From assembly GCA_963921825.1 (NCBI GenBank), contig OY997593.1:58760039-58824038 (forward strand): a stretch of DNA of 64,000 bases, read 5' to 3'. This document shows, one piece after another, positions 1-64,000 of the stretch (the first letter of the stretch is position 1; each line of letters begins with the position of its first letter). Under the pieces are notes generated by a model, which saw nothing but the letters and a program-made list of their open reading frames with translations, made no database searches and was not told the origin of the DNA. A program made the translations under genes and the position numbers. Source of the DNA: Erodium maritimum. Its lineage: Eukaryota; Streptophyta; Magnoliopsida; Geraniales; Geraniaceae.

Positions 1-1535
1 GTAAAACCAATCACATTTTCTCTCCATGTATCAGTGGAGTAAATCGAACAACCGATAATTTCGGTCCGGTGACCATAAATAACCAGGCCGTCATTAACCA
101 ACCCCTAACCTATGTCTCAAATTTGTTTATGTTCCACCAAGAGTTGGAAGATAATGTACTAAACATAAAATAACGTACATTTGGATATAGAAATTACGTG
201 GCTCGACAATCTTATCTGCTCCCGGTATGCTCCATATCTTCATGGATACGATGTTCCCTTTCCTATCTCATAAAAAAATACTCAATTCAAATTGGGCCAG
301 AACAAGTAATTTCTCTGATATTGTGAGGATATATACATTTAACTTTACAAGGCCCACAGTAGGCGACAACCAATACAGCTACACAAGAAGCAGACCCCCC
401 CTAAATACGAGACAAAGCATCATATTAAGAGATCCCCCACGCACAACCCCAATCATACCCCGTAAAATACAAGTAAATCCAATTACCCTTTTCTCCACCC
501 AAAACATACAAATCGCCTCTCCCAATCAAATGTACCACAAAACAAGCTAATTTACTTCTCTAACATGCCCAATCCTTGACACATCTGTTCTCCATGTCGG
601 CTCTGACCTTTGGTGGCATATTTCACCAAATACTTCCACCATTACCTCATTTTCATCTTCTTAAATGGTTGCCACTTTCAGGCAGGATCGAAACATTGGC
701 GATTGACTGTTAACCTCCACGAGGCAAGAATTACTAAGCCCGCAGAGATATGGCACTCTACCCATCGGGTTTAAACCCAATTGGTTCTTAGATCGAATAA
801 TGATTATTGTTTAAATGTAGAGATTAGCCTTAAGAGCATAATTAAATTATTTTCTACAGCCTTCTTTTATCTTCTCTCCCAAATACAAAAGAAATAATTG
901 TTCTTCCTCCACTGTCATCTCAAAAGTTGAAAACATCAAATCGTTGCTCGGTGTGCATACACTAGAGACTTCGTATTTTCGGAACTATATCAATTTTGTT
1001 CTACATATCAAGTAAGTAAGACTTTTAATTTTATCATTGATTCAAATGCAAATAGATCGAATCATTTTATTCCGCTGCGAACATATAATGTTTTTCGATC
1101 TTCAGGGGGATCTTCCACGTGGTGTCCTTCGGAATATGTATTACACGTCGGGATTTAGGTGGCTGGGCCAAGGCTTCGAACCATACTCACAAAGTCTGTA
1201 TTCGTGATACGTTCAGAAAATAGTGGGTGCACCCACCGATCCCACCAAACGGTCATAACAGTAGTCCGAACAAAGGAATACAACCAACACATGTTATTAT
1301 GTTTTTTTAACAAAACTATTTTCAGGTGAAATTAAAAATTGCGTTCCACGTATAAACAAAAACAGATCAGTCAAGTTTACAGCTGAAGGAAGGACTTCGC
1401 ACAAGTTACACCTCAAGTACAGAAAAATCTGTGTTCAGGAAGAGAGAAAAGAATAAATTAAAAGCTCATCGAGAATCGGTTATCGGTGTGTGGTTGATCC
1501 GATTCGCAGCCAATCCGCCTTGAAACGCGCACCAA
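1..1535. other. Intergenic 5' flank, no gene recognised
   Basis: I see no convincing exon, repeat boundary or RNA gene here. The only long open frame (227-550) has no recognisable motif and unremarkable codon use. The stretch nearest 1536 must hold the promoter and 5' UTR of the first TMEM50 copy, but no clear TATA box was identified. Confidence 0.5.
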
Positions 1536-4500
1536 ATGGACTTGGGGGAGCTCTGGGGAATCTTCGGGCCAGGCATCGCCGGCGCTGTCTTCGGCACCGG
1601 CTGGTGGTTCTGGATCGACGCCGTCGTTTGCAGCTCCGTCAAGGTCTCCTTCGTCCACTACCTTCCCGGTCCGCCTCCACCTCTTTCTCTACGGCTCTTG
1701 TCAACTTCACTGATGCTAGGGTTTCACATTATGCGCGAATTTTTCTATGCGTGATCAGTGATCGTTGAATTCGCAGGTATATTTGCATCAATTGCGGCTT
1801 TGATGTTCAATTGCGTTCGGAAAGAAGACATTGATTACTCACCCTATGAGGAAGGCGAGTGGAGGTAAGCAATTTGGTGTTTTCTACTTGTCTTCTTCGA
1901 TTTCTTATTTTTCTCGCTGAACTTTGGATTGCCATGTCACTGTCGGAGTGCTGATTTTGGCCTTCAAGCTGACTTTGCTTCTTCTTCTTCTTTTGCTCTT
2001 TTATATACCTGAAGTTTGTCGCTTCTTAAGGTCCTCCTTAGAATGTTCATCTGCAAGGTCGAGTCAGGGTATATAATGATTGGACTAAATTTGTAGATAC
2101 AAAATCTTTCCAATTGCTAAGTGCAAGAACTTTATAATTGATTCCTAATAAGGTGTTAATGATGGTTGATTGTTCAACCTGTGAATGGTGATGCTTACTG
2201 AAAAACTGAATGGCATGAATTTGGATTGATGTATGTAGCTCACAAGTAAGCTGATCAATGATATTTTTGGAATGCAGTTAGGTGTTGAATGTTTCCATGC
2301 CAATAATTGAGAAGTGTTCTTTGCCTTCTGATCTCTAGAAATGCAAAATGTGTACTTGCAAGATAGAATTAGTGATAAAGCATATTTGGTTGTGAAGGTA
2401 AATGAGCACAGGCACAAACATGCACACCTCTTCTGGGTCACTAGTTAGTTAAGTAGGTAACCAGAGCAGTTTAGCCATTTCTCCATGGGGATAAAGGTTT
2501 TTATCCTTGCCTGAGTTTGATTAAGGGTAGAAATCTGGAACAGCAAAGCTTTTATTCCATCCCACTTTCATTCATTTGTGAAGTTGTCAATGATTAGCAT
2601 TTGGGTTTGAGAAAAACATCCTTTGCAAGAAAATTTGATTGACCACAGCACATTGGTATGGTGGCTCATCAGTTATCTCTTATGCATTCGAAATCCTATT
2701 TGCTTTCCTCACTTCCAAGGATCACAGTTAAGAATTCCATACTAACTCTTGGCTTGTTTAGTGTAAAATATATTGTTTAATTTGTCTTCTTTTATTTCGA
2801 ATTACCTTTGTGCCGCCATGTTTGGACACAATAAGTTAAGCTGAATGACACAAACACATAATGTGTACACATGAGATTGTGGCTGTGTCGTAATTTGCCG
2901 AATTACTCTCTACTCTTTTCCGACCTTTATCAAGTTTCTGTTTTTAGAAGTCGTGGTTGCCTGCCTGGCTTGAAAAGTGATCAGTCGTCTTTGACATATA
3001 AACATAATGGATTGTTGCCTATTGTACGTTGTGCTATTTTGTAAGTGCTTCTGAACGAGCAGTTGTGCTCTGTTTATAATAATTTGACTTCGGGCCATGT
3101 GTTCACTAAAAAGTTTATTCCTCTTACGCAACTAACACATTTATTCTTGAAGTTACCAGTTACCTAAAAAGGAAATGATATTTTATCCAAGTGAGGATAG
3201 ACTTATAGAATTCGGTCGAGTGGGATTTGTACTTTCTGCTACTATATGGTTTTTGTGATTATTATATGGGTAAATTACGTTGACATACCCCGTACTATAC
3301 GCGTTTAACGGATAAATACCCCAAAGTTATTTTGTAATGAAAACATACCCCGAACTAACACTTAGTAACAACATCCCCATTTCATCCATTCTTCCGTCCA
3401 TTTATTGTTTATTTTTTCAGAAATTCCGAAACTATCCGTAATGTTACAATCCTAAAACCAACTTGAACCCTAAATCTCTCTCCAAACCTAAATCTAACCC
3501 TAAAAATGTATGGAAAAATGGATGGAAGGGGGGATGTTGTTACTAAGTGTTAGTTTGTGGTATGTTTTCGTTATGAAATAACTTTGAGATATTTATCCGT
3601 TAAACATGTATAGTACGGGGTATGTCAACGTAATTTACCCTTATTATATTTTTCCTTGCAATTTATTATTTATACCAATTACGAAAGAGCTGAAGGGTAT
3701 GGTCGTGTAGCAAGGCTACCATATTGGTTGGTTACATTGGCATTGTAACTCCAGTCCAACTCATGGGATATAAAGGAGTCTAACATCCCCCCTGTGTGTT
3801 ACTGTTTTAGCACAAAAAATGCATTGGTTAACAAAGTTGTTTTGTGTTAGTCACTTAGTTTTAAAAAAAACTGTTTTTGTTGTTTAGTCTAATGCTAGAA
3901 GGGTTGTACGTAGTCTTATATTGCGCTTGTGATTCGGGGTTCTGAAATATAGCTAATTATTTTTGCTGTACAAAAACAGTATTGACTCTACTTAGTTTTG
4001 CAATGAAGCTGCAACTTGGCTGGTCTGAGAATCAACCCTGCTTTAAGCCTGTGTTACCCAAACTGTACCTTGACCAACTTGTTCATTGCTTGAGGCAACT
4101 TGCCCAATGATTTTGGTGGCTTGGGGGCCTAGATGACTTGTAAAAGGAATTAATAATCATATCTGTAACTCCCTCTATCCTAGGGATGGCAAATGGATGG
4201 ATATGGGCGGGTATGGATATTGATCATGACCTCCATTTCCATCCATTTGTTATTTCTTCATCCTCCATACCCATCCAATATCCATTTTGATCCATTTTTG
4301 TCTTTATCCATTTTTACCCAATATCCATATGGATATCCACGGACATCCATTTACATCCATATCAATATATTCATTTGGATACTCATTTTGAGAAGCTTTT
4401 TTTTAGTCATCATTTTTATAGTTACAAAAATATACCCTGAATTTATTTTTTAGTCTCCTTCTTTAATAGTTGCAAAAACATACCCTAAGCTTTTCTTTTA

Positions 4501-7500
4501 GTCCCCTTCTTTTTTTAATAGTTGCAAAAACATACCCTAGACTTTTCTTTTAGTCTCATTCTTTAATAGTTGCAAAAACATACCCTAAACTTTTCTTTTA
4601 GTCCCCTTCTATTAATAGTTGCAAAAACATACCCTAAACTTTTTTAGTCCCCTTCTTTTAATAGTTGCAAAAACATACCCTAAACTGTTATTTTAGTCTC
4701 CTTTAATAGTTGCAAAAACATATCCTAAACTTTTCTTTCAGTCCCCTTCTATTAATAGTTGCAAAAACACACCCTATAATTTTTTTAGTCCCTTTCTTTT
4801 AATAGTTGCAAAAACATACCCTAAACTTTTATTTTAGTCTCCTTCTTTAATAGTTGCAAAAACATACCCTAAACTTTTTTTAGTCCCCTTCTTTTAATAG
4901 TTGCAAAAACATACCCTAAACTTTTCTTTCAGTCCCCTTCTATTAATAGTTGCAAAAACATACCCTAAGCTTTCCTTTTAGTCCCCTTCTTTGATAGTTG
5001 CAAAAACATACCCTAAGATTTTCTTTTAGTCCCTTTCTTTGATAGTTGCAAAGACATACCCTAAGTTTTTCTTTTAGTCCCCTTCTTTAATAGTCACCCG
5101 ACTATAACTTCTATCACTTCACTTTGATGCCTTTTTTTAGTTCTGATTTTAGGATTTAGTTTCCTCGACTCCGACTACTCTGCCTTACAAACACAACAAT
5201 GCTTGACGTCACCCCCATCATCATCATCCCAACAAGAATTCTACAGTAAATTATTCTTTTATATTCAATAACTAGCAATATTGTAATTAATTAATCAATA
5301 TACACATACATACATACTTGATACATGTCACAACTCACAACTCACATGTGTGTATCTGTATCATATGAACCACCAGCCAATCCTCACAACTCAGAAGATC
5401 ATAAGAAGAATGAATAAAATGGGTTTGAATTAATGATGCAACATGAACATATATACTCAATTCTTTAACTCAGACATGTTCATTCATGGTTCTAGACCCA
5501 ATTGCTTCCTGATTTTCCCCACAAACAGGTCCTTGGATTTGATCAAACCTGGAACGAGTCCAATCACTGTTGTGAGGGAGAATTGTGCTATGGCATCTTG
5601 CCTCCCCAGTGATACTATCACTGCCTTTACTGGGTGAGGTTCATATGTTGCCATTTTACTTTCTTTGCCTCTTGCCATCAATACCTTCATGTTCTTTGCA
5701 GCAACCAAAGCATGCTTTTGCACCAAATACCCTTGCTTCAGTTCCTGTCACAAGTAGTTTTTCACTTTAACTTAATTACCAATATCAAAAGTAGTGAAAA
5801 TTGCTATTTTTATTCATGCACCAGCCAAGAATCTAATCAAAATCACAAACACAACCTTGAAAATGAAAATTAATCACCTTGAACAAAATACTTTGGGGTT
5901 TATGTTAAGGTTGTTAACTTAACTAATCAAGCTTACAACCCTTTAACAAACTCCTATAGCCATTTACTTTTGAGTTAAAATCTCCTAAGAAGAGACTGAT
6001 AATGACTGAAAGAGAAACTTCAGCTAAAGATTTCCCAGCTAAATTAGAATTGACAACAAAAAATAGGCTCAGAAACTGAAACATTATGCCATTTAATAAT
6101 TTCAGATGGAAAAAATCACGTCAATAAAGTTGACACCCAGATCTGTAAACACCCCCGGATTTAATACAATATCAATTCATTCGATAATTTCATTGTGTCG
6201 TCAAAAGTATCGAAACACTAGAGTAGCGAGATGCCCATCTAGCTGTTGTAACAGAGTAGGAATCACTGTGTTCAGATATTATTCCCAGTCAACAAACTGT
6301 GGTAATGCTAGTATAAGTGAAAATTTATAGTTATTCATACAATTACTAGTCAAGAACATGTTCTGTCAATATAGGGCAATGGAAACACAACATTAGTCTC
6401 TCTTAGGCCTATGAGAAATCTTGATCAATATAGGGCAATCCATTCTTGTTCTATTCCTATCCTGTCCATAAAATAAGAAATGAGAAACCTACTAACCAGC
6501 AACTAATACAAATCTGTACCTCAAGTGATTGCTCTGCAATTGAACCACATTCCACAATTTCCAAAGAAATCCAACAAGCCAAACAAAAAATAGCATCTTC
6601 TCCAAAATACTACACACCCAACAATAACAAAGCAATAGTGGACTCTATAGAAGCTAGGAAATCAAAACGAATAAGACCCATAAACAGGTTGAAGATGTTC
6701 ATAGATTACTCACAACGGAAGTACCACAACTAAATTTGCAAATTAACCCCAAATATTCTAGTGAACATCAACTAAATCAAACAAACCCATATAAAAATTG
6801 GACCCATCTTGATGTTTCAAGTTAACGATTACAGCAAGTACCTCTTAGAAGTTTGAACAAGTGACTCAGGTTCTAGTCCTAGTGATGACGGAGAAGGGCC
6901 GAGATTTACAAGCTCACTGAGCCTGTATGCCGTCGAAAGTGGTGAGAGGAGAGAAAGAAGCAGGGATCGGCGCAACAAATTGGATGTTTAATGTGTAGAA
7001 TCGACTCTTCATCTGGTGCAGGAGAGAAAGTGGTGGGTGCGGCTCAACGTGAGACGACGGCGGCGGAGGTGCGGTGGTGCTTCTGGCGCAACGAATTGTG
7101 CAGAGATACTTCAAGCAATTTCTGCGCGCAGAGATGCCTCAGAGTCGAGAAGCTCGGTGAGACGTGGGATGGTTTTAGGTTTCGGAGGGTAATGGAGGTC
7201 CGGATCCAATCCGAATCCAACCCGAACCCAAACATTATTTACTCAAACCCGAAAACAATATCCATATTTGATCCATATCCAAAATAGATCCGACCCGATC
7301 CTGATCCGAACGGTATAAAATTGGAGCATCCATTGGGTATGGATCTTTTTGCCATCCCTACTCTATCCCCAATTAAGTGTCTTACTTTCCCAAAATCGTG
7401 TCTCGGAATACGTGTTCCATTTTCGTTTCAATGAGTTAAGTAGCCATGAATTACCAATTATTTCCCTCCATAAGTTAGTTATAAGAACTCGAATAGTAGT

Positions 7501-8649
7501 GGGCACATTGGATACATGGTGGAAGGTAAAACACTAGAATTTGAATGCTTGATTTTTGCAAACAGTCAAGCGAGACACTTAGTTTAGGATGGATGGTGTA
7601 TTTGAAGGGAACTATATCCTGAATTGAACTCTTTGAAATAGTTAACTAGGAGCTAGTTCAAGTAAATCCATGTACCTAAAATACAGACAGTTCGAACAAA
7701 GTTAACAACATCATTAACAATTAAGTTTATTAACATTGAAACTATTTATTATTAGCATCTCATTTGGAATGGTGGGTGCAGTTGATGCTATTCTCCCTTG
7801 ATTTTGATAGGTTGAGACTTTCAACTCTAATTCTATCCTAACATGTAGTATGCAGAAGAATCCCCATACTATATTTGTATGGGTTGGGGTTGGGTTGGTC
7901 CGACTTGGGATGACACACCAAGTTAAACCTGTAATATACTTGTAGAAGGAGTCTCTCTCTCTCTCTCATGGATCGAACCGCTTTTGGTGGTTTTTATTCA
8001 AATCACAGTTACCTGATTATGACAACATAAGGCCTTTGTATATAAAATTAGTTTCGTCCAATGATGCATCGGTGTTCAAAGTAATTGTAACCAGGTCATT
8101 TCTTCTTAGTTGGTGATGAGTTATTATCGATTTAAGGATAAAATTTGGATTGTATGTATGTAGCTTGTTTGACATTTGACATGTTGCAGGTGTTTTTTTT
8201 ATTGAACTGCTATATTGCTGCTCGTCTAGTTTAGTGATGTAGATCTATCCACTTCAAATTACTATGTGCAACTAATCTGGCTTTCTTGTTTGGGATGATT
8301 TACTATAACTGATTAAACCTTTTGTATTTTCCTTTCGGAGCTAAGGCACTAAACCTTCTTTGACACCTGACAGGCTGAAGCTCTGGCTATTTTTTGCATA
8401 TGTTGTATCCTTTGTCTCTCTAGCTGCATCAGTAGGCTTACTGGTACAAGATTCACTTGTAGCAACCGGGCCTTCAGTGTGGACTGGAACTGCAGGCGTC
8501 TTGCAGTGTGTGTTTGTGTTGATAAGGTAATTAATCTTGTGTAACTTGCAAGGATACTTCTTGAGATTGATACAAGCTTTCCTTTTTTTACGAACTTTTA
8601 TACCGTTTCCTGCAGTGGATTGATTTATTGGACTTGCCATTCGGAGTAA
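1536..8649 (+). CDS. TMEM50: TMEM50-like four-pass membrane protein, copy 1 (4 exons)
   Basis: The coding exons are 1536-1668, 1777-1864, 8374-8526 and 8616-8649. They join in phase to 408 nt, giving 135 residues plus stop, which is the usual plant TMEM50 length. All introns are GT-AG. Family hallmarks seen are the N-terminal MDLGELW, a GWWFWIDAVVCSS segment, a conserved FNCVRKEDIDYSPYEEGEW loop after the second hydrophobic stretch, and the ending YWTCHSE. Four hydrophobic segments are visible. TMEM50 proteins are small ER or endomembrane proteins; in animals they are linked to cargo-receptor (cornichon) complexes, and their role in plants is not settled. Intron 3 is about 6.5 kb and swollen by a Mutator MITE and a hAT element. 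A second complete copy follows about 0.9 kb downstream in the same orientation. No inactivating change is visible. Confidence 0.93.
3268..3640. mobile_element. Mutator-type MITE, 373 bp, 9-bp TSD
   Basis: The termini are long inverted repeats: GGGTAAATTACGTTGACATA at the left is matched by its reverse complement at the right, ending in TTTACCC. A perfect 9-bp direct repeat TTATTATAT flanks it (3259-3267 and 3641-3649). Length, long terminal inverted repeats and a 9-bp duplication fit a non-autonomous Mutator-like element. It has no coding capacity and lies in intron 3 of TMEM50 copy 1. Confidence 0.88.
4400..5093. repeat. Minisatellite of about 14 units, period about 47 bp
   Basis: A repeating unit built around TAGTTGCAAAAACATACCCT followed by a T-rich CTTTTAGTCCCCTTCTTT segment recurs about 14 times. 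Units vary by small indels and substitutions. The array lies entirely inside the hAT-like element near its left end. Confidence 0.9.
5484..5744 (-). pseudogene. 3'-terminal exon fragment of an AIF/FSP1-type oxidoreductase
   Basis: Read on the minus strand from 5744, the frame gives about 87 residues that start ELKQGYLVQKHA, include a KESKMATYEP segment and VSLGRQDAIAQF, and end IKSKDLFVGKIRKQLGLEP. This matches from memory the C-terminus of plant apoptosis-inducing factor homologs / ferroptosis suppressor protein 1-like NAD(P)H oxidoreductases, including the natural stop position. The frame is preceded by an AG that could be the original acceptor. No FAD-binding N-terminal GxGxxG exon was found, so this is a captured partial gene inside the hAT element, not a working gene. 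Family assignment is by motif recognition only. Confidence 0.72.
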
Positions 8650-9587
8650 GGTGATGCTGGGGGAGTATTTGCCTGTAAAAGAGAGCCGGTCTAAGCTGAT
8701 TTGAGTTTGTGTAAAATGAAGTCATGTAAAGCATATCATCTGTAAAGTTTTAGTGTTATATTTGTTCTAATGCTTGACTGCTCCCATAAAGTCATTTGAT
8801 TTCTTGTGTCTGGTTTTACATGTTAAGTTCCTTGGGTGTCTTTAAACAGATGTTCAGTTTTAAGGTTTAGATTATTATAAAAAACAGTTAAAGTTTTTTG
8901 TTTTAATTACATTATGATGATTGGTATAATGTTTGGCTTTAAAGTTTAGACTTTTGATTTTATGTAAATCATTTGAAAATTTAGTTAGACCATACTCGAT
9001 AGTGGTTTAATTTTTGTTTGGGTATAAATCATTTCAAAATGATTTTTTTTAAGTAACTCGAATTTATTTATAGTAAGTATTTTTACAGAGGTTTTAAAAA
9101 TTCCGATCAAACTCCGTTTAGGCGCCCGTCTAACAGTTTTTAGAACCTTGGTCATTTATAAAGAAGGGTTGATTACCTTTTGTACTTCTTTTCTATTAGT
9201 AACATACCTTTAGTATACTTATGTTTGGTAACGTTTAAAAATAGTCCATCCGTTTTGGTACACACATTTAATACATTTTATGAATTGGTGACAGATAATT
9301 TAATACTCTTTATTTATTGATAACAGAATATTTAATATTTTTTTATAAATTGATTGCAGATCATTAAAATGACATAAACTTGAACAAAATTTTATCTAAA
9401 ATATTACCGATTCGTCAAACTACTAAAAGATTGTTACCAATTAACTTACAAAACAAAATGCCACCAGACTGGCGGTAAACAGGAACTTGTAGAGTATCGA
9501 TTCTATTTTCAGAAGAAAGATACAAAGCCAAAGGTCCAAGCCCAAGACGCCGTCGTTTGGAGCTCCATAGGCGTCAACGCGAATCAA
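8650..9587. other. Intergenic spacer between TMEM50 copies
   Basis: This AT-rich spacer carries the 3' UTR of copy 1 and the presumed promoter of copy 2. I see no open frame of note and no bounded mobile element. Confidence 0.5.
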
Positions 9588-12500
9588 ATGGACTTGGGGG
9601 AGCTCTGGGCGATCTTCGGGCCAGGCTTCGCCGGCGCTGTCTTCGGCGCCGGCTGGTGGTTCTGGATCGACGCTGTCGTTTGCAGCTCCGTCAAAGTCTC
9701 TTTCGTCCATTGCCTTCCTGGTTCGCCCCCAGCTCTCTCTATCTAACTCTTTTTGTCACTTCGATCGTGTTATGGTTTCGCATAGCGACTAACACTGGTA
9801 CGGGATCAATGATCGTCGAATTCGCAGGTATATTTGCATCTCTTGCGGCTTTGATGTTCAACTGCGTCCGGAAGGATGATATTGATTACTCACCTTACGA
9901 GGAAGGAGAGTGGAGGTGAGCAGTTTGGGGCTTTCTCGGTTACTTCTTCGGTTTTGATTTTTCGGATTGAACTTTGGACTGCTATATCTATTTGGGTCAA
10001 ATCTTGTTTTGTTTATATTTTTGTTACGAGCTTGGTCTTATATTAAGTGATGATTGTTAACTGTACATAGCATCATCATCACAATGTATAGAAAAGCTGG
10101 ATTTTTTTTATATAACATCAAAATAAAAGATAGCTCTGCCAAAGGCAGAACGTTCACACAAAATTGATAAACCCTAAAAGATGAGGATATGATTACATAT
10201 ACACTGGTGGTGCTGATCTGCCACTGATAGTGCATGTTCCAGTGATCCAGGTACGGGATCTGCAGAAATGAAAACGATAGAGGCGCATGACCACACGTGT
10301 AACAGTCCTCATAACTCAATCATAATAGGATCAGTAGTAAATGACAGCGGGCAAATGACTACTACTACACTAAGAGCATCTCCAATGGTTAGACACTGCA
10401 CAGTGTCTATGCGCAGTGTCTAACCACTGTTTTTGGCCTCTAGACACTGCTTCTAGACACTGCTCCTCCAATGATAGTGTCTACGCAGTGTCTGAAGCAG
10501 TGTCTACACAGTTTTAGTTAATTAAAAAGTACCCCACATTTTTAATACTAATTTTATTTCATACCACACAAACATTACATAATATTTAAAACGCTAGATA
10601 ATTTAAACGCTAATACATAAGTAGATAATTTAAAACATAATTATTAAAATACGATTAAACTAATTCCTATTTCTACTAATATGTAAACGCCACCTCGCAT
10701 CGTCCTTGAGCATCTCCCACACAGGACGTTTATTCCATAGCCCGTGTTTGCCTTCATAATCAGAAACGGCCGCGGCATATATTTCGGCATCCGTTGCCCC
10801 TCTCCTAGGGTCGGCCAGTTTCTTCTGGTAGCATATCTCAAACCACTTGCACTTCTTGCTCATCTTCTGGAAGTGGTCCTTCACTTGCTTCTCTGTCTGT
10901 GGCGGCCAAGCATCGTTCCCGGTCTGTACGTAAGCAACGTACAGACCATGCCAATACTGACCCCCGGGCTCGTAGTGGGTGAGCCAATTGACCACCAAAT
11001 GAATTTCCTCCTCTAGTGACCAAAGAGGCCCGGTTGCCCAAGTAGACATATCGACTTGATAGGGAAAAAAGAGGAAATGCTAGAAAATGAGAGAAATTGG
11101 AGAGAGAGAATGTGAGAGGTGTGAAAAATGAGAAGGGGTGTGAGGGTATTTATAGGAGGGGAGGGGTCGGGGTCGGCGCGGCTGCCACGACCTAGGGTTA
11201 CTATTTCAAATAGTAACTCTGGCACGCTCCTCGAGGCTCCGATAATTCGATAAAAATTTGTTTTTTTTTTTTTGAATAACACACAAATCAACTAGAATGA
11301 AACTTTATTAACAAAACGCAAAGTACATTAATTTAAAAACTAAATTTAAATTGAAGTCTCGGCTAATCCAAGTTCTCCAACCGCTTCCCGAGGCTTTGAA
11401 TGAGCGAGGCACGAGAATCCCTTTCAGCCGCGGTCAAGTTGGTGATGTCTTGGCGAAGAACTGCGTTCAGGGTCTCCATGACCTGGTTCTGCATCGCAAT
11501 TTTGCCCTCTAACTGTGTCCCTTTCCTTTGGGAAAGAGTGTCGAGGAACTGCATGTGCTCGGGAGGTAGCCCGGACGCCGCCGACTGGGAGGATTGGGAG
11601 GCTTGGGCTTTGCCTCGAGCCCTGGCCTTGGCTCTCTTCTGCCCGATCGGACGACCCTCGGTGGTAAACGAGTTCAACTCGTGGTCGAAGTCGTCTCCAA
11701 AAGTGCGAGACTCGTCCATCCTCGTCCGCTTGCTTCCATCACTGTCGGCGTCGAGGTTGAGGTCAAGGTCGGGGATGTCACATTCCGGAACGTGTTTTGT
11801 GAAAAACTTCGGTTGCCCCCTCACGATGAGCCACATATGCTTGAATTTGAACGCATGCTTTTCCTCCTTCAGGTACAGTGCTTCAGCGCCTACCAGGACG
11901 TCAACCTCATTCCTCCCACTTGTCACTGTGTTCTCATATTGGGTGTACTTCTCCTGGAACTTGGTGATGAAGGCTTTAACCTTATGCCAATGGTCCTTGC
12001 ACGCCATCCAAGCCCGAGGTGGGTCCTCTGCCGGTCTAACCGCCTCGTACTCGGCATGCACCTTTTGCCAGTACTTGTCGTTCTTCTGGTTCTTCCCGTT
12101 GATGGGGTCGAGCGAGTTGTTCAGCCACGCTCGGGCCAATCTGGTCTCCTCCTCGGCGGTCCACTTCGGTCGCGGAAGTGGTCTCGGCCTCGCTGAAGAT
12201 GTCGCCGCCTTCACCTTCCTCCTCCTCGCTTGTGTCGGAGCTGACTGGCAAGGTTGGGTGGCCGGAACGAATTGGGAAGGTTGCACTTGGGACTCTGGCC
12301 ATTGGGTCGGCGGGGTGTATGGAGGAAGCGGCGTTGAGTGCCCCGATTGGAGGAGTTGGGAAAAGGAGGAGTAGTGCCCCAAGTAGTCCTCTTCGGTGTG
12401 GTGAGAACTCACGTCTTCATCATCCAAGGAGTCGACAAGGGATTGGAGGGTTTCATTTGGATCCATAACGAGTGTAGGAATTTTTTTTGGAGAGATTTCG

Positions 12501-14346
12501 ATGAAGAATAGAGGAAGGGAAGCTAAAAAAAAGTGAAGAGAAGGTAAAATTCGAGTTGGGGGTGGATCTGTATTTATAAGGAATTTGGGGGCCGGCGTCG
12601 CCACGTGGCGGGTCGTGACTGGCTAGCCGACTAGCCGTTGGCGCCAGACACGACCAGCAGCGTCGTTGCCAGAACCAGCAACGACGCGCAGCCACGACCC
12701 TGCAGACACGCCTCGTAGACACGACAAGTCGTGTCTACACGGTCGTGTCTACGCCAGCAACGACGCGTAGACACGACCGTTGGAGGTGCTCTAAACCCCC
12801 AAAGACACGAACAACATTGGATCTTCTTCATCCTTTTTAAATAAACTAGTTGTTTGAAAGTCAGCTGCTTATTGAATGCCAAAGGAATGAATTTGGGTTT
12901 ATCTATGTAGCTTACAAGTAAGCCATATCATGACATTGGAGTTGGGTGTTGAATGTCGTCATGCCAATGTTTGAGAAATGCTTTTAGTAACCATGGCCTC
13001 CACTGTTTAGTGATTTCTTTTAGTGTCTCTAGGGCTAATACCCCGAAGTTCAAAGCATGTACTCGCGAGAGAGAATGGGAGAGAAAGGTTTTCAATTTTA
13101 AAAGCTAAATGTGCACACACAGGAACACATGTACAAACTACAATCAGTTTTGGGTATGAGGAAAATATCTTTTACAAGTAACTCTCCTTGAATAAAGCTC
13201 GCTCTGAAGTGGCTCCATCAATCTTCACTTGTGCTTCTAGCATCTGAAGTCCTTATTACTTCCTTTATGTCCAAGTATCACAGTTAGGATATTAGCACTA
13301 ACCACTAATTCTAAACTCTTGGGTCATATAATCTAAAACACTCTTATATGACTAGATTTTTTCCATCAATCTTCTTTGCCCATGAAGTACTCTTGTGCTG
13401 CCAAGTTAGGACATGACAGGCTCAGTTGAATATTATGAACTCATATGAGTATACTGCATGAATATTTGTGTCTGTATCATAATTTTGTTGAATAACACTT
13501 TACTGACCTTGATCTTTCTACTTTTGAAACTTGTAGTTTCCTTAAGAAACTTGAAAAGTAGTAATTCCTCTAGTTTGCTTTTGCGTTTCTCTTACCCCAA
13601 AGCTTGACAGATTGTCCCCTGTTGTAGCTTGTGTCGTTTTCTTACTGCCTTACCAACGATATATAGTTTAAACAAATTCACACCATTGCCAACAATGAAC
13701 TCTATTGAACTATCAAACACTTCATCTGGTGGGTGGATGGATGACAGATCACGCTAAGTTGCAGGTGTTTTCATTTGTTTTTTTTTCTATTGTTGTCCAT
13801 CTGGTTGTGCTTAGTTATCCAAATATACTGAGTTCGATTCATCATCATACATCACTAATCATGTTTTATTCTTTTTGAGATGATTGTGAGAATTGATGTG
13901 GCTCTTGATGTTTGCCTTTTTGACCTACGGAACTAATCCTTTTTTACTTGTTCAGGCTGAAGCTTTGGCTTTTCATTGCATATGTTGTATCCTTTGTCTC
14001 TGTAGCTGCATCAGTAGGCCTCCTGATTCAGGATTCAGTTGTAACAACCGGGCCTTCAGTGTGGACAGGAACTGCAGGTGTCTTGCAATGTGTGTTTGTG
14101 TTAATAAGGTAAGCAGTCTTTTGGGTTCACAGTTAGCAACATGCAAGGCCACTTCATGATACTCATACATAATACATTTCTTGTTTCAAGTATATAACTC
14201 CCAATGATGATATCAACATCTCTACCTCAGTCTCTCTGTAACACAGGTCAAGCACACACTAGTTTATTCTCCCAAGATAGTTGTCCGTACTAAGCTGTGT
14301 TGTTTTCTGCAGCGGATTGGTGTATTGGACATGCCACTCCGAGTGA
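9588..14346 (+). CDS. TMEM50: TMEM50-like four-pass membrane protein, copy 2 (4 exons)
   Basis: The coding exons are 9588-9720, 9828-9915, 13956-14108 and 14313-14346. Their lengths (133, 88, 153, 34 nt) and phases are identical to copy 1, again giving 135 residues. Introns are GT-AG. About a dozen residues differ from copy 1, mostly conservative (for example I/F at 14 and Y/C at 42), and all family motifs are kept. Intron 3 keeps stretches recognisably similar to copy 1's intron 3: a segment near 12860-12990 resembles 2185-2325. This shows that a genomic segment, not a cDNA, was duplicated. A 2.4-kb Harbinger-like element sits in this intron and not in copy 1, so it came after the duplication. 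No inactivating change is visible. Confidence 0.93.
10660..11049 (-). CDS. Short Myb/SANT-like protein (129 aa) of the Harbinger-like element
   Basis: The single-exon frame starts at an ATG at 11049 and gives 129 residues. The N-terminal half has a trihelix/SANT-like pattern: WSLEEEIHLVVNWL, then YWHGLYVAYV and QVKDHFQKM. The C-terminal part WNKRPVWEMLKDDARW aligns by eye with the FKHMWLIVRGQPKF region of the larger neighbour, so the two are probably paralogous. It lacks the long acidic N-terminus and the basic C-terminal tail of its neighbour. A TATA-like box lies about 100 bp upstream. In Harbinger elements a Myb-like protein assists the transposase by binding the element's ends; that role is inferred here. 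It could be a truncated pseudogene, but the frame is clean. Confidence 0.65.
   Translation of the reverse strand: MSTWATGPLWSLEEEIHLVVNWLTHYEPGGQYWHGLYVAYVQTGNDAWPPQTEKQVKDHFQKMSKKCKWFEICYQKKLADPRRGATDAEIYAAAVSDYEGKHGLWNKRPVWEMLKDDARWRLHISRNRN
11146..11155 (-). promoter_or_regulatory. TATA-like box for the 129-aa SANT gene
   Basis: On the minus strand this reads CCTATAAATA, about 100 bp upstream of the ATG at 11049. The spacing and sequence match a plant TATA box. The same arrangement recurs in front of the larger gene in the element. Confidence 0.6.
11363..12466 (-). CDS. Myb/SANT-like protein with NAM-associated C-terminal region (367 aa)
   Basis: The first ATG of the frame is at 12466; upstream codons are open but start only with GTG, so the 367-residue form is preferred. 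Residues 1-80 are acidic and Gln/Pro-rich, with a basic RRRK at 81-84. A trihelix/SANT-like domain spans about 101-165 (KWTAEEETRLARAWL ... YWQKV ... CKDHWHKV). A conserved FKFKHMWLIVRGQPKF block lies at about 206-221. A GRPIGQKRAK basic motif at 271-280 followed by coiled segments to the end matches the NAM-associated (PF14303-type) C-terminal region. Such genes are often misnamed glutathione S-transferase T3-like in databases; there is no GST domain. Probable role is nuclear DNA binding tied to Harbinger transposition. The frame is intact with no stop. Confidence 0.82.
   Translation of the reverse strand: MDPNETLQSLVDSLDDEDVSSHHTEEDYLGHYSSFSQLLQSGHSTPLPPYTPPTQWPESQVQPSQFVPATQPCQSAPTQARRRKVKAATSSARPRPLPRPKWTAEEETRLARAWLNNSLDPINGKNQKNDKYWQKVHAEYEAVRPAEDPPRAWMACKDHWHKVKAFITKFQEKYTQYENTVTSGRNEVDVLVGAEALYLKEEKHAFKFKHMWLIVRGQPKFFTKHVPECDIPDLDLNLDADSDGSKRTRMDESRTFGDDFDHELNSFTTEGRPIGQKRAKARARGKAQASQSSQSAASGLPPEHMQFLDTLSQRKGTQLEGKIAMQNQVMETLNAVLRQDITNLTAAERDSRASLIQSLGKRLENLD
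12571..12580 (-). promoter_or_regulatory. TATA-like box for the 367-aa SANT gene
   Basis: On the minus strand this reads CTTATAAATA, about 105 bp upstream of the ATG at 12466. The spacing is nearly the same as at the neighbouring element gene, which supports independent transcription of both. Confidence 0.62.
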
Positions 14347-14800
14347 GGTGATGTCTGGTCAGCCCGAGCTTTGGAATTAGGTTTCTTTTCTTTTCTTCTA
14401 ATATGAAATCAATATTGTAAACATTAAAAAAATATCAGTGTTTTTTATTTTGTCGTTTTTACTTGTCTCATGATGTCTAATGGTTTATCCTCAATCCAAA
14501 TACCCTGAAATGTTGGACCTTTCTCACGAATTGTTTTGAACCGAACTCTCGACGTCAATCTTGTTTCGAATGATTTAATCACCAGAAATTAATTAATGTG
14601 TGTGAATACTCGTCCGGCCCAATGGGCCTTAAATCAAGCAGGAGCCATCACTACATGCGTGGAAGTGACGGAAACAAGCAGGGTAGTGTACATTCTCGCC
14701 CATCACCGAAGCTTCATCCTAATCGACTGCCCTCAACCTTCCCAATTGCTGGATTACAGATCCCATTACATGCCTTACCATGTTTATGCTAGACCGATTC

Positions 14801-14915
14801 TGTTCCAAGAGGTTATGTGAGTCACTCTTCGACATCATGGGCCTCAATCACAACTACTGTTCCAAGAGGTTATGTCGAGTCACTCTTCGACATCATGGGC
14901 CTCAATCACAACTAC
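14801..14915. repeat. Tandem duplication of a 57-bp unit
   Basis: The unit starting TGTTCCAAGAGGTTATGT occurs twice, 14801-14857 and 14858-14915. The copies differ by one inserted C. It lies about 450 bp downstream of TMEM50 copy 2, in a 14347-15058 stretch where I otherwise see nothing. Confidence 0.9.
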
Positions 14916-15067
14916 TTCTTCGTTGTCAGATTCCGAAGACCGTGCCTCTCGCCTAGAGCTTCGGGTTTCTAAATGTCCAGTTTGGGGTCCAGCTTTTTGA
15001 TGAGCAGAAGGTTGTTCTTGACATCGTACACCTCCATATGTCAAATACTGATGCACAATTATTTATA

Positions 15068-16978
15068 GGGCAATTTTCATCTTAGTATCCTAATTATCGG
15101 GTTAGCGTCAATTCAGTACCCTAACTATTTTTAGCGTCACCTCACTACTCTAAAATGTCAATTTCCGTCACTTTAGTACCCGCCGTCAACTTTCCATCCA
15201 TTTTGGATGGAAAATGCATGAAAAGGTCTAAAATACCCCTCACAAACAGTCAAATTTTCAAAATATGCCATTGGTTTCAAATTTTCTTTTTTATTTATTT
15301 ATTTGTTTATTTTATAAAAAACATTTATTATTTTATAAAAAATATAATTTCTTTAAAAATATTAATTTTTTATTTTATAAAATCAGTTTATATTTCAAAA
15401 TATATATTTTTTATTTCAAAAAAACATATTTTATTTCAAAAATCAGTTTTATTTTTAAAAAACCAGTTTTATTTTTAAAAAATCAGTTTTAATTATAAAA
15501 ATAATATTTTATTTTTGAAATCTGTTTTTATTTTAAAAAAATCAGTTTTATTTTTAAAAAAATCAATTTTATTTAAAAAAATAAATAAAAATCAGTTTTT
15601 ATTTTTAAAATTCAGTTTTTATTTAAAATTAATATAAAAATAAAAATAATAAATCATATTATTTAATTCTTTTCTTTAATTATATTTTCATTTCTTTTAA
15701 TTATTTTCTACATATTAAAGTTTTTTCAATTTCAAACCCACACCCAAAACTGCTTCTTCATCTCCATCCCAATAAATCAAAATTCCAATCCCATTGAATC
15801 TGCAACCCACACCCATTGAATTTGTAACTCATACCATTCTCACCTCATCATACCATTCTCACCTCATCATACCATTCCATCTAACAAATTAAAAAAAATC
15901 TGCAAAATCCCTAGATCTGATGAACGAGAACAAAGATGAGGTTCTCGTCGTCGCTTCTCGCCGTCGTCCATGGTTCCTCATGCTGGTGGTCTCGCTGCTT
16001 TCTCCGGGCCGTTCACAGAGACGATGTAGAAGAATCTCACGAACAGGGGTACCGAAGATCTGGAATCGAGATTTGGTGAGGGAAATAGAAGAAAAAAAAA
16101 TAGAACTTGCTTTTCTGGATTTGGGGTGAAGGAGATGTAGACATTGACGATCTTAGATGTATGATGATGAAGGAGATGATGGGTGTCTGTTATTGAAGGA
16201 GATGTATGGTGTATGATGTGAGGGTCTTGAGCATGTGACGAAGATAAGGATCTGGGTAGAGAGAGAGAGAGGAGGAGAGAGAAAGAATTTGGTAGAAAAA
16301 TGAAAAAAAGTTATATAATAAAATATTAATTAAATAAAAAATTGATTTTTTTATATTTTAAAAATAAAATCTGATTTTTATTTATATTTTAAAAATAAAA
16401 TCTGCTTTTTATTTATATTTTAAAAATAAAATCTGATTTTTATTTATTTTTTAAATAAAATTGATTTTTTTTAAAATAAAACTGATTTTTTAAAAATAAA
16501 AACAGATTTTTAAAAATAAAAACAGATTTTTAAAAATAAAATATGATTTTTATAAATAAAACTGATTTTTTTAAATTAATACTGGTTTTTTGAAAATAAA
16601 ACTGATTTTTGAAATAAAATATGTTTTTTTGAAATAAAAAATATATTTTTTGAAATATAAACTGATTTTATAAAATAAAAAATTAATATTTTTAAAGAAA
16701 TTCTATTTTTTATAAAATAATAAATGTTTTTTATAAAATAAATAAATAAATAAATAAAAAGAAAATTTGAAACCAATGGCATATTTTGAAAATTTGCCTG
16801 TTTGTGAGGGGTATTTTAGACTTTTCATGCATTTTCCATCCAAAATGGATGGAAAGTTGGCGGCGGGTACTAAAGTGACGGAAATTGACATTCTAGGGTA
16901 CTGAGGTGACGCTAAAAATAGTTAGGGTACTGAATTGACGCTAACCCAATAGTTAGGGTACTGAGATGAAAATTGCCC
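15068..16978. mobile_element. Long-inverted-repeat Mutator/foldback-type element, 1.9 kb, 9-bp TSD
   Basis: The ends are GGGCAATTTTCAT and its inverted match ATGAAAATTGCCC. A perfect 9-bp TSD TTATTTATA flanks it (15059-15067 and 16979-16987). Each arm is roughly 600 bp and nearly mirror-symmetric: the outer 220 bp are high-identity unique sequence, and the inner part is many short degenerate AAAATAAAACTGATTTTT-type repeats. The central 15700-16300 portion is different sequence with a small frame (15920-16129) of no recognised function. There is no transposase. The structure would fold into one long hairpin. Confidence 0.87.
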
Positions 16979-17169
16979 TTATTTATAACATGACGATTGA
17001 ATAACTAATTGGAAAGTGAAATGGTTCTCTCTACTGCTACAGTAGCTCTTCCTTGTTCTACTATGTTCCTCATTAGTTCATCCTAGTTCCTTTACACTTC
17101 TAGTAGCGGCTCTTCTTGCAGTTGGATTTTTGGAGGAAGCTTGAATCATGTTAACAGCCCATCACCGCC

Positions 17170-19260
17170 GTGATCGCGGCCCGGGTCCCTGTTTGGATGG
17201 AAGAGCAGCTCTCATCACTACAAAAGGTTTCAAGAAAAAAGACTGAAATTTCAGGCCGTACTCATCTTCCTCATTTGATAGAACTCAACAGTATTCTCCC
17301 AGAGGTCATACTAAGCTTCTGGATGGATAGAAGATGTTCTATGACAAGCATTTCCAGTTCGTGGCCTCGGATACTGATACTAGACCAACCTTTCATCGGA
17401 ACTCTAAAGGAGCCTCTTTGGTGGTTTCTGCAAATCGGTTGCAACACCAAGACTCTTCTTCAATGGGCTATATTCCACCGGGTTTCGAAAATATTCAACC
17501 GAGGAAAAGAGTATTGGAATAAAAAGGTGAAAGCTCTGTAACAAAATTCGTCCCTGCGTTTGTGTTGAATCTTCCTCTTTCAAGCAATGCCTCTTGGCTG
17601 GAAAGTATCTTTGGCCAAGAAATCGGTTTATGTAAGGCATCGGCCGCTAATCGTTTAAACTCCAAAGGAAAAAGGTATAACTTTGTGTACTTTAGCTCTC
17701 CACAATCACTTGAAGTTGCTATCCTTCGTTTCAATGGAGCTACTTTCTGGAAGCATAAGTTGTTTGTAACAAAGGCTTGGGACAAATCCTCTTAAAGGCC
17801 TTCATCCAAACAAACAACTTTCTCTTTATCCAATATGCAGTCTTGTAAAAGCTATGATGATTTCTTACATAAAGGGCCTATAGTGAGCAATCAAGCCATT
17901 CTTCTACAGAGATCTCATTTGGCTCTCTCCAATTTAAATATGTAAGTGGATTCCATTCAAAGAGAGATAGCCTCACAAGAAGTCTCAGAAATACAGCTCA
18001 AAAGAGCTTAGGCAATAGAGTCATTCTTGTCCATTGTCCTGGTGAGCAATATGATATGAAGTTGATGAAGGATGGAGGTTCTTGGCTACAAGACTGGTTA
18101 ACCTTCATCCCTTGGAAGGCAAGTGCTTGTCTTAGTGGAGGATTGTTTACTTGGATTGTCATTCTGGGTGTACCATATCATGGTTGGTGTGAGGAAACAT
18201 TTCAAGCAGTTGTAACAGACTTTGGACATCTAATATATACTCATCCCCTCTCTAAGTCTGAGACTTCGGCGGATATGGCCTATGCTTTAATTCATATTTT
18301 TAGGCTGAAATCATTCTCTGAGGAAGTACAGATCTCTCTTGGAGATATTAATTTCAAGGTTCTTGTATGCTTTGTCAATTCCACTGCAGTGCCACCAATT
18401 CAACCTCCAAATTCTTCAGTCTCTTCCCTATGTACTCTAGCAGCTCATTTGAGAAAGACTATTTCAAATCTCCTGATGCAGAAGAATTTAGCTCAGAAGC
18501 TTTCAAAACAGTTACAAGGTTGTTGGAGGATTCTAATATTATCCCTTCCAACCCCCACTTAGAGATGGAGCATTTAGTTTAGGATAATTATGTTTTGGAG
18601 CATTCATTGCAAATTCAGTTGAGGACTTGTATTAATGACTCTAATCCTCATTCACTACTAGCTCCTTTTTCTGAGCCTTTGATTGCTCTCTCTAACTCCT
18701 TAGACAATTTGGTTGTCAAAATACTTTGGATGGTCTGGATTCTTTAGCTCCGCTAAGTTCTTCACAAGTAGCCAAGCAAGCTTTTGTTAACACTGAGGTC
18801 GTCTTCGTCAATAATATTTCTAATGATAATCATCTATCTGAAGCAAGACAGATTTATGCAGTATCAGTTTCTTCGGAGGGGGAATTCAAAATAGCAGCCC
18901 CAGCCATTCCCAAGCTATTTAGTTAGAAACTAACTATATCCCTTCCTTACCTATGGGGTCTAAGTGTATTGGTAATAAAAGCCCCACTGAGATGCTGAAT
19001 CCTGTAGTTGATTCTCAACTCTTCATAACTACTCCACAATCTAAAAGTACAATGGCAGGGCAACATTTATTGTTGGGGGAGGTTCAAGGCAATATTACAT
19101 TGGAAAATGCTTCTGACTCTCAAAATGAGGATGTAGGCTATTTTCAGTCCCTTTCTTTGGGTCCACTAGATCGGACAATATCTCAAGTAGTCCTGCAACT
19201 AAAACAAATATCCCCTCTTCACCTTTGCCCTCTGAAGATTTTCTAAAAAATCAGGTTGTT
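17170..19260 (+). pseudogene. Degenerate LINE ORF1 (RRM-like and DUF4283-like regions)
   Basis: Broken reading frames in one direction carry retroelement-like segments. At 17562-17795 a RRM-like stretch shows YNFVYFSSPQSLEVAILRFNGATF. At 18056-18562 there is a DUF4283-like segment with WIVILGVPYHGWCEETF and SETSADMAYALI. Further Ser-rich frames lie at 18726-18926 and 18953-19246. Stops and frameshifts separate them. The endonuclease start at 20783 indicates a LINE of the plant L1 type. The 5' boundary was not found. Confidence 0.68.
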
Positions 19261-19274
19261 GAAGTAGCTGATTT

Positions 19275-20510
19275 TATGGGTCTTACCCAGAGGCGGATCC
19301 AGAAACTTAGTTTAGGGTATGCCACTTATACTGATAAAGTGTAAAATTAAATTAAAGCCGGTTTATGGAGTCCTAGAGTATGATTGGTCTTCCAAATAAA
19401 ATATACAAACTTCGATTATAACTCGTAGGATATCAAATCGAATGGAATTCAGATATCTACAATTTTCATATTTTGATTTCAGTAAGAAAAACCATTACAT
19501 GAACTCATACACGTCATGAAAGTCATATGGTCAACCATATGCAGTCCAGTTCGCCATGGGCAGAGCGCTCTGGGAAAAACGTACAACTAGTCATACTACA
19601 TGTACATGAGTTATGGAACAAACAATCAGGGATACACCATTCATCGGACATATGCATTTGAAGAGCCTAAAAACCAAGACTTTTTTCCCTTTTTTGTACA
19701 GAACTTTGTTTAAGTTCAATATTCACATTTTACAACTTTAAATATTATAATGAATAATAACATAGGTTAAGTTTAGAACATAATTTGTTCAAAAATGAAG
19801 TATTAAAATACAATATAAACGTTAAAAATACACTTGTAAAAATGAAGAAATAGATTTGCAAAAGACAAGGTTATCCTTCTACAATTGAAAAATATAAGGA
19901 AAACTCTACGATAAGAAATATATGAATACTACATGATCAAATATATTTATATTTTATATTATAATATAAACATAAATATTTAATCTAGTTCAAGCGTGAT
20001 TGCATTCTCTTATCGATAGCGGATCCAGGAATTCTCGACGGAAAATGCAACGTCTCTTATTAAAAAAATATTAAGTGCTAAGTTGTATATAAATATTTGC
20101 ATACCTAATACATGTGACTATATTCAAACACTATATGTAAATTTATTGCAATGTAGAAAACATACTAGACATCATTTCTTTATAAAAAAATGAGACAAAG
20201 TTACATTATTTGCCCATGACTATAACTACTTATAGATGTATACTACTAAAACATTATGTTTTACATCAAACTTTTCAGGTACAGCCTACAAAAATGTGTG
20301 AATAAGATTATTAGAAAGTGTTATAGACATTTGGAGTTTTAAAATAACATTTTGAAGTAAAATGGGGTTTAACATACAACAGATTTTCAAATGATCATAA
20401 CTTCTTCATACAAACTCCGATTTAGGCCCGTAAAAAGAAGTCAGCAAAGTCCAAAGCCTCACATTCTTATATCACAAGATTTAAATTAAAATAAGTAGCT
20501 TTTATCCCTC
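19275..20510. mobile_element. Unclassified insertion interrupting the LINE ORF1
   Basis: The LINE frame before about 19272 (ending ..ADFMGL) resumes after about 20510 with Glu/Asp-rich ORF1-tail codons (NNLSVNLERGSEDDFVDLD at 20657-20713). The AT-rich sequence between has no coding relation to either side. It opens with AGAGGCGGATCCAGAAAC and contains a second similar start, AGCGGATCCAGGAATT, near 20019, suggesting two related units head to tail. The junctions share only ACC, so the class is uncertain. Confidence 0.45.
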
Positions 20511-20782
20511 ACCAACCAATGAAGAAGGTTGTTTTTCCATTCCATGAGGATGGCTCTGAGGCCAAGAGGGCTTAGGGGTTTGGGAAAAAAATGAGGGCTT
20601 AAGGCCAAGGTTTTAGAAGAGATCATTCTCAACCATCTTCAAGTCATAGAGGATCAAAACAACCTCAGTGTAAATCTAGAAAGAGGTTCAGAGGATGATT
20701 TTGTTGACTTGGATAGAGATTCTAATAATGATGCTTTGGTGATCAACAAGCTCATCTCCCCCATCTCTTCTTTAAGTTAATT

Positions 20783-20980
20783 ATGATTTTCCTCTCCTGG
20801 AATGTGAGAGGAATCTCCTCTAATCAAAAGAGGAGATGCTTTAGTAAGTTGATCCATAAGCAAAGTCCCTCCTTTATTATGCTGCAAGAAACACAGCTGG
20901 ATCCCTATCCCCCCCTCAATGCCTCAGGAAATTCAGGAGGCTTCGATCTATTTGGAAATCACAAGCATTCTCTGTACTGA
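20783..20980 (+). pseudogene. LINE ORF2 endonuclease N-terminus, truncated
   Basis: Translation begins MIFLSWNVRGISSNQKRR and continues through FIMLQETQLD, the N-terminal signature of the L1-type apurinic endonuclease: the SWNVRG start and the QET catalytic Glu. It ends after about 60 residues, where unrelated sequence begins. No reverse transcriptase follows, so this copy is dead. Confidence 0.82.
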
Positions 20981-21394
20981 ACAATATTCCCTTGGATCGA
21001 GGTTGGTGGTGAGTCCAAAGTTGGTGGGGGGCCCAACGATCCGATCGAGGACTCAAGTGCCCCAATTGGCCCAAGTGCACCAATTGCCTCAATTTCCACT
21101 CCGCGTGAACAAGAGCGCCCAATTGACAATAAGGTCGCGAAGAGGAAGGGGAAGGGTGGCATAGATCGAGCAATTTTCTTCGCCCAAATAGACGACGCAA
21201 GGTGTGTGAAGGGCAAGCTTGTGTGCGCTCTCGACGAGAAAATTGGGACATACTTAAATAAAATTGAAGAAATTGAGAGCGTGGACGTAGAGGAGTTGAC
21301 CGACGAGCAACAAGTCATGCACGCAAAAAGGTTGTATGTATACAACGCACAAATTGACAAGCTTCATAAGCAAATTGATGACCTCCAAAATTGA
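20977..21394 (+). pseudogene. C-terminal fragment of a NAM-associated/SANT-type gene
   Basis: An uninterrupted frame in register with the stop at 21392-21394 reads through ERPIDNKVAKRKGK, then LDEKIGTYLNKIEEI and ends KLHKQIDDLQN. The RPxxxKxAK basic motif followed by a heptad-like helical tail matches the C-terminal region of NAM-associated SANT proteins, the same family as the 367-aa gene at 11363-12466. No SANT domain precedes it: the LINE endonuclease fragment abuts directly. It is probably a transposon-borne 3' piece. Confidence 0.6.
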
Positions 21395-22344
21395 AATTGT
21401 AAATATTTTTTATTATGAATGAATGTATTATTTGGTTTTTATTGATTTTTTTTTAATAATTTCAAGTTTAATTTGCATTTTAGTTAATTTATTCATTAAT
21501 TAGTTTTATCAAAATAAATCAATTTTATTTAGTATTTACGGTTTTGAATATGAATTTAATAAATTCAACAAAAGAATAATTAATTATCTAGTCAGCATCC
21601 ACTCAGCACTTCTACAAACCATGATCCTCATACATGAACACTTTGATGTGGTGCTCTTTCAGTTTCAAGAATTCGCATCACAATTTATCATAGTCACCAC
21701 ATGAATCACGAATCTTGATCTCTTAAATGTGAGTCCCCTGATGTACATGCTCTTATTAGACATTCAATGGTTATAAGCCAAAAACATGCCGTAAACGAAA
21801 ACAAACGTAAATATCAATAACTACTTTTTCTCTCTACCTTTACTCTCTCTTTATATTCTTCTTCTAAACTCTTTAAAACTACATGAGCTCAAAATGGTAT
21901 AAGCTTAAGCCCAATTCATGGATTAAACTCTAATTACGAGTCACACTCGTAACACATATACACACGACTTGAAATCACCCATATTTGTGTCTGCTCTTGT
22001 GATTTCGGTGGGGAAAGGAAATAAATACAAAGAATAGAGCATTAGTGTTTGAAAGGGGGGGAATAAGTGTAGGGTAATTTCAGTATTTTCTGAAAAAGTA
22101 GGGTCATGTTTGATGCACCTGACTATTTTCTGTACAAAAAAATGGACGGAAAATTAACGTTAGATATCAAATTAAAAAAATCAGGATACTGGAAACGAAA
22201 AGAAAAACAGACTAGGGAATATAATAATGAAAATAAAACTTCTGTAGGGTATTATAATGAAAATTTCCCTTGTAAAAATGAATATAATGATAGTTACAAT
22301 CAACTACACCTAAATATATTTGATCTTCACATAACTATCCTAAT
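21395..22344. other. Intergenic AT-rich stretch
   Basis: No gene is recognised. At 22066-22270 there is a weak inverted-repeat resemblance to the Mutator-type ends seen elsewhere (GGGTAATTTCA... versus ...AATTTTCCC-like), but no matching TSD was found. Confidence 0.45.
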
Positions 22345-22664
22345 TGTTAGAATATATAATTTTAATTGGGCCTTCAACTATCAACTTGAGCTTTTAATTG
22401 AGTTAGTTCTCTAATTTAGTATCAGAGCTTGAAACCTCACGGACCTGGGTTCAAACCCCACTCTCTACAAAAATTTCTAATTTCTTCTTAATTTACAAAT
22501 TTGTCCTAAATGGGCCAGCCCTTATATCTCTCGGGCTTATCTGCTCTTCTATATAATTCACCTCCAAACCCGTAAACGAGCTAGTCCGTGAGAGCGCGTG
22601 TTACAATATAACTACAATTAAGCCTTCAACTATCAGCTTGAGCTTTTAGTTGAGTTTGGACGGT
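22345..22664 (+). mobile_element. TRIM-like mini-retrotransposon remnant
   Basis: Two roughly 67-bp direct repeats begin TGTTAGAATATATAA (22345) and TGTTACAATATAACTA (22599) and share CCTTCAACTATCA(A/G)CTTGAGCTTTTA. Right after the first comes a sequence close to a methionine-tRNA primer-binding site (AGTATCAGAGC at about 22418-22428). The arrangement is a short terminal-repeat retrotransposon with no coding region. The repeat ends are diverged and no TSD is obvious. Confidence 0.6.
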
Positions 22665-23137
22665 AACCTAAATTTCTAAAAGTTTCACATTACTTCAAAA
22701 GAGTAGGCCGACATGAGAGTAATTTGAAAATCAAATACTACCCAGACGAATTTCGACAACTTAAAATATTGTTTAAACGTATTTTTGAATAAAATAGTTA
22801 TATCAAAAATAGCTAAATGGAATTATCTCAAAAGTATATTAAATATCTATAGGCTCAAAAGATGAAATATTAAATATATACCCCTGGTATGGATCATCTT
22901 ATCTAATTATTGTCGAGCATGGTAATTAATACTCTTTAGGAAATCATTAACCGTGTTCTTCCCCCACATGTATCTCATTGAAAATAATGAAGAAAGAATC
23001 CTTAAAACTTTATGATAGTAATGATTACATAGAAATAGATATTTTGGACATAAATGTTGGGAAGATATGTACAAAACTGTGCATGAATGATGTCAAAATC
23101 GCAAGAAATTACAAAAACCTAGACAATAACACTGCAG

Positions 23138-23153
23138 TATATATATATATAAA
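23138..23153 (+). promoter_or_regulatory. TATA box of the beta-1,3-glucanase gene
   Basis: An alternating TATATATATATATAAA run lies about 75-90 bp upstream of the ATG at 23228. Position and sequence fit a core TATA element. Confidence 0.6.
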
Positions 23154-23227
23154 GACAAAGAAAAGAGAAGAAAAACACAGTCAAACAAACAGAAATCAAT
23201 TGGTTGTAAGAAAAAAGTTACAAAAAG

Positions 23228-25023
23228 ATGGTGAAGCTCGCTCGATTCACAGCCTCAGCAATTGCATTACTTGTGATGATCCAGACGCTATCTTCATGTA
23301 CCGGTATTTTCTCTTTCCACAAAATCATTGACTCTATATATTTCATAGAAACATAATTACAATCAACTCATATCATTTCAGAATCATGTTTGTAATTTTT
23401 ACAAAAACGACATTCTAAAACTACTATGTCCGGTTGATTACAAAATTTATCCAATCTCTAAATGGCCATTTTATTTTTGTTCTAATTTTACCGTTTGTAC
23501 TTATAGGCGCAAATGCGACTGATTTTTATCAAAGAGTTTGATTTCAATTTGATGTTTAAATATTATACTCGACTTCAACCCGAATTTTTATCATATGGTA
23601 AGCTTATTTAATAAACAATATGAGCTGAAGCTTAGTCGTTGAATGATTGTGAATCGACTTGTTAAATATTTATTTTAAAATAAATATAAAATTTTATAAT
23701 ATTTATCTGTCACTTATTTATTTTTCACTTTCATATTTATATGTTTAAATGTGTATTGTGTGTATATATATATACTTATATGTACGCAAACAATATGAGC
23801 TAAAGTTTAGCTTTTGAATAGAATATCTGGTAATCTGTTTGAAAGTAGAACTCTATTTTTTTTGTTTCTTTATTTGAATTGAAATCGATCTATTTCATTT
23901 CAAATAAAACTCAAGTATGCTTGATATGAATCTTTGTAAAGATTCAAATTTCACCATTCAAGTAAAGGACTTAAAATATTGGGTAAGGGGGTGAAATGTT
24001 AGTACTTGGTAAATAATTTAAATCTTAATCATTTGATTAATACAAAATCAAATTCTTGCAGGAGAGCAGTTTGGAGTGAACTATGGATTAAACGGCAACA
24101 ATCTGCCATCGCCGGGACAGGTAGTGGAGATGTACAAGAAGTGCGGGATCGGGTTCATGAGGCTGTTCGAGCCGTACCCTGCCGTCCTCCAAGCTCTGGC
24201 CGCCTCCGGATCCAACATCAGGGTCGCTCTCGGGTGCCGAAACGAGGACCTGGCCGCCCTCGGAGGCGAGAGCCCTGACGCCGCCCACAAGTGGGTGGCC
24301 GCCAACATCGTCCCCTACAAGGACAGCGTCACCTTCACCTGGGTCACCCTCGGCAACGAGGCCATCCCCGGCCCCTTTGCCCAATCCATCCCCAGAGCAA
24401 TCATCAACATGCGCGCCGCTCTCGACGCCGTCGGCCTCAAATCCACCGCCGCCACCACCGTCGTCGCCATGACCGTCATCGGGGTCTCCTACCCTCCCTC
24501 CGCGGGCGCCTTCAGTGCGGAGTCAACACCCGTGATGACCGAGATCGCGGCCACCCTGACGAAGACCGGCGCGCCCCTGATCGTGAACGTGTACCCGTAC
24601 TTCGCGTACGCGTCGAATCCGGCGGACATCTCGCTGGAGTACGCGATGTTCGAGGCGAAGGAGGCGGTGGTCGACGGGGGGCTGAAGTACACGAGCCTGT
24701 TCGACGCGATGGTGGACAGCGTGTACGCGGCGCTGGAGAAGGTGGGGGGCGAGTACCTGTGGGTGGTGGTGGGCGAGAGCGGGTGGCCCAGCGCCGGAGC
24801 GGAGCACGCCACCGTGGAGAACGCGAGGAGGTACAATTCGAAGCTGAGGGAGCAGGTGACTGGGAGGACGGGGACGCCGAGAAGGCCGAGCAATTACTTG
24901 AACACGTTCGTATTCGCGATGTTCAACGAGAACCTGAAGCAGGCGGGAGTCGAGCAGAACTTCGGCCTCTTCAAGCCGGACATGTCCCCGGTTTACCCTC
25001 TCTTCCCTGCCTGTAGCGCCTGA
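23228..25023 (+). CDS. Glucan endo-1,3-beta-glucosidase, GH17 (345 aa, 2 exons)
   Basis: The exons are 23228-23303 and 24062-25023 with a GT-AG intron at codon 26. Exon 1 encodes a signal peptide (MVKLARF then ALLVMIQTL, residues 1-25), as in most GH17 genes, where the intron interrupts the signal region. The mature start is near EQFGVNYG. The catalytic acid lies in TLGNEAIPG (Glu125) and the nucleophile in VVVGESGWPSAG (Glu264), the GH17 signature. The protein ends FPACSA with no vacuolar C-terminal extension and no X8/CBM43 or GPI tail, so secretion to the apoplast is likely. It hydrolyses beta-1,3-glucan (callose or fungal wall), like PR-2 proteins. Exon 2 is strikingly G+C-rich at third positions next to AT-rich surroundings. 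Starting the protein inside exon 2 would lose the signal peptide. Confidence 0.95.
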
Positions 25024-25254
25024 TGCTATTATTAAAGGCATACTCAAACTTGAAATACTCCATGTTCAATATTGAAAGCTGTAAGAGGGACTTGTACACA
25101 ATACCCGAAATCAATAATCGTCAAATTTGCTTAACAAGACATACATGGTAACAATGCCCAAAACAAGTCTTGTGCGAAAACTCACACTCGAATCCTAACA
25201 ACAAAATATAGAACTTCATAAAAGAGTTGTTTTCCAAAATTATTATTTACTAAG

Positions 25255-26327
25255 TACGGGTGCTCAACGGGCGGGTATTCGGCCCGGTGGCCCAATGCCC
25301 AGACCCGACCGGTTCAAAATGGAATGGGCTGAAGCCAACCTGACCCGGATCCGGTTTTATATGAGTGGTTCAGGTTTTGGGGTCGGCAGGTGAGCGGGTC
25401 AACGATTATTGGGCGGGTCTGATATGATGGGCCGGAATACAGGCCCAATGACAACAAAACTCTTTTTAATTATATTATTTGATAGTAAATAAATATTATA
25501 TCATTATACATAAAAACAAATTAAGTCCCTGGTTGAACTTTCTTATGTCCTTTTATATTTTATATAATATTCTAATAAAATCATAATTATATTTATTATA
25601 TTATCTAATAAATTTTGTCCAACCACTACACCGGTATACTTCTCAAGGTCCTTTTTCGTTTCTCAAAAACTTTACTTCTCTAAGATTAATGAACATTTAA
25701 CTTAAAGGTAAATATCAAAAAGCCTCACAAAAGTATACGCGATTATCACTTTACTACACAAATGTAAAAACGTTTCACATGGCCCCCCAAACTTCCCGAA
25801 TTTACATAAGTTTCAACTTATTTGTATGAGGCTTCTTTTATGTACATTCGAAAAGTTTGAGGGGCCGTATGAAATATTTTACATTTGTATAGTAAAGTGA
25901 TAATCGCATATATCTGTATGAGGCTTTTTGATATTTACCCTTAACTTAATTGTTTCTTCATTTCTTGTTTCTCTTTACTCCATACCTTCTATTTTTTGGT
26001 GAGCTTTCAACATAGAGATAGAATAACAACCGGGAGGAATGTTCTACATCAGAAAATGGAACATGCTTTGTGTCAACGACAATCTTCCTTGAAGCTTCCA
26101 ATGAGAAAGAGTACGGTGGAGCCGACCCAACTCATATATCACCACCGGGCGGGCCGGTTTTATCCGTCGGGTGTAAAGGCTTCACCGGCCACCCACTCGG
26201 AAAGAGTCGGACAGCATTTTATACTACATGTGCCCAATCCAGAATTCGGCGATCAGGTCGTCGGCGGGTCCAGTGACGGTCGGGGCTGGACGGGTCACCG
26301 GATACCGGATACTTTTGAGCACCCCTA
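25255..26327. mobile_element. hAT-like element, 1.07 kb, 8-bp TSD
   Basis: The left end TACGGGTGCTCAA is matched by an inverted right end TTGAGCACCCCTA. The flanks TTACTAAG (25247-25254) and TTACCAAG (26328-26335) form an 8-bp TSD with one mismatch. The terminal motif GGGTGCTCA and the 8-bp TSD fit hAT. Overlapping frames at 25996-26397 have no recognised domain. A Mutator-type MITE is nested inside. Confidence 0.8.
25706..25940. mobile_element. Mutator-type MITE, 235 bp, 9-bp TSD, nested in hAT
   Basis: The inverted ends are AGGTAAATATCAAAAAGCCTC and GAGGCTTTTTGATATTTACCC, with one mismatch at the tip. The perfect 9-bp TSD is TTAACTTAA (25697-25705 and 25941-25949). Its G-rich tips and TT-starting TSD match the other Mutator-type elements in the window. 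Confidence 0.86.
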
Positions 26328-27240
26328 TTACCAAGGTTATATGCATCTATTTTACTGTCACGCCCCAAATCCGGTTTTGACCAAACTTGAGACGTGAACA
26401 GAATTTGTAAAGAAAAGGATAGTTAGCAATTATAAACCTTTGAAATAGATAAGTAAATCTCCTCAAATCAGCAAATAAAGTTCGGAATCTCCAGTGAGTC
26501 ACAGCTCAACAAGTAAAGTAGTAAGTAAACGTTTAGTGCGACGGCCAACATAAGTCTAAACTAAAACCCGAGATCACGGAAGCTCCCAAGCCTCTCCTCT
26601 CTAGACATCAGATACTCCTGTAAAACAGTAAGAGAAACAAAGGGGTGAGCTTACGCCCAGTAGGAAAAACCTTAACAATTCACCCTTGAATCAACATTAA
26701 TACTGTGTAAACGGATGACTTAAATAAGAGTCAACGCGACCACAATGAAATAAAGCGTAACAATTGAGAAAAGGTAAGTATGATGTGACAATAAACAACT
26801 GAAGTAGAGTAAGATAAATACGATGAAGGAAAGTATAACTGAGATGGAATACGATAGAATCGTATTCTCGAAACTAACAATAACTTGAAAGGTTCCATAA
26901 CAGAATTAACATAAGATATCATAACGACAAGATGGGAGTAATTGTTATTACGTCAACCACCTGCTTTCTCAAGCCTCCGATCCATGAATAGAATTTAGTG
27001 TCACCTCGGTCCCCACACTCCGATCCACTAAAGTATTCATATCATATCGGATTTTCCCTCGGTCCGGAGGGAGACATATATATGTCAGAGTACCGGACAC
27101 CATCCCATAGGGATGCTCGCGTCTGGTATTCTCGAAAGTGTCTCCAAAGGACCATAATCATAGGGAACCAAGGTAGTGCTCCCGTAGGACGCATACCATT
27201 GAGTAAAACCTTAGAACCCAACTCTCATGAGGTAATCTCA

Positions 27241-27380
27241 TCAATATCCCGTAGGATCTACCGAGTCGTAGGCTCCTCACATCACTCAATATCCCGTAGG
27301 ATCTGCCGAGCCGTAGGCTCCTCACATCACTCAATATCCCGTAGGATCTGCCGAGCCATAGGCTCCTCACATCACTCAAT
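27241..27380. repeat. 45-bp tandem repeat, three copies
   Basis: Units starting TCAATATCCCGTAGGATCT begin at 27241, 27286 and 27331 and are nearly identical. The array lies within the solo LTR. Confidence 0.9.
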
Positions 27381-27450
27381 TAACCACTCCATAATCACCC
27401 AATAACCACTGCCTCTGTCGAACGCCAACCATCATAACGGCACCGGATTA

Positions 27451-27473
27451 CCCCCCCCCCCCCCCCCCCCCCC
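27451..27473. repeat. Run of 23 C residues
   Basis: An uninterrupted C run sits inside CACCGGATTA-C(n)-GGTG. The same context with 16 C occurs at 60751-60766 in a related LTR, so the run belongs to the LTR family. Its exact length is likely unreliable in the assembly. Confidence 0.9.
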
Positions 27474-29954
27474 GGTGTAGTTCCAAACCAAACGACAAAC
27501 AGACGAACCAATACACGAACATACATTTCAAGAAATAGGGGTAAAGGAACAAGTAATTCATTCATCCCTCAAGTAACACAAGTCGGAACACTCTTTCATC
27601 ACAACCAATATTGTTTCATACTTACCGTACACTTACCTGTCACCAACCATCGGTACATCGATCACCTGATTGTACCCCTTTGGTACAATCAGTCATACTC
27701 GATCATCCGTTCAATCGACAATTATAATAACATAAATATTAAATCAACCAAGTATACATTCAACCAATCAGTCATCATGTGAACACACCGAATAGCATTC
27801 AATCATACGAGCTAAACTAGTTTCATTAGACTCTTAAGTTAACCGAGCAATTAGCGACCAAACATGTGAACCTAACACACAACTAATCCGAGAGCTCTTC
27901 ACAGCCTCTCTACCAGTACAATCAAATTCCCAAGTATTGAAAGCACACTTCACTAATTGTCATCGTCCTAAACATGCATACTAGACTCGTCCATTTATTA
28001 GTAATTGAAATCCGATTATTCTAGTTATTCGTGTCCTATAGGCAATTCTAGGACCTTTCCGATTTTATCATCCTGATCATGCATTCTAAGCGGTAAATAC
28101 GTAATTAAGACTTTCCCTACCTTGCGGTCTTCCTACGAACAAATACTCCTATCAACAGCTGTCCGGCTCGCCTTGTCACCTCGGCGAAGTCCCAGCTACG
28201 AATCTGGGTTTACACACAAACGATCCAAAATCAGACAGGGTCCTGACTACCCAGTTCTTTAAATTAACAGGTTTTCATTTCCGTTGATTAAACCGTTTAA
28301 ACCGATAAAGTCCGACTTAGTCTCAGGTGTCGTTTAAATCAGTTTTAAATTTAATTAAACAAAACAGTCCCAAACGGTCCGTGTCCGATCCAGTCCCGGA
28401 GTCATGCCCGAGTCCGGACCCGAAGATCAGAATCAGTCCGGGCCATGGCCCAGACCAGATTCGAACCCAAGGCCCAAATCCTGTCCAGGCCGAGGCCCAG
28501 CTGAGTTCCGAGCCCAAGCCCAAGGACTCTACCTCGTCCGATCTGAGCTGGGAACGGCGATGGCTAGGGCTAGGGTTCCGGCGACTCCGGCGGCGGTGAC
28601 GACAGGTAAGCACAGGGGTTTCTGACGTCGGTGACGGCTCGAGAACTCGAAGGGACGGGTGCAGGGGCTAGAGCCGAGCTCTTCCAGCCAGTTGTGATGG
28701 CCAAAGGGCTCTCCGGCGCGCGAGTTCCAGATTTGGAACTCGAGCGCTCCGGCGACGCTCTCAGGTTCCGTCCGACTTCGGAGTGAGCTTGGAGCTCGAG
28801 GTTTCAAGCGAAGAAGAAGGTGGGGGGGGTGATTCTGGTGAGCGTTAACTCACCGTCGATGAATCCCCACGGATCTGGTACGGTGGTGCTCGGAATCGGC
28901 GGTGGCGGTCGGGAATCGAAGAGGGAGAGGACGGGTGGAGCTCTCTTCTGGGTTTTTGGTACGACGGTAGAAGAAGACGGCGAAGAAGAAGGGGACGGCG
29001 GGTGCGAGGTCGGAGAAGAAGAAAGGACGGTGGCCGGGGAAGGAGAGTGGGAACGGCGGCGGTGGGTTTCTGGGTCGTCGGGAGAGGGAGCCGAGGTCTC
29101 GCCTCGGGAGTGGTGCGCGGAAAATGAGGCTGAAGTGGCGAGGGAGGGGTTTTAAGGGTAGGGTTTGGGGAGACGGGCCTTGGGCCGATCCTGGTGCGCG
29201 TGAGTAACGGGCCTGGTCTGGCTCGGCCCAAAACCGAGTCTGATCAGGCCCAAGCCTGAAACCTCTATTCCTTTTTTTTTTACAACAAACTTGATGCAAA
29301 AACAACCCCTTTAGTAATAGTTCGCACTTTAAAACCCTTTTAAACCAAACCGGGTTTTACATTTACGATCACGATAATAAATGTTTTTTAACAAAAGTTG
29401 CGATAATTTATTAATAATATATGGAAGTCATTACAACAAGTAGGGCCCCAGAATGTCCTTGATCAAAAACTCTTGAGAAATATTGATCGTAGCTACGAAA
29501 GTTTTTGGAGAAGTATGATAACTTAACAAAATTAACAAACTGAAGAGAATCGCTCAAAATGGTGCCTAGACGATACTTGATCCCATAGAGATAACTCTTT
29601 TCGTCATGAGGAGTACAACCGAACCTGAACTCAACAATAGTACCAGGATGATGGGCTTGAGTCAGGGACTCCTCCCTAGGTAGGTCCTTGAAGCCTCGGA
29701 AGTCTAACATTTCTTCTAGCGGAGCTGCTTACCAGCCTTTGTCTGGTCTTCATGAAGTTCCTCTGCAGATTCTCTCTTCTTAAATAAAAAAAAATGTCTA
29801 TTTCATTTTTCATCCATTTCTAGGATGAGTGGTCGAAAGAGGGTCCCTTGTCCCAATCTGTATAAATGGGCTATACTATTTATACAGATATGGGAGAGGA
29901 GTGCTTTCAATCCCTGTTTTTGTATATCTCTTCGTTCCTGGTTCGTTTATTCAT

Positions 29955-30027
29955 AGCGAGTAGAGCCGTTTGGTAGCCTGCAAGGCTAATAACCTTGAGT
30001 TCATGGGTTCAAATATCATCCCTGCAA
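29955..30027 (+). pseudogene. Degraded tRNA-fMet-like copy 1
   Basis: The sequence follows the plastid trnfM body (TAGAGCCGTTTGGTAGCC ... CAAGG ... CCTTG) but the anticodon loop reads CTAATAA instead of CTCATAA. The T-arm and acceptor stem are also damaged. It directly precedes a better-preserved copy. Confidence 0.65.
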
Positions 30028-30101
30028 CGCGGAGTAGAGCGACTTGGTAGCGTGCAAGGCTCATAACCTTGAGGTCACGGGTTCAAATCCCGTCTACGCA
30101 A
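30028..30101 (+). pseudogene. trnfM-CAU: Plastid-type tRNA-fMet(CAU), near-intact copy 2
   Basis: The cloverleaf is readable. The anticodon stem CAAGG/CCTTG encloses CTCATAA (CAU), and the T-arm is ACGGG-TTCAAAT-CCCGT. The unpaired C1-A72 typical of initiator tRNA is present. One acceptor-stem pair (G5 against A68) and one D-stem pair are mismatched, and the context is nuclear repeats, so it is called a pseudogene of plastid origin. Confidence 0.72.
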
Positions 30102-31332
30102 CATTAACATCTTTTGCCAAAAAATATATAGGAAAAATAAAGTTGTATAGTATTCCAATCAAACTCATTCTAAAGATTAGAAATAAACAAAGGATAAGGC
30201 AAGTGGACCTCATAACTATATCTCTATTATGATATTTGATATTAAAGGTCGATCGGGATGAAATGAAATTATAAGAGTGCCTTTTTTATTTCATATTTCT
30301 TTGGACTTCGAATAAGTTTGTCGCTATTTCTCGTTGAATCTCCTTCTTAGCCTAGAAGTTCTACAGAATAAAAAAAATAGATTCTCTCCTCCTTCCATCA
30401 TAGAGAAAGGCTTATTCTAAGTCACGACAGAAGCACCCTTGTCTGTTCAATAATTTTATTTGATTCCAGAATGCAATAGAAATTTATATTACTATCAATA
30501 TCATTATATTTTTATAAATTATAAATAGATAGGATCATAGCCTCATGTACTAAATATTTTGAAAATGACGTGAGGGTCGCTTTTGTTCCGACAATGTAAT
30601 GGAAAAGGAATGGAGAATGAGCGTGAGAAAGAGACTTTCTATTTAAAGTTTTCACTTTTCTATTATTAAATTTAATACAATAGCAATATTCAATAATAAC
30701 AATATTCAATACAATAGGTTTGAGGTTAACGATGAAAAGCCTGGAGGACTTAGTGGTCTTGTTGCAACCGTCACCCAATCCGTGACATAGGACTTCTCAA
30801 GCTTATCTGGCTTGAATTCCAGGAGGAAATCATGAAACCTCCCCAGCACCTCCATATCAATCAAGGACCACATGACCGATTCAGCCGCAGTTGTAGCAGA
30901 ATTTGGGGAGCCGATCATAGGTCAGGATGACCCTAATCAGATCTAGGAACTCTCGAAACCTCATAAACATAGTCCGACGAAGGGGACGGTGGAACTCTAT
31001 CCATAAACGAACTTAAATAGTCCCTCCCCAACATAAGCCACGTTGATCACACAGGACATCCACGTACTCCCCTAGCGAGGCTTTGATGATTCCCCAATAG
31101 CCTTCGTACGAACCGATGGCGAGATACCCCTTTCATGTACCCATAGTTGGATATGATCCAATTTGGGGAGATCCCTAGCCATCGGGTTCACTATCTCTCA
31201 TAGCATCAACGAGTATCCATTGAAGCACCAAGGCTCGTTTATGTGAAGCTAAGACCTAGCCTCTTGAGATTAAAAGGAGGAGTCGTAGGTCTTAGTATCC
31301 AGGTCCTTCACCACCAAGCCGGACGTCGAATG

Positions 31333-34300
31333 TGTAAAGAACGCCTCGTTTTAATGATTTAAAAGAGTAAACTTTTCCCCAATTTGAAACTTCAGGGTGG
31401 GAAATTGCAACGAGTGAAAATTTAAAAAGAAAATATAAAAAAAAGATGAGAGAATTTGGACTGAGATGGAAATTGGGCCAAGCTTGGGCCCAATCAGAAG
31501 CGAGCCCAAGCCCGCACGCAAAGCCGAGCTCAATGACGCGCGAGGTCCAACCCTACTTTAGACTAACCCTAAAACGCGACTTTTCGCATCTCATTTCTGT
31601 GCACGATTACCGAGGCGTCTTCAACCTCACCTCCTCTCTCTCTCGTTCTCTCTCAGCCTCCCCGGAGTTCACGACGCCTCGCCCTCGATCCTTCCTCTGT
31701 TCCTCTCCTTCTCCCTCGCACCAGCGTCACCATCGCCACCTCACCTCACCTTCTTCTTCCCTTCAGAGTTCAACCAAGCCTCACCGTGTGCGAAGCGAGA
31801 CGACGCTCGAGAGTTCATCCTCTGGTTCGTCCTCTACGAGCTCGAATCGAGCTTCCTCTCACCCTTTTCCTTCTTCCCCACCCTCTCTTCGCCTGAAAAC
31901 CCATCGAGACGAGCTCGATTGGGTCGGTTTCAGGTGGTTTCATCGTCGGAGAAGCTAGGGCTCGCCAGATCAGAGACGGGAGCGAGCGTGGGTTCACGCT
32001 CAAGCCACCGCCGCCACGGCTACGGCCTCGCCGTGAACCTGACGCTCGTCTCATCCCTCTTTTCTCCCTCCACGACCTCACCTGACACCGTAGACGACGG
32101 CCGGAGAAACTCTGGCTCGTCGGAGCTAGAACGAGCTCGGACACGAGCCTGGCAGGCCTTGGGCTAAGTTGAGAGTGGGTCGGGCGGCCTTGGGCCAACG
32201 CTCGAGACTTGGTCCAGGCCCAGGTCGAGACCGGGTCCTGGACTCGGGCGTGAACCGGGTCCGGACCGGGTCTGACTCGGGTCTGGGTCGGGTCTAGAGT
32301 CGGGTTCGGGTCGGATTTGGGTCCGGTCGGGTCAGGCTTCTGGACCGGGTCGGATTCGGGGCTGGTTCTCGGATCAGGGTCGGACAGTTTTATTAATTAA
32401 TTAATTTAATTTATTTCACTTTAAAATGGTAATTAAATGACTTTTTGGACAATTCCGAGGACTTTGGACATATCGGGACTGATTGGACTTTTTACCTGTT
32501 AAAAACCCAGACTTGGACTTCACCCAAGAAGACCGGAGTTAGGCCAGGACGTCAGCAGCTAGGAGACACAGCTGTTGTGATCGTCTTGAGGTAGGGAAAG
32601 TTGCGGATACCGCTTTAATTACGGAAAGATACTAGCATGCATGTTTAGGAATTAATAATAAACCGGAAAGGTCCTAGTTGGCATATAGGATGTGATTCAC
32701 TAGAATAGACGCTTTCGATTACTAAATACCGGACGAGTCTTAGTAACATGTAGGATGTGATTCACTAGCTATACTCGCTTTCTTCTCTTGGGAATTGTCG
32801 TGCTGGTAGATGGGCCATGTCGAGCCTTAGGATTGCGTGTTGTGTGCTATAACCGTTGTGTGAGAGTCTAAATAAGATTATACTCGGTGTTGCATGATGT
32901 GACTGTGTGTGGGCAAATGTGCCATGTTTGATAACGTGAACCCTTGGTTGTGATATGACCGGGTGAGTGAGACCGGATGTGTGATGTATTGAGACGTTCC
33001 GGTTGGTATAACGAAACCAATAATGGCTTTGTGCTGGGTGTTATACCATGTTTGTGTGTTCCAAGAGACGGCGTAGCCGGAGTGGTACTTACGCCGAGGG
33101 ATGTTTCCGGTATAGTGTATCGAGGCCAGGGATGGGGTGATCAGTATCCCGATGACTCGTAGTCCGGGACGGTGTACGACCGAAGTATGTGCCGGTCCAG
33201 TATGTATGGTGAGTATTGCCCCGAATATGTGTGATGGGAAGACATCGGAATGAGGGATTTTCGATCGAGGATGTTACCCTCAGTCTTAGTGAGAGGAAGA
33301 TATCAGGACTGATGTTGTGTGGTCCAATACGATATAAGTGGCTTAGTGCAAATGGCTTTGTGCATTCAATGACGTTGGAAACTGTTGTACGTTATCTGTG
33401 TGTGTCTCGTTGTGTGTTTTATACATGTTGGTTGGCTTTGTGCGTATTTCTAAGTATGTTTATGACTTTTTCTAAAGTGATCGGTAACTTGGTGTCGGGA
33501 CCGAGGCTTTGCGTTCTGGTACGACATAATTGGAACGGGCCGTGATAGCCGGGGAGGTTGGAAATGGTTGTACTAGGTCATGGGTGATTCTGTTGTGTGT
33601 GATGTGCATGTTGATTGGCTTTGTGCGTTGTTTTAAGTGTGATTTGAGTCTTGTGAGAGTGTTTGGTGACCTGAGGTGCTGTTATACTTTATTCCTGTGT
33701 TGCCGTGTGAGTACGCACGTGTGATCGGTTGTGAGATAGCCGTGGGCGTTGTTCACTGAGAATTGTTAGGTGGTGAGTATCAAGAGTTAGTTGCGAAAAG
33801 TGGTATGGGTTCGGTTCATTGTGAGTTTGTTTTACAGGTTGTGCCTAAGCATGGTTGTAAAAATCGGGCTAGGCGCCCGCCCAGGCGGCGCCTAGGCCCC
33901 GATTGCATGTAATCGGGCGTTGCTGGGCGTTTTACCGACTCGGAGTCGATTAATCGGATAAGTCGGGCCTAGGCGGCCGACTAACCGAGTCGGGCGGCCG
34001 AGTAGAAGAGCTGATTAGACGGGCCAGGCCACAATTAAGCTGGCCCAACTTCACATCCACAGCCCACTTTGCCTTGTCTGAGACTGAGGTGAACGTACCA
34101 CTATCCTCTCTCTCTTTTATAACCAAGGCATCAATTCACTTCTGTATTTTTTTCCGGTGTGGGACTATTCTTTGCAAATGTTTTATTCCATTTTTTTAAA
34201 TCCACAAATAAAGCAGTCATTTCATATTTTTCACGATTTTATCTTTCTTTGGCTTTATCCATTCCATACATTCAATTCTAAAACTCGGTACATTAATACA

Positions 34301-35078
34301 TAAATTTAAATTTAAAATAATATGAAAAGTAATTGGTTAACTAGTGTTTAAGAGGATAAAAAAATACTATGACTTACAAATTAACAATGAATTAAATAAT
34401 TTTTCAAAGAGGAAAAAGATATCAAAATATTTGAGACGTAGAATTAAAATGTAAATTTGGCTATTTATAATATAATTGTAATTGTTAATTATTTTGTAAT
34501 CTTATACAATAATATATATATATATATATTACAAAAATATGTTATTTTAAATTTTTGATTATATATGTTTATTAATAATTAAAATTAATTAAAATAATAA
34601 AATCCGCCTAGCGCCTAGGGGTCCTCAACGCCCGACTAGCGCCTAGCGCCATTTACAACCATGTGCCTAAGTGAAAGTCAAGCGTTGTCTTGGAGTAATT
34701 ATTTAATTTGACTTTTACTTGTTATGCTTACTAGCATTCCCTAATTGGACGGTTACCCGTGGTGGTGAGCGCTTGCTCATAACCTTAACTACTTTTCCTA
34801 CTGAGCGAAAGCTCACCCCCCTTACTTTGTTGTGTTTCAGGTGTTGAGTGGGATCTGTACTAGCAGGATTCTCGGAGCTTGGGAGCTGGCGAGGGTTTAG
34901 CTAGTGTCTAGCGATGTACTTTATCTGTTACTGTTTGACTTGTTTACTATTACGTTTATTTGAACTTTTGGAGCTTTAAATTGCATTTGAGACCCATTTA
35001 TTTATCTTTATTACTTTGTTATTATTTTATCTTAAGTCGCGTCTCGAATCCGGTCAAAACCGGATTTGGGGCGTGACA
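31333..35078 (+). mobile_element. Solo LTR, gypsy family, 3.7 kb with nested element
   Basis: It starts TGTAAAGAACGCCTCG and ends GGATTTGGGGCGTGACA. The flanks GAATG (31328-31332) and GAACG (35079-35083) are a 5-bp TSD with one C/T difference. Sequence order resembles the solo LTR at 45920-48607 read in reverse: a GC-rich 5' block, GGGTC-type repeats (32200-32380), TTAATTAATT, and a GGATGTGATTCACTAG motif. There is no internal retroelement region. It interrupts ORF1-only LINE copy (i). Confidence 0.87.
33851..34662. mobile_element. Mutator-type inverted-repeat element, 812 bp, 10-bp TSD
   Basis: The ends are ATGGTTGTAAA and its inverted match TTTACAACCAT. The flanks GTGCCTAAGC (33841-33850) and GTGCCTAAGT (34663-34672) form a 9-10-bp duplication. 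Subterminal parts are GC-rich runs of GCGCCTAGGC-type words in both orientations, with an AT-rich middle. It is nested in the solo LTR and carries no gene. Confidence 0.82.
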
Positions 35079-36666
35079 GAACGTCCCCATGCTCGCGTAA
35101 TGATCTTGAGCATGAATTCTTTTCAGGGGGCTTTGGCGCCAACAGCCTACCCTACATGCTGAATTTTTGGCGAGCAAGGATTGTTTGGTCCGTCAAAGTG
35201 TAGGGCACCAAGACCTCCATCTCGTCTTCATCGGTGATGGAGAAAGTTGAGAGGCCGTTCTAGAGGGTCACCATCGATGACGACATGTCCCGAGGAGGCG
35301 GTGAGGTAGAGGAGCCATCGACCCTCGACGTCTTCGAGACCAAGGAATCAGGTCCTTCCTTGGTCGGTGGTGATACAAAGACATGCGGTCGCGCGTGGGA
35401 AGAAACCCTAGCAGGGCGTCCTCACTTGGGTTGACCGGTACAGACTCCGACGATACATTCCCTGGGGAAAGGACCACCAGAGCACAACCCTCCATGGACG
35501 ATTGGCTAGTTGGGGGCAGTTGCATTTACGGTTATGTAATCGGTAACACAGAAAGAGAGGTTTTATGGGTTCTCTTCTTCCTAGCCTTCACCGGGTGGAT
35601 GAAATCAGATGAGGGTCATGGGGGCATGGTAATGGGATTCGGGGTGACAACCATCATAGAGTAAGGAGGGGACGTGACGATCTCCATTGGTGGAGAGATC
35701 GACAACACGGGGGGTCGAGGTGTTGTTGATCTCTCCCCTAAAAAATATTTCTATTCGAAACCCATAAATCGACATCTTAACTAATATGAATCTCTCTATT
35801 TCACAATTAACAAAACCCTAGAAATCAAGCAACCTATATGAAGAAAAATGAAACCCAGAAATTTGCAGAAGAAAAACATAACCCAAAATCTAATAAATCC
35901 CCGTAGTACATCCAAACTTGCATAAATCTCTAAAACCAACAGAAATCAACCAAATGCAGAGTTGTTCAAACTAAACAAAGACCCCAAATATTAGAAGCTC
36001 GCCGAAGAACACGTGGAGAAGAAGAAGAGAGGGCGGCAATGATTGCATCGACGAAGAAGAGATGAAGTTCCTCTCTTGACTGGATATGTAGATCTGTTGT
36101 GACATGGTTGAACTCGTAGTGGAGATAGATTCGTAACTACTAACAACCCTTTTCCCGGTACCATGGAGGTCGACGGAGAGGAACGGTAAAGTTGTGGAGG
36201 TCGGCGCCGACGAGGAAAGGTGGAGCCATGTACAAAGGTGTAGGAGTCGCATGTGGGAGAGGAGGCCAAAGAGAAGAAGCAAGTGGGGAAGAAGGAGGTG
36301 AGAGAGTGGGCAGCGTGGTTGAAATGAATGGGAAGAGTTAGATTTAGGTTAAGTCAGATTTAAGTAATGGTTAGTTTAGGTATTTTCAGAAAATATACCA
36401 GCATGTGCTTGGCGCAAGATAATTTCCGTCTGATTTTGTAGGGAAAACGAGTAAAGTGAAAAAAAATGAAATTAAGAGGGATAAATGTCAAAAAAATAGT
36501 TAAGGACTTGACATGAAAAAATGCGATAGTATGATTGGTTATGTGTTGTTTTCCCTATATTAAAACGTGATAACTGAAAAATCTATTTTCAATTCCATTT
36601 GATTTCGAATTTTGAAAATCAAAATCCTTATGGTTCAATTAAAACTCTTTTAATTAAAATCCAAAG

Positions 36667-38689
36667 TTTTTTTTGAGTAATTGTAATTTCATTCCATTAA
36701 AAGGGTCAGTACATGTTCGAAATCCCAGACGGGTCAAACACACAAACCCTGTAACTACTATTGCGTCCAGAACGCATTGGATGAGCCACAAAAGCTAAAT
36801 AAAACGAGAACCAAACTAAGTATAGCTGAACAATTAAGATCATAAAACTAGTAGAGTACTAGGGAGCATTGCTCAAGGTAGGGCCTACAAACCGCTAGGT
36901 CACCCAAGGGAGACACTTTTTATCCGCTATAAAACCGAGCATATGACCACCAGTACCGGGTTGAGGATAGGGTGACCTCGGGGGGAGTACCCAACTTCCC
37001 CCGAGCCTCGGTGTGTGACTCATGGCTTCTAGCGGGGTTGTTTCCCAGCCCTCGCCTGATCTTCACGAGGCTCCCGATGATCCTCCCGATGACAGCCCAC
37101 TCCCAGTTCCCCAAGGTGCACTCCCCCTCCCTCCCGAGGTACAGTCAGCGGAGGGGTTGATTCGCATAGCAGTGGAGCAAAGCCCGGGGGCACCCTAGCA
37201 GTCTGCGCCCAAGTCGTGGCATATCCCTTATCCTTCCGGTTCTTGGGATAGTGCTTTAGTGACTTGTCAAAAGTATGGATGCCCGGCATCTCCCTGTCGC
37301 AGGCCGTAGGGGTGCCCTATACACCCACAATTCCCACAGAAACCGGTAGCTTGGCATATGTAAGAGAGTAGGTGATCGGGTCCTTGAACTCAGGGAACCT
37401 GAGGCGCATATTCTGACACAGAGGTCGGTCAAGGGAATGCCAGTAGCGGACCTTCACTGTCCCCCCCCCCCCCCCCCCCCCAGCACTGGCCAATTCATCG
37501 CAAGGAACGGCCACCGTCCCACCCAACGCCTCCCCAATCCTAGTACATGTAGTCTTAGTGCTAACTATCTAGGGGATACCATGGGCATGTACCCACAGTT
37601 GCATCTTGTCCATGGCTGGAAGGTCCTGGACGAACGGATCCATCTCCGCCAGCATCAAGGTTTGCCGTCAAAACACCATGGTTTATTCAGCCTAACCCAA
37701 TCTCAATCCTCCTTCCTGGAAAAATAAAACCCAAAGACACCCAGGCAGACGTCCTTTATGACCAAACCAATAGCCTATTTGCCTCATGAATTAGTGAGGA
37801 TACGGAGGAGGGTATCCTTACGAGGTTGAACATCCGTGAGGAGGCGACCCACCATCCCATATTGTTGGCGAGAAAGCGTAGCCGGATCAAGAACCCCATT
37901 CACTACCGTAACTTCCAAGGGTTCCTCAAACCCTAGGGAGCAACCCGAGAAACTGTGTTGAAGGGCCTGAAGTGGGCTATCATGATCCAGTATTGGAGGC
38001 GTGGGGTGATGGCGGGAAGGTTGATGGAGGTCCTCGGTCGGCGCTGTGGGCTGCTCCATTTGGATAGGTGGGATGTGATTAGCAATAGGTAAAGAGAGAG
38101 CCTTACCAGTCGTCGACCCTAACCCGTCCGCCATCTGCAGCCGATGAGTCTCCAAAACCCTAGCTGAAAGCTAGGGGGATGGTAAAATAGCCGCCTGTTT
38201 CGGAGGACGGCCCCGGTGCGTATGTGGTGGCTCCGACCTCGGAGAGTGGTCCCCCGGTGCATAGGGTACCAATGGAAACATCAAAGGAGGGACCGAGGGC
38301 GGGGGCGGCAGTGAGTCTTTGGGCGGAACCGACGTCGTCGCCAAAACCTTCTTCTTCCGAGGCGCTCGCGTAGGCCGCACAACGTCGTGCGATGGGAAAG
38401 GGGGAGGGACGGCCCCCGATCCCGCACCCACGCCAGCGGCTAATGGGGCAAGATCCCCCGGCTTCACGCCCACGCCAGCGGCTGCTGGGACAAGGCCCAA
38501 GACGAGGACCTTCGGAGAAACAGGTCGTGAGGGTGGGGTGGACATGGGATGGGACAAAGAGGGAGACACCGGTGGAGAGGCGGAGCGCGCGGCTTGATCG
38601 GTGAAAAACACAGAGATACGGGAGCACATGGTTAGGGTTTAGAGTTCTCGACAGAAGCGAGGAGAAATTTTTTAACTAGTTATCTAACC
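36667..38689 (-). mobile_element. ORF1-only LINE copy (ii), 2.0 kb, complete with TSD
   Basis: The poly(A) end is the T-run at 36667-36674, and a direct repeat AATCCAAAG flanks both ends (36658-36666 and 38690-38698). ORF1 starts at an ATG at 38629. It has a Pro/Ser-rich N-terminus, an in-frame TAG at 38171-38173, then a DUF4283-like start (YGMVGRLLTDVQPRKDTLLRIL, about 37785-37855), a Gly run encoded by the C/G homopolymer, and a degraded zinc-knuckle region near 37320-37430. Several further stops follow. The 3' UTR comes straight after ORF1: there is no endonuclease or reverse transcriptase and no room for one. It is therefore non-autonomous by structure. Confidence 0.78.
37461..37481. repeat. 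Run of 21 C residues (Gly codons on minus strand)
   Basis: A homopolymer lies inside the LINE ORF1 of copy (ii). On the minus strand it reads as a poly-Gly stretch just before TVKVRYWHSLDRPL. Length is likely variable and a frameshift hazard. Confidence 0.88.
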
Positions 38690-38698
38690 AATCCAAAG

Positions 38699-39608
38699 TT
38701 AATATATGTTACATGATATCTTTTTATTATATTCATTTTATAATATAAATATATTATATTAAAATAGAAAAACGAGTTCATGACTTCAATTATACTTTTT
38801 CAGCGTTTGTTCAATTGAGTTCTGAAGTCCATTTATTTTTGGTTTTGTTTCTTTCGTGTGATACTATGGAGTATGGACTAATATAATACTGCCATGGTTT
38901 CAAAATCCTCATTTTTTCGGCATGTGATAATTGGTCTTTAGCAAGACATGTGATTAATTAAAGTGATATGAAGATCGACAATCAGATTCAATATTTTACC
39001 TTTAATCCTTTTGCATAATTACCCTTCTTAATTATAAGGGGGCATAAGTAGGGAAACATTTTACGAGGGCATACATAAGAAAACATTTTACTACTGTGTA
39101 TTTGGGACAGCGACATACCATTTTCCCTAAAAGAAACATGCTTGAATCCAATCCAATGTGAATAGAATGAAGCAATGAAGCTAAACAATACTTGTTCCAA
39201 TTTCCTCTTTCACTACCCAGAATTGCCAAAAGAAAAGGAAGCATTTTCAACTATAATAGAAACCCTTTGAAAAGAAAAATAAAGGGCAAAGAGATGCACA
39301 ATTCTTCACCAGCATCTTCCACTGCAGATAGTCTGCCATTTCCCAACCTCATATCCTTTAAGACCTAAAGAGAAATAACAGATTGTGGGAAAGTTGGGGT
39401 GAGGCGAAAAAAAGAGTAACTTATTGCACTATTTGCAAACTGCAGAATTCCAACCAAATTCCATCCCCTCTTTTAATAACCAACTCATCAGCCTTCTCTA
39501 GAGAAAAGAGAACAGGGCAAAACAAAAATAAAAATTAAACAAAAGGCAACCATCTGCCATCAAAAATTGAAACTTCTTGGTTTCTTGTGATCAAGACTGG
39601 ATGGTATA
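38699..39608. other. 3' flank of the vasculin-like gene
   Basis: AT-rich sequence holding the presumed 3' UTR of the minus-strand gene ending at 39609. No bounded repeat or further gene is seen. Confidence 0.5.
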
Positions 39609-42472
39609 TCAAACTTTGGACTCAGAGTCAGCTGGCGCTCCACCGATACCAGTTGCCTGGGATTCAGCAAGCTTTGGCAGCACACTTCCACACAATTTCA
39701 AGGATGGCCTCAGTTTCATGTACTGCAAAAAAAAACAGAGTATATGAATCATGTTGAATTGTATTTGCAGAATGGTATATTAACTATTGATAGCTATTAG
39801 ATGTTCACAATGAAAACACTTTGGAGCACATTGGTCTGTCCATACCAAGCTTATAAGTACAAGTGATGGGTCAATTACCTCCTGATAGAAAGCATTGATC
39901 TCCTCTTCTGTAAGGCCTTCATCCTCTTCAGCATTTTCCTCCCAACCAAGAGAGCGAAGAAAAGCAGCCTCCTCCTCATCTGGATAAACTGCCAAGTCAG
40001 GACTCAAATTTTGTTCACCAAGCTCAGAAAGTCCTTGTGACTCTTCACAGGTACTACCGTTGCTTGTAACCTCACCGCCATTCTCAGTATGAGAACCTAC
40101 GGGAGCACATGCTAGTTCCTTGATTTCTTCACCAGAACTCGTCACAATAGGGGGGGAACTTTCAGGACCCGGAGATGTGAGCAGAGCAGCTGCGTTCATT
40201 GAGGACTTCTTCCTCATGAGATTTAAAAAATCTTTCCGGCTTTGGGCTTGTGCTGAGGATGGCCTCTTCTCAAGTGAAGAACCAGGATTAAGAGGCTTAC
40301 GATCAATAGTGGAAAATCTTGGGTTGCTTGAATTCTTTAAAGGAGCGGATGCAACTGAAGCAGAAGCAGCAGCAGCAGTAGCGGCAGCAGGAGGAGGCTG
40401 ACTATTAGATATCTTGTTGCTAGCAGTATTTGTAGGACTGGAGACATCCCTGGAACCAGGTGAGACACCGTTTTCCCAAACTGGTTTGAGGACAAGAAAC
40501 TTCCCAAGAGAGGTAGTCTTTGAAGCATCAGATTTCACATTTCCCACACGTTGAGATTGGACAGCTAGGTGTGAGGAAGGTTGCTGCTGCTGTCCACTCT
40601 TGGCAGCTGAAACCATCTCACCACTTCTGGCTGCAAGCTTGGGCTTTGACTTATCAGAAGAGCTGAGGACCTGTGAAAAGTTGAAACTACTTAGTATTCA
40701 ACATCTAAAACGAAAAGCTTAATACTCAGATAGCCTCAGAGTACAAATGGAATGTTCACAACTAGCCTTCTCAAATTTCAGCTCTATATGGACGGATATA
40801 ATAGATCTCAATGCCACAAACCTGTCTAGGCCAATTTAAAGCTTTAAGAAAACAAAGGGCAGGATAAAATAATAGAAATAATGTGAGCTACAATGTCACA
40901 AATTGAAAATTAATTAAAAAAAATAGACAAATTTCCATCCATACAAGTGGTCATTTGCCAAACATTAAGGGTAAGGCTGTGTACATAAATAATACTCCCC
41001 AAACCCTCCACAATGGTAGGAGCCTCATGCAATAGCCCTTTCTTTATGTTCTGAGTTTGATTAAAAAGTTACTCCGATAAGAATGTAACCAAACCCGACG
41101 TGAGTCATAAAACAAAGGATAACTGTTTCTCCAACATCATGTGTTCTTGATGAAAGCTTTTAATTATTATTGATTGCATGATACAATAAAGTACTCCTTT
41201 CTCATTGTAATATATAAGAAGAATAAGATAACATGAACAAAATCTTGTAATGCACATATAAACATTTTAGAATTTAAAAAATATATAAGCGCAACACATT
41301 GTAAAGAGAAACTCCTATATAATTATAAGATATCCCCTCTTACCGAAGCCTTAGGCATAGTAGGTGTAACAGGTATTAGTTGCCTTGATTGCTTGATGGC
41401 CAATTCTTCGAGCCTCTGAGTCTTGACAGATAACTACAAATTATAGAAACATTTTACTACATCAGCCAAAGGATATCTCATGTGTATATCACATGTATAA
41501 AAGGCAGACTAAACTTGCTTGGTTACCTGGGGAGCAGTATTGCTTCTTGAGGGGGCTGCCTGAGCCAATGCTTCAGCCATGTTCAGACCAGCCACTGTGC
41601 TTGAAGCCCCAGACAGAGAGGTTCCAACGGTAGTCTGTTGAACTGGTGAGGGAGGGACCTCAACCAAAGCAGACCTCCATCCTTCACCAATCAAAACTGA
41701 ACTACTAATAGGTAAGTTCTGAACAGCAGTGGTCAAACCAGGAGATGCAGCCCTACATATATCCAGCACTCCTTGCCTCTCTTCATTTGCAAGAGATGGG
41801 AAATCCTTCTCAAATACACCCTTATGTGTGGTACCAGCAGTACTAATCCCCAAATGATTGCCATTGCCATTGTAGTGACTGTTACTGATGCCTAGTTTTG
41901 AATCCACAGGGGCTTTTCGCAACATCAACTCGCCCTGTTTCCTACTTACCATTGATTGGGAGCGCCTCAATTTATCATTCTCAACACGTGTTAATAAGCT
42001 TCCAAGAGGGTCAGAGGAATCTCGCTCCCAGTGATCCCCAAAATTCGACCTCTCTTTTTCCCTATCCCGGTCCCTTTCACGGTGACTTCTACTGAAGCTA
42101 CTGTATGCATGCTTTGCAGAACCATTACTACTAGAACTCCTCCTTGAATTTGAGGAAGATGATCGATCCAAGAAAGGGGAACGAGGTGTATCAAAATCAC
42201 TAATGCTTTTAGATGTCCTATTTCTATTATGGTGTCCCAGAAAAGCCAAATCTATACAATCAAGAGTAACAAAACACAATTATAGACCATTCACATAACC
42301 ATACATAAAAGATAAAAAAATATAAGGCATCTGAAACTTAGAATTATAGATAAGTATAAGTACCTGAGTGCGAAGAAGCCGACAGAGAATGATGAGTTGA
42401 ACTGCCACCCCCTGTAGGATTTCCAGTAGTTCTCAACCATTCTGGAACTAATGCGGGTTCACTTCTTTCCAT
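39609..42472 (-). CDS. Vasculin / GC-rich promoter-binding protein 1-like nuclear protein (609 aa, 5 coding exons)
   Basis: The coding exons on the minus strand are 42472-42364, 42251-41527, 41433-41344, 40670-39879 and 39722-39609 (109, 725, 90, 792, 114 nt). They join in phase to 609 residues plus stop with GT-AG introns. The N-terminus is MERSEPALVPEWLRTTG. Ser/Arg-rich and basic segments follow, including a KDRDRE-type charged run and FGDHW. EKDFPSL lies at about 184-190, KFLVLKPVWENG at about 365-376 and RKDFLNLMRKK further on. The acidic EEEAAFLRSLGWEEN...EGLTEEEINAFY lies at about 540-570. Order and wording of these motifs parallel animal vasculin/GPBP1 (VPAWL, DFPSL, LVIK, a KAMGW..LTEDEL motif), a nuclear regulator that binds GC-rich promoters or RNA. 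Function in plants is inferred. The protein is mostly disordered low-complexity sequence and intact. Confidence 0.85.
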
Positions 42473-43580
42473 AAGAAATATTGTCCGTCATCAAATAAAA
42501 CAAGAAATCAGTGTATTACCTTCTCCGCCCTCTCCAACCCTTTTCCAAATCAGAATTGTTATCCTAGTGTCCTATCCCAGATGGATTGTGAACACGGCAC
42601 AAATATTTCCTTCACCTCAAAGGAACAATCCCTCAATGCACTCACATATAGGTACAGCAATTTGACAAGTTCCTCAATCAATCATCAGTCTTGATCAGTC
42701 AAAGGAACCAGATTTCAATACACCCAGATGGAAGCAATGAAGACAATGGCAATAAAAAAGGGTTCAACTGGTGAACACAACACAATGGTTGGAATCAGAG
42801 TGTTTCTACGCCTCCATCTTTAACCACAGATGGATTTGCAGATATGAAACCCTCTCAACACACGCTCATAACGGCAAAAACAAGGGCCAGCGTCCCAGAT
42901 AAACGCATAACCAGAGGAACAATAACGCTAACAACGAACAAAGCCCACGATTTTACCAAAAGTGGGCACAACCGTGAAACAGTTCGATCAGAAGAAACCC
43001 TAGAGACCGCCTCCCAAACCAAAACCAAATCCGAATGCGGAAACACACGGAAACCCTATAAAATATGCACAGACGTGTGTATCAAATTCCCAATACCTAG
43101 GGTTTTCACAACAGCGCCAATCAGAAAACACAAGAAAAATTCCACAATACGCGACGGCGGCGAGATAGAGAGAGAACAGTGAGAACTAACCCTACCTGCA
43201 ACGATCGATTCTGGGAAGACCCACGGAAACGTAACCGTTTCGATAGGCGCCGAGCCTATCCGCAATCCGGAAAGCAATGTGTGACGGAGACAAACAAAGC
43301 GAGGTTGTGAACTGCAAAGGAGAAATGCCCAGAGAGGAGAAGATGGAGATGGTTATAGAGATGAAGAGAAGAGGGGCAGAGACGGGAATGGGAATGGAAA
43401 TTGGAGAGTAGAGAGACGAAGCGAATAGGGTTTGTATGCTGGTGTGTATGTGTGCGTGTGTGCGTGGGAGAGAGATAGCGAATTTGTGTAAATTTTCGGT
43501 TGGTTTCGGATACTACTGCCCACTGGAGAATGAAACGTACCAAGAACAAATTCAATATATATATTAATAGGTTATAACTC
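42473..43580 (-). promoter_or_regulatory. 5' UTR, leader intron and promoter of the vasculin-like gene
   Basis: Upstream of the start codon, a TGCAG|GTAGGG donor on the minus strand (exon edge near 43196) suggests a leader exon spliced across 42480-43195. Pyrimidine-rich CT and CACACA tracts at 43340-43500 are typical of plant 5' leaders and promoters. The exact leader acceptor and transcription start could not be fixed. Confidence 0.5.
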
Positions 43581-43708
43581 ACCGATTTTTAATCTCTTCC
43601 TTTTTTCTACTTAACCCAAAAGATATTTGCTTTCAATAAGCTTTATCCCAAAAAATATACACATACTGTATGTTGTAATCTATGTTTTTCATGTATAATA
43701 GTATCATT

Positions 43709-43723
43709 AATGACAATATTAAG
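43709..43723 (+). repeat. LINE target-site duplication, copy 1 of 3
   Basis: AATGACAATATTAAG lies immediately before the LINE body. Close copies occur at 50034-50048 (AATGACAGTATTAAG) and 52325-52339 (AATGTCAGTCTTAAG), after the poly(A) ends of the two consecutive LINE insertions. Confidence 0.8.
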
Positions 43724-43734
43724 CGACAAATTAG

Positions 43735-44172
43735 GTGTCAATGGAAGATTTCAATGGTATCTTTCGGCCCTCAAAAAAGAGGGGAGGCAATGTGTACCCT
43801 GTAGGACTCATGCAGGGGTTCCAACATGCCATTACTGACATCGGGGTGGAGGAATTACCGGTGCAAGGGTATCAATTTACGTGGACCCGGGGACATGATC
43901 CGGAGACCAAAGTGGAAAGTCAACTCGACAGGGCCTTCATATCCCCCCAAGCTCGAGCTCGTTTTCGAGATGCTTCTCTGCAAAATCTGGGTGTCTCGAC
44001 GTCGACGTCAGATCATATGCCTATTCTCCTACAACTTCAGAAGGAGCTTCCAAAGCGGCGACAGCGACAGTTCTGGTTTGAGAATGTTTGGCTGGAGCAT
44101 CCTGAATGTGGTAACCTAGTTCAGGCTGAATGGGGCAGAGATATTGGTACGTCTCTCGATGAGTGGGGTTAG
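43735..44172 (+). pseudogene. LINE ORF2 endonuclease C-terminal half
   Basis: The frame carries MEDFNGIF, a QGYQFTWTRG segment and STSDHMPILLQL, the C-terminal EEP-fold signature with the catalytic SDH motif. It stops at a TAG after SLDEWG, where an intact ORF2 would read on. The N-terminal endonuclease half is missing through 5' truncation. Confidence 0.85.
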
Positions 44173-44534
44173 ACCGTTTTTCGGGATAATATCAACCAAA
44201 TTCGTTCTCTTTAGAGGCAACTGGCTGAACTGAACGGTCGAATAGACAGGCAAGGCATCAAACAGGAAGAGTTCTTGCGTCAATGGGCGAAACAGCATTG
44301 GTTGGGAGAAGGCGATAGAAATACGAAGTTCTTTCAGCGATCGGCCACGAAAAAGCAGGCAAGGAACAAACTCAAATCTTTTATTAACGATGAAGGGGTG
44401 GAAATGCAATGGCATACGGGGATGAGGGAATGATCCACAACTACTTCGCCAATATTTTCACTGCTGGGTACATTGATGATTACGGCCTCCCCATGACCGT
44501 TCCTCATATGATATCCCCTTCTTAGAATCTACAG

Positions 44535-45924
44535 TTGACAAAGCGGGTATCAGATGCGGAAGTTCATAAGGCAGTTTTCCAGATGGGTCTGTCGAAGTCT
44601 CCGGGTCCAGATGGTCTTAATCCGAAATTCTTCCAACACTACTGGGATACCCTGCGCCCTGAAGTTATTGAGTTTGTACGATCTGCGGTGGCAACTGGCA
44701 ACATCGACCATGATATCAACAAGACTACCCTTGTATTGATCCCCAAGAAGCCTAGGGCGAGGAAGATTGCATATCTACGGCCTATAGCTTTATGCAACGT
44801 CATTTTCAGAACGATGTCCAAAGTTTTGGCCAATCGCCTAAAACCGCTTCTGGACCCTATTATATCAATCAATCAGGGAGCGTTTGTCCTGAGTCGCCAC
44901 ATTCAGGATGACGTGCTTATATCGTATGAAGTTATCCACTCACTCAGGCGTCGGACCCAAGGGCAGAGAGGGTTCATGGGCTTAAAGCTTGATATGAGCA
45001 AGGCCTATGATAGAGTGGAGTGGTCTTTCCTTTTATCCATGATGGGTGCGTTTGGCTTCGATGTAGGCTGGAGATCTTTAGTTCTTGCATGCATGAGATC
45101 CATCCAGTACACGGTTAGCTCAGATGGCAAGCATACTGCCCATTTCACAGCTGGACGGGGGATTTGCCAAGGTGATCCTTTGTCTCCCTATTTATTCCTA
45201 TTATGCATGGAATGTCTCTCTCGTATGCTCAACCAAGCTGAAAGGAGTGAGACTCTTCATAGGGTATCGGTGGCTAAGGAGCCCGGTTGTGTCTCACATT
45301 TTCTTTGCAGACGACTGTTACATCTTCTGTTGGGCCGATAAGGATGAAGCTGAGCAAGTTAACCAAATTATGCAGTCTTTCGGCCAGTTGTCAGGTCAAG
45401 TAGTTAACAAGGGCAAGTCCTCCATATTCTTCAGTACCAACACCTCACTAGAGAATCCAACGGCATGTTGCGACATTTTAGGTATTCAGGAGATTTCTGG
45501 CCCATCTATGTATTTGGGGGTCCCGAACATGTTGGGTAGACGCAAAGGTCAGAGCCTCCAGTTTCTATGTGATCGGATAGTGACAAAAATAGGGACTTGG
45601 GACGGGCAAATGTTGTCCGCAAGAGGAAAAGAGGTGATGATTCGATCGGTGCTTCAGGTCATGCCGATTTATGCAATTAGCGTATTTCTCCTACCGCGGG
45701 AATCCATCAACAAGATCCACGTTGCCCTAGCGCGATACTGGTGGATGGGGACCCCTAGGGGAAACAAGCCGATTATCTGGCAGTACTGGAAGAAACTCTG
45801 TAGGATGAAGGAGGACGGGGGAATGAGATTTCGGGATATGAGAGATATGAATTTAGCCATGTTGGCCAAGATGGGATGGAAATTCTTGACTCAACCATAT
45901 AGTTTGGTCGCGCGCATTTTGTGA
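44535..45924 (+). pseudogene. LINE ORF2 reverse transcriptase, frameshifted
   Basis: RT blocks appear in order: SKSPGPDGLNPKFF, LVLIPKK, RPIALCNVIFRTMSKVLANRL, NQGAFV, LDMSKAYDRVEW and GICQGDPLSPYLFLLCMECLS. A single-base loss near 45280 shifts the frame, and the catalytic FADD box (45304-45315) is read in the next frame, which then continues through YLGVPNMLGRRKGQ to ..PYSLVARIL at 45918. The solo LTR begins there. The downstream reading resumes at 48614 as RARYYPTG. Confidence 0.9.
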
Positions 45925-48607
45925 CCCCCCAAATCCGGTATTGACCGGACCCGAGACGCGACTTAGTGAAATTAAATAAAAATAGTTTAAAAGTAAATAT
46001 TATCTGATAAAAGGAAATAATGTAAACCAACAAAATGTTCAAACCCTGAGTCATACGCTCAGTCATTTACAGAATTCGAAAATAACAGTACGTCTCTAAA
46101 GTTTATAAGCAAAATAAACTCGGGCCTCCGCTAGCTCCCAAGCTCTGCGTAACCCTCTACTCCAAATCATAGCTAATACCTGTAGAAAAACAAGCTAAGG
46201 GGTGAGCTTGACGCTCAGTAGGAAAAAGCCACGAAATCCACCTCATTACAGATTTACAAAGAACGCCTTTCCAAAGTCTAAAGTTTAATAAAAGGGTTGA
46301 TAAAATGATGCGACACTTGAACCTTTTAAAGACAATCACCGTTTACCATGACGCTCAATAGCATAACAATCTCCAACTTCGAGCTCAACACTAAAAGCCA
46401 CACCGAGGCAACACCGAAGGAACATCAAGGAAAACACTCATAGCCACAAACACACAACAACACTCATTCAAATCCAATGCATTATCAACACAACCAATTC
46501 ACACACATGCACGGTTTCGGGAGCAACCCGCTCGGCCCGGCGAAGCCACACGCAACTTTCCCCATCACAGAGTCGGGAGAGGCGGTCGACCTCATCGCGG
46601 AACACACGCCCAGCCTCTTCGCGGTACAACCTCATCGCGGAACACAGCGTTTTACCGATACACGGAAGGCAGGGAAATCGCCTCTTCGCGGAACAACCTC
46701 ATCGCGGTACAACACAGCGTTTTACCGAGTGCTAGTCGGAAGGTAGGGAAACCACCTCTTCGTGGGACACAACGTTTTACCAACTCAAGGTCGGAAGGTA
46801 GGGAAACCACCTTTCTCATGTAACCAAAGCACTCACAATCACAATCACACTCACAATCATACTCACACAACGATCACGCACTTACAATCACTTACCGGTA
46901 CCCCACTCAACGTGGTAACCCCGCCGGCTTAACCAGTATTCAATCCCCGAAGCTTACAGTTCAACATATCACATAACTAGGGAATAACCACTCAAGTCAC
47001 TAATATGCAACACTAGTTCACTCTACTCGTTTTCATGGTTGTTATTTATTAACTGTCAAACATCACAGAGCACACAAGCAGATACACTCAGCAAACAACC
47101 CTACATGCCCGACATGGCCCGATTCTACCAGCACGGCGATTCCCAAGACTAAAGTCGTAAATGTTCACAATTTATACGTCTACGCTAGTTATTCACATCC
47201 TACAGGCACACTAGTTCTTTATCCGGTTATTACGTTTTCCTATATGCATTCTAGTACGTCCGTAATAAAGTAGGGTTTCGAGGTATTTCCCTACCTCTCA
47301 GTCTCTATCTGGATCGCCTAGTTGTTGACGTCCGAGCCTACTCCGGTCTTCTCCACACTCGGGGTAAAAGCCTGGTTTTAACAAAAAGAGACGGTAATCA
47401 GTCCCGTTCCAGTCCGTAACGGTCCTCTAATTATCAATTAAGTCCTTTAATTTAACCTTCAAGTCCTTGAATTTAACTGATTTAAGTCCAATTAATTAAT
47501 TAATTAATTTAATTAAAAATGTCCCACCCGACCCGACCCGAGGCCAACCCAAACCCGGCCCGAATCCGGAAACCGAATCCGAGTCCAGAACCGAAACGAC
47601 CCGAGCCCGACCCGGATCCAGACCCGAGTCCAGACCCAAGTCCAGGATCAAGACCCGAGTCCAATCCAAGTTCAGGCCTAGCTCAGACTTGAGTCCAGGC
47701 CCAGTCTACCCTGGCCCGAGCCCAAGGCCCATGCCTCGCCTTGGCCCAAGCCCAAAGCTTAGTCATGGCCTGAGTTGGGAACGGAGGTGAGACAGCTAGG
47801 GTTCCGGCGAAGCTAAGTACGGCGGCAGAGGCGAAGCCGGGGGTTTTCTCGACGGTGGCGACGGAGTCAGGGCTCGGAGTGATGAGGGATTGGGGGTTGG
47901 GGCGAGTTCAGAGCCCCTCCATCCAGATCTGACGCCGTGAGATGCTCGCCGGCGTGAGAGCACAGATCTGGAGCTCGAGAACTCTGGTTGTGTCACTCCG
48001 GCCGAGCTCGGCCCAAATCGAGCTCGCACGCTCGCGATTCTCAGGGAAAGGCTGACGGGGAAGGCGAAACAGACCGGGAAGAAGGCTCACCGTCACTGGT
48101 ACCTTCTATTGCAGGCGCGGCGAGGTGCGAAACGAGGACGGTGGCGCTGATTCGTTTCGACTCGGGGAAGAAGAAGGGAAATGAGGGAGGTTTCTGGCAC
48201 GGGGGCGAGGCGAGGGTGGAGGAAGAAGAAGGAGAAGGTGAAGGGAGGTCGGAGCTGAGAACGGCGGCGAGTCTGGTTCCCGAGAGAGAGAAAGGCGAGA
48301 GATGGATCGAGAGGAAGGAGAAGGGTCGCCTCGTGAAACGTGCGCACAAATAAGGGAGACGAAGAGACGATGCTAGGGTTAGTACAGGCTGGGTTGGGCC
48401 TCACTTGTTGGGCCTGGTCCTCCTCTGAACGGGCCTGGCAGCATGGGCCTGGCTCAACTGACTGTGCTGGTCCTGCTCGGCCCAATGTCCTCCTTCTCTT
48501 TTTTTTTTTTTTGAATTCGATCCAATTTTCCCCCCGTTCTCCAACCCACGATGTTCCAAATTAATACTTTTAAATTATTAATTCACTTAACCGAGGCGGT
48601 CTTTACA
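45920..48607 (-). mobile_element. Solo LTR, gypsy family, 2.7 kb, inserted in LINE ORF2
   Basis: It starts TGTGACCCCCCAAATCC and ends GGTCTTTACA on the + strand. A perfect 5-bp TSD CATTT flanks it (45915-45919 and 48608-48612). Removing the LTR and one TSD joins ..LVARIL to RARYYPTG.. of the LINE, which confirms the boundaries. Inside are repeats of CTCATCGCGG/CTCTTCGCGG-type words (46580-46810) and a GACCCGA-rich tract (47520-47660). No internal retroelement sequence is present. Confidence 0.9.
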
Positions 48608-48613
48608 CATTTT

Positions 48614-50005
48614 CAGGGCTCGGTACTATCCGACGGGTGACTTTTTATCCGCATATGGGGGTACCAACCCCAATCAGATATGGTCGGGACTCCGGGCTAC
48701 TCATGCTTTACTTAGGTAGGGATTGATTCGTACTATCGGGGACAGTTTCTCGACCATGGTTGAAGGTTCTCCCTGGCTCTTAGGGAATGACCTCATCATC
48801 CCACCTCATACATGTATTATCCCGAACATGAGGGTATCAGAGTTGGCTTGGAGCCAAGGTCAGTCCTAGGACATTCAGAAGCTTCAACACAACTTTCCTC
48901 CTACCATAGTGGAGGAAATCCTGCAGGTCCCACCCTGCCTTCCACATCACTCAAACAAATGGTCTTGGAAGTACAATATTTGGGGAGTGTATTCGGTTAA
49001 GGATGGGTATAGGGTCCTATCCCGGGAGAACGGTCGTTGGCATGTCTCGGTGGGCACAACGGTCTGGACGGCCATATGGGACTTAGATGTCTAACCACGT
49101 ATAAAGGTTTTTCTCTCGCGATCTTTATCTGGTACTCTCCAAGTAGCGGTCAATTTACGAACCAAATTCGTCCTGATTCCGAGCATATGCCCGATCTGCT
49201 AGGGTGATTAGGAGACTACTGACCACCTCCTCCTTCATTGTCTGTTTGCCCAGGCAGTCTGGGCTTTATCAGGTACACATGTTCTTATTTCCCCTTCGTG
49301 TACCTTACATGATTGGATGTCTCTGGTACTGCACCTGCCTGATATGCAGATTAGACTGATTCTGATTCTCTGGGAGATCTGGAAAGCTTGAAACAAGAGG
49401 GTATGGGACAACAGTTTTTCCACTCCTTAGGGTGTCTTAGCCACAGTACTTAGTAACCAGTGCAGCTGGTCAGAGGCCCAGAGTGGCCAAACCAAACCTC
49501 CGGCCGCCCCCTGTAGGCAGACGAGATGGAACCCACCGCCCCCGACCTGGTTGACAATCAATGTGGATGGTGCAACCTTTTCCTATTCATGTCAATTTGG
49601 CTGGGGATGGTTATGTAGAATGGAGACGGGAGTGATCCTGGAAGGAAGGAGTGGTACAGGGCTCGGCATCTTAGGACCCGAATTTTTTGAAGCGATAACG
49701 ATCTGGCAGGCTCTGCAAAGGGTTCAAGCGTCAGACCTTCCCAAAGTCATTATTCGTAGCGATGCCCAATATCTGGTTCATTTGATTCAGGGGACTCATC
49801 AGGTGTTCTCCCCTCTATGCCGTTTGGTTGACGACTGTTGGACTCTTCTTGTTGTCCTCGAGGATTTCAAACTCTAGTATATCTCTAGGTCAGCGAACGG
49901 AGCAGCCTACTGGCTAGCTCGGGAAGCCCGTTCTATGCCTGTCCTTTCGTGGTCCAGGTTCATTATCCCGGATGCACTCAAATGTATTCTGCAACATTTC
50001 AAGTA
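48614..50005 (+). pseudogene. LINE ORF2 zf-RVT and RNase H-like C-terminus
   Basis: After the LTR the frame continues RARYYPTGDFL, then WKYNIWGVYSVKDGYRVL and a TTDHLLLHCLFAQAVW block (zf-RVT type), and INVDGATF...GWGWLCRMETG with QVFSPLCRLVDDCWTLL of a plant RNase H-like domain. Several stops interrupt it. The 3' UTR and A-run follow at about 50005-50035. Confidence 0.8.
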
Positions 50006-50499
50006 ATACATCTATATTCTACCGTTTAAAAAAAATGACAGTATTAAGAATATGTTTTCTCTCTCTCAATTTTAGAGGTCCCCTCATTGTCCTAGCCGCA
50101 CGACAGGTATGGTACTCTGCTCCACCCCCATCGTCGACATGTTCTCTATCGTGGCTCCGCCTGTGGCTGGCGTCGATGCTCCTATTGGTGATGCTCCCCT
50201 TGCGTTACCTTGCCCTCTACAACCCTCTCTTGGTGCTGGAGATTAGAGCCGACGTCGGCGAAAGCCCAAATCGCTTCTGGCTCCCTCTTCATCTCCGCCT
50301 GTGTTGCCGACGCCGACTCTCCCTCCTCTAGGAGCGATCTCGGATGGGGTCTCCTTCTCATTAGGATCAGCCTCTCCAGATCCGATCGCAAACCGAGACG
50401 AGGGAGTCCTTCATGTCGCCCCTCGATGGCTTCTTCTCCATGAAACAGCCTACTCACTCTCCCCCCTCCGAACCCTACTTTGCTTCCCCCTACCCCCCA

Positions 50500-50516
50500 C
50501 CCCCCCCCCCCCCCCC
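50500..50516. repeat. Run of 17 C residues
   Basis: A C homopolymer lies inside the Pro-coding N-terminal part of the LINE ORF1 of copy (iii). It is at a different ORF1 position from the run at 37461-37481. Confidence 0.88.
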
Positions 50517-50977
50517 ACACAATAGCCATGACCTCGCTCTAACTCCTCATTTACAGGGCAGTGCGGGTCCTAGGGATAGTCGGTTCCCCTCCAACCCTCT
50601 CTAGGGTTCCTTCTCCCTCACGTCACCACATTGGCTTGGTTTCCCACACTAAGGATACATGGGCTAAGGTAGTGACTATTATAGTTGGTGCCTCGAGCTC
50701 TAGCCCTAGTAGGGTATCGTCGTTGCAGCGAGACCCGGCGAAGGGGAAGACACCCATGGAGGAGCTTCCTAGGACGACGGTGATGGTTTTGGGGTTAGGG
50801 CGCTGCCTTCCCGATCAGGCTAGGATCCCGATCATCCTGGCGTGTTTCACTACTCCGGAAGGGTTGACGCGAGATCGGTCGAGTTATTTGGATGCGAAGG
50901 AATTTGATCCGGCCAACTTGGTCTAGGATCTTCAAGCTTCCCTGGCAGGTCTTCAGGACGGGTTATCATCCTGCTCT

Positions 50978-51688
50978 TTGGAAGAGGTCGAAATGGTGGT
51001 TCCGTCCTCCCGGACGACATCGAAGACCATTGCACGCCAACAATTGGGGATGTTGGGGAGGTTGTGGTCCCCAAAGACTCCCCACAAGGATACACTCTTA
51101 CGTATCATTACCAACGCGTGGGGGAAGTCTATTGAGGGTCTCTTGGTAAAAGACCTAGGCTCGGGGCTGTTTGGATTCTACTTCCGGTCCCCCGAGGCTC
51201 GATCGTGTGTCCGAGGCAACGAGCCTTGGTGCTTTGATGAACGGAACCTATTTTTTGGTGAGTTGGATATGTGTGCTTGGGAAATGCCAATTCTCGACCG
51301 AGTACAATTGTGTGCACAAACAAGGGGTCAACCTCAACTGGTACGGGCGCAGGAAACAGGTACTTCCATCGGGGACGCGCTGGGAGTGTGTGTGGATGTC
51401 TCATTTGACCAATGGGGCATGTGTTGCGGTGGCACTGTCAAAGTCCGGTTCTGGCACCTCCTTGAGAGGCCACTACGTAGGGGACTGGTCCTTTGGTTTA
51501 AGGAGTTACCTGAGCCGATCCATGTGGAACTCACTTACTCAAAGCTTCCGAGCTTCTTCTACAATTGTGGCCGGCTCGGCCATGTCTTGCAGGAATGTAA
51601 GTGGGCGGTCAAAGGCTTCCCGAGTTTTGACTCCTCCTTGCTGGAGTATCAAAGGGAGAAGCAGGTCAAAGCCTACGCAACGGATTGA
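50978..51688 (+). pseudogene. LINE ORF1 protein: DUF4283 plus degenerate zinc knuckle (236 aa)
   Basis: This is the longest intact ORF1 stretch in the window. Residues about 24-100 show the DUF4283 pattern (QQLGMLGRLWSP, then VKDLGSGLFGFYF, GNEPWCFDERNLFF). The knuckle reads SFFYNCGRLGHVLQEC, with Phe where the first Cys of a CCHC box should be. Known DUF4283/zf-CCHC_4 proteins are the nucleic-acid-binding ORF1 of plant L1 LINEs. The N-terminal ORF1 part lies upstream in other frames (50561-50926), so this copy is broken. Confidence 0.78.
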
Positions 51689-52407
51689 GGGGAAAGTTTT
51701 TGTTCGTCTGCTCTACCGGGATTTGTCCCGAAAGGCCCCTCACTCTGAATAAGCCTCATCGGACCTCCATGCCTTCTAGTCTAGGGCCTTAGGGTCCTAC
51801 CAGAGTTTTCCATGCTCAGTCCCTAGTTATCTCGGCACTGGTGTCCCCTCCACCACCCTCTAGACAGATGAGTGGGGAGCTTGTGAGGGCTCGGGAGCAA
51901 AGGATGTCGGGCTTCCTGGTCTTGCTGGAGTTGGAGAGAGTACTAGAGCGCTCAAGAGCTCAGCAGTTGGACCTCCTTGGGAGGATTAGGTCAGGGCGGT
52001 AAAGCAGCCATGCTAGAAGGAATGAGAGGTCAAATGAGTATCGAGGACTGGCCCAAGGAAGGGTCCCAAGACGATTCTTTGCCTCCCACCATCACCATTA
52101 TTGTTGAGGTCCCTCGGGATCCCCGGTACCCCCTTCCCCCTCCTCGTATTCTATCTTTTCCCATGTGTCATCAAAATACCGCTTATGATGGTTATGGTAC
52201 TACAAGGATCATAGAACCATTTTTCACCCAATCTGTCATTTTCATTTTGGTTGGGGATTCTGTTCCTCAACACACAGTAATGTAATTGTCTTTTGATTAA
52301 TAATATTGCAACTTTCGCTAAAAAAATGTCAGTCTTAAGAGCATCCACATAAAAAAACTAAACTTTAGGTTTTATTTTTTCTCAGTGATTTGTCACCATT
52401 GATTGTT

Positions 52408-52897
52408 GGGTTTACTCCATGTCCTAACCTCGTACTACACTTAATTGTCAAATCCGCACCCAAGCGTTGGAAAATTGTCAAATAGTAACGAATTTCAAAA
52501 CTGAATTATTAAAAATAAAAAAGTATTCTTTAAATTGACTTTTTCCGTTAACAGTGATTCATGTGCTGCCCACGTGACTCATTTTATAATGGAGCTTGCG
52601 CGAGCTGAGGTCACGAAGAGATGAAATTCGAAGCTTGGACACAAAGAGATGAAGTTCGAAGAGCTGAGATGAAGAGATTAGGTCACAAAGAGATGAAGTT
52701 AGGCCAAGTTAACATCCGTAGGAAGAACATATTTGAGGGTAAACTCGACTTTTCACTTGGCCAAGTTAACGTCCGTTTAAAATTAGAAACAGTTGGCAAT
52801 TTTAGTTAATTGACCGTTACTACATGGCAATTTCAATTGTACAGGGTTTGGATTTAACAATTTCTGAAAGTTGGGCGTTAGGACATGGAGTAACCCC
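52408..52897. mobile_element. Mutator-type MITE, 490 bp, 9-bp TSD
   Basis: The ends are GGGTTTACTCCATGTCCTAAC and its near inverted match GTTAGGACATGGAGTAACCCC. A perfect 9-bp TSD TTGATTGTT flanks it (52399-52407 and 52898-52906). An internal tract of AGAGATGAAGTTCGAAG-type repeats lies at 52615-52700. No coding capacity. Confidence 0.86.
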
Positions 52898-52906
52898 TTG
52901 ATTGTT

Positions 52907-54135
52907 TGATGATTGATCATTAGTGTTTATTAGGTGAGTGATCAGCATGACCAATGTTTTTGGTCCATGGTTTAGTTTTTGCTTTGTCGTTTTTGCAGGT
53001 CTCTACATGTATTGTTCGGTCATAAGAGGACAATAAGGGCATGGTATTTATACCTTCAGTGATTGTGCATGCATCATTCACGCTACCGTAGGATTCATGG
53101 TGGCGCTCCTTTTTAAGGTTGGAAACACCGCACGTTTGTGCACGGCCACTAAGTGGTCTCGGTGCTTGAGTGCCATGACTTGTTTTTTTTCACAATCCCT
53201 AAGACGACGAAGATAAGTCCATGGGAGGATGAGGATGGGGGGAAGAGACTCGTTGTTGGTGTGTCTGGTTCTTTGTCCGATCTCTAGTATGTGCAACCAG
53301 AGCAGCAGCGGTGTTCCCTTCAGCTTTTCACAGCATGCACAGCCATTTCGAGGCGATGGGTAATGGGGCTGGGAGTGAATCGCGATCGTTAGAGTGGATC
53401 GGGAGGCAAGGGTGTGACGTAAAGCGTGATCGATACTCTCCTAATTCCATGTGTTTTGTATGTGGTTGGGGTTGTGCGCGATGATAGGGAGATTGTGAGT
53501 GGAGTGCTGGCGTTTTTTGTCATGATAGTGATGGAGGTAGTGGGTGTAGTACTAACGTAATAACGAGTTCAGAGGGCATTACGTAGCCCGGTGAGGCAAC
53601 AAGAATACTAGTGAGGGGAGACGAGCACCCTCTCCTCGATCAATTAGGAGCTCATGGTCCAGCAATGGAGGGGGTCGGCCATCAATACCTCTCACAGGAC
53701 GTATGGTGGCAATGGTCCCACCAAATTCTGGCACGATACTCTCCTATCACCTCGGGGGCCAAAAAATCACGTTCTTGGAGCCTTACTTTAATATTTCAAG
53801 GAGGAGGAGGCACTCTGGTTCCTTGTGGGAGTACACAGTCCGCCTCAACGCCACTTTAGGAATGGGTCGGCTTTGTCCTAGTTTCCCGTTTGATCTCGAT
53901 GTACTGGGTTTTTTGGACATTATCGCAATATCACCATCTGAACATCTTAGTAAAGCAATTCGATATTTGAGCATTTGTATTCAGTTATTTTATATTTTGT
54001 TCTTTTGATCTTATGATGTTGGAACCCGTCTTTCAATACTTTGGTACTTTGAATTTGGTTTACCTATTATGGGCCAGACTTGTTTTTCCTATTGTTATAT
54101 GGTTAGTTCCAGTTTAAAAAAACATGTATATAAGC
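52907..54135. other. Unclassified repetitive stretch, possible LINE 3' end
   Basis: No gene is supported. Frames at 53611-54008 lack recognisable motifs. The stretch ends with GGTTAGTTCCAGTTT and an A-run at about 54114-54121, so its right part may be another LINE tail in + orientation. Confidence 0.35.
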
Positions 54136-56567
54136 ATATATTTTTTTTTACTAAAAGAGGCAATTTTTTATTAAATAAAGAGTCAATACAAGTAAAGAGT
54201 CTCCGAAGGGCTCAACACACATAACTCTAAGACAAAGTAACCGTCAGAAACGGTATTGAACTCGCCATATAGGCATGAAGGATAGGTGGGGGTTGGGAAA
54301 TGAAACTAGAAGTCATGTTCAAGGTAGTGCCTAAACGCTGCATATGGGGGCAAAGCAACCAAACTTGAACTTGTCAGTTTTAAGAGGCGTGGCTTCCACC
54401 AGGGACACCTCTTGAAGCCAGTCCCTAGAACTAGAGGGGTCTATCGATCCTCCTGGCGAGGCTACTTACTCGCCCTTGCCTGATCATCTCGGGATTCTTC
54501 AACTGACCCCCTCTTCATGCCACTTGCACCAGCCGTGGAGGAACCTGAAACTTCGGTTTTCTTGCCACTAGAGAGCTGGCCAAATACCAAGTTTTTTCAA
54601 CCGGGATCAACTACCCCGTCTAGAGTGCATACCCGAGGTCCTGTACTGTTAAGTCTAGTGTTCGGGGACATAATTTGGGCACTTCCTTAAGACGGGGCGC
54701 CTGTAGGTACATTTGTAATAACCACTCCCGGTCAACGCCAGTCAAACCTGCGAAAAACAGGAAAATTTAAAAAATTTAAGACTGATAGTTAAGTGAACCT
54801 AAAATGACCCCGAGTGTCATACCGGACTTAAGTTGACCCCTTTATTGACCCAAGTGAGTTCCAAGGGACTCAGGGCAACTTTCTGATCAATTTGGGAAAT
54901 GTTGACTTTTCGCTGGAAAAGTCAACCGAGCGACGTTTTGGTCTATTCGAGGACCGTTTTGGATCCAAAAATCTTAGCCGTCGTCGCAGCGGTCTTAGTT
55001 GAGCCATTTCCTTGTAGCCCGTGAAGTTTCGTAATTTCTTGGAAAATGGGCCCGTTCGGGGCTCGAGACGGCCGAATTTCGCGAATCTGACAGAAAAATA
55101 TCTATGAAGATATTTATTAAAAGGTGGGACCCACTTACCACTTACCACTTGCCACTTGTCACACAAGTGGTGGTGTTAGGTATTTTTGAACAAAATAAAA
55201 AGGAAATGAAGAGGGAGGAGCTAGTCTTGTGCTGAGAGAGAGAGAAAGCTGTTTGGTTCTTTGGTCTTGGCGGTGAAGCAGCGAAAGAGATCTCTCCATA
55301 AGTGCTTCTGGTGTTATATTCACCAATTGATCTTTTGATCAAGAGGTAGATGACGGCTACGTAGGGAGAGGCTTTCTTGGGCTTTTAATGGTAATTCCTT
55401 TCTTTTTAAATCAATAAATATTCTTGATTGTTGAACTAAGCTGCTGAAATCAAGGAGGACAAAGGGATGGTTGATCCTTTTTGATGACTGCGTGTTTGAG
55501 TTAAAATGGTGGCAAATTAATAGTCCTTAAGAGTGGCATTAAGAACATATTGATGACAAGCATTAATGGCTCTGGGTATGATACAGTAGCACGAAAATAT
55601 AAGGGAAGAGCCTTTTATTTTTGGAAACTAAGAAGATCTAGTTCGTCGATGGATATTCTGTAAAAACAAGTTCAAGAAAAACAGATAACTTGATTTATGT
55701 AATTTCTATCTGTTTATGGGAGATCTCGTTTCTTAGAGTTAGTGTCAACCGGAAAACAAGGACCACGTTTAGTTTTATATTGTTCTCTTACGATTATTTA
55801 ATGTATTGAGAATTGGGGAATTAGGGTTTGGATTTAAATTGGAAAAGTTGTAATTATCGGGTTTAGAAACTTTAAACGTTAATTAATTGACTCGGAAGTC
55901 GGAATTCGATTCCGTCGAGTGCCTAGGAACCCTTGCATTATTCTAAGACCGTAGAAACGAAAACAGGAATTTTCGGAGCCCCGGAAGGGCATTTCCAAAC
56001 CCCGGGCAGATTCGCCATGTCCGGCGAATCGGGCCTTTACGGGTCCTTTATCGACAATGTCGAATAATTGGGAAGTTTGGGAGTGATCGACATTGTCGGG
56101 GTTACGTTTGGGCGTTAAGTATATTAAATTTCGGTTTATTCGTACTAGTGTAAAAGTGCCTTAAATTTGTATTCTTTTAGATCGTGCTGCGGACCGAGGC
56201 AAAGGGAAGCTCGGCGAGTGACTGGAATCACATCGAGGTTTAGTGGAGCGCTTTTGGAGTTGTATACGAGGTAGGGAAAAGTAGCCGGATCTCGGCCCTG
56301 ACTAGGGAAAGTTAACAGTAGAACTGCATGTGACACCGGGGTGTCGTGGGTTGAGTAGGTTTATTTAATTATTAGAAAAGCATGATACGGGATTGTAGCG
56401 TTTACGAGAAAAGCATGTGACACTTAGTAGTGTCGTAGGATCAGAGAACTTAGCGATGATTGAATTACTGGAGGCATATGACCATGCCCGGAGGTTGTTC
56501 GTGAACTAGTGATCTTAGGACTGTTGGAGGCATTGATTATGTCGGAGGTTGTTGTGCTTATTTATTG

Positions 56568-56795
56568 TTGAGTTTGGGTAGCCTTGAGAGCCCGTGTTAT
56601 TTATTGTCGAGTTTGGGTGGCCTTGAGAGCCCGTGTTATTTATTGCCGAGTTGGGTGGGCTTGAGAGCCCGTGTTATTTATTGTCGAGTTTGGGTGGCCT
56701 TGAGAGCCCGTGTTATTTATTGTCGATTTGGGTGGCCTTGAGAGCCCGTGTTATTTATTGTTGAGTTTGGGTGGCCTTGAGAGCCCGTACTTTAC
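56568..56795. repeat. 39-bp minisatellite, about 6 copies
   Basis: The unit contains GGTGGCCTTGAGAGCCCGTG followed by TTATTTATTGTCGAGTTTG and recurs six times with few changes. It is the first of three adjacent arrays in the solo LTR. Confidence 0.92.
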
Positions 56796-56849
56796 TGTTG
56801 GTCTTTAGCTGGCTTACAAGTTAGAGTCTCGGTAAGTGGCAAGCGTGTT

Positions 56850-57185
56850 TTAGGGCTGGTGTCTTGGGAGGCCGTGAGTGCCTGTGGGGCTGTTGAGTCC
56901 GTGTCCTACTGTTGGTGTGTCTTGGGAGGCCGTGAGTGCCTGTGGGGCTGTTGAGTCCGTGTCCTACTGTTGGTGTGTTTTGGGAGGTCGTGAGTGCCTG
57001 TGGGGTTGTTGAGTCCGTGTCCTACTGTTGGTGTATCTTGGGAAGCCGTGAGTGCCTGTGGGGCCGTTGAGTCCGTGTTTTACTGTTGGTGCGTCTTGGG
57101 AGGCCGTGAGTGCCTGTGGGGTTGTTGAGTCCGAGTTTTACTGTCGGTGTCTTGGTGGCCATGAGTGCCTGTGAGTGTTGAACCT
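56850..57185. repeat. 58-bp minisatellite, about 6 copies
   Basis: The unit contains TCTTGGGAGGCCGTGAGTGC then CTGTGGGGCTGTTGAGTCCG. It recurs six times, the last copy incomplete. Confidence 0.92.
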
Positions 57186-57239
57186 GTGTTGTTACTGGTT
57201 GATGAATTTGCTTGTGATTGTGATTGTGATTGCGGATCC

Positions 57240-57410
57240 CGGTAGGTTGCAAGCATTCTTTGGCTGGCCTGACCAAGTTTGAGTATCAACGGGTTGCAAG
57301 CATTCTTTGGCTGGCCTGACATGGTTGAGTAACACAGGTTGCAAGCATTCTTTGGCTGGCCTGGTCCGAGTTTGAGTATCACAGGTTGTAAGCATTCTTT
57401 GGCTAGCCTG
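57240..57410. repeat. About 47-bp minisatellite, 4 copies
   Basis: The unit contains GGTTGCAAGCATTCTTTGGC then TGGCCTGA and recurs four times with short length differences. It is the third array in the same LTR. Confidence 0.9.
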
Positions 57411-58901
57411 ATCCGTGTTCGTGTGAGTGGGAGAGGTTACTGAGCAGCTGGTATGCGATCCTTTGTGATCTTGTTTGGTGTGCGATCCTTTGTGATCTGT
57501 TTGGTGTTGTGTACCTGTCGTTTGAGTCCTTGGGAGAGGTCGTCAATTGTTGTGTCGGGTCTACTTACGCTGTTGAGTGTTGAGTCGTTCGAGGAAGGTC
57601 ACCGTGGGTGTTTGTCAGTCGGAGTACTTGAGTTGGGGACGGTGATCCCCGGAGTTGAGTTTGTTGTGGGTGTTATAGGCTTTGTCTGCTAATTATGCCG
57701 TAGTCAGTCTGTTATCCGCGATGGTTAGCGAACGCTCACCCCTAGTTGCTTTTCCTACAGGTACCGTTCGTAGGCTGGACTAGGTGAGCTTCTGAAGCTT
57801 GAAGAGCTTGAAGCGGGTTTCTGGGTGTTTTGAGTCTAGCGACGGATACCATGTTTTTGGTCCACTTGTTGGGACGTGTTTTAAGTTGTAATTATTATTT
57901 TTTTGAACTAAACTGGTATTTTAAAGTGATTAAATGAAAATAGGTTTCCAGTGTTTGTATGTTTTTAAAACGTTCGCGTCCCGAGTTCGGTTTACTGAAA
58001 TTGGGGCGTGACAACATTGTTCGAGGATAAGGTCCTGAAACCCGATGGGACGTTTAGAGAGGCCTTCTCCTCCCAATCAGTCGCGTATTGTGTAACCTAT
58101 TGATCTTTCTGATACTCCAACATGGAAGCATCAAAGCGCGGGATACCACACAACTCCAAATCACACTCCCGAACCCCATGGCCGATCCTCCCACAATTGA
58201 AGCAGAACGAGGGGAGTTTCGTGTAAGTGAGCGTGACTTGAACAGGGTCCGAAAACTCCCTGAATCGCAGCAGCAAATGACAATGGAGAGGACGTTCCAC
58301 GAGGTGCCAGAACCGCACCCTCACCGCCCCTCCCCAACATAGTCCCCATTGATCGCATGGGACCTCCACACAAATCCATAATGTCGTGCTAGTTGTCTCC
58401 CCAGTTTCCTGTGTCTGGACCAGTGGAGGGAGGCCATGGTCATAAAACCCAAAGCTACAGACGATCCAGAGCGGGGAGCTCTTTGACCATTGGATCCATA
58501 TCTCTAAGCTAAAGAGGCCGAACATCATAGCACTAGGGCTCGTGAACCCGAACCCATGCCTACGCCTCCCCTAATTCGAAATAAAAGCCAAAGACCCCCG
58601 GGCCTGTCCTTGATGACCAAATGCTCGCGGACCATCCCTAGGCATTGGTGCTGATACACAACAGAATTTCCTTCCGAAGAGATCACGGATCCCACATCTT
58701 TCCCACCATGTCGAACTACTGGCGCGCCATCACCAACGAGTCTATTGGTGAATGCGAAACTAGGAGCTATACCTCCTCCTTGAGAAAGAGAGAACAAGTC
58801 AACAATAGGAGAGGCAGACCTGTAAGTTGTCCATGGTGGACGCGAGTAGACTCGATGGCACTGGTTTTGGGTCTCGAGGTAGGGTAAGAGATTAACCAAC
58901 T

Positions 58902-59756
58902 TGCAGCGGAAAATAAAACCAAGAGACCATTAAAACCATGAATCAATTACCAAAGATTAGAATCACAAGATAAAATCAGCATTTTCATACCAAAAGAAGA
59001 ACATCGGGTAAAGAATGATTTGGCTTGAGTCTCCAAGACGCCTACGTATCCACTTGGGAATCAAAGCCGCGTATTTCTTATTATGAGGACTCAAGAGCAC
59101 CAAAAACGAAGAAACACCAAGTGTTAGCCGAAATTGATTGGAGGAATGAGAGAAAATGTTGCTTCCTATTTATGTCTTGTGTTTGTTATGTTGGAAAAGG
59201 ATGACTTAAACCAATTAAATCTCATCAACATAATAAACAATAGTACATGACAAGCATGGTGTAAATAGGACAAGTATGGTGTTAAGTATGGCTAGACAAG
59301 ATGGGTTAAGGTGGTGAATCACCAACACTTTAATCCTTGTCTTGCTTACTTAGTACTAATTAATCAAAAGTTGATTAATTAGCTCCATGTGCCTTGGTCT
59401 CATGGGCCTCTTGGAACATGGCTTGTGGTCATTCCCAACGAGGTCCGGTGATGCGCTCATCGCCTCCAAACCTTCCATACCAGAAATGTCCAACATTATT
59501 CGATGTGATCAATCCTAAGAATCCAAGCCTTGTCTTGATCCGTAAAGTCCTATTCACTTACGAGCACATGACCCAAAACCCAGTTTTGGTCATGTCCCGA
59601 GACAACTCCCTTTAGGCCATTCTCCATAAATGTGTCAATGAGTTTCACCCTCTAGTGTGACCCTTAGGTTTATGCATGTCAATAGATCAACGTAAAATCT
59701 CACTTTAATTGATCCTATATAAGTGTCAACTAGCGAGACTTTAGTATTTCCTAACA
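58902..59756 (-). mobile_element. Copia-like solo LTR candidate, 0.86 kb
   Basis: In sense (minus) orientation it begins TGTTAGGAAATACTAAAG and ends TTTTATTTTCCGCTGCA, start and end words typical of plant Copia LTRs. A TATA-like CATAAATAGG lies at 59166-59175 on the same strand, as expected of an LTR promoter. No matching 5-bp TSD, primer site or polypurine tract was found, so it may have arisen by recombination between elements. It adjoins the 5' side of LINE copy (iv). Confidence 0.55.
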
Positions 59757-59766
59757 CTGCATAATG

Positions 59767-62700
59767 TGTCACGCCCCAAATCAGGTTTTGACCGGATTCG
59801 AGACGCGACCTTAGTAAAATAAATAAAACGATAAACAACAGATAAATCTATTAACATTTCAAATAAGTTCCATCAAAATATCATAGATAAAAGGTTCGAA
59901 AATCTCAAATGTGAGTCCAAAACTCGACATAAAGTGTAAGGTGAATGATGTTTAGTACAGAGGACCAACATAACTCTAAAATACACCCCAAGACGTCCAA
60001 AAGCTCCCGAGCCTCGAACTCACTAGACATCCGGTACGCCTGTATACACAGTAAGAAAACCATAGGGGTGAGCTTACGCTCAATAGGAAAAATCTTAACA
60101 ATACAACCTTTAGAATAATACTAAATTGCTTAACATATAATGTAATTAACGATTTAAAATACGATTAACAATGAAATGTTAGTAAACATAATAGATACAC
60201 TCAATAGCGTACTCTTAAAGATAACAGTAACTTAAAAGCTTTCATAGAAAGTACTATAACGAAACAAAGAGATTAAAATGGGAGCAATTAATATCACGCC
60301 AATCACTTGCTTTCTCAAGCCTCTGATCCATGGATAGATTCTGGGATCACATCGGTTCCCATATTCCGATCCACCAGAGTACCCATATCATATCAGATTT
60401 TCCCTCGGTCCAGAGGAGGCACATACATCGGGGCACCGGAAACCATCCCATAGGGACGCTCATCGTCGGGATTCTCGGAAATGCCTCCAAGGGACCATAT
60501 ATCATAGGGAACCAAGGTAATACTCCCACAAGACGCATACACTTGGGTGAAACCGTAAGCAACCAAATCCCCGCAGGGTAAACCATCCAATTGCCTGCAG
60601 GCTCCGTTAATCCATGCCCCGCAGGGTCCAATACTCAATAACCAATGCCCTCAGGCTCCAATATCTCATGACCAATAACCAATGCCCTCAGGCTCCAATA
60701 AGCAAGTCCAGTAATATCCAATAACCAACGACCACAACACCACCGGATTACCCCCCCCCCCCCCCCGGTGTTATACCGAACCGAACAAACAAACAATTTA
60801 AGAATAAGAATAAGGGAAACACAAAATAACAAGTCAATCAACCAACATTCATCAAACCACACATTCACCATAACACACCAAAGACATCCAATTAATCCTT
60901 CCACTTACCGTATACTTACCTGTCACGATCCATCGGTCCATCGATCACCTGATCGTGCCCCTTTGCACAATCAGTCATACTCGATCATTCGTTCAAACAT
61001 TCAATCATTCAACATTCAATCAACCATGCAAACATTCAATCAATCAAGCATAAAATTAAACTAGTTTCATTAGACTCTTGATTATCCTAATAACTCGCAA
61101 CCAAGCATGTGAACCTAACACTACAACTAATCCGAGGGCTCGTCACGGCCTCTCTATCAGTAAATCAAATCCCAAGTATTGAAAGCGAGTTACACTAGTT
61201 ATTCTCATCCTAAGCATGCATTCTAGACACATCCGATTATTAGTAATTGAAAGACGATTATTCTAGCTATTCGAATCCTATATGCAATTCTAGGACCTTT
61301 CCGATTTTATTAGCCTAACATGCATTCTAGTAATGAAATACTTAAGTAGTTAGGATTGTCCCTACCTTGAGGTCTTCCTCTAAAAACCCTGCTGAAAAGC
61401 CGGGTAGTCGCTCCTCCGTTCTTCACACGGGTTCCGGAGTGATCTTCGTCTCTCTAGCTCGGGTCCAAGGCCTATCCTTCTCTTGAGCTCGGGCTCACGG
61501 TCTTGGACCACAACAAATTCCAAAATTAATAACCCAACGGAAAGTTCCTCAATCCAAAATTAACAGAATAAACCTCAACCAATGGAAATAAGGTCAAAAA
61601 AGTGATCTAGAAATCGAAATGGGCTAAAAGGAAGGGTTTTTGGTTATGGGGTCCGATCCGGAATGCCATCCGGACCGTGTGGCTATCCGTGCCGGAACCT
61701 GGCACGGACCGTATCACAGTCCGGCCCGGGAACTAGCACGAACCGCGTCACAGACCGGCCCGGAGTTTGACACGGACCGTGTGAGGTACCGTGCCGGACT
61801 CTCTTCCGTTCCATGCCGCGTGCCGTGCCGGTAACAGGCCCGTTACGTGCGGCCTGCCGTGCCGGCACCTGGCCCGGTCCAGGTCACGTTCCGCGCCAAA
61901 CCTGACCAGCTCCTTCCCCTTTCTTCCCCAACTCGAGTTTCATGAAAATCACAACAAAACCACATTTCCAAGTCTTTCTAACTCCAAAATAGTCATCCAA
62001 CATTACCCAACATCAATACCCTCAATGGGTTAATCAAAACTTCAACCAAAAACACAATCCAAACATCCTACTTCACTACTTCTTCTCCAAGCAACAACCC
62101 AAACACTAGTTCTTGAACTTCAAGTCAAAAACCCACAAAACCCAAATTTGAGAGTAGATGAAATGGAGAGTTAAGAGCATCCATACCTCTAGGATGGTGA
62201 AATGAAGAAGATGGAAGGAAAATGGAGGCAAAAGGACTAAAAACAAGCTAAAAAAACCAAGTTTTCTTCACTTTCTTCTTCCTCAAGAAATGAGCTCTCC
62301 CCTCTCTCTCTCCTTGTGATTTTCGGCTGCAATAATAGTGAGTGAGCTTATTTGTGTGCTCATGTTGCCTTAAATGACCTATTTTGTCCAATTACCGAAA
62401 AGCCCTTAAGGTCTTATCCCTTTAAAGGTAGAGTTGAGAGGGTATAAGAGTCATTTGAAGCTCCTTTTTCATCCTCTAAGACAAATATGACAAGCGTCAT
62501 GTGGGGTCACTTCCACTTGAATAATTTCCAGCTTTTCAAGATTTTATCGGAAATTAACCGATATAAAGTCCAAGTTTGACCGAAATTTGACCCAACCAAT
62601 ATTACAGTCAAACTGAAGGAAATGGCCCAACTAAGCTAACCGTGATGACGTCTAAGAATTTGGGCCACGGAAAGGCCCCGAATGACTTCCTGAGTCATTG

Positions 62701-62778
62701 GTTGACTTTTCCGGCCGAAAGTCAAACTTGTCTAGAATTCACCTATTCGACCAGGATCGACCGGGATCGGTTCTTACA
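59767..62778 (-). mobile_element. 3' LTR of a Ty3/gypsy retrotransposon, 3.0 kb
   Basis: The sense (minus) LTR runs TGTAAGAACCGATCCCGG to GGGGCGTGACA, in family with the solo LTRs. Unlike them it continues on its 5' side into a polypurine tract and pol sequence, so it is the 3' LTR of an element whose remainder lies beyond 64000. TAATG (59762-59766) should be the left half of its TSD. The 16-C run at 60751-60766 and the CAATGCCCTCAGGCTCCAATA repeats are internal to the LTR. Confidence 0.85.
60751..60766. repeat. Run of 16 C residues
   Basis: It has the same CACCGGATTA-C(n)-GGTG context as 27451-27473, at the equivalent place in a related LTR. Confidence 0.9.
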
Positions 62779-62792
62779 GTCTACCCCCTTAA
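62779..62792 (-). promoter_or_regulatory. Polypurine tract of the gypsy element
   Basis: On the minus strand AAGGGGGTAGAC abuts the LTR start TGTAAG. This is the expected plus-strand priming site immediately upstream of a 3' LTR. Confidence 0.8.
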
Positions 62793-62819
62793 AATAATTT
62801 CGTCCTCGAAATTTAAACC

Positions 62820-64000
62820 GAAATACTCAAAGGTCGAACAGGTGGGAAAACTTCGCGCAAATTTCATCATCGCGCTCCCCAGTCGGTTCAGCTCTTTGGT
62901 GCTTCTCTGGCACTCGTACTAGTAGGATAGTCTAATCCCGTAGGACCTTCTCCCGTGCATCCAATGTTCTAACTGGTTGTTCTTCAAAAGGGACATCATC
63001 CGCTAAATCGATGTTCGTCCGCTCGACAACGTGGAAAGGGTCCGTAACTGGACCGTTGTTGTCGTGCAAGGCTATAAGCCACGGCTCCAACTTGCCCAAC
63101 ATCTTAAAGATTCGATAAAACGCGGGGCTAGATTGCCCCCGGCGCGGTTGAACCACAATAGTCCCTTCTTCGGGCTCGCCCTCAGGAAAGTGTGAACACT
63201 AACCGAATAGTTCAAGAAGTCGATGCCGTTATCAATGTAAGTCTTCCGTCGAATTTGTGTACCCTTTACTCGTTCCAGAAAAACGCAACCTTCACTTACT
63301 CATGCTTCACTAGATCACGCTAGTTACTCAAACGTCACCCTTAGTGGTACAAAACCGTCTTACCCAACTGCACGAAAACCCGCGCAACGTTTCATCGACT
63401 CAAGATCACCGAGTAACATCACAAGTCGAGAAACCTCTAAACACTTAAGAAAACTAAGGTGAAGATCTCGATATCTCACACCGGAAAATTTCGTCGTCAA
63501 AGGTATCCTGCTGGAACTCTCTACAAGTCCACAAATTCGGAACCACACACAAACGTAACTCAACCAATTTCTCCTTAGTGATCGCCACGGGATTAATCCC
63601 AACAGAACTCAAATACTAACTCGCCAAGGCCAACCATGAACAAATGACCAGGAAATAATACACACTCCAATCAATCACAACGAAAGACCTCACTAACATT
63701 GAAGGATCTGGAACAATTGTTCGTTTCATCACATCTCGTGGAAAGGTAGGCGTACCTCAATCAAGTGAATAATACAATACACCGACCTCTAGTCGGAAAG
63801 CGGCACACCTCAGAACATACTACGATTAAAAGCTCACGTTATACTAAGTACGACACACTTGCCCAATCCTATCTACAGGTCACACCTGGTAAATCCTTTC
63901 AAGATTCTCAACTTGATAATGATTCAACCGTTCATCAAGCATCACGCTCCTAGAATAAGGAGAAATTAACAAATCTCAACTACGGTCGATCACGAAAGTT
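62820..64000 (-). pseudogene. Ty3/gypsy pol 3' end (integrase C-terminal region), degenerate, partial
   Basis: On the minus strand, segments in shifting frames follow the order of a gypsy integrase C-terminus. First comes RRKTYIDNGIDFLNYSV with FLRASPKKGLLWF (about 63160-63290), then LAPRF and MLGKLEPWLIALHDNNGPV. At 63020-62932 there is HVVERTNIDLADDVPFEEQP and LDAREKVLRD followed by a TAG, and readable codons continue TILLVRVPE...ICAKFSHLFDL. Frameshifts and stops make this copy non-functional. Upstream of about 63360 I could not match the sequence confidently. The element is cut by the window edge. Confidence 0.75.

Follow-up and report, generated by a model that had tools for sequence, protein, structure and literature searches.

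ORF1-only LINE elements with A-tails and target-site duplications in the genome of Erodium maritimum

The window, a 64,000-nucleotide stretch of contig OY997593.1 of Erodium maritimum, contains four elements (copies i to iv) in which a LINE ORF1 or pieces of it are followed by a 3'UTR and a tail, here referred to as half-LINEs. No ORF2 was found between ORF1 and the tail in any of the four. Copy ii (36667..38690, minus strand; ~2.0 kb) comprises a start, a decayed ORF1 with a DUF4283-like core, a 3'UTR of ~370 bases and an A-tail. Its 5' start, TCTCCTCGCTTCTGTCGAGA, lies shortly inside a target-site duplication (TSD), AATCCAAAGTT, that is present on both sides (positions 36658 and 38690), as an earlier sequence-only reading had proposed in describing this copy as complete at 2.0 kb. 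Copy iii (50050..52320, plus strand; ~2.3 kb) has the start CTCTCTCAATTTTAGAGG, a broken ORF1 with DUF4283 and zinc knuckle, a 3'UTR of ~300 bases, a tail of the form TTGATTAATAATATTGCAACTTTCGCT-A(n), and the TSD AAAAAAATG[A/T]CAGT at positions 50029 and 52320. With TSDs and no ORF2 in copies ii and iii, the tailed ORF1-only elements reported from the window are real.

Copies i and iv, both on the minus strand, are each split by an insert. The 3' part of copy i (29382..31338) holds an ORF1 piece, with the DUF4283-to-knuckle region at ~30751-31329, a 3'UTR and a tail; the 5' part (35083..~36330) has an uncertain 5' limit. Inside the 3' part there is also a plastid-like stretch with a tRNA-Met (30028-30102). 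The insert (31343..35082, no strand assigned) resembles a lone LTR with limits set by eye, ends in GGGGCGTGACA and is flanked by the short repeat AGAACG. Copy iv likewise consists of a 3' part with the ORF1 C-terminus, 3'UTR and tail (54138..54713) and a 5' part with the DUF4283 and knuckle region of ORF1 (58014..~58901, 5' end uncertain); its insert (54714..58013, no strand assigned), again resembling a lone LTR with limits by eye, ends in GGGGCGTGACA and has the 5-bp repeat ACATT at either side. With TSD scores of 8 and 7, copies i and iv do not rise above chance, and neither has a convincing TSD.

Directly 5' of copy iii lies a 5'-truncated LINE (43735..50035, plus strand) of an unexpected family. 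It contains an EN-like part recognized by eye, with no Pfam match (43735-44172, plus strand), a reverse transcriptase (44526-45924, plus strand; RVT_1 over the cut-off), an insert at ~46.0-49.1 kb, and an RNase H (49431-49877, plus strand; RVT_3 over the cut-off) that is followed by the tail. Since full-length copies of this family (4.5-4.7 kb) carry ORF2 and no ORF1, ORF1-only and ORF2-only elements coexist in this genome. Duplications were found in all seven scorable ORF2-only copies (7/11 pairs scored), the one of L105 being weak, as it is AT-rich and an alternative match had also been picked. Co-insertion of copy iii with the adjoining LINE was considered and rejected: half-LINE pieces occurred in 10 of 73 flanks (82,362 bp), namely 2/18 of ORF2-only, 7/44 of half-LINE and 1/11 of two-ORF LINE flanks, and their similar presence in other flanks means that this adjacency is not special. 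Homology of the half-LINE 3'UTR with ORF2-only elements was likewise dismissed, the matches at L103 and L112 being half-LINE pieces outside the ORF2 element.

The ORF1 of the half-LINEs is of the plant L1 type, in which a CCHC zinc knuckle comes after DUF4283. The proposal that all four copies carry LINE ORF1 is correct in that each has ORF1 pieces, but DUF4283 and the knuckle stayed below the Pfam cut-offs in the decayed copies ii and iii, and copy ii matched DUF4283 alone. Less decayed relatives exceed the DUF4283 cut-off: L053 and L055 pass both PF14111 and PF00098, and L037 and L059 pass PF14111 alone; the frames of the latter two stop ahead of the knuckle or within a damaged one. None of the copies read was fully intact.

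The four copies had been taken for one family with a common 3'UTR. They instead represent four families of one deep ORF1 clade, with 43-52% amino-acid identity. A stretch of 35-59 bases around the ORF1 end links copy ii to copy i and to iii-type loci by blastn, and some iv-type loci also have bases around this point in common with copy ii. Past this stretch the 3'UTRs differ from family to family, and only a loose motif, approximately T-TAAT-A-AATT-CA-TTTCG-TCAAAA, is common to the families at the 3' terminus. The iii-type 3' part was found behind ORF1 in 20/20 further places, and the 3'UTR was homologous across the iii-type subfamilies sampled; of 20 iv-type places, three had no match to any 3' part from the window, and several others matched over ~30 bases only. 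Half-LINEs measure 2.0-2.5 kb and retain ORF1 to its last codons (...GKQPRQEE), after which their own 3'UTR and a LINE-type 3' end follow. We scored 40 places each for copies ii and iii, fetched 29 non-self relatives of copy ii, 22 of them near full length (7/30 ii loci are not), and obtained eight further copies of copy iii (L045-L052). Most copies read of a family had their start, junction and end in common, and as far as sampled the predicted pattern of one junction with distinct TSDs holds among copies within a family. In a folding test for 5' hairpins, one of five rows of the iii-like group did not fold at all; this test is biased in favour of hairpins and shows little, since the starts were chosen with patterns already containing the hairpin.

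A TSD score of at least 10 was reached by 20 of the 37 copies tested, compared with 28 of 1,332 cross-locus controls; the other 17 copies had no TSD at this threshold. Eight of nine iii rows and six of ten divergent rows were parsed for this test. No tail was seen in L044, and L104 and L124 likewise lacked one; these three were left out of the counts, as were L111 and L113, for which no start was parsed, and L116, whose partner has no tail. All loci and counts come from a single genome. The TSDs, A-tails and fixed ends indicate that half-LINEs have probably spread as a family through target-primed reverse transcription.

Among 88 loci with half-type ORF1, none had an ORF2 detected inside the element; the loci were chosen by ORF1 or DNA similarity, and 40 of them were covered only as 801-base stretches behind ORF1. 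The ORF2 queries were derived from two-ORF LINEs (positive control 8/8) and from the ORF2-only LINE (4/4). The expectation that no ORF2 would be found elsewhere in the genome between this ORF1 and its 3'UTR is thereby upheld as far as sampled, and half-LINEs do not appear to qualify as autonomous two-ORF LINEs, whose ORF2 has EN and RT. Two-ORF LINEs with a DUF4283 ORF1 architecture like that of Celine do exist in this genome (L001-L008), and spliced LINE transcripts (SpIREs) can yield shorter retrotransposed forms (PMC5860796), so recurrent splicing or internal-deletion products of an unseen two-ORF LINE, to which the selection on ORF1 would then belong, were weighed as a source of the half-LINEs. 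This origin seems improbable given the 0/88 result. Furthermore, the eight two-ORF ORF1s are just 24-27% identical to the half type, and an ORF1 tree (including 7/17 ii rows) separated 28 half-LINE rows from the 8 two-ORF rows with a 100/100 split. The homologous iii-type 3'UTR also differs in length: it has ~300 bases, against ~20-90 in the four two-ORF LINEs whose stop and tail could both be read clearly.

Median ORF1 dN/dS was 0.14 among ten divergent loci (37/45 pairs usable; uncorrected pN/pS 0.30), 0.15 between these loci and family iii (73/90 usable; pN/pS 0.30) and 0.26 within ii (136/136 usable; pN/pS 0.34), the pairs being non-independent. The eight two-ORF LINE ORF1s gave a median of 0.09 (10/28 usable; pN/pS 0.28). 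Within family iii the value was 0.66 (36 pairs), which fits dead copies derived from a small number of sources, and distant family pairs, mostly saturated (e.g., 149/170 for the ten divergent loci against ii), say little. As a control, differences in pure 3'UTR by position modulo 3 were nearly flat (0.242, 0.276, 0.267). The dN/dS of ~0.15 between the better-comparable subfamilies indicates that the protein was selected when ORF2 was already absent, and half-LINE ORF1 has been kept under purifying selection between subfamilies. This selection, together with the many copies that have the same start, junction and end but different TSDs, leaves hardly any room for independent, dead ORF2 deletions in which every short copy is an accident and no mobile ORF1-only lineage exists, even though the copies read are all somewhat decayed and there are strong differences among the four in the window.

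The selection might also belong to a host gene that originated as a domesticated LINE ORF1, and processed-pseudogene retrocopies of such a gene made by LINEs would appear identical in their ORF1-like open frames, A-tails and TSDs. Such a gene should, however, give one or few sources, whereas 2,357 occurrences of the half-type ORF1 motif were counted (the motif of one two-ORF LINE group gave 61, and the controls 0 and 0). Half-LINEs are present on every contig C1-C9 and form several diverged families with many copies each; the 5' starts are specific to the family, and the 3' end resembles that of LINEs. We therefore regard a host-gene origin as quite unlikely.

Our favored interpretation, with a probability of roughly 0.88 on the sequence evidence, is that half-LINEs belong to a plant L1-type lineage of non-LTR retrotransposons from which ORF2 was lost long ago or in which it was never present. 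The suggested HAL1-like lineage amplifying ORF1 without ORF2 is supported as far as sampled, and borrowing in trans is our inference. Half-LINE RNA would encode an RNA-binding ORF1 protein, which would package the RNA it was made from, and in target-primed reverse transcription an ORF2 protein from another LINE would nick the target and copy this RNA. This ORF2 protein would most likely come from the abundant ORF2-only family or the two-ORF LINEs. The 3' ends of both are similar to that of half-LINEs: in comparisons based on 30 recognizable half-LINE tails, the mean score was 21.7 against two-ORF LINEs (shuffled 11.6) and 19.4 against ORF2-only LINEs (shuffled 12.1). The attempt to name a partner from the ends failed: the 5' ends did not distinguish between candidates, and the 3' ends were similar to those of both LINE kinds. 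Mutual dependence of ORF1-only and ORF2-only elements is thus possible but unproven, since the ends do not single out a partner.

The large, old and diverse ORF1-only group beside ORF2-only LINEs suggests that the halves of one machine may have separated. We tentatively propose, as a less probable scenario, that an ancestral two-ORF plant LINE gave rise to stable ORF1-only (2.0-2.5 kb) and ORF2-only (4.5-4.7 kb) elements that supply each other in trans, with both halves kept by selection, like segments of a multipartite virus. If so, the pair outnumbers at least one group of this genome's two-ORF LINEs, as judged by motif counts. With an ORF2-only LINE in the same genome, trans-complementation between the halves of a LINE can be tested directly. 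The selection seen on ORF1p where the element has no ORF2 is relevant to the question of ORF1p serving its own RNA or being shared. Half-LINEs may also account for some of the DUF4283 "genes" annotated in plants.

SINEs encode no protein, whereas half-LINEs would bring their own selected ORF1. In SINE/LINE pairs, the non-autonomous element uses the LINE machinery via a common 3' end (PMC3747384). Celine of poplar is described as a two-ORF plant L1 LINE with a DUF4283 ORF1, an A-tail and TSDs averaging 15 bp (PMC11288735); the DUF4283 ORF1, the A-tail and the presence of TSDs recur in half-LINEs, but in Celine-type LINEs an ORF2 (EN, RT) overlaps the ORF1 end, and half-LINEs have none. No ORF1-only or ORF2-only plant LINE family was found in the literature searched, most subscription journals being outside its scope. 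HeT-A, which is without pol, is proposed to use the Pol of TART, while TART Gag depends on HeT-A Gag for its localization to telomeres, so that the two are potential symbionts; TART does encode a Gag, and both elements are telomeric (PMC4467039). In contrast, the candidate ORF2 supplier here is without any ORF1, and half-LINEs are not confined to one contig. Mammalian HAL1 is reported to be a non-autonomous LINE derivative that encodes ORF1p only and arose from L1 repeatedly (PMC5753468). Half-LINEs similarly encode ORF1 and no ORF2, but those sampled fall into several families of a single deep ORF1 clade, whereas HAL1s are described as several L1 offshoots; their ORF1 has DUF4283 and a zinc knuckle (plant-type PF14111) rather than being a mammalian L1-type ORF1p, and an ORF2-only LINE coexists with them. 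Half-LINEs are thus not members of the mammalian HAL1 family itself; they would add a plant to the hosts of ORF1-only LINEs such as HAL1 and HeT-A, in this case with a different type of ORF1 and a history that reaches far back.

Each of the four half-LINEs in the window (copies i to iv) carries a LINE-like ORF1 of the DUF4283 plus zinc knuckle type. Two of them are complete short elements: copy ii (36667-38690, minus strand), for which the sequence-only reading had already proposed completeness and a target-site duplication at 2.0 kb, is bounded by an 11-base perfect duplication, and copy iii (50050-52320, plus strand) by one of 14 bases whose scored part has a single mismatch. Copies i (29382 to about 36330, minus) and iv (54138 to about 58901, minus) carry ORF1 pieces of the same type as in ii and iii. 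A large insert with GGGGCGTGACA at its end interrupts each of them, and no convincing target-site duplication was found at either. Copy i is additionally interrupted by a plastid-like stretch (29760-30740, recognized by eye) that includes a tRNA-Met (CAT) gene at 30028-30102. Identity among the four copies is about 34-58% in translated comparison over most pieces of at least 20 residues, and the single family of four copies originally proposed was abandoned: the copies represent four families. The LTR-like inserts at 31343-35082, about 46.0-49.1 kb, 54714-58013, and 59767-59826 seem to have a GGGGCGTGACA / TGTCACGCCCC end in common; they are nested within copies i and iv and probably also within the window ORF2 LINE. 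The insert of copy iv also holds tandem repeats at 56535-57418, in three runs whose units measure about 38, 58, and 46 bases.

Half-LINEs were also found elsewhere in the source assembly (763 Mb, 40 contigs), whose gene content and DUF4283 LINEs mark it as that of a plant. The copy ii DNA query matched at least 40 places, many of them from about base 20 to the end with one small gap. Among the 30 ii-type loci read, including the window copy, 23 were near full length (2.0-2.1 kb, except one of 1.7 and one of 1.9 kb), typically starting with TCTCCTCGCTTCTGTCGAGA and ending in GGAATGAAATTACAGTTACTC-A(n), although variants exist. The copy iii query likewise matched at least 40 places; nine beyond the window copy start no later than base 13 and reach at least base 2190 of the 2,277-base query, and eight of these nine were read. 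Protein searches gave at least 125 matches for the iii-type ORF1 (60-100% identity, best candidates of 18,303 scored) and at least 150 for the copy iv ORF1 (49-100%, best candidates of 13,372 scored); from these, ten divergent loci of about 3 kb each were read, as were the 801-base stretches behind ORF1 at 20 further places per search. Target-site duplications scored at least 10 in 20 of 37 parsed copies (ii, 11/23; iii, 4/8; others, 5/6) compared to 28 of 1,332 cross-locus pairs. A degenerate pattern for the half-type motif NEPWCFDG had 2,357 matches at no more than one mismatch (reversed control, 0), and the equally long MEPWWFNK pattern, which covers only part of the LINEs with both ORFs (two-ORF LINEs), had 61 (control, 0). 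Of 73 element flanks, together 82,362 bases, 10 contained half-LINE pieces; tens of thousands of such pieces in the genome are therefore plausible, LINE flanks being a non-random sample.

The earlier claim that no ORF2 lies between ORF1 and the tail was borne out in all 88 half-type loci tested by tblastn (L009-L038 and L045-L102, L009 being the window's own copy). Queries comprising the first 129-236 ORF2 residues of six two-ORF LINEs matched all eight two-ORF and all four ORF2-only control loci; among the half-type loci they gave one match (L021), and queries from the ORF2-only LINE gave one on the opposite strand (L034), both beyond the element limits. The iii-type 3' part was present past the ORF1 stop in 20/20 places from the iii-type ORF1 search, three of which (L069, L074, and L077) were matched only piecewise. 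From the copy iv ORF1 search, 17/20 places matched a 3' part from the four window copies (ORF1 end included), several over only about 30 bases, and a LINE-like tail ahead of the A-run was seen by eye in 15/20. The half-LINE junction is ORF1's own end, because its last codons, GKQPRQEE, correspond to the two-ORF ORF1 end ARVAKQPRQ, where ORF2 begins in overlap.

As a measure of selection on ORF1, query-anchored codon comparison, from which saturated pairs drop out, gave median dN/dS values of 0.14 among the ten divergent loci (37/45 pairs; uncorrected pN/pS 0.30), 0.15 between these and family iii (73/90; 0.30), 0.26 within ii (136/136; 0.34), and 0.09 among eight two-ORF ORF1s (10/28; 0.28). 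Pairs of distant families were mostly saturated, and their uncorrected pN/pS of 0.40-0.54 carries little weight. Within family iii dN/dS was 0.66; its copies are mostly dead descendants of few sources. Differences by position modulo 3 in the ten divergent ORF1s were 0.258, 0.149, and 0.469, compared to a nearly flat 0.242, 0.276, and 0.267 in the pure 3' UTR control (11 rows). Half-type ORF1s share 43-52% identity between families, about 65% among iii-like loci, and 24-27% with two-ORF ORF1s. The ORF1 tree of 36 rows, with 7 of 17 ii rows taken, internal branches resolved in part, and long branches flagged, separated 28 half rows from 8 two-ORF rows with support of 100/100.

The LINE directly 5' of copy iii (43735-50035, plus strand) is a 5'-truncated member of an abundant family (L103-L126) whose full-length copies, of 4.5-4.7 kb and with target-site duplications, carry ORF2 and no ORF1. 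Its reverse transcriptase frame (44526-45341) had 142 matches at 75% identity or more, counting the window's own, and at some of them open frames span 900-1,000 residues. An ORF2 start reading M-P-x-L-L-A-W-N-C-R-G-L-G-T-D-H-N, or nearly so, was visible in 4/5 and then 5/8 of the 13 places where 5' parts were read (L111 is apparently truncated). Upstream lies only an untranslated stretch, 517 bases long in the two places with both limits found, that starts with CTCTCCAC or a close variant. Half-type and two-ORF ORF1 queries had no match at E ≤0.3 in 12 such 5' regions, and two-ORF ORF1 ends were matched in 8/8 control loci; at L103 a half-LINE lies on the opposite strand about 1 kb ahead of the start. 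Both ends were fetched for 11 places, and duplications scored at least 10 in all seven parsed (L105 being weak) compared to 2 of 42 cross pairs, where a score of 17 occurred once. Six full lengths ranged from 4,500 to 4,661 bases, and the family start motif had 387 matches (control, 4). The ORF2 N-terminus is 25-32% identical to that of two-ORF LINEs over at least 100 residues. In the window copy iii begins directly past the LINE tail, at L108 an ii-like half-LINE begins about 95 bases past one (by eye), and at L121 a second ORF2-only LINE seems to begin about 20 bases past another's tail.

The boldest reading, a LINE split into an ORF1-only and an ORF2-only element, would account for two kinds that are both abundant, have complete copies, and each lack precisely what the other carries. 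We consider it rather unlikely, since the half-LINEs could draw on two-ORF LINEs in the same genome, an ORF1 may be dispensable for the ORF2-only LINE, and half-LINE density beside ORF2-only LINEs is no higher than elsewhere. Nor do element ends pair the two kinds. The last 30 bases ahead of the A-run are similar across half-LINEs (30 tails), ORF2-only LINEs (10), and two-ORF LINEs (5), and 3'-end comparison singled out no partner of the half-LINEs: scores were 19.4 against ORF2-only LINEs, 21.7 against two-ORF LINEs, and 20.2 for the remaining comparison (shuffles, about 12). The 5'-end sequences differ between kinds (half-LINEs against ORF2-only LINEs 12.3, shuffle 7.9; against two-ORF LINEs 11.1, shuffle 6.5). 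All three kinds can form a small 5' hairpin in a biased test (L002-L008, L045-L061, and L103-L120), from a start that is a different sequence in each.

The proposed likeness to mammalian HAL1 stands for the plan of parts, which makes the half-LINEs a HAL1-like lineage, with no ORF2 found inside the element in 88 loci, but they are not HAL1 by descent. This comparison draws on PMC5753468; plant L1 3' ends, Celine, and HeT-A/TART are treated in PMC3747384, PMC11288735, and PMC4467039, respectively.
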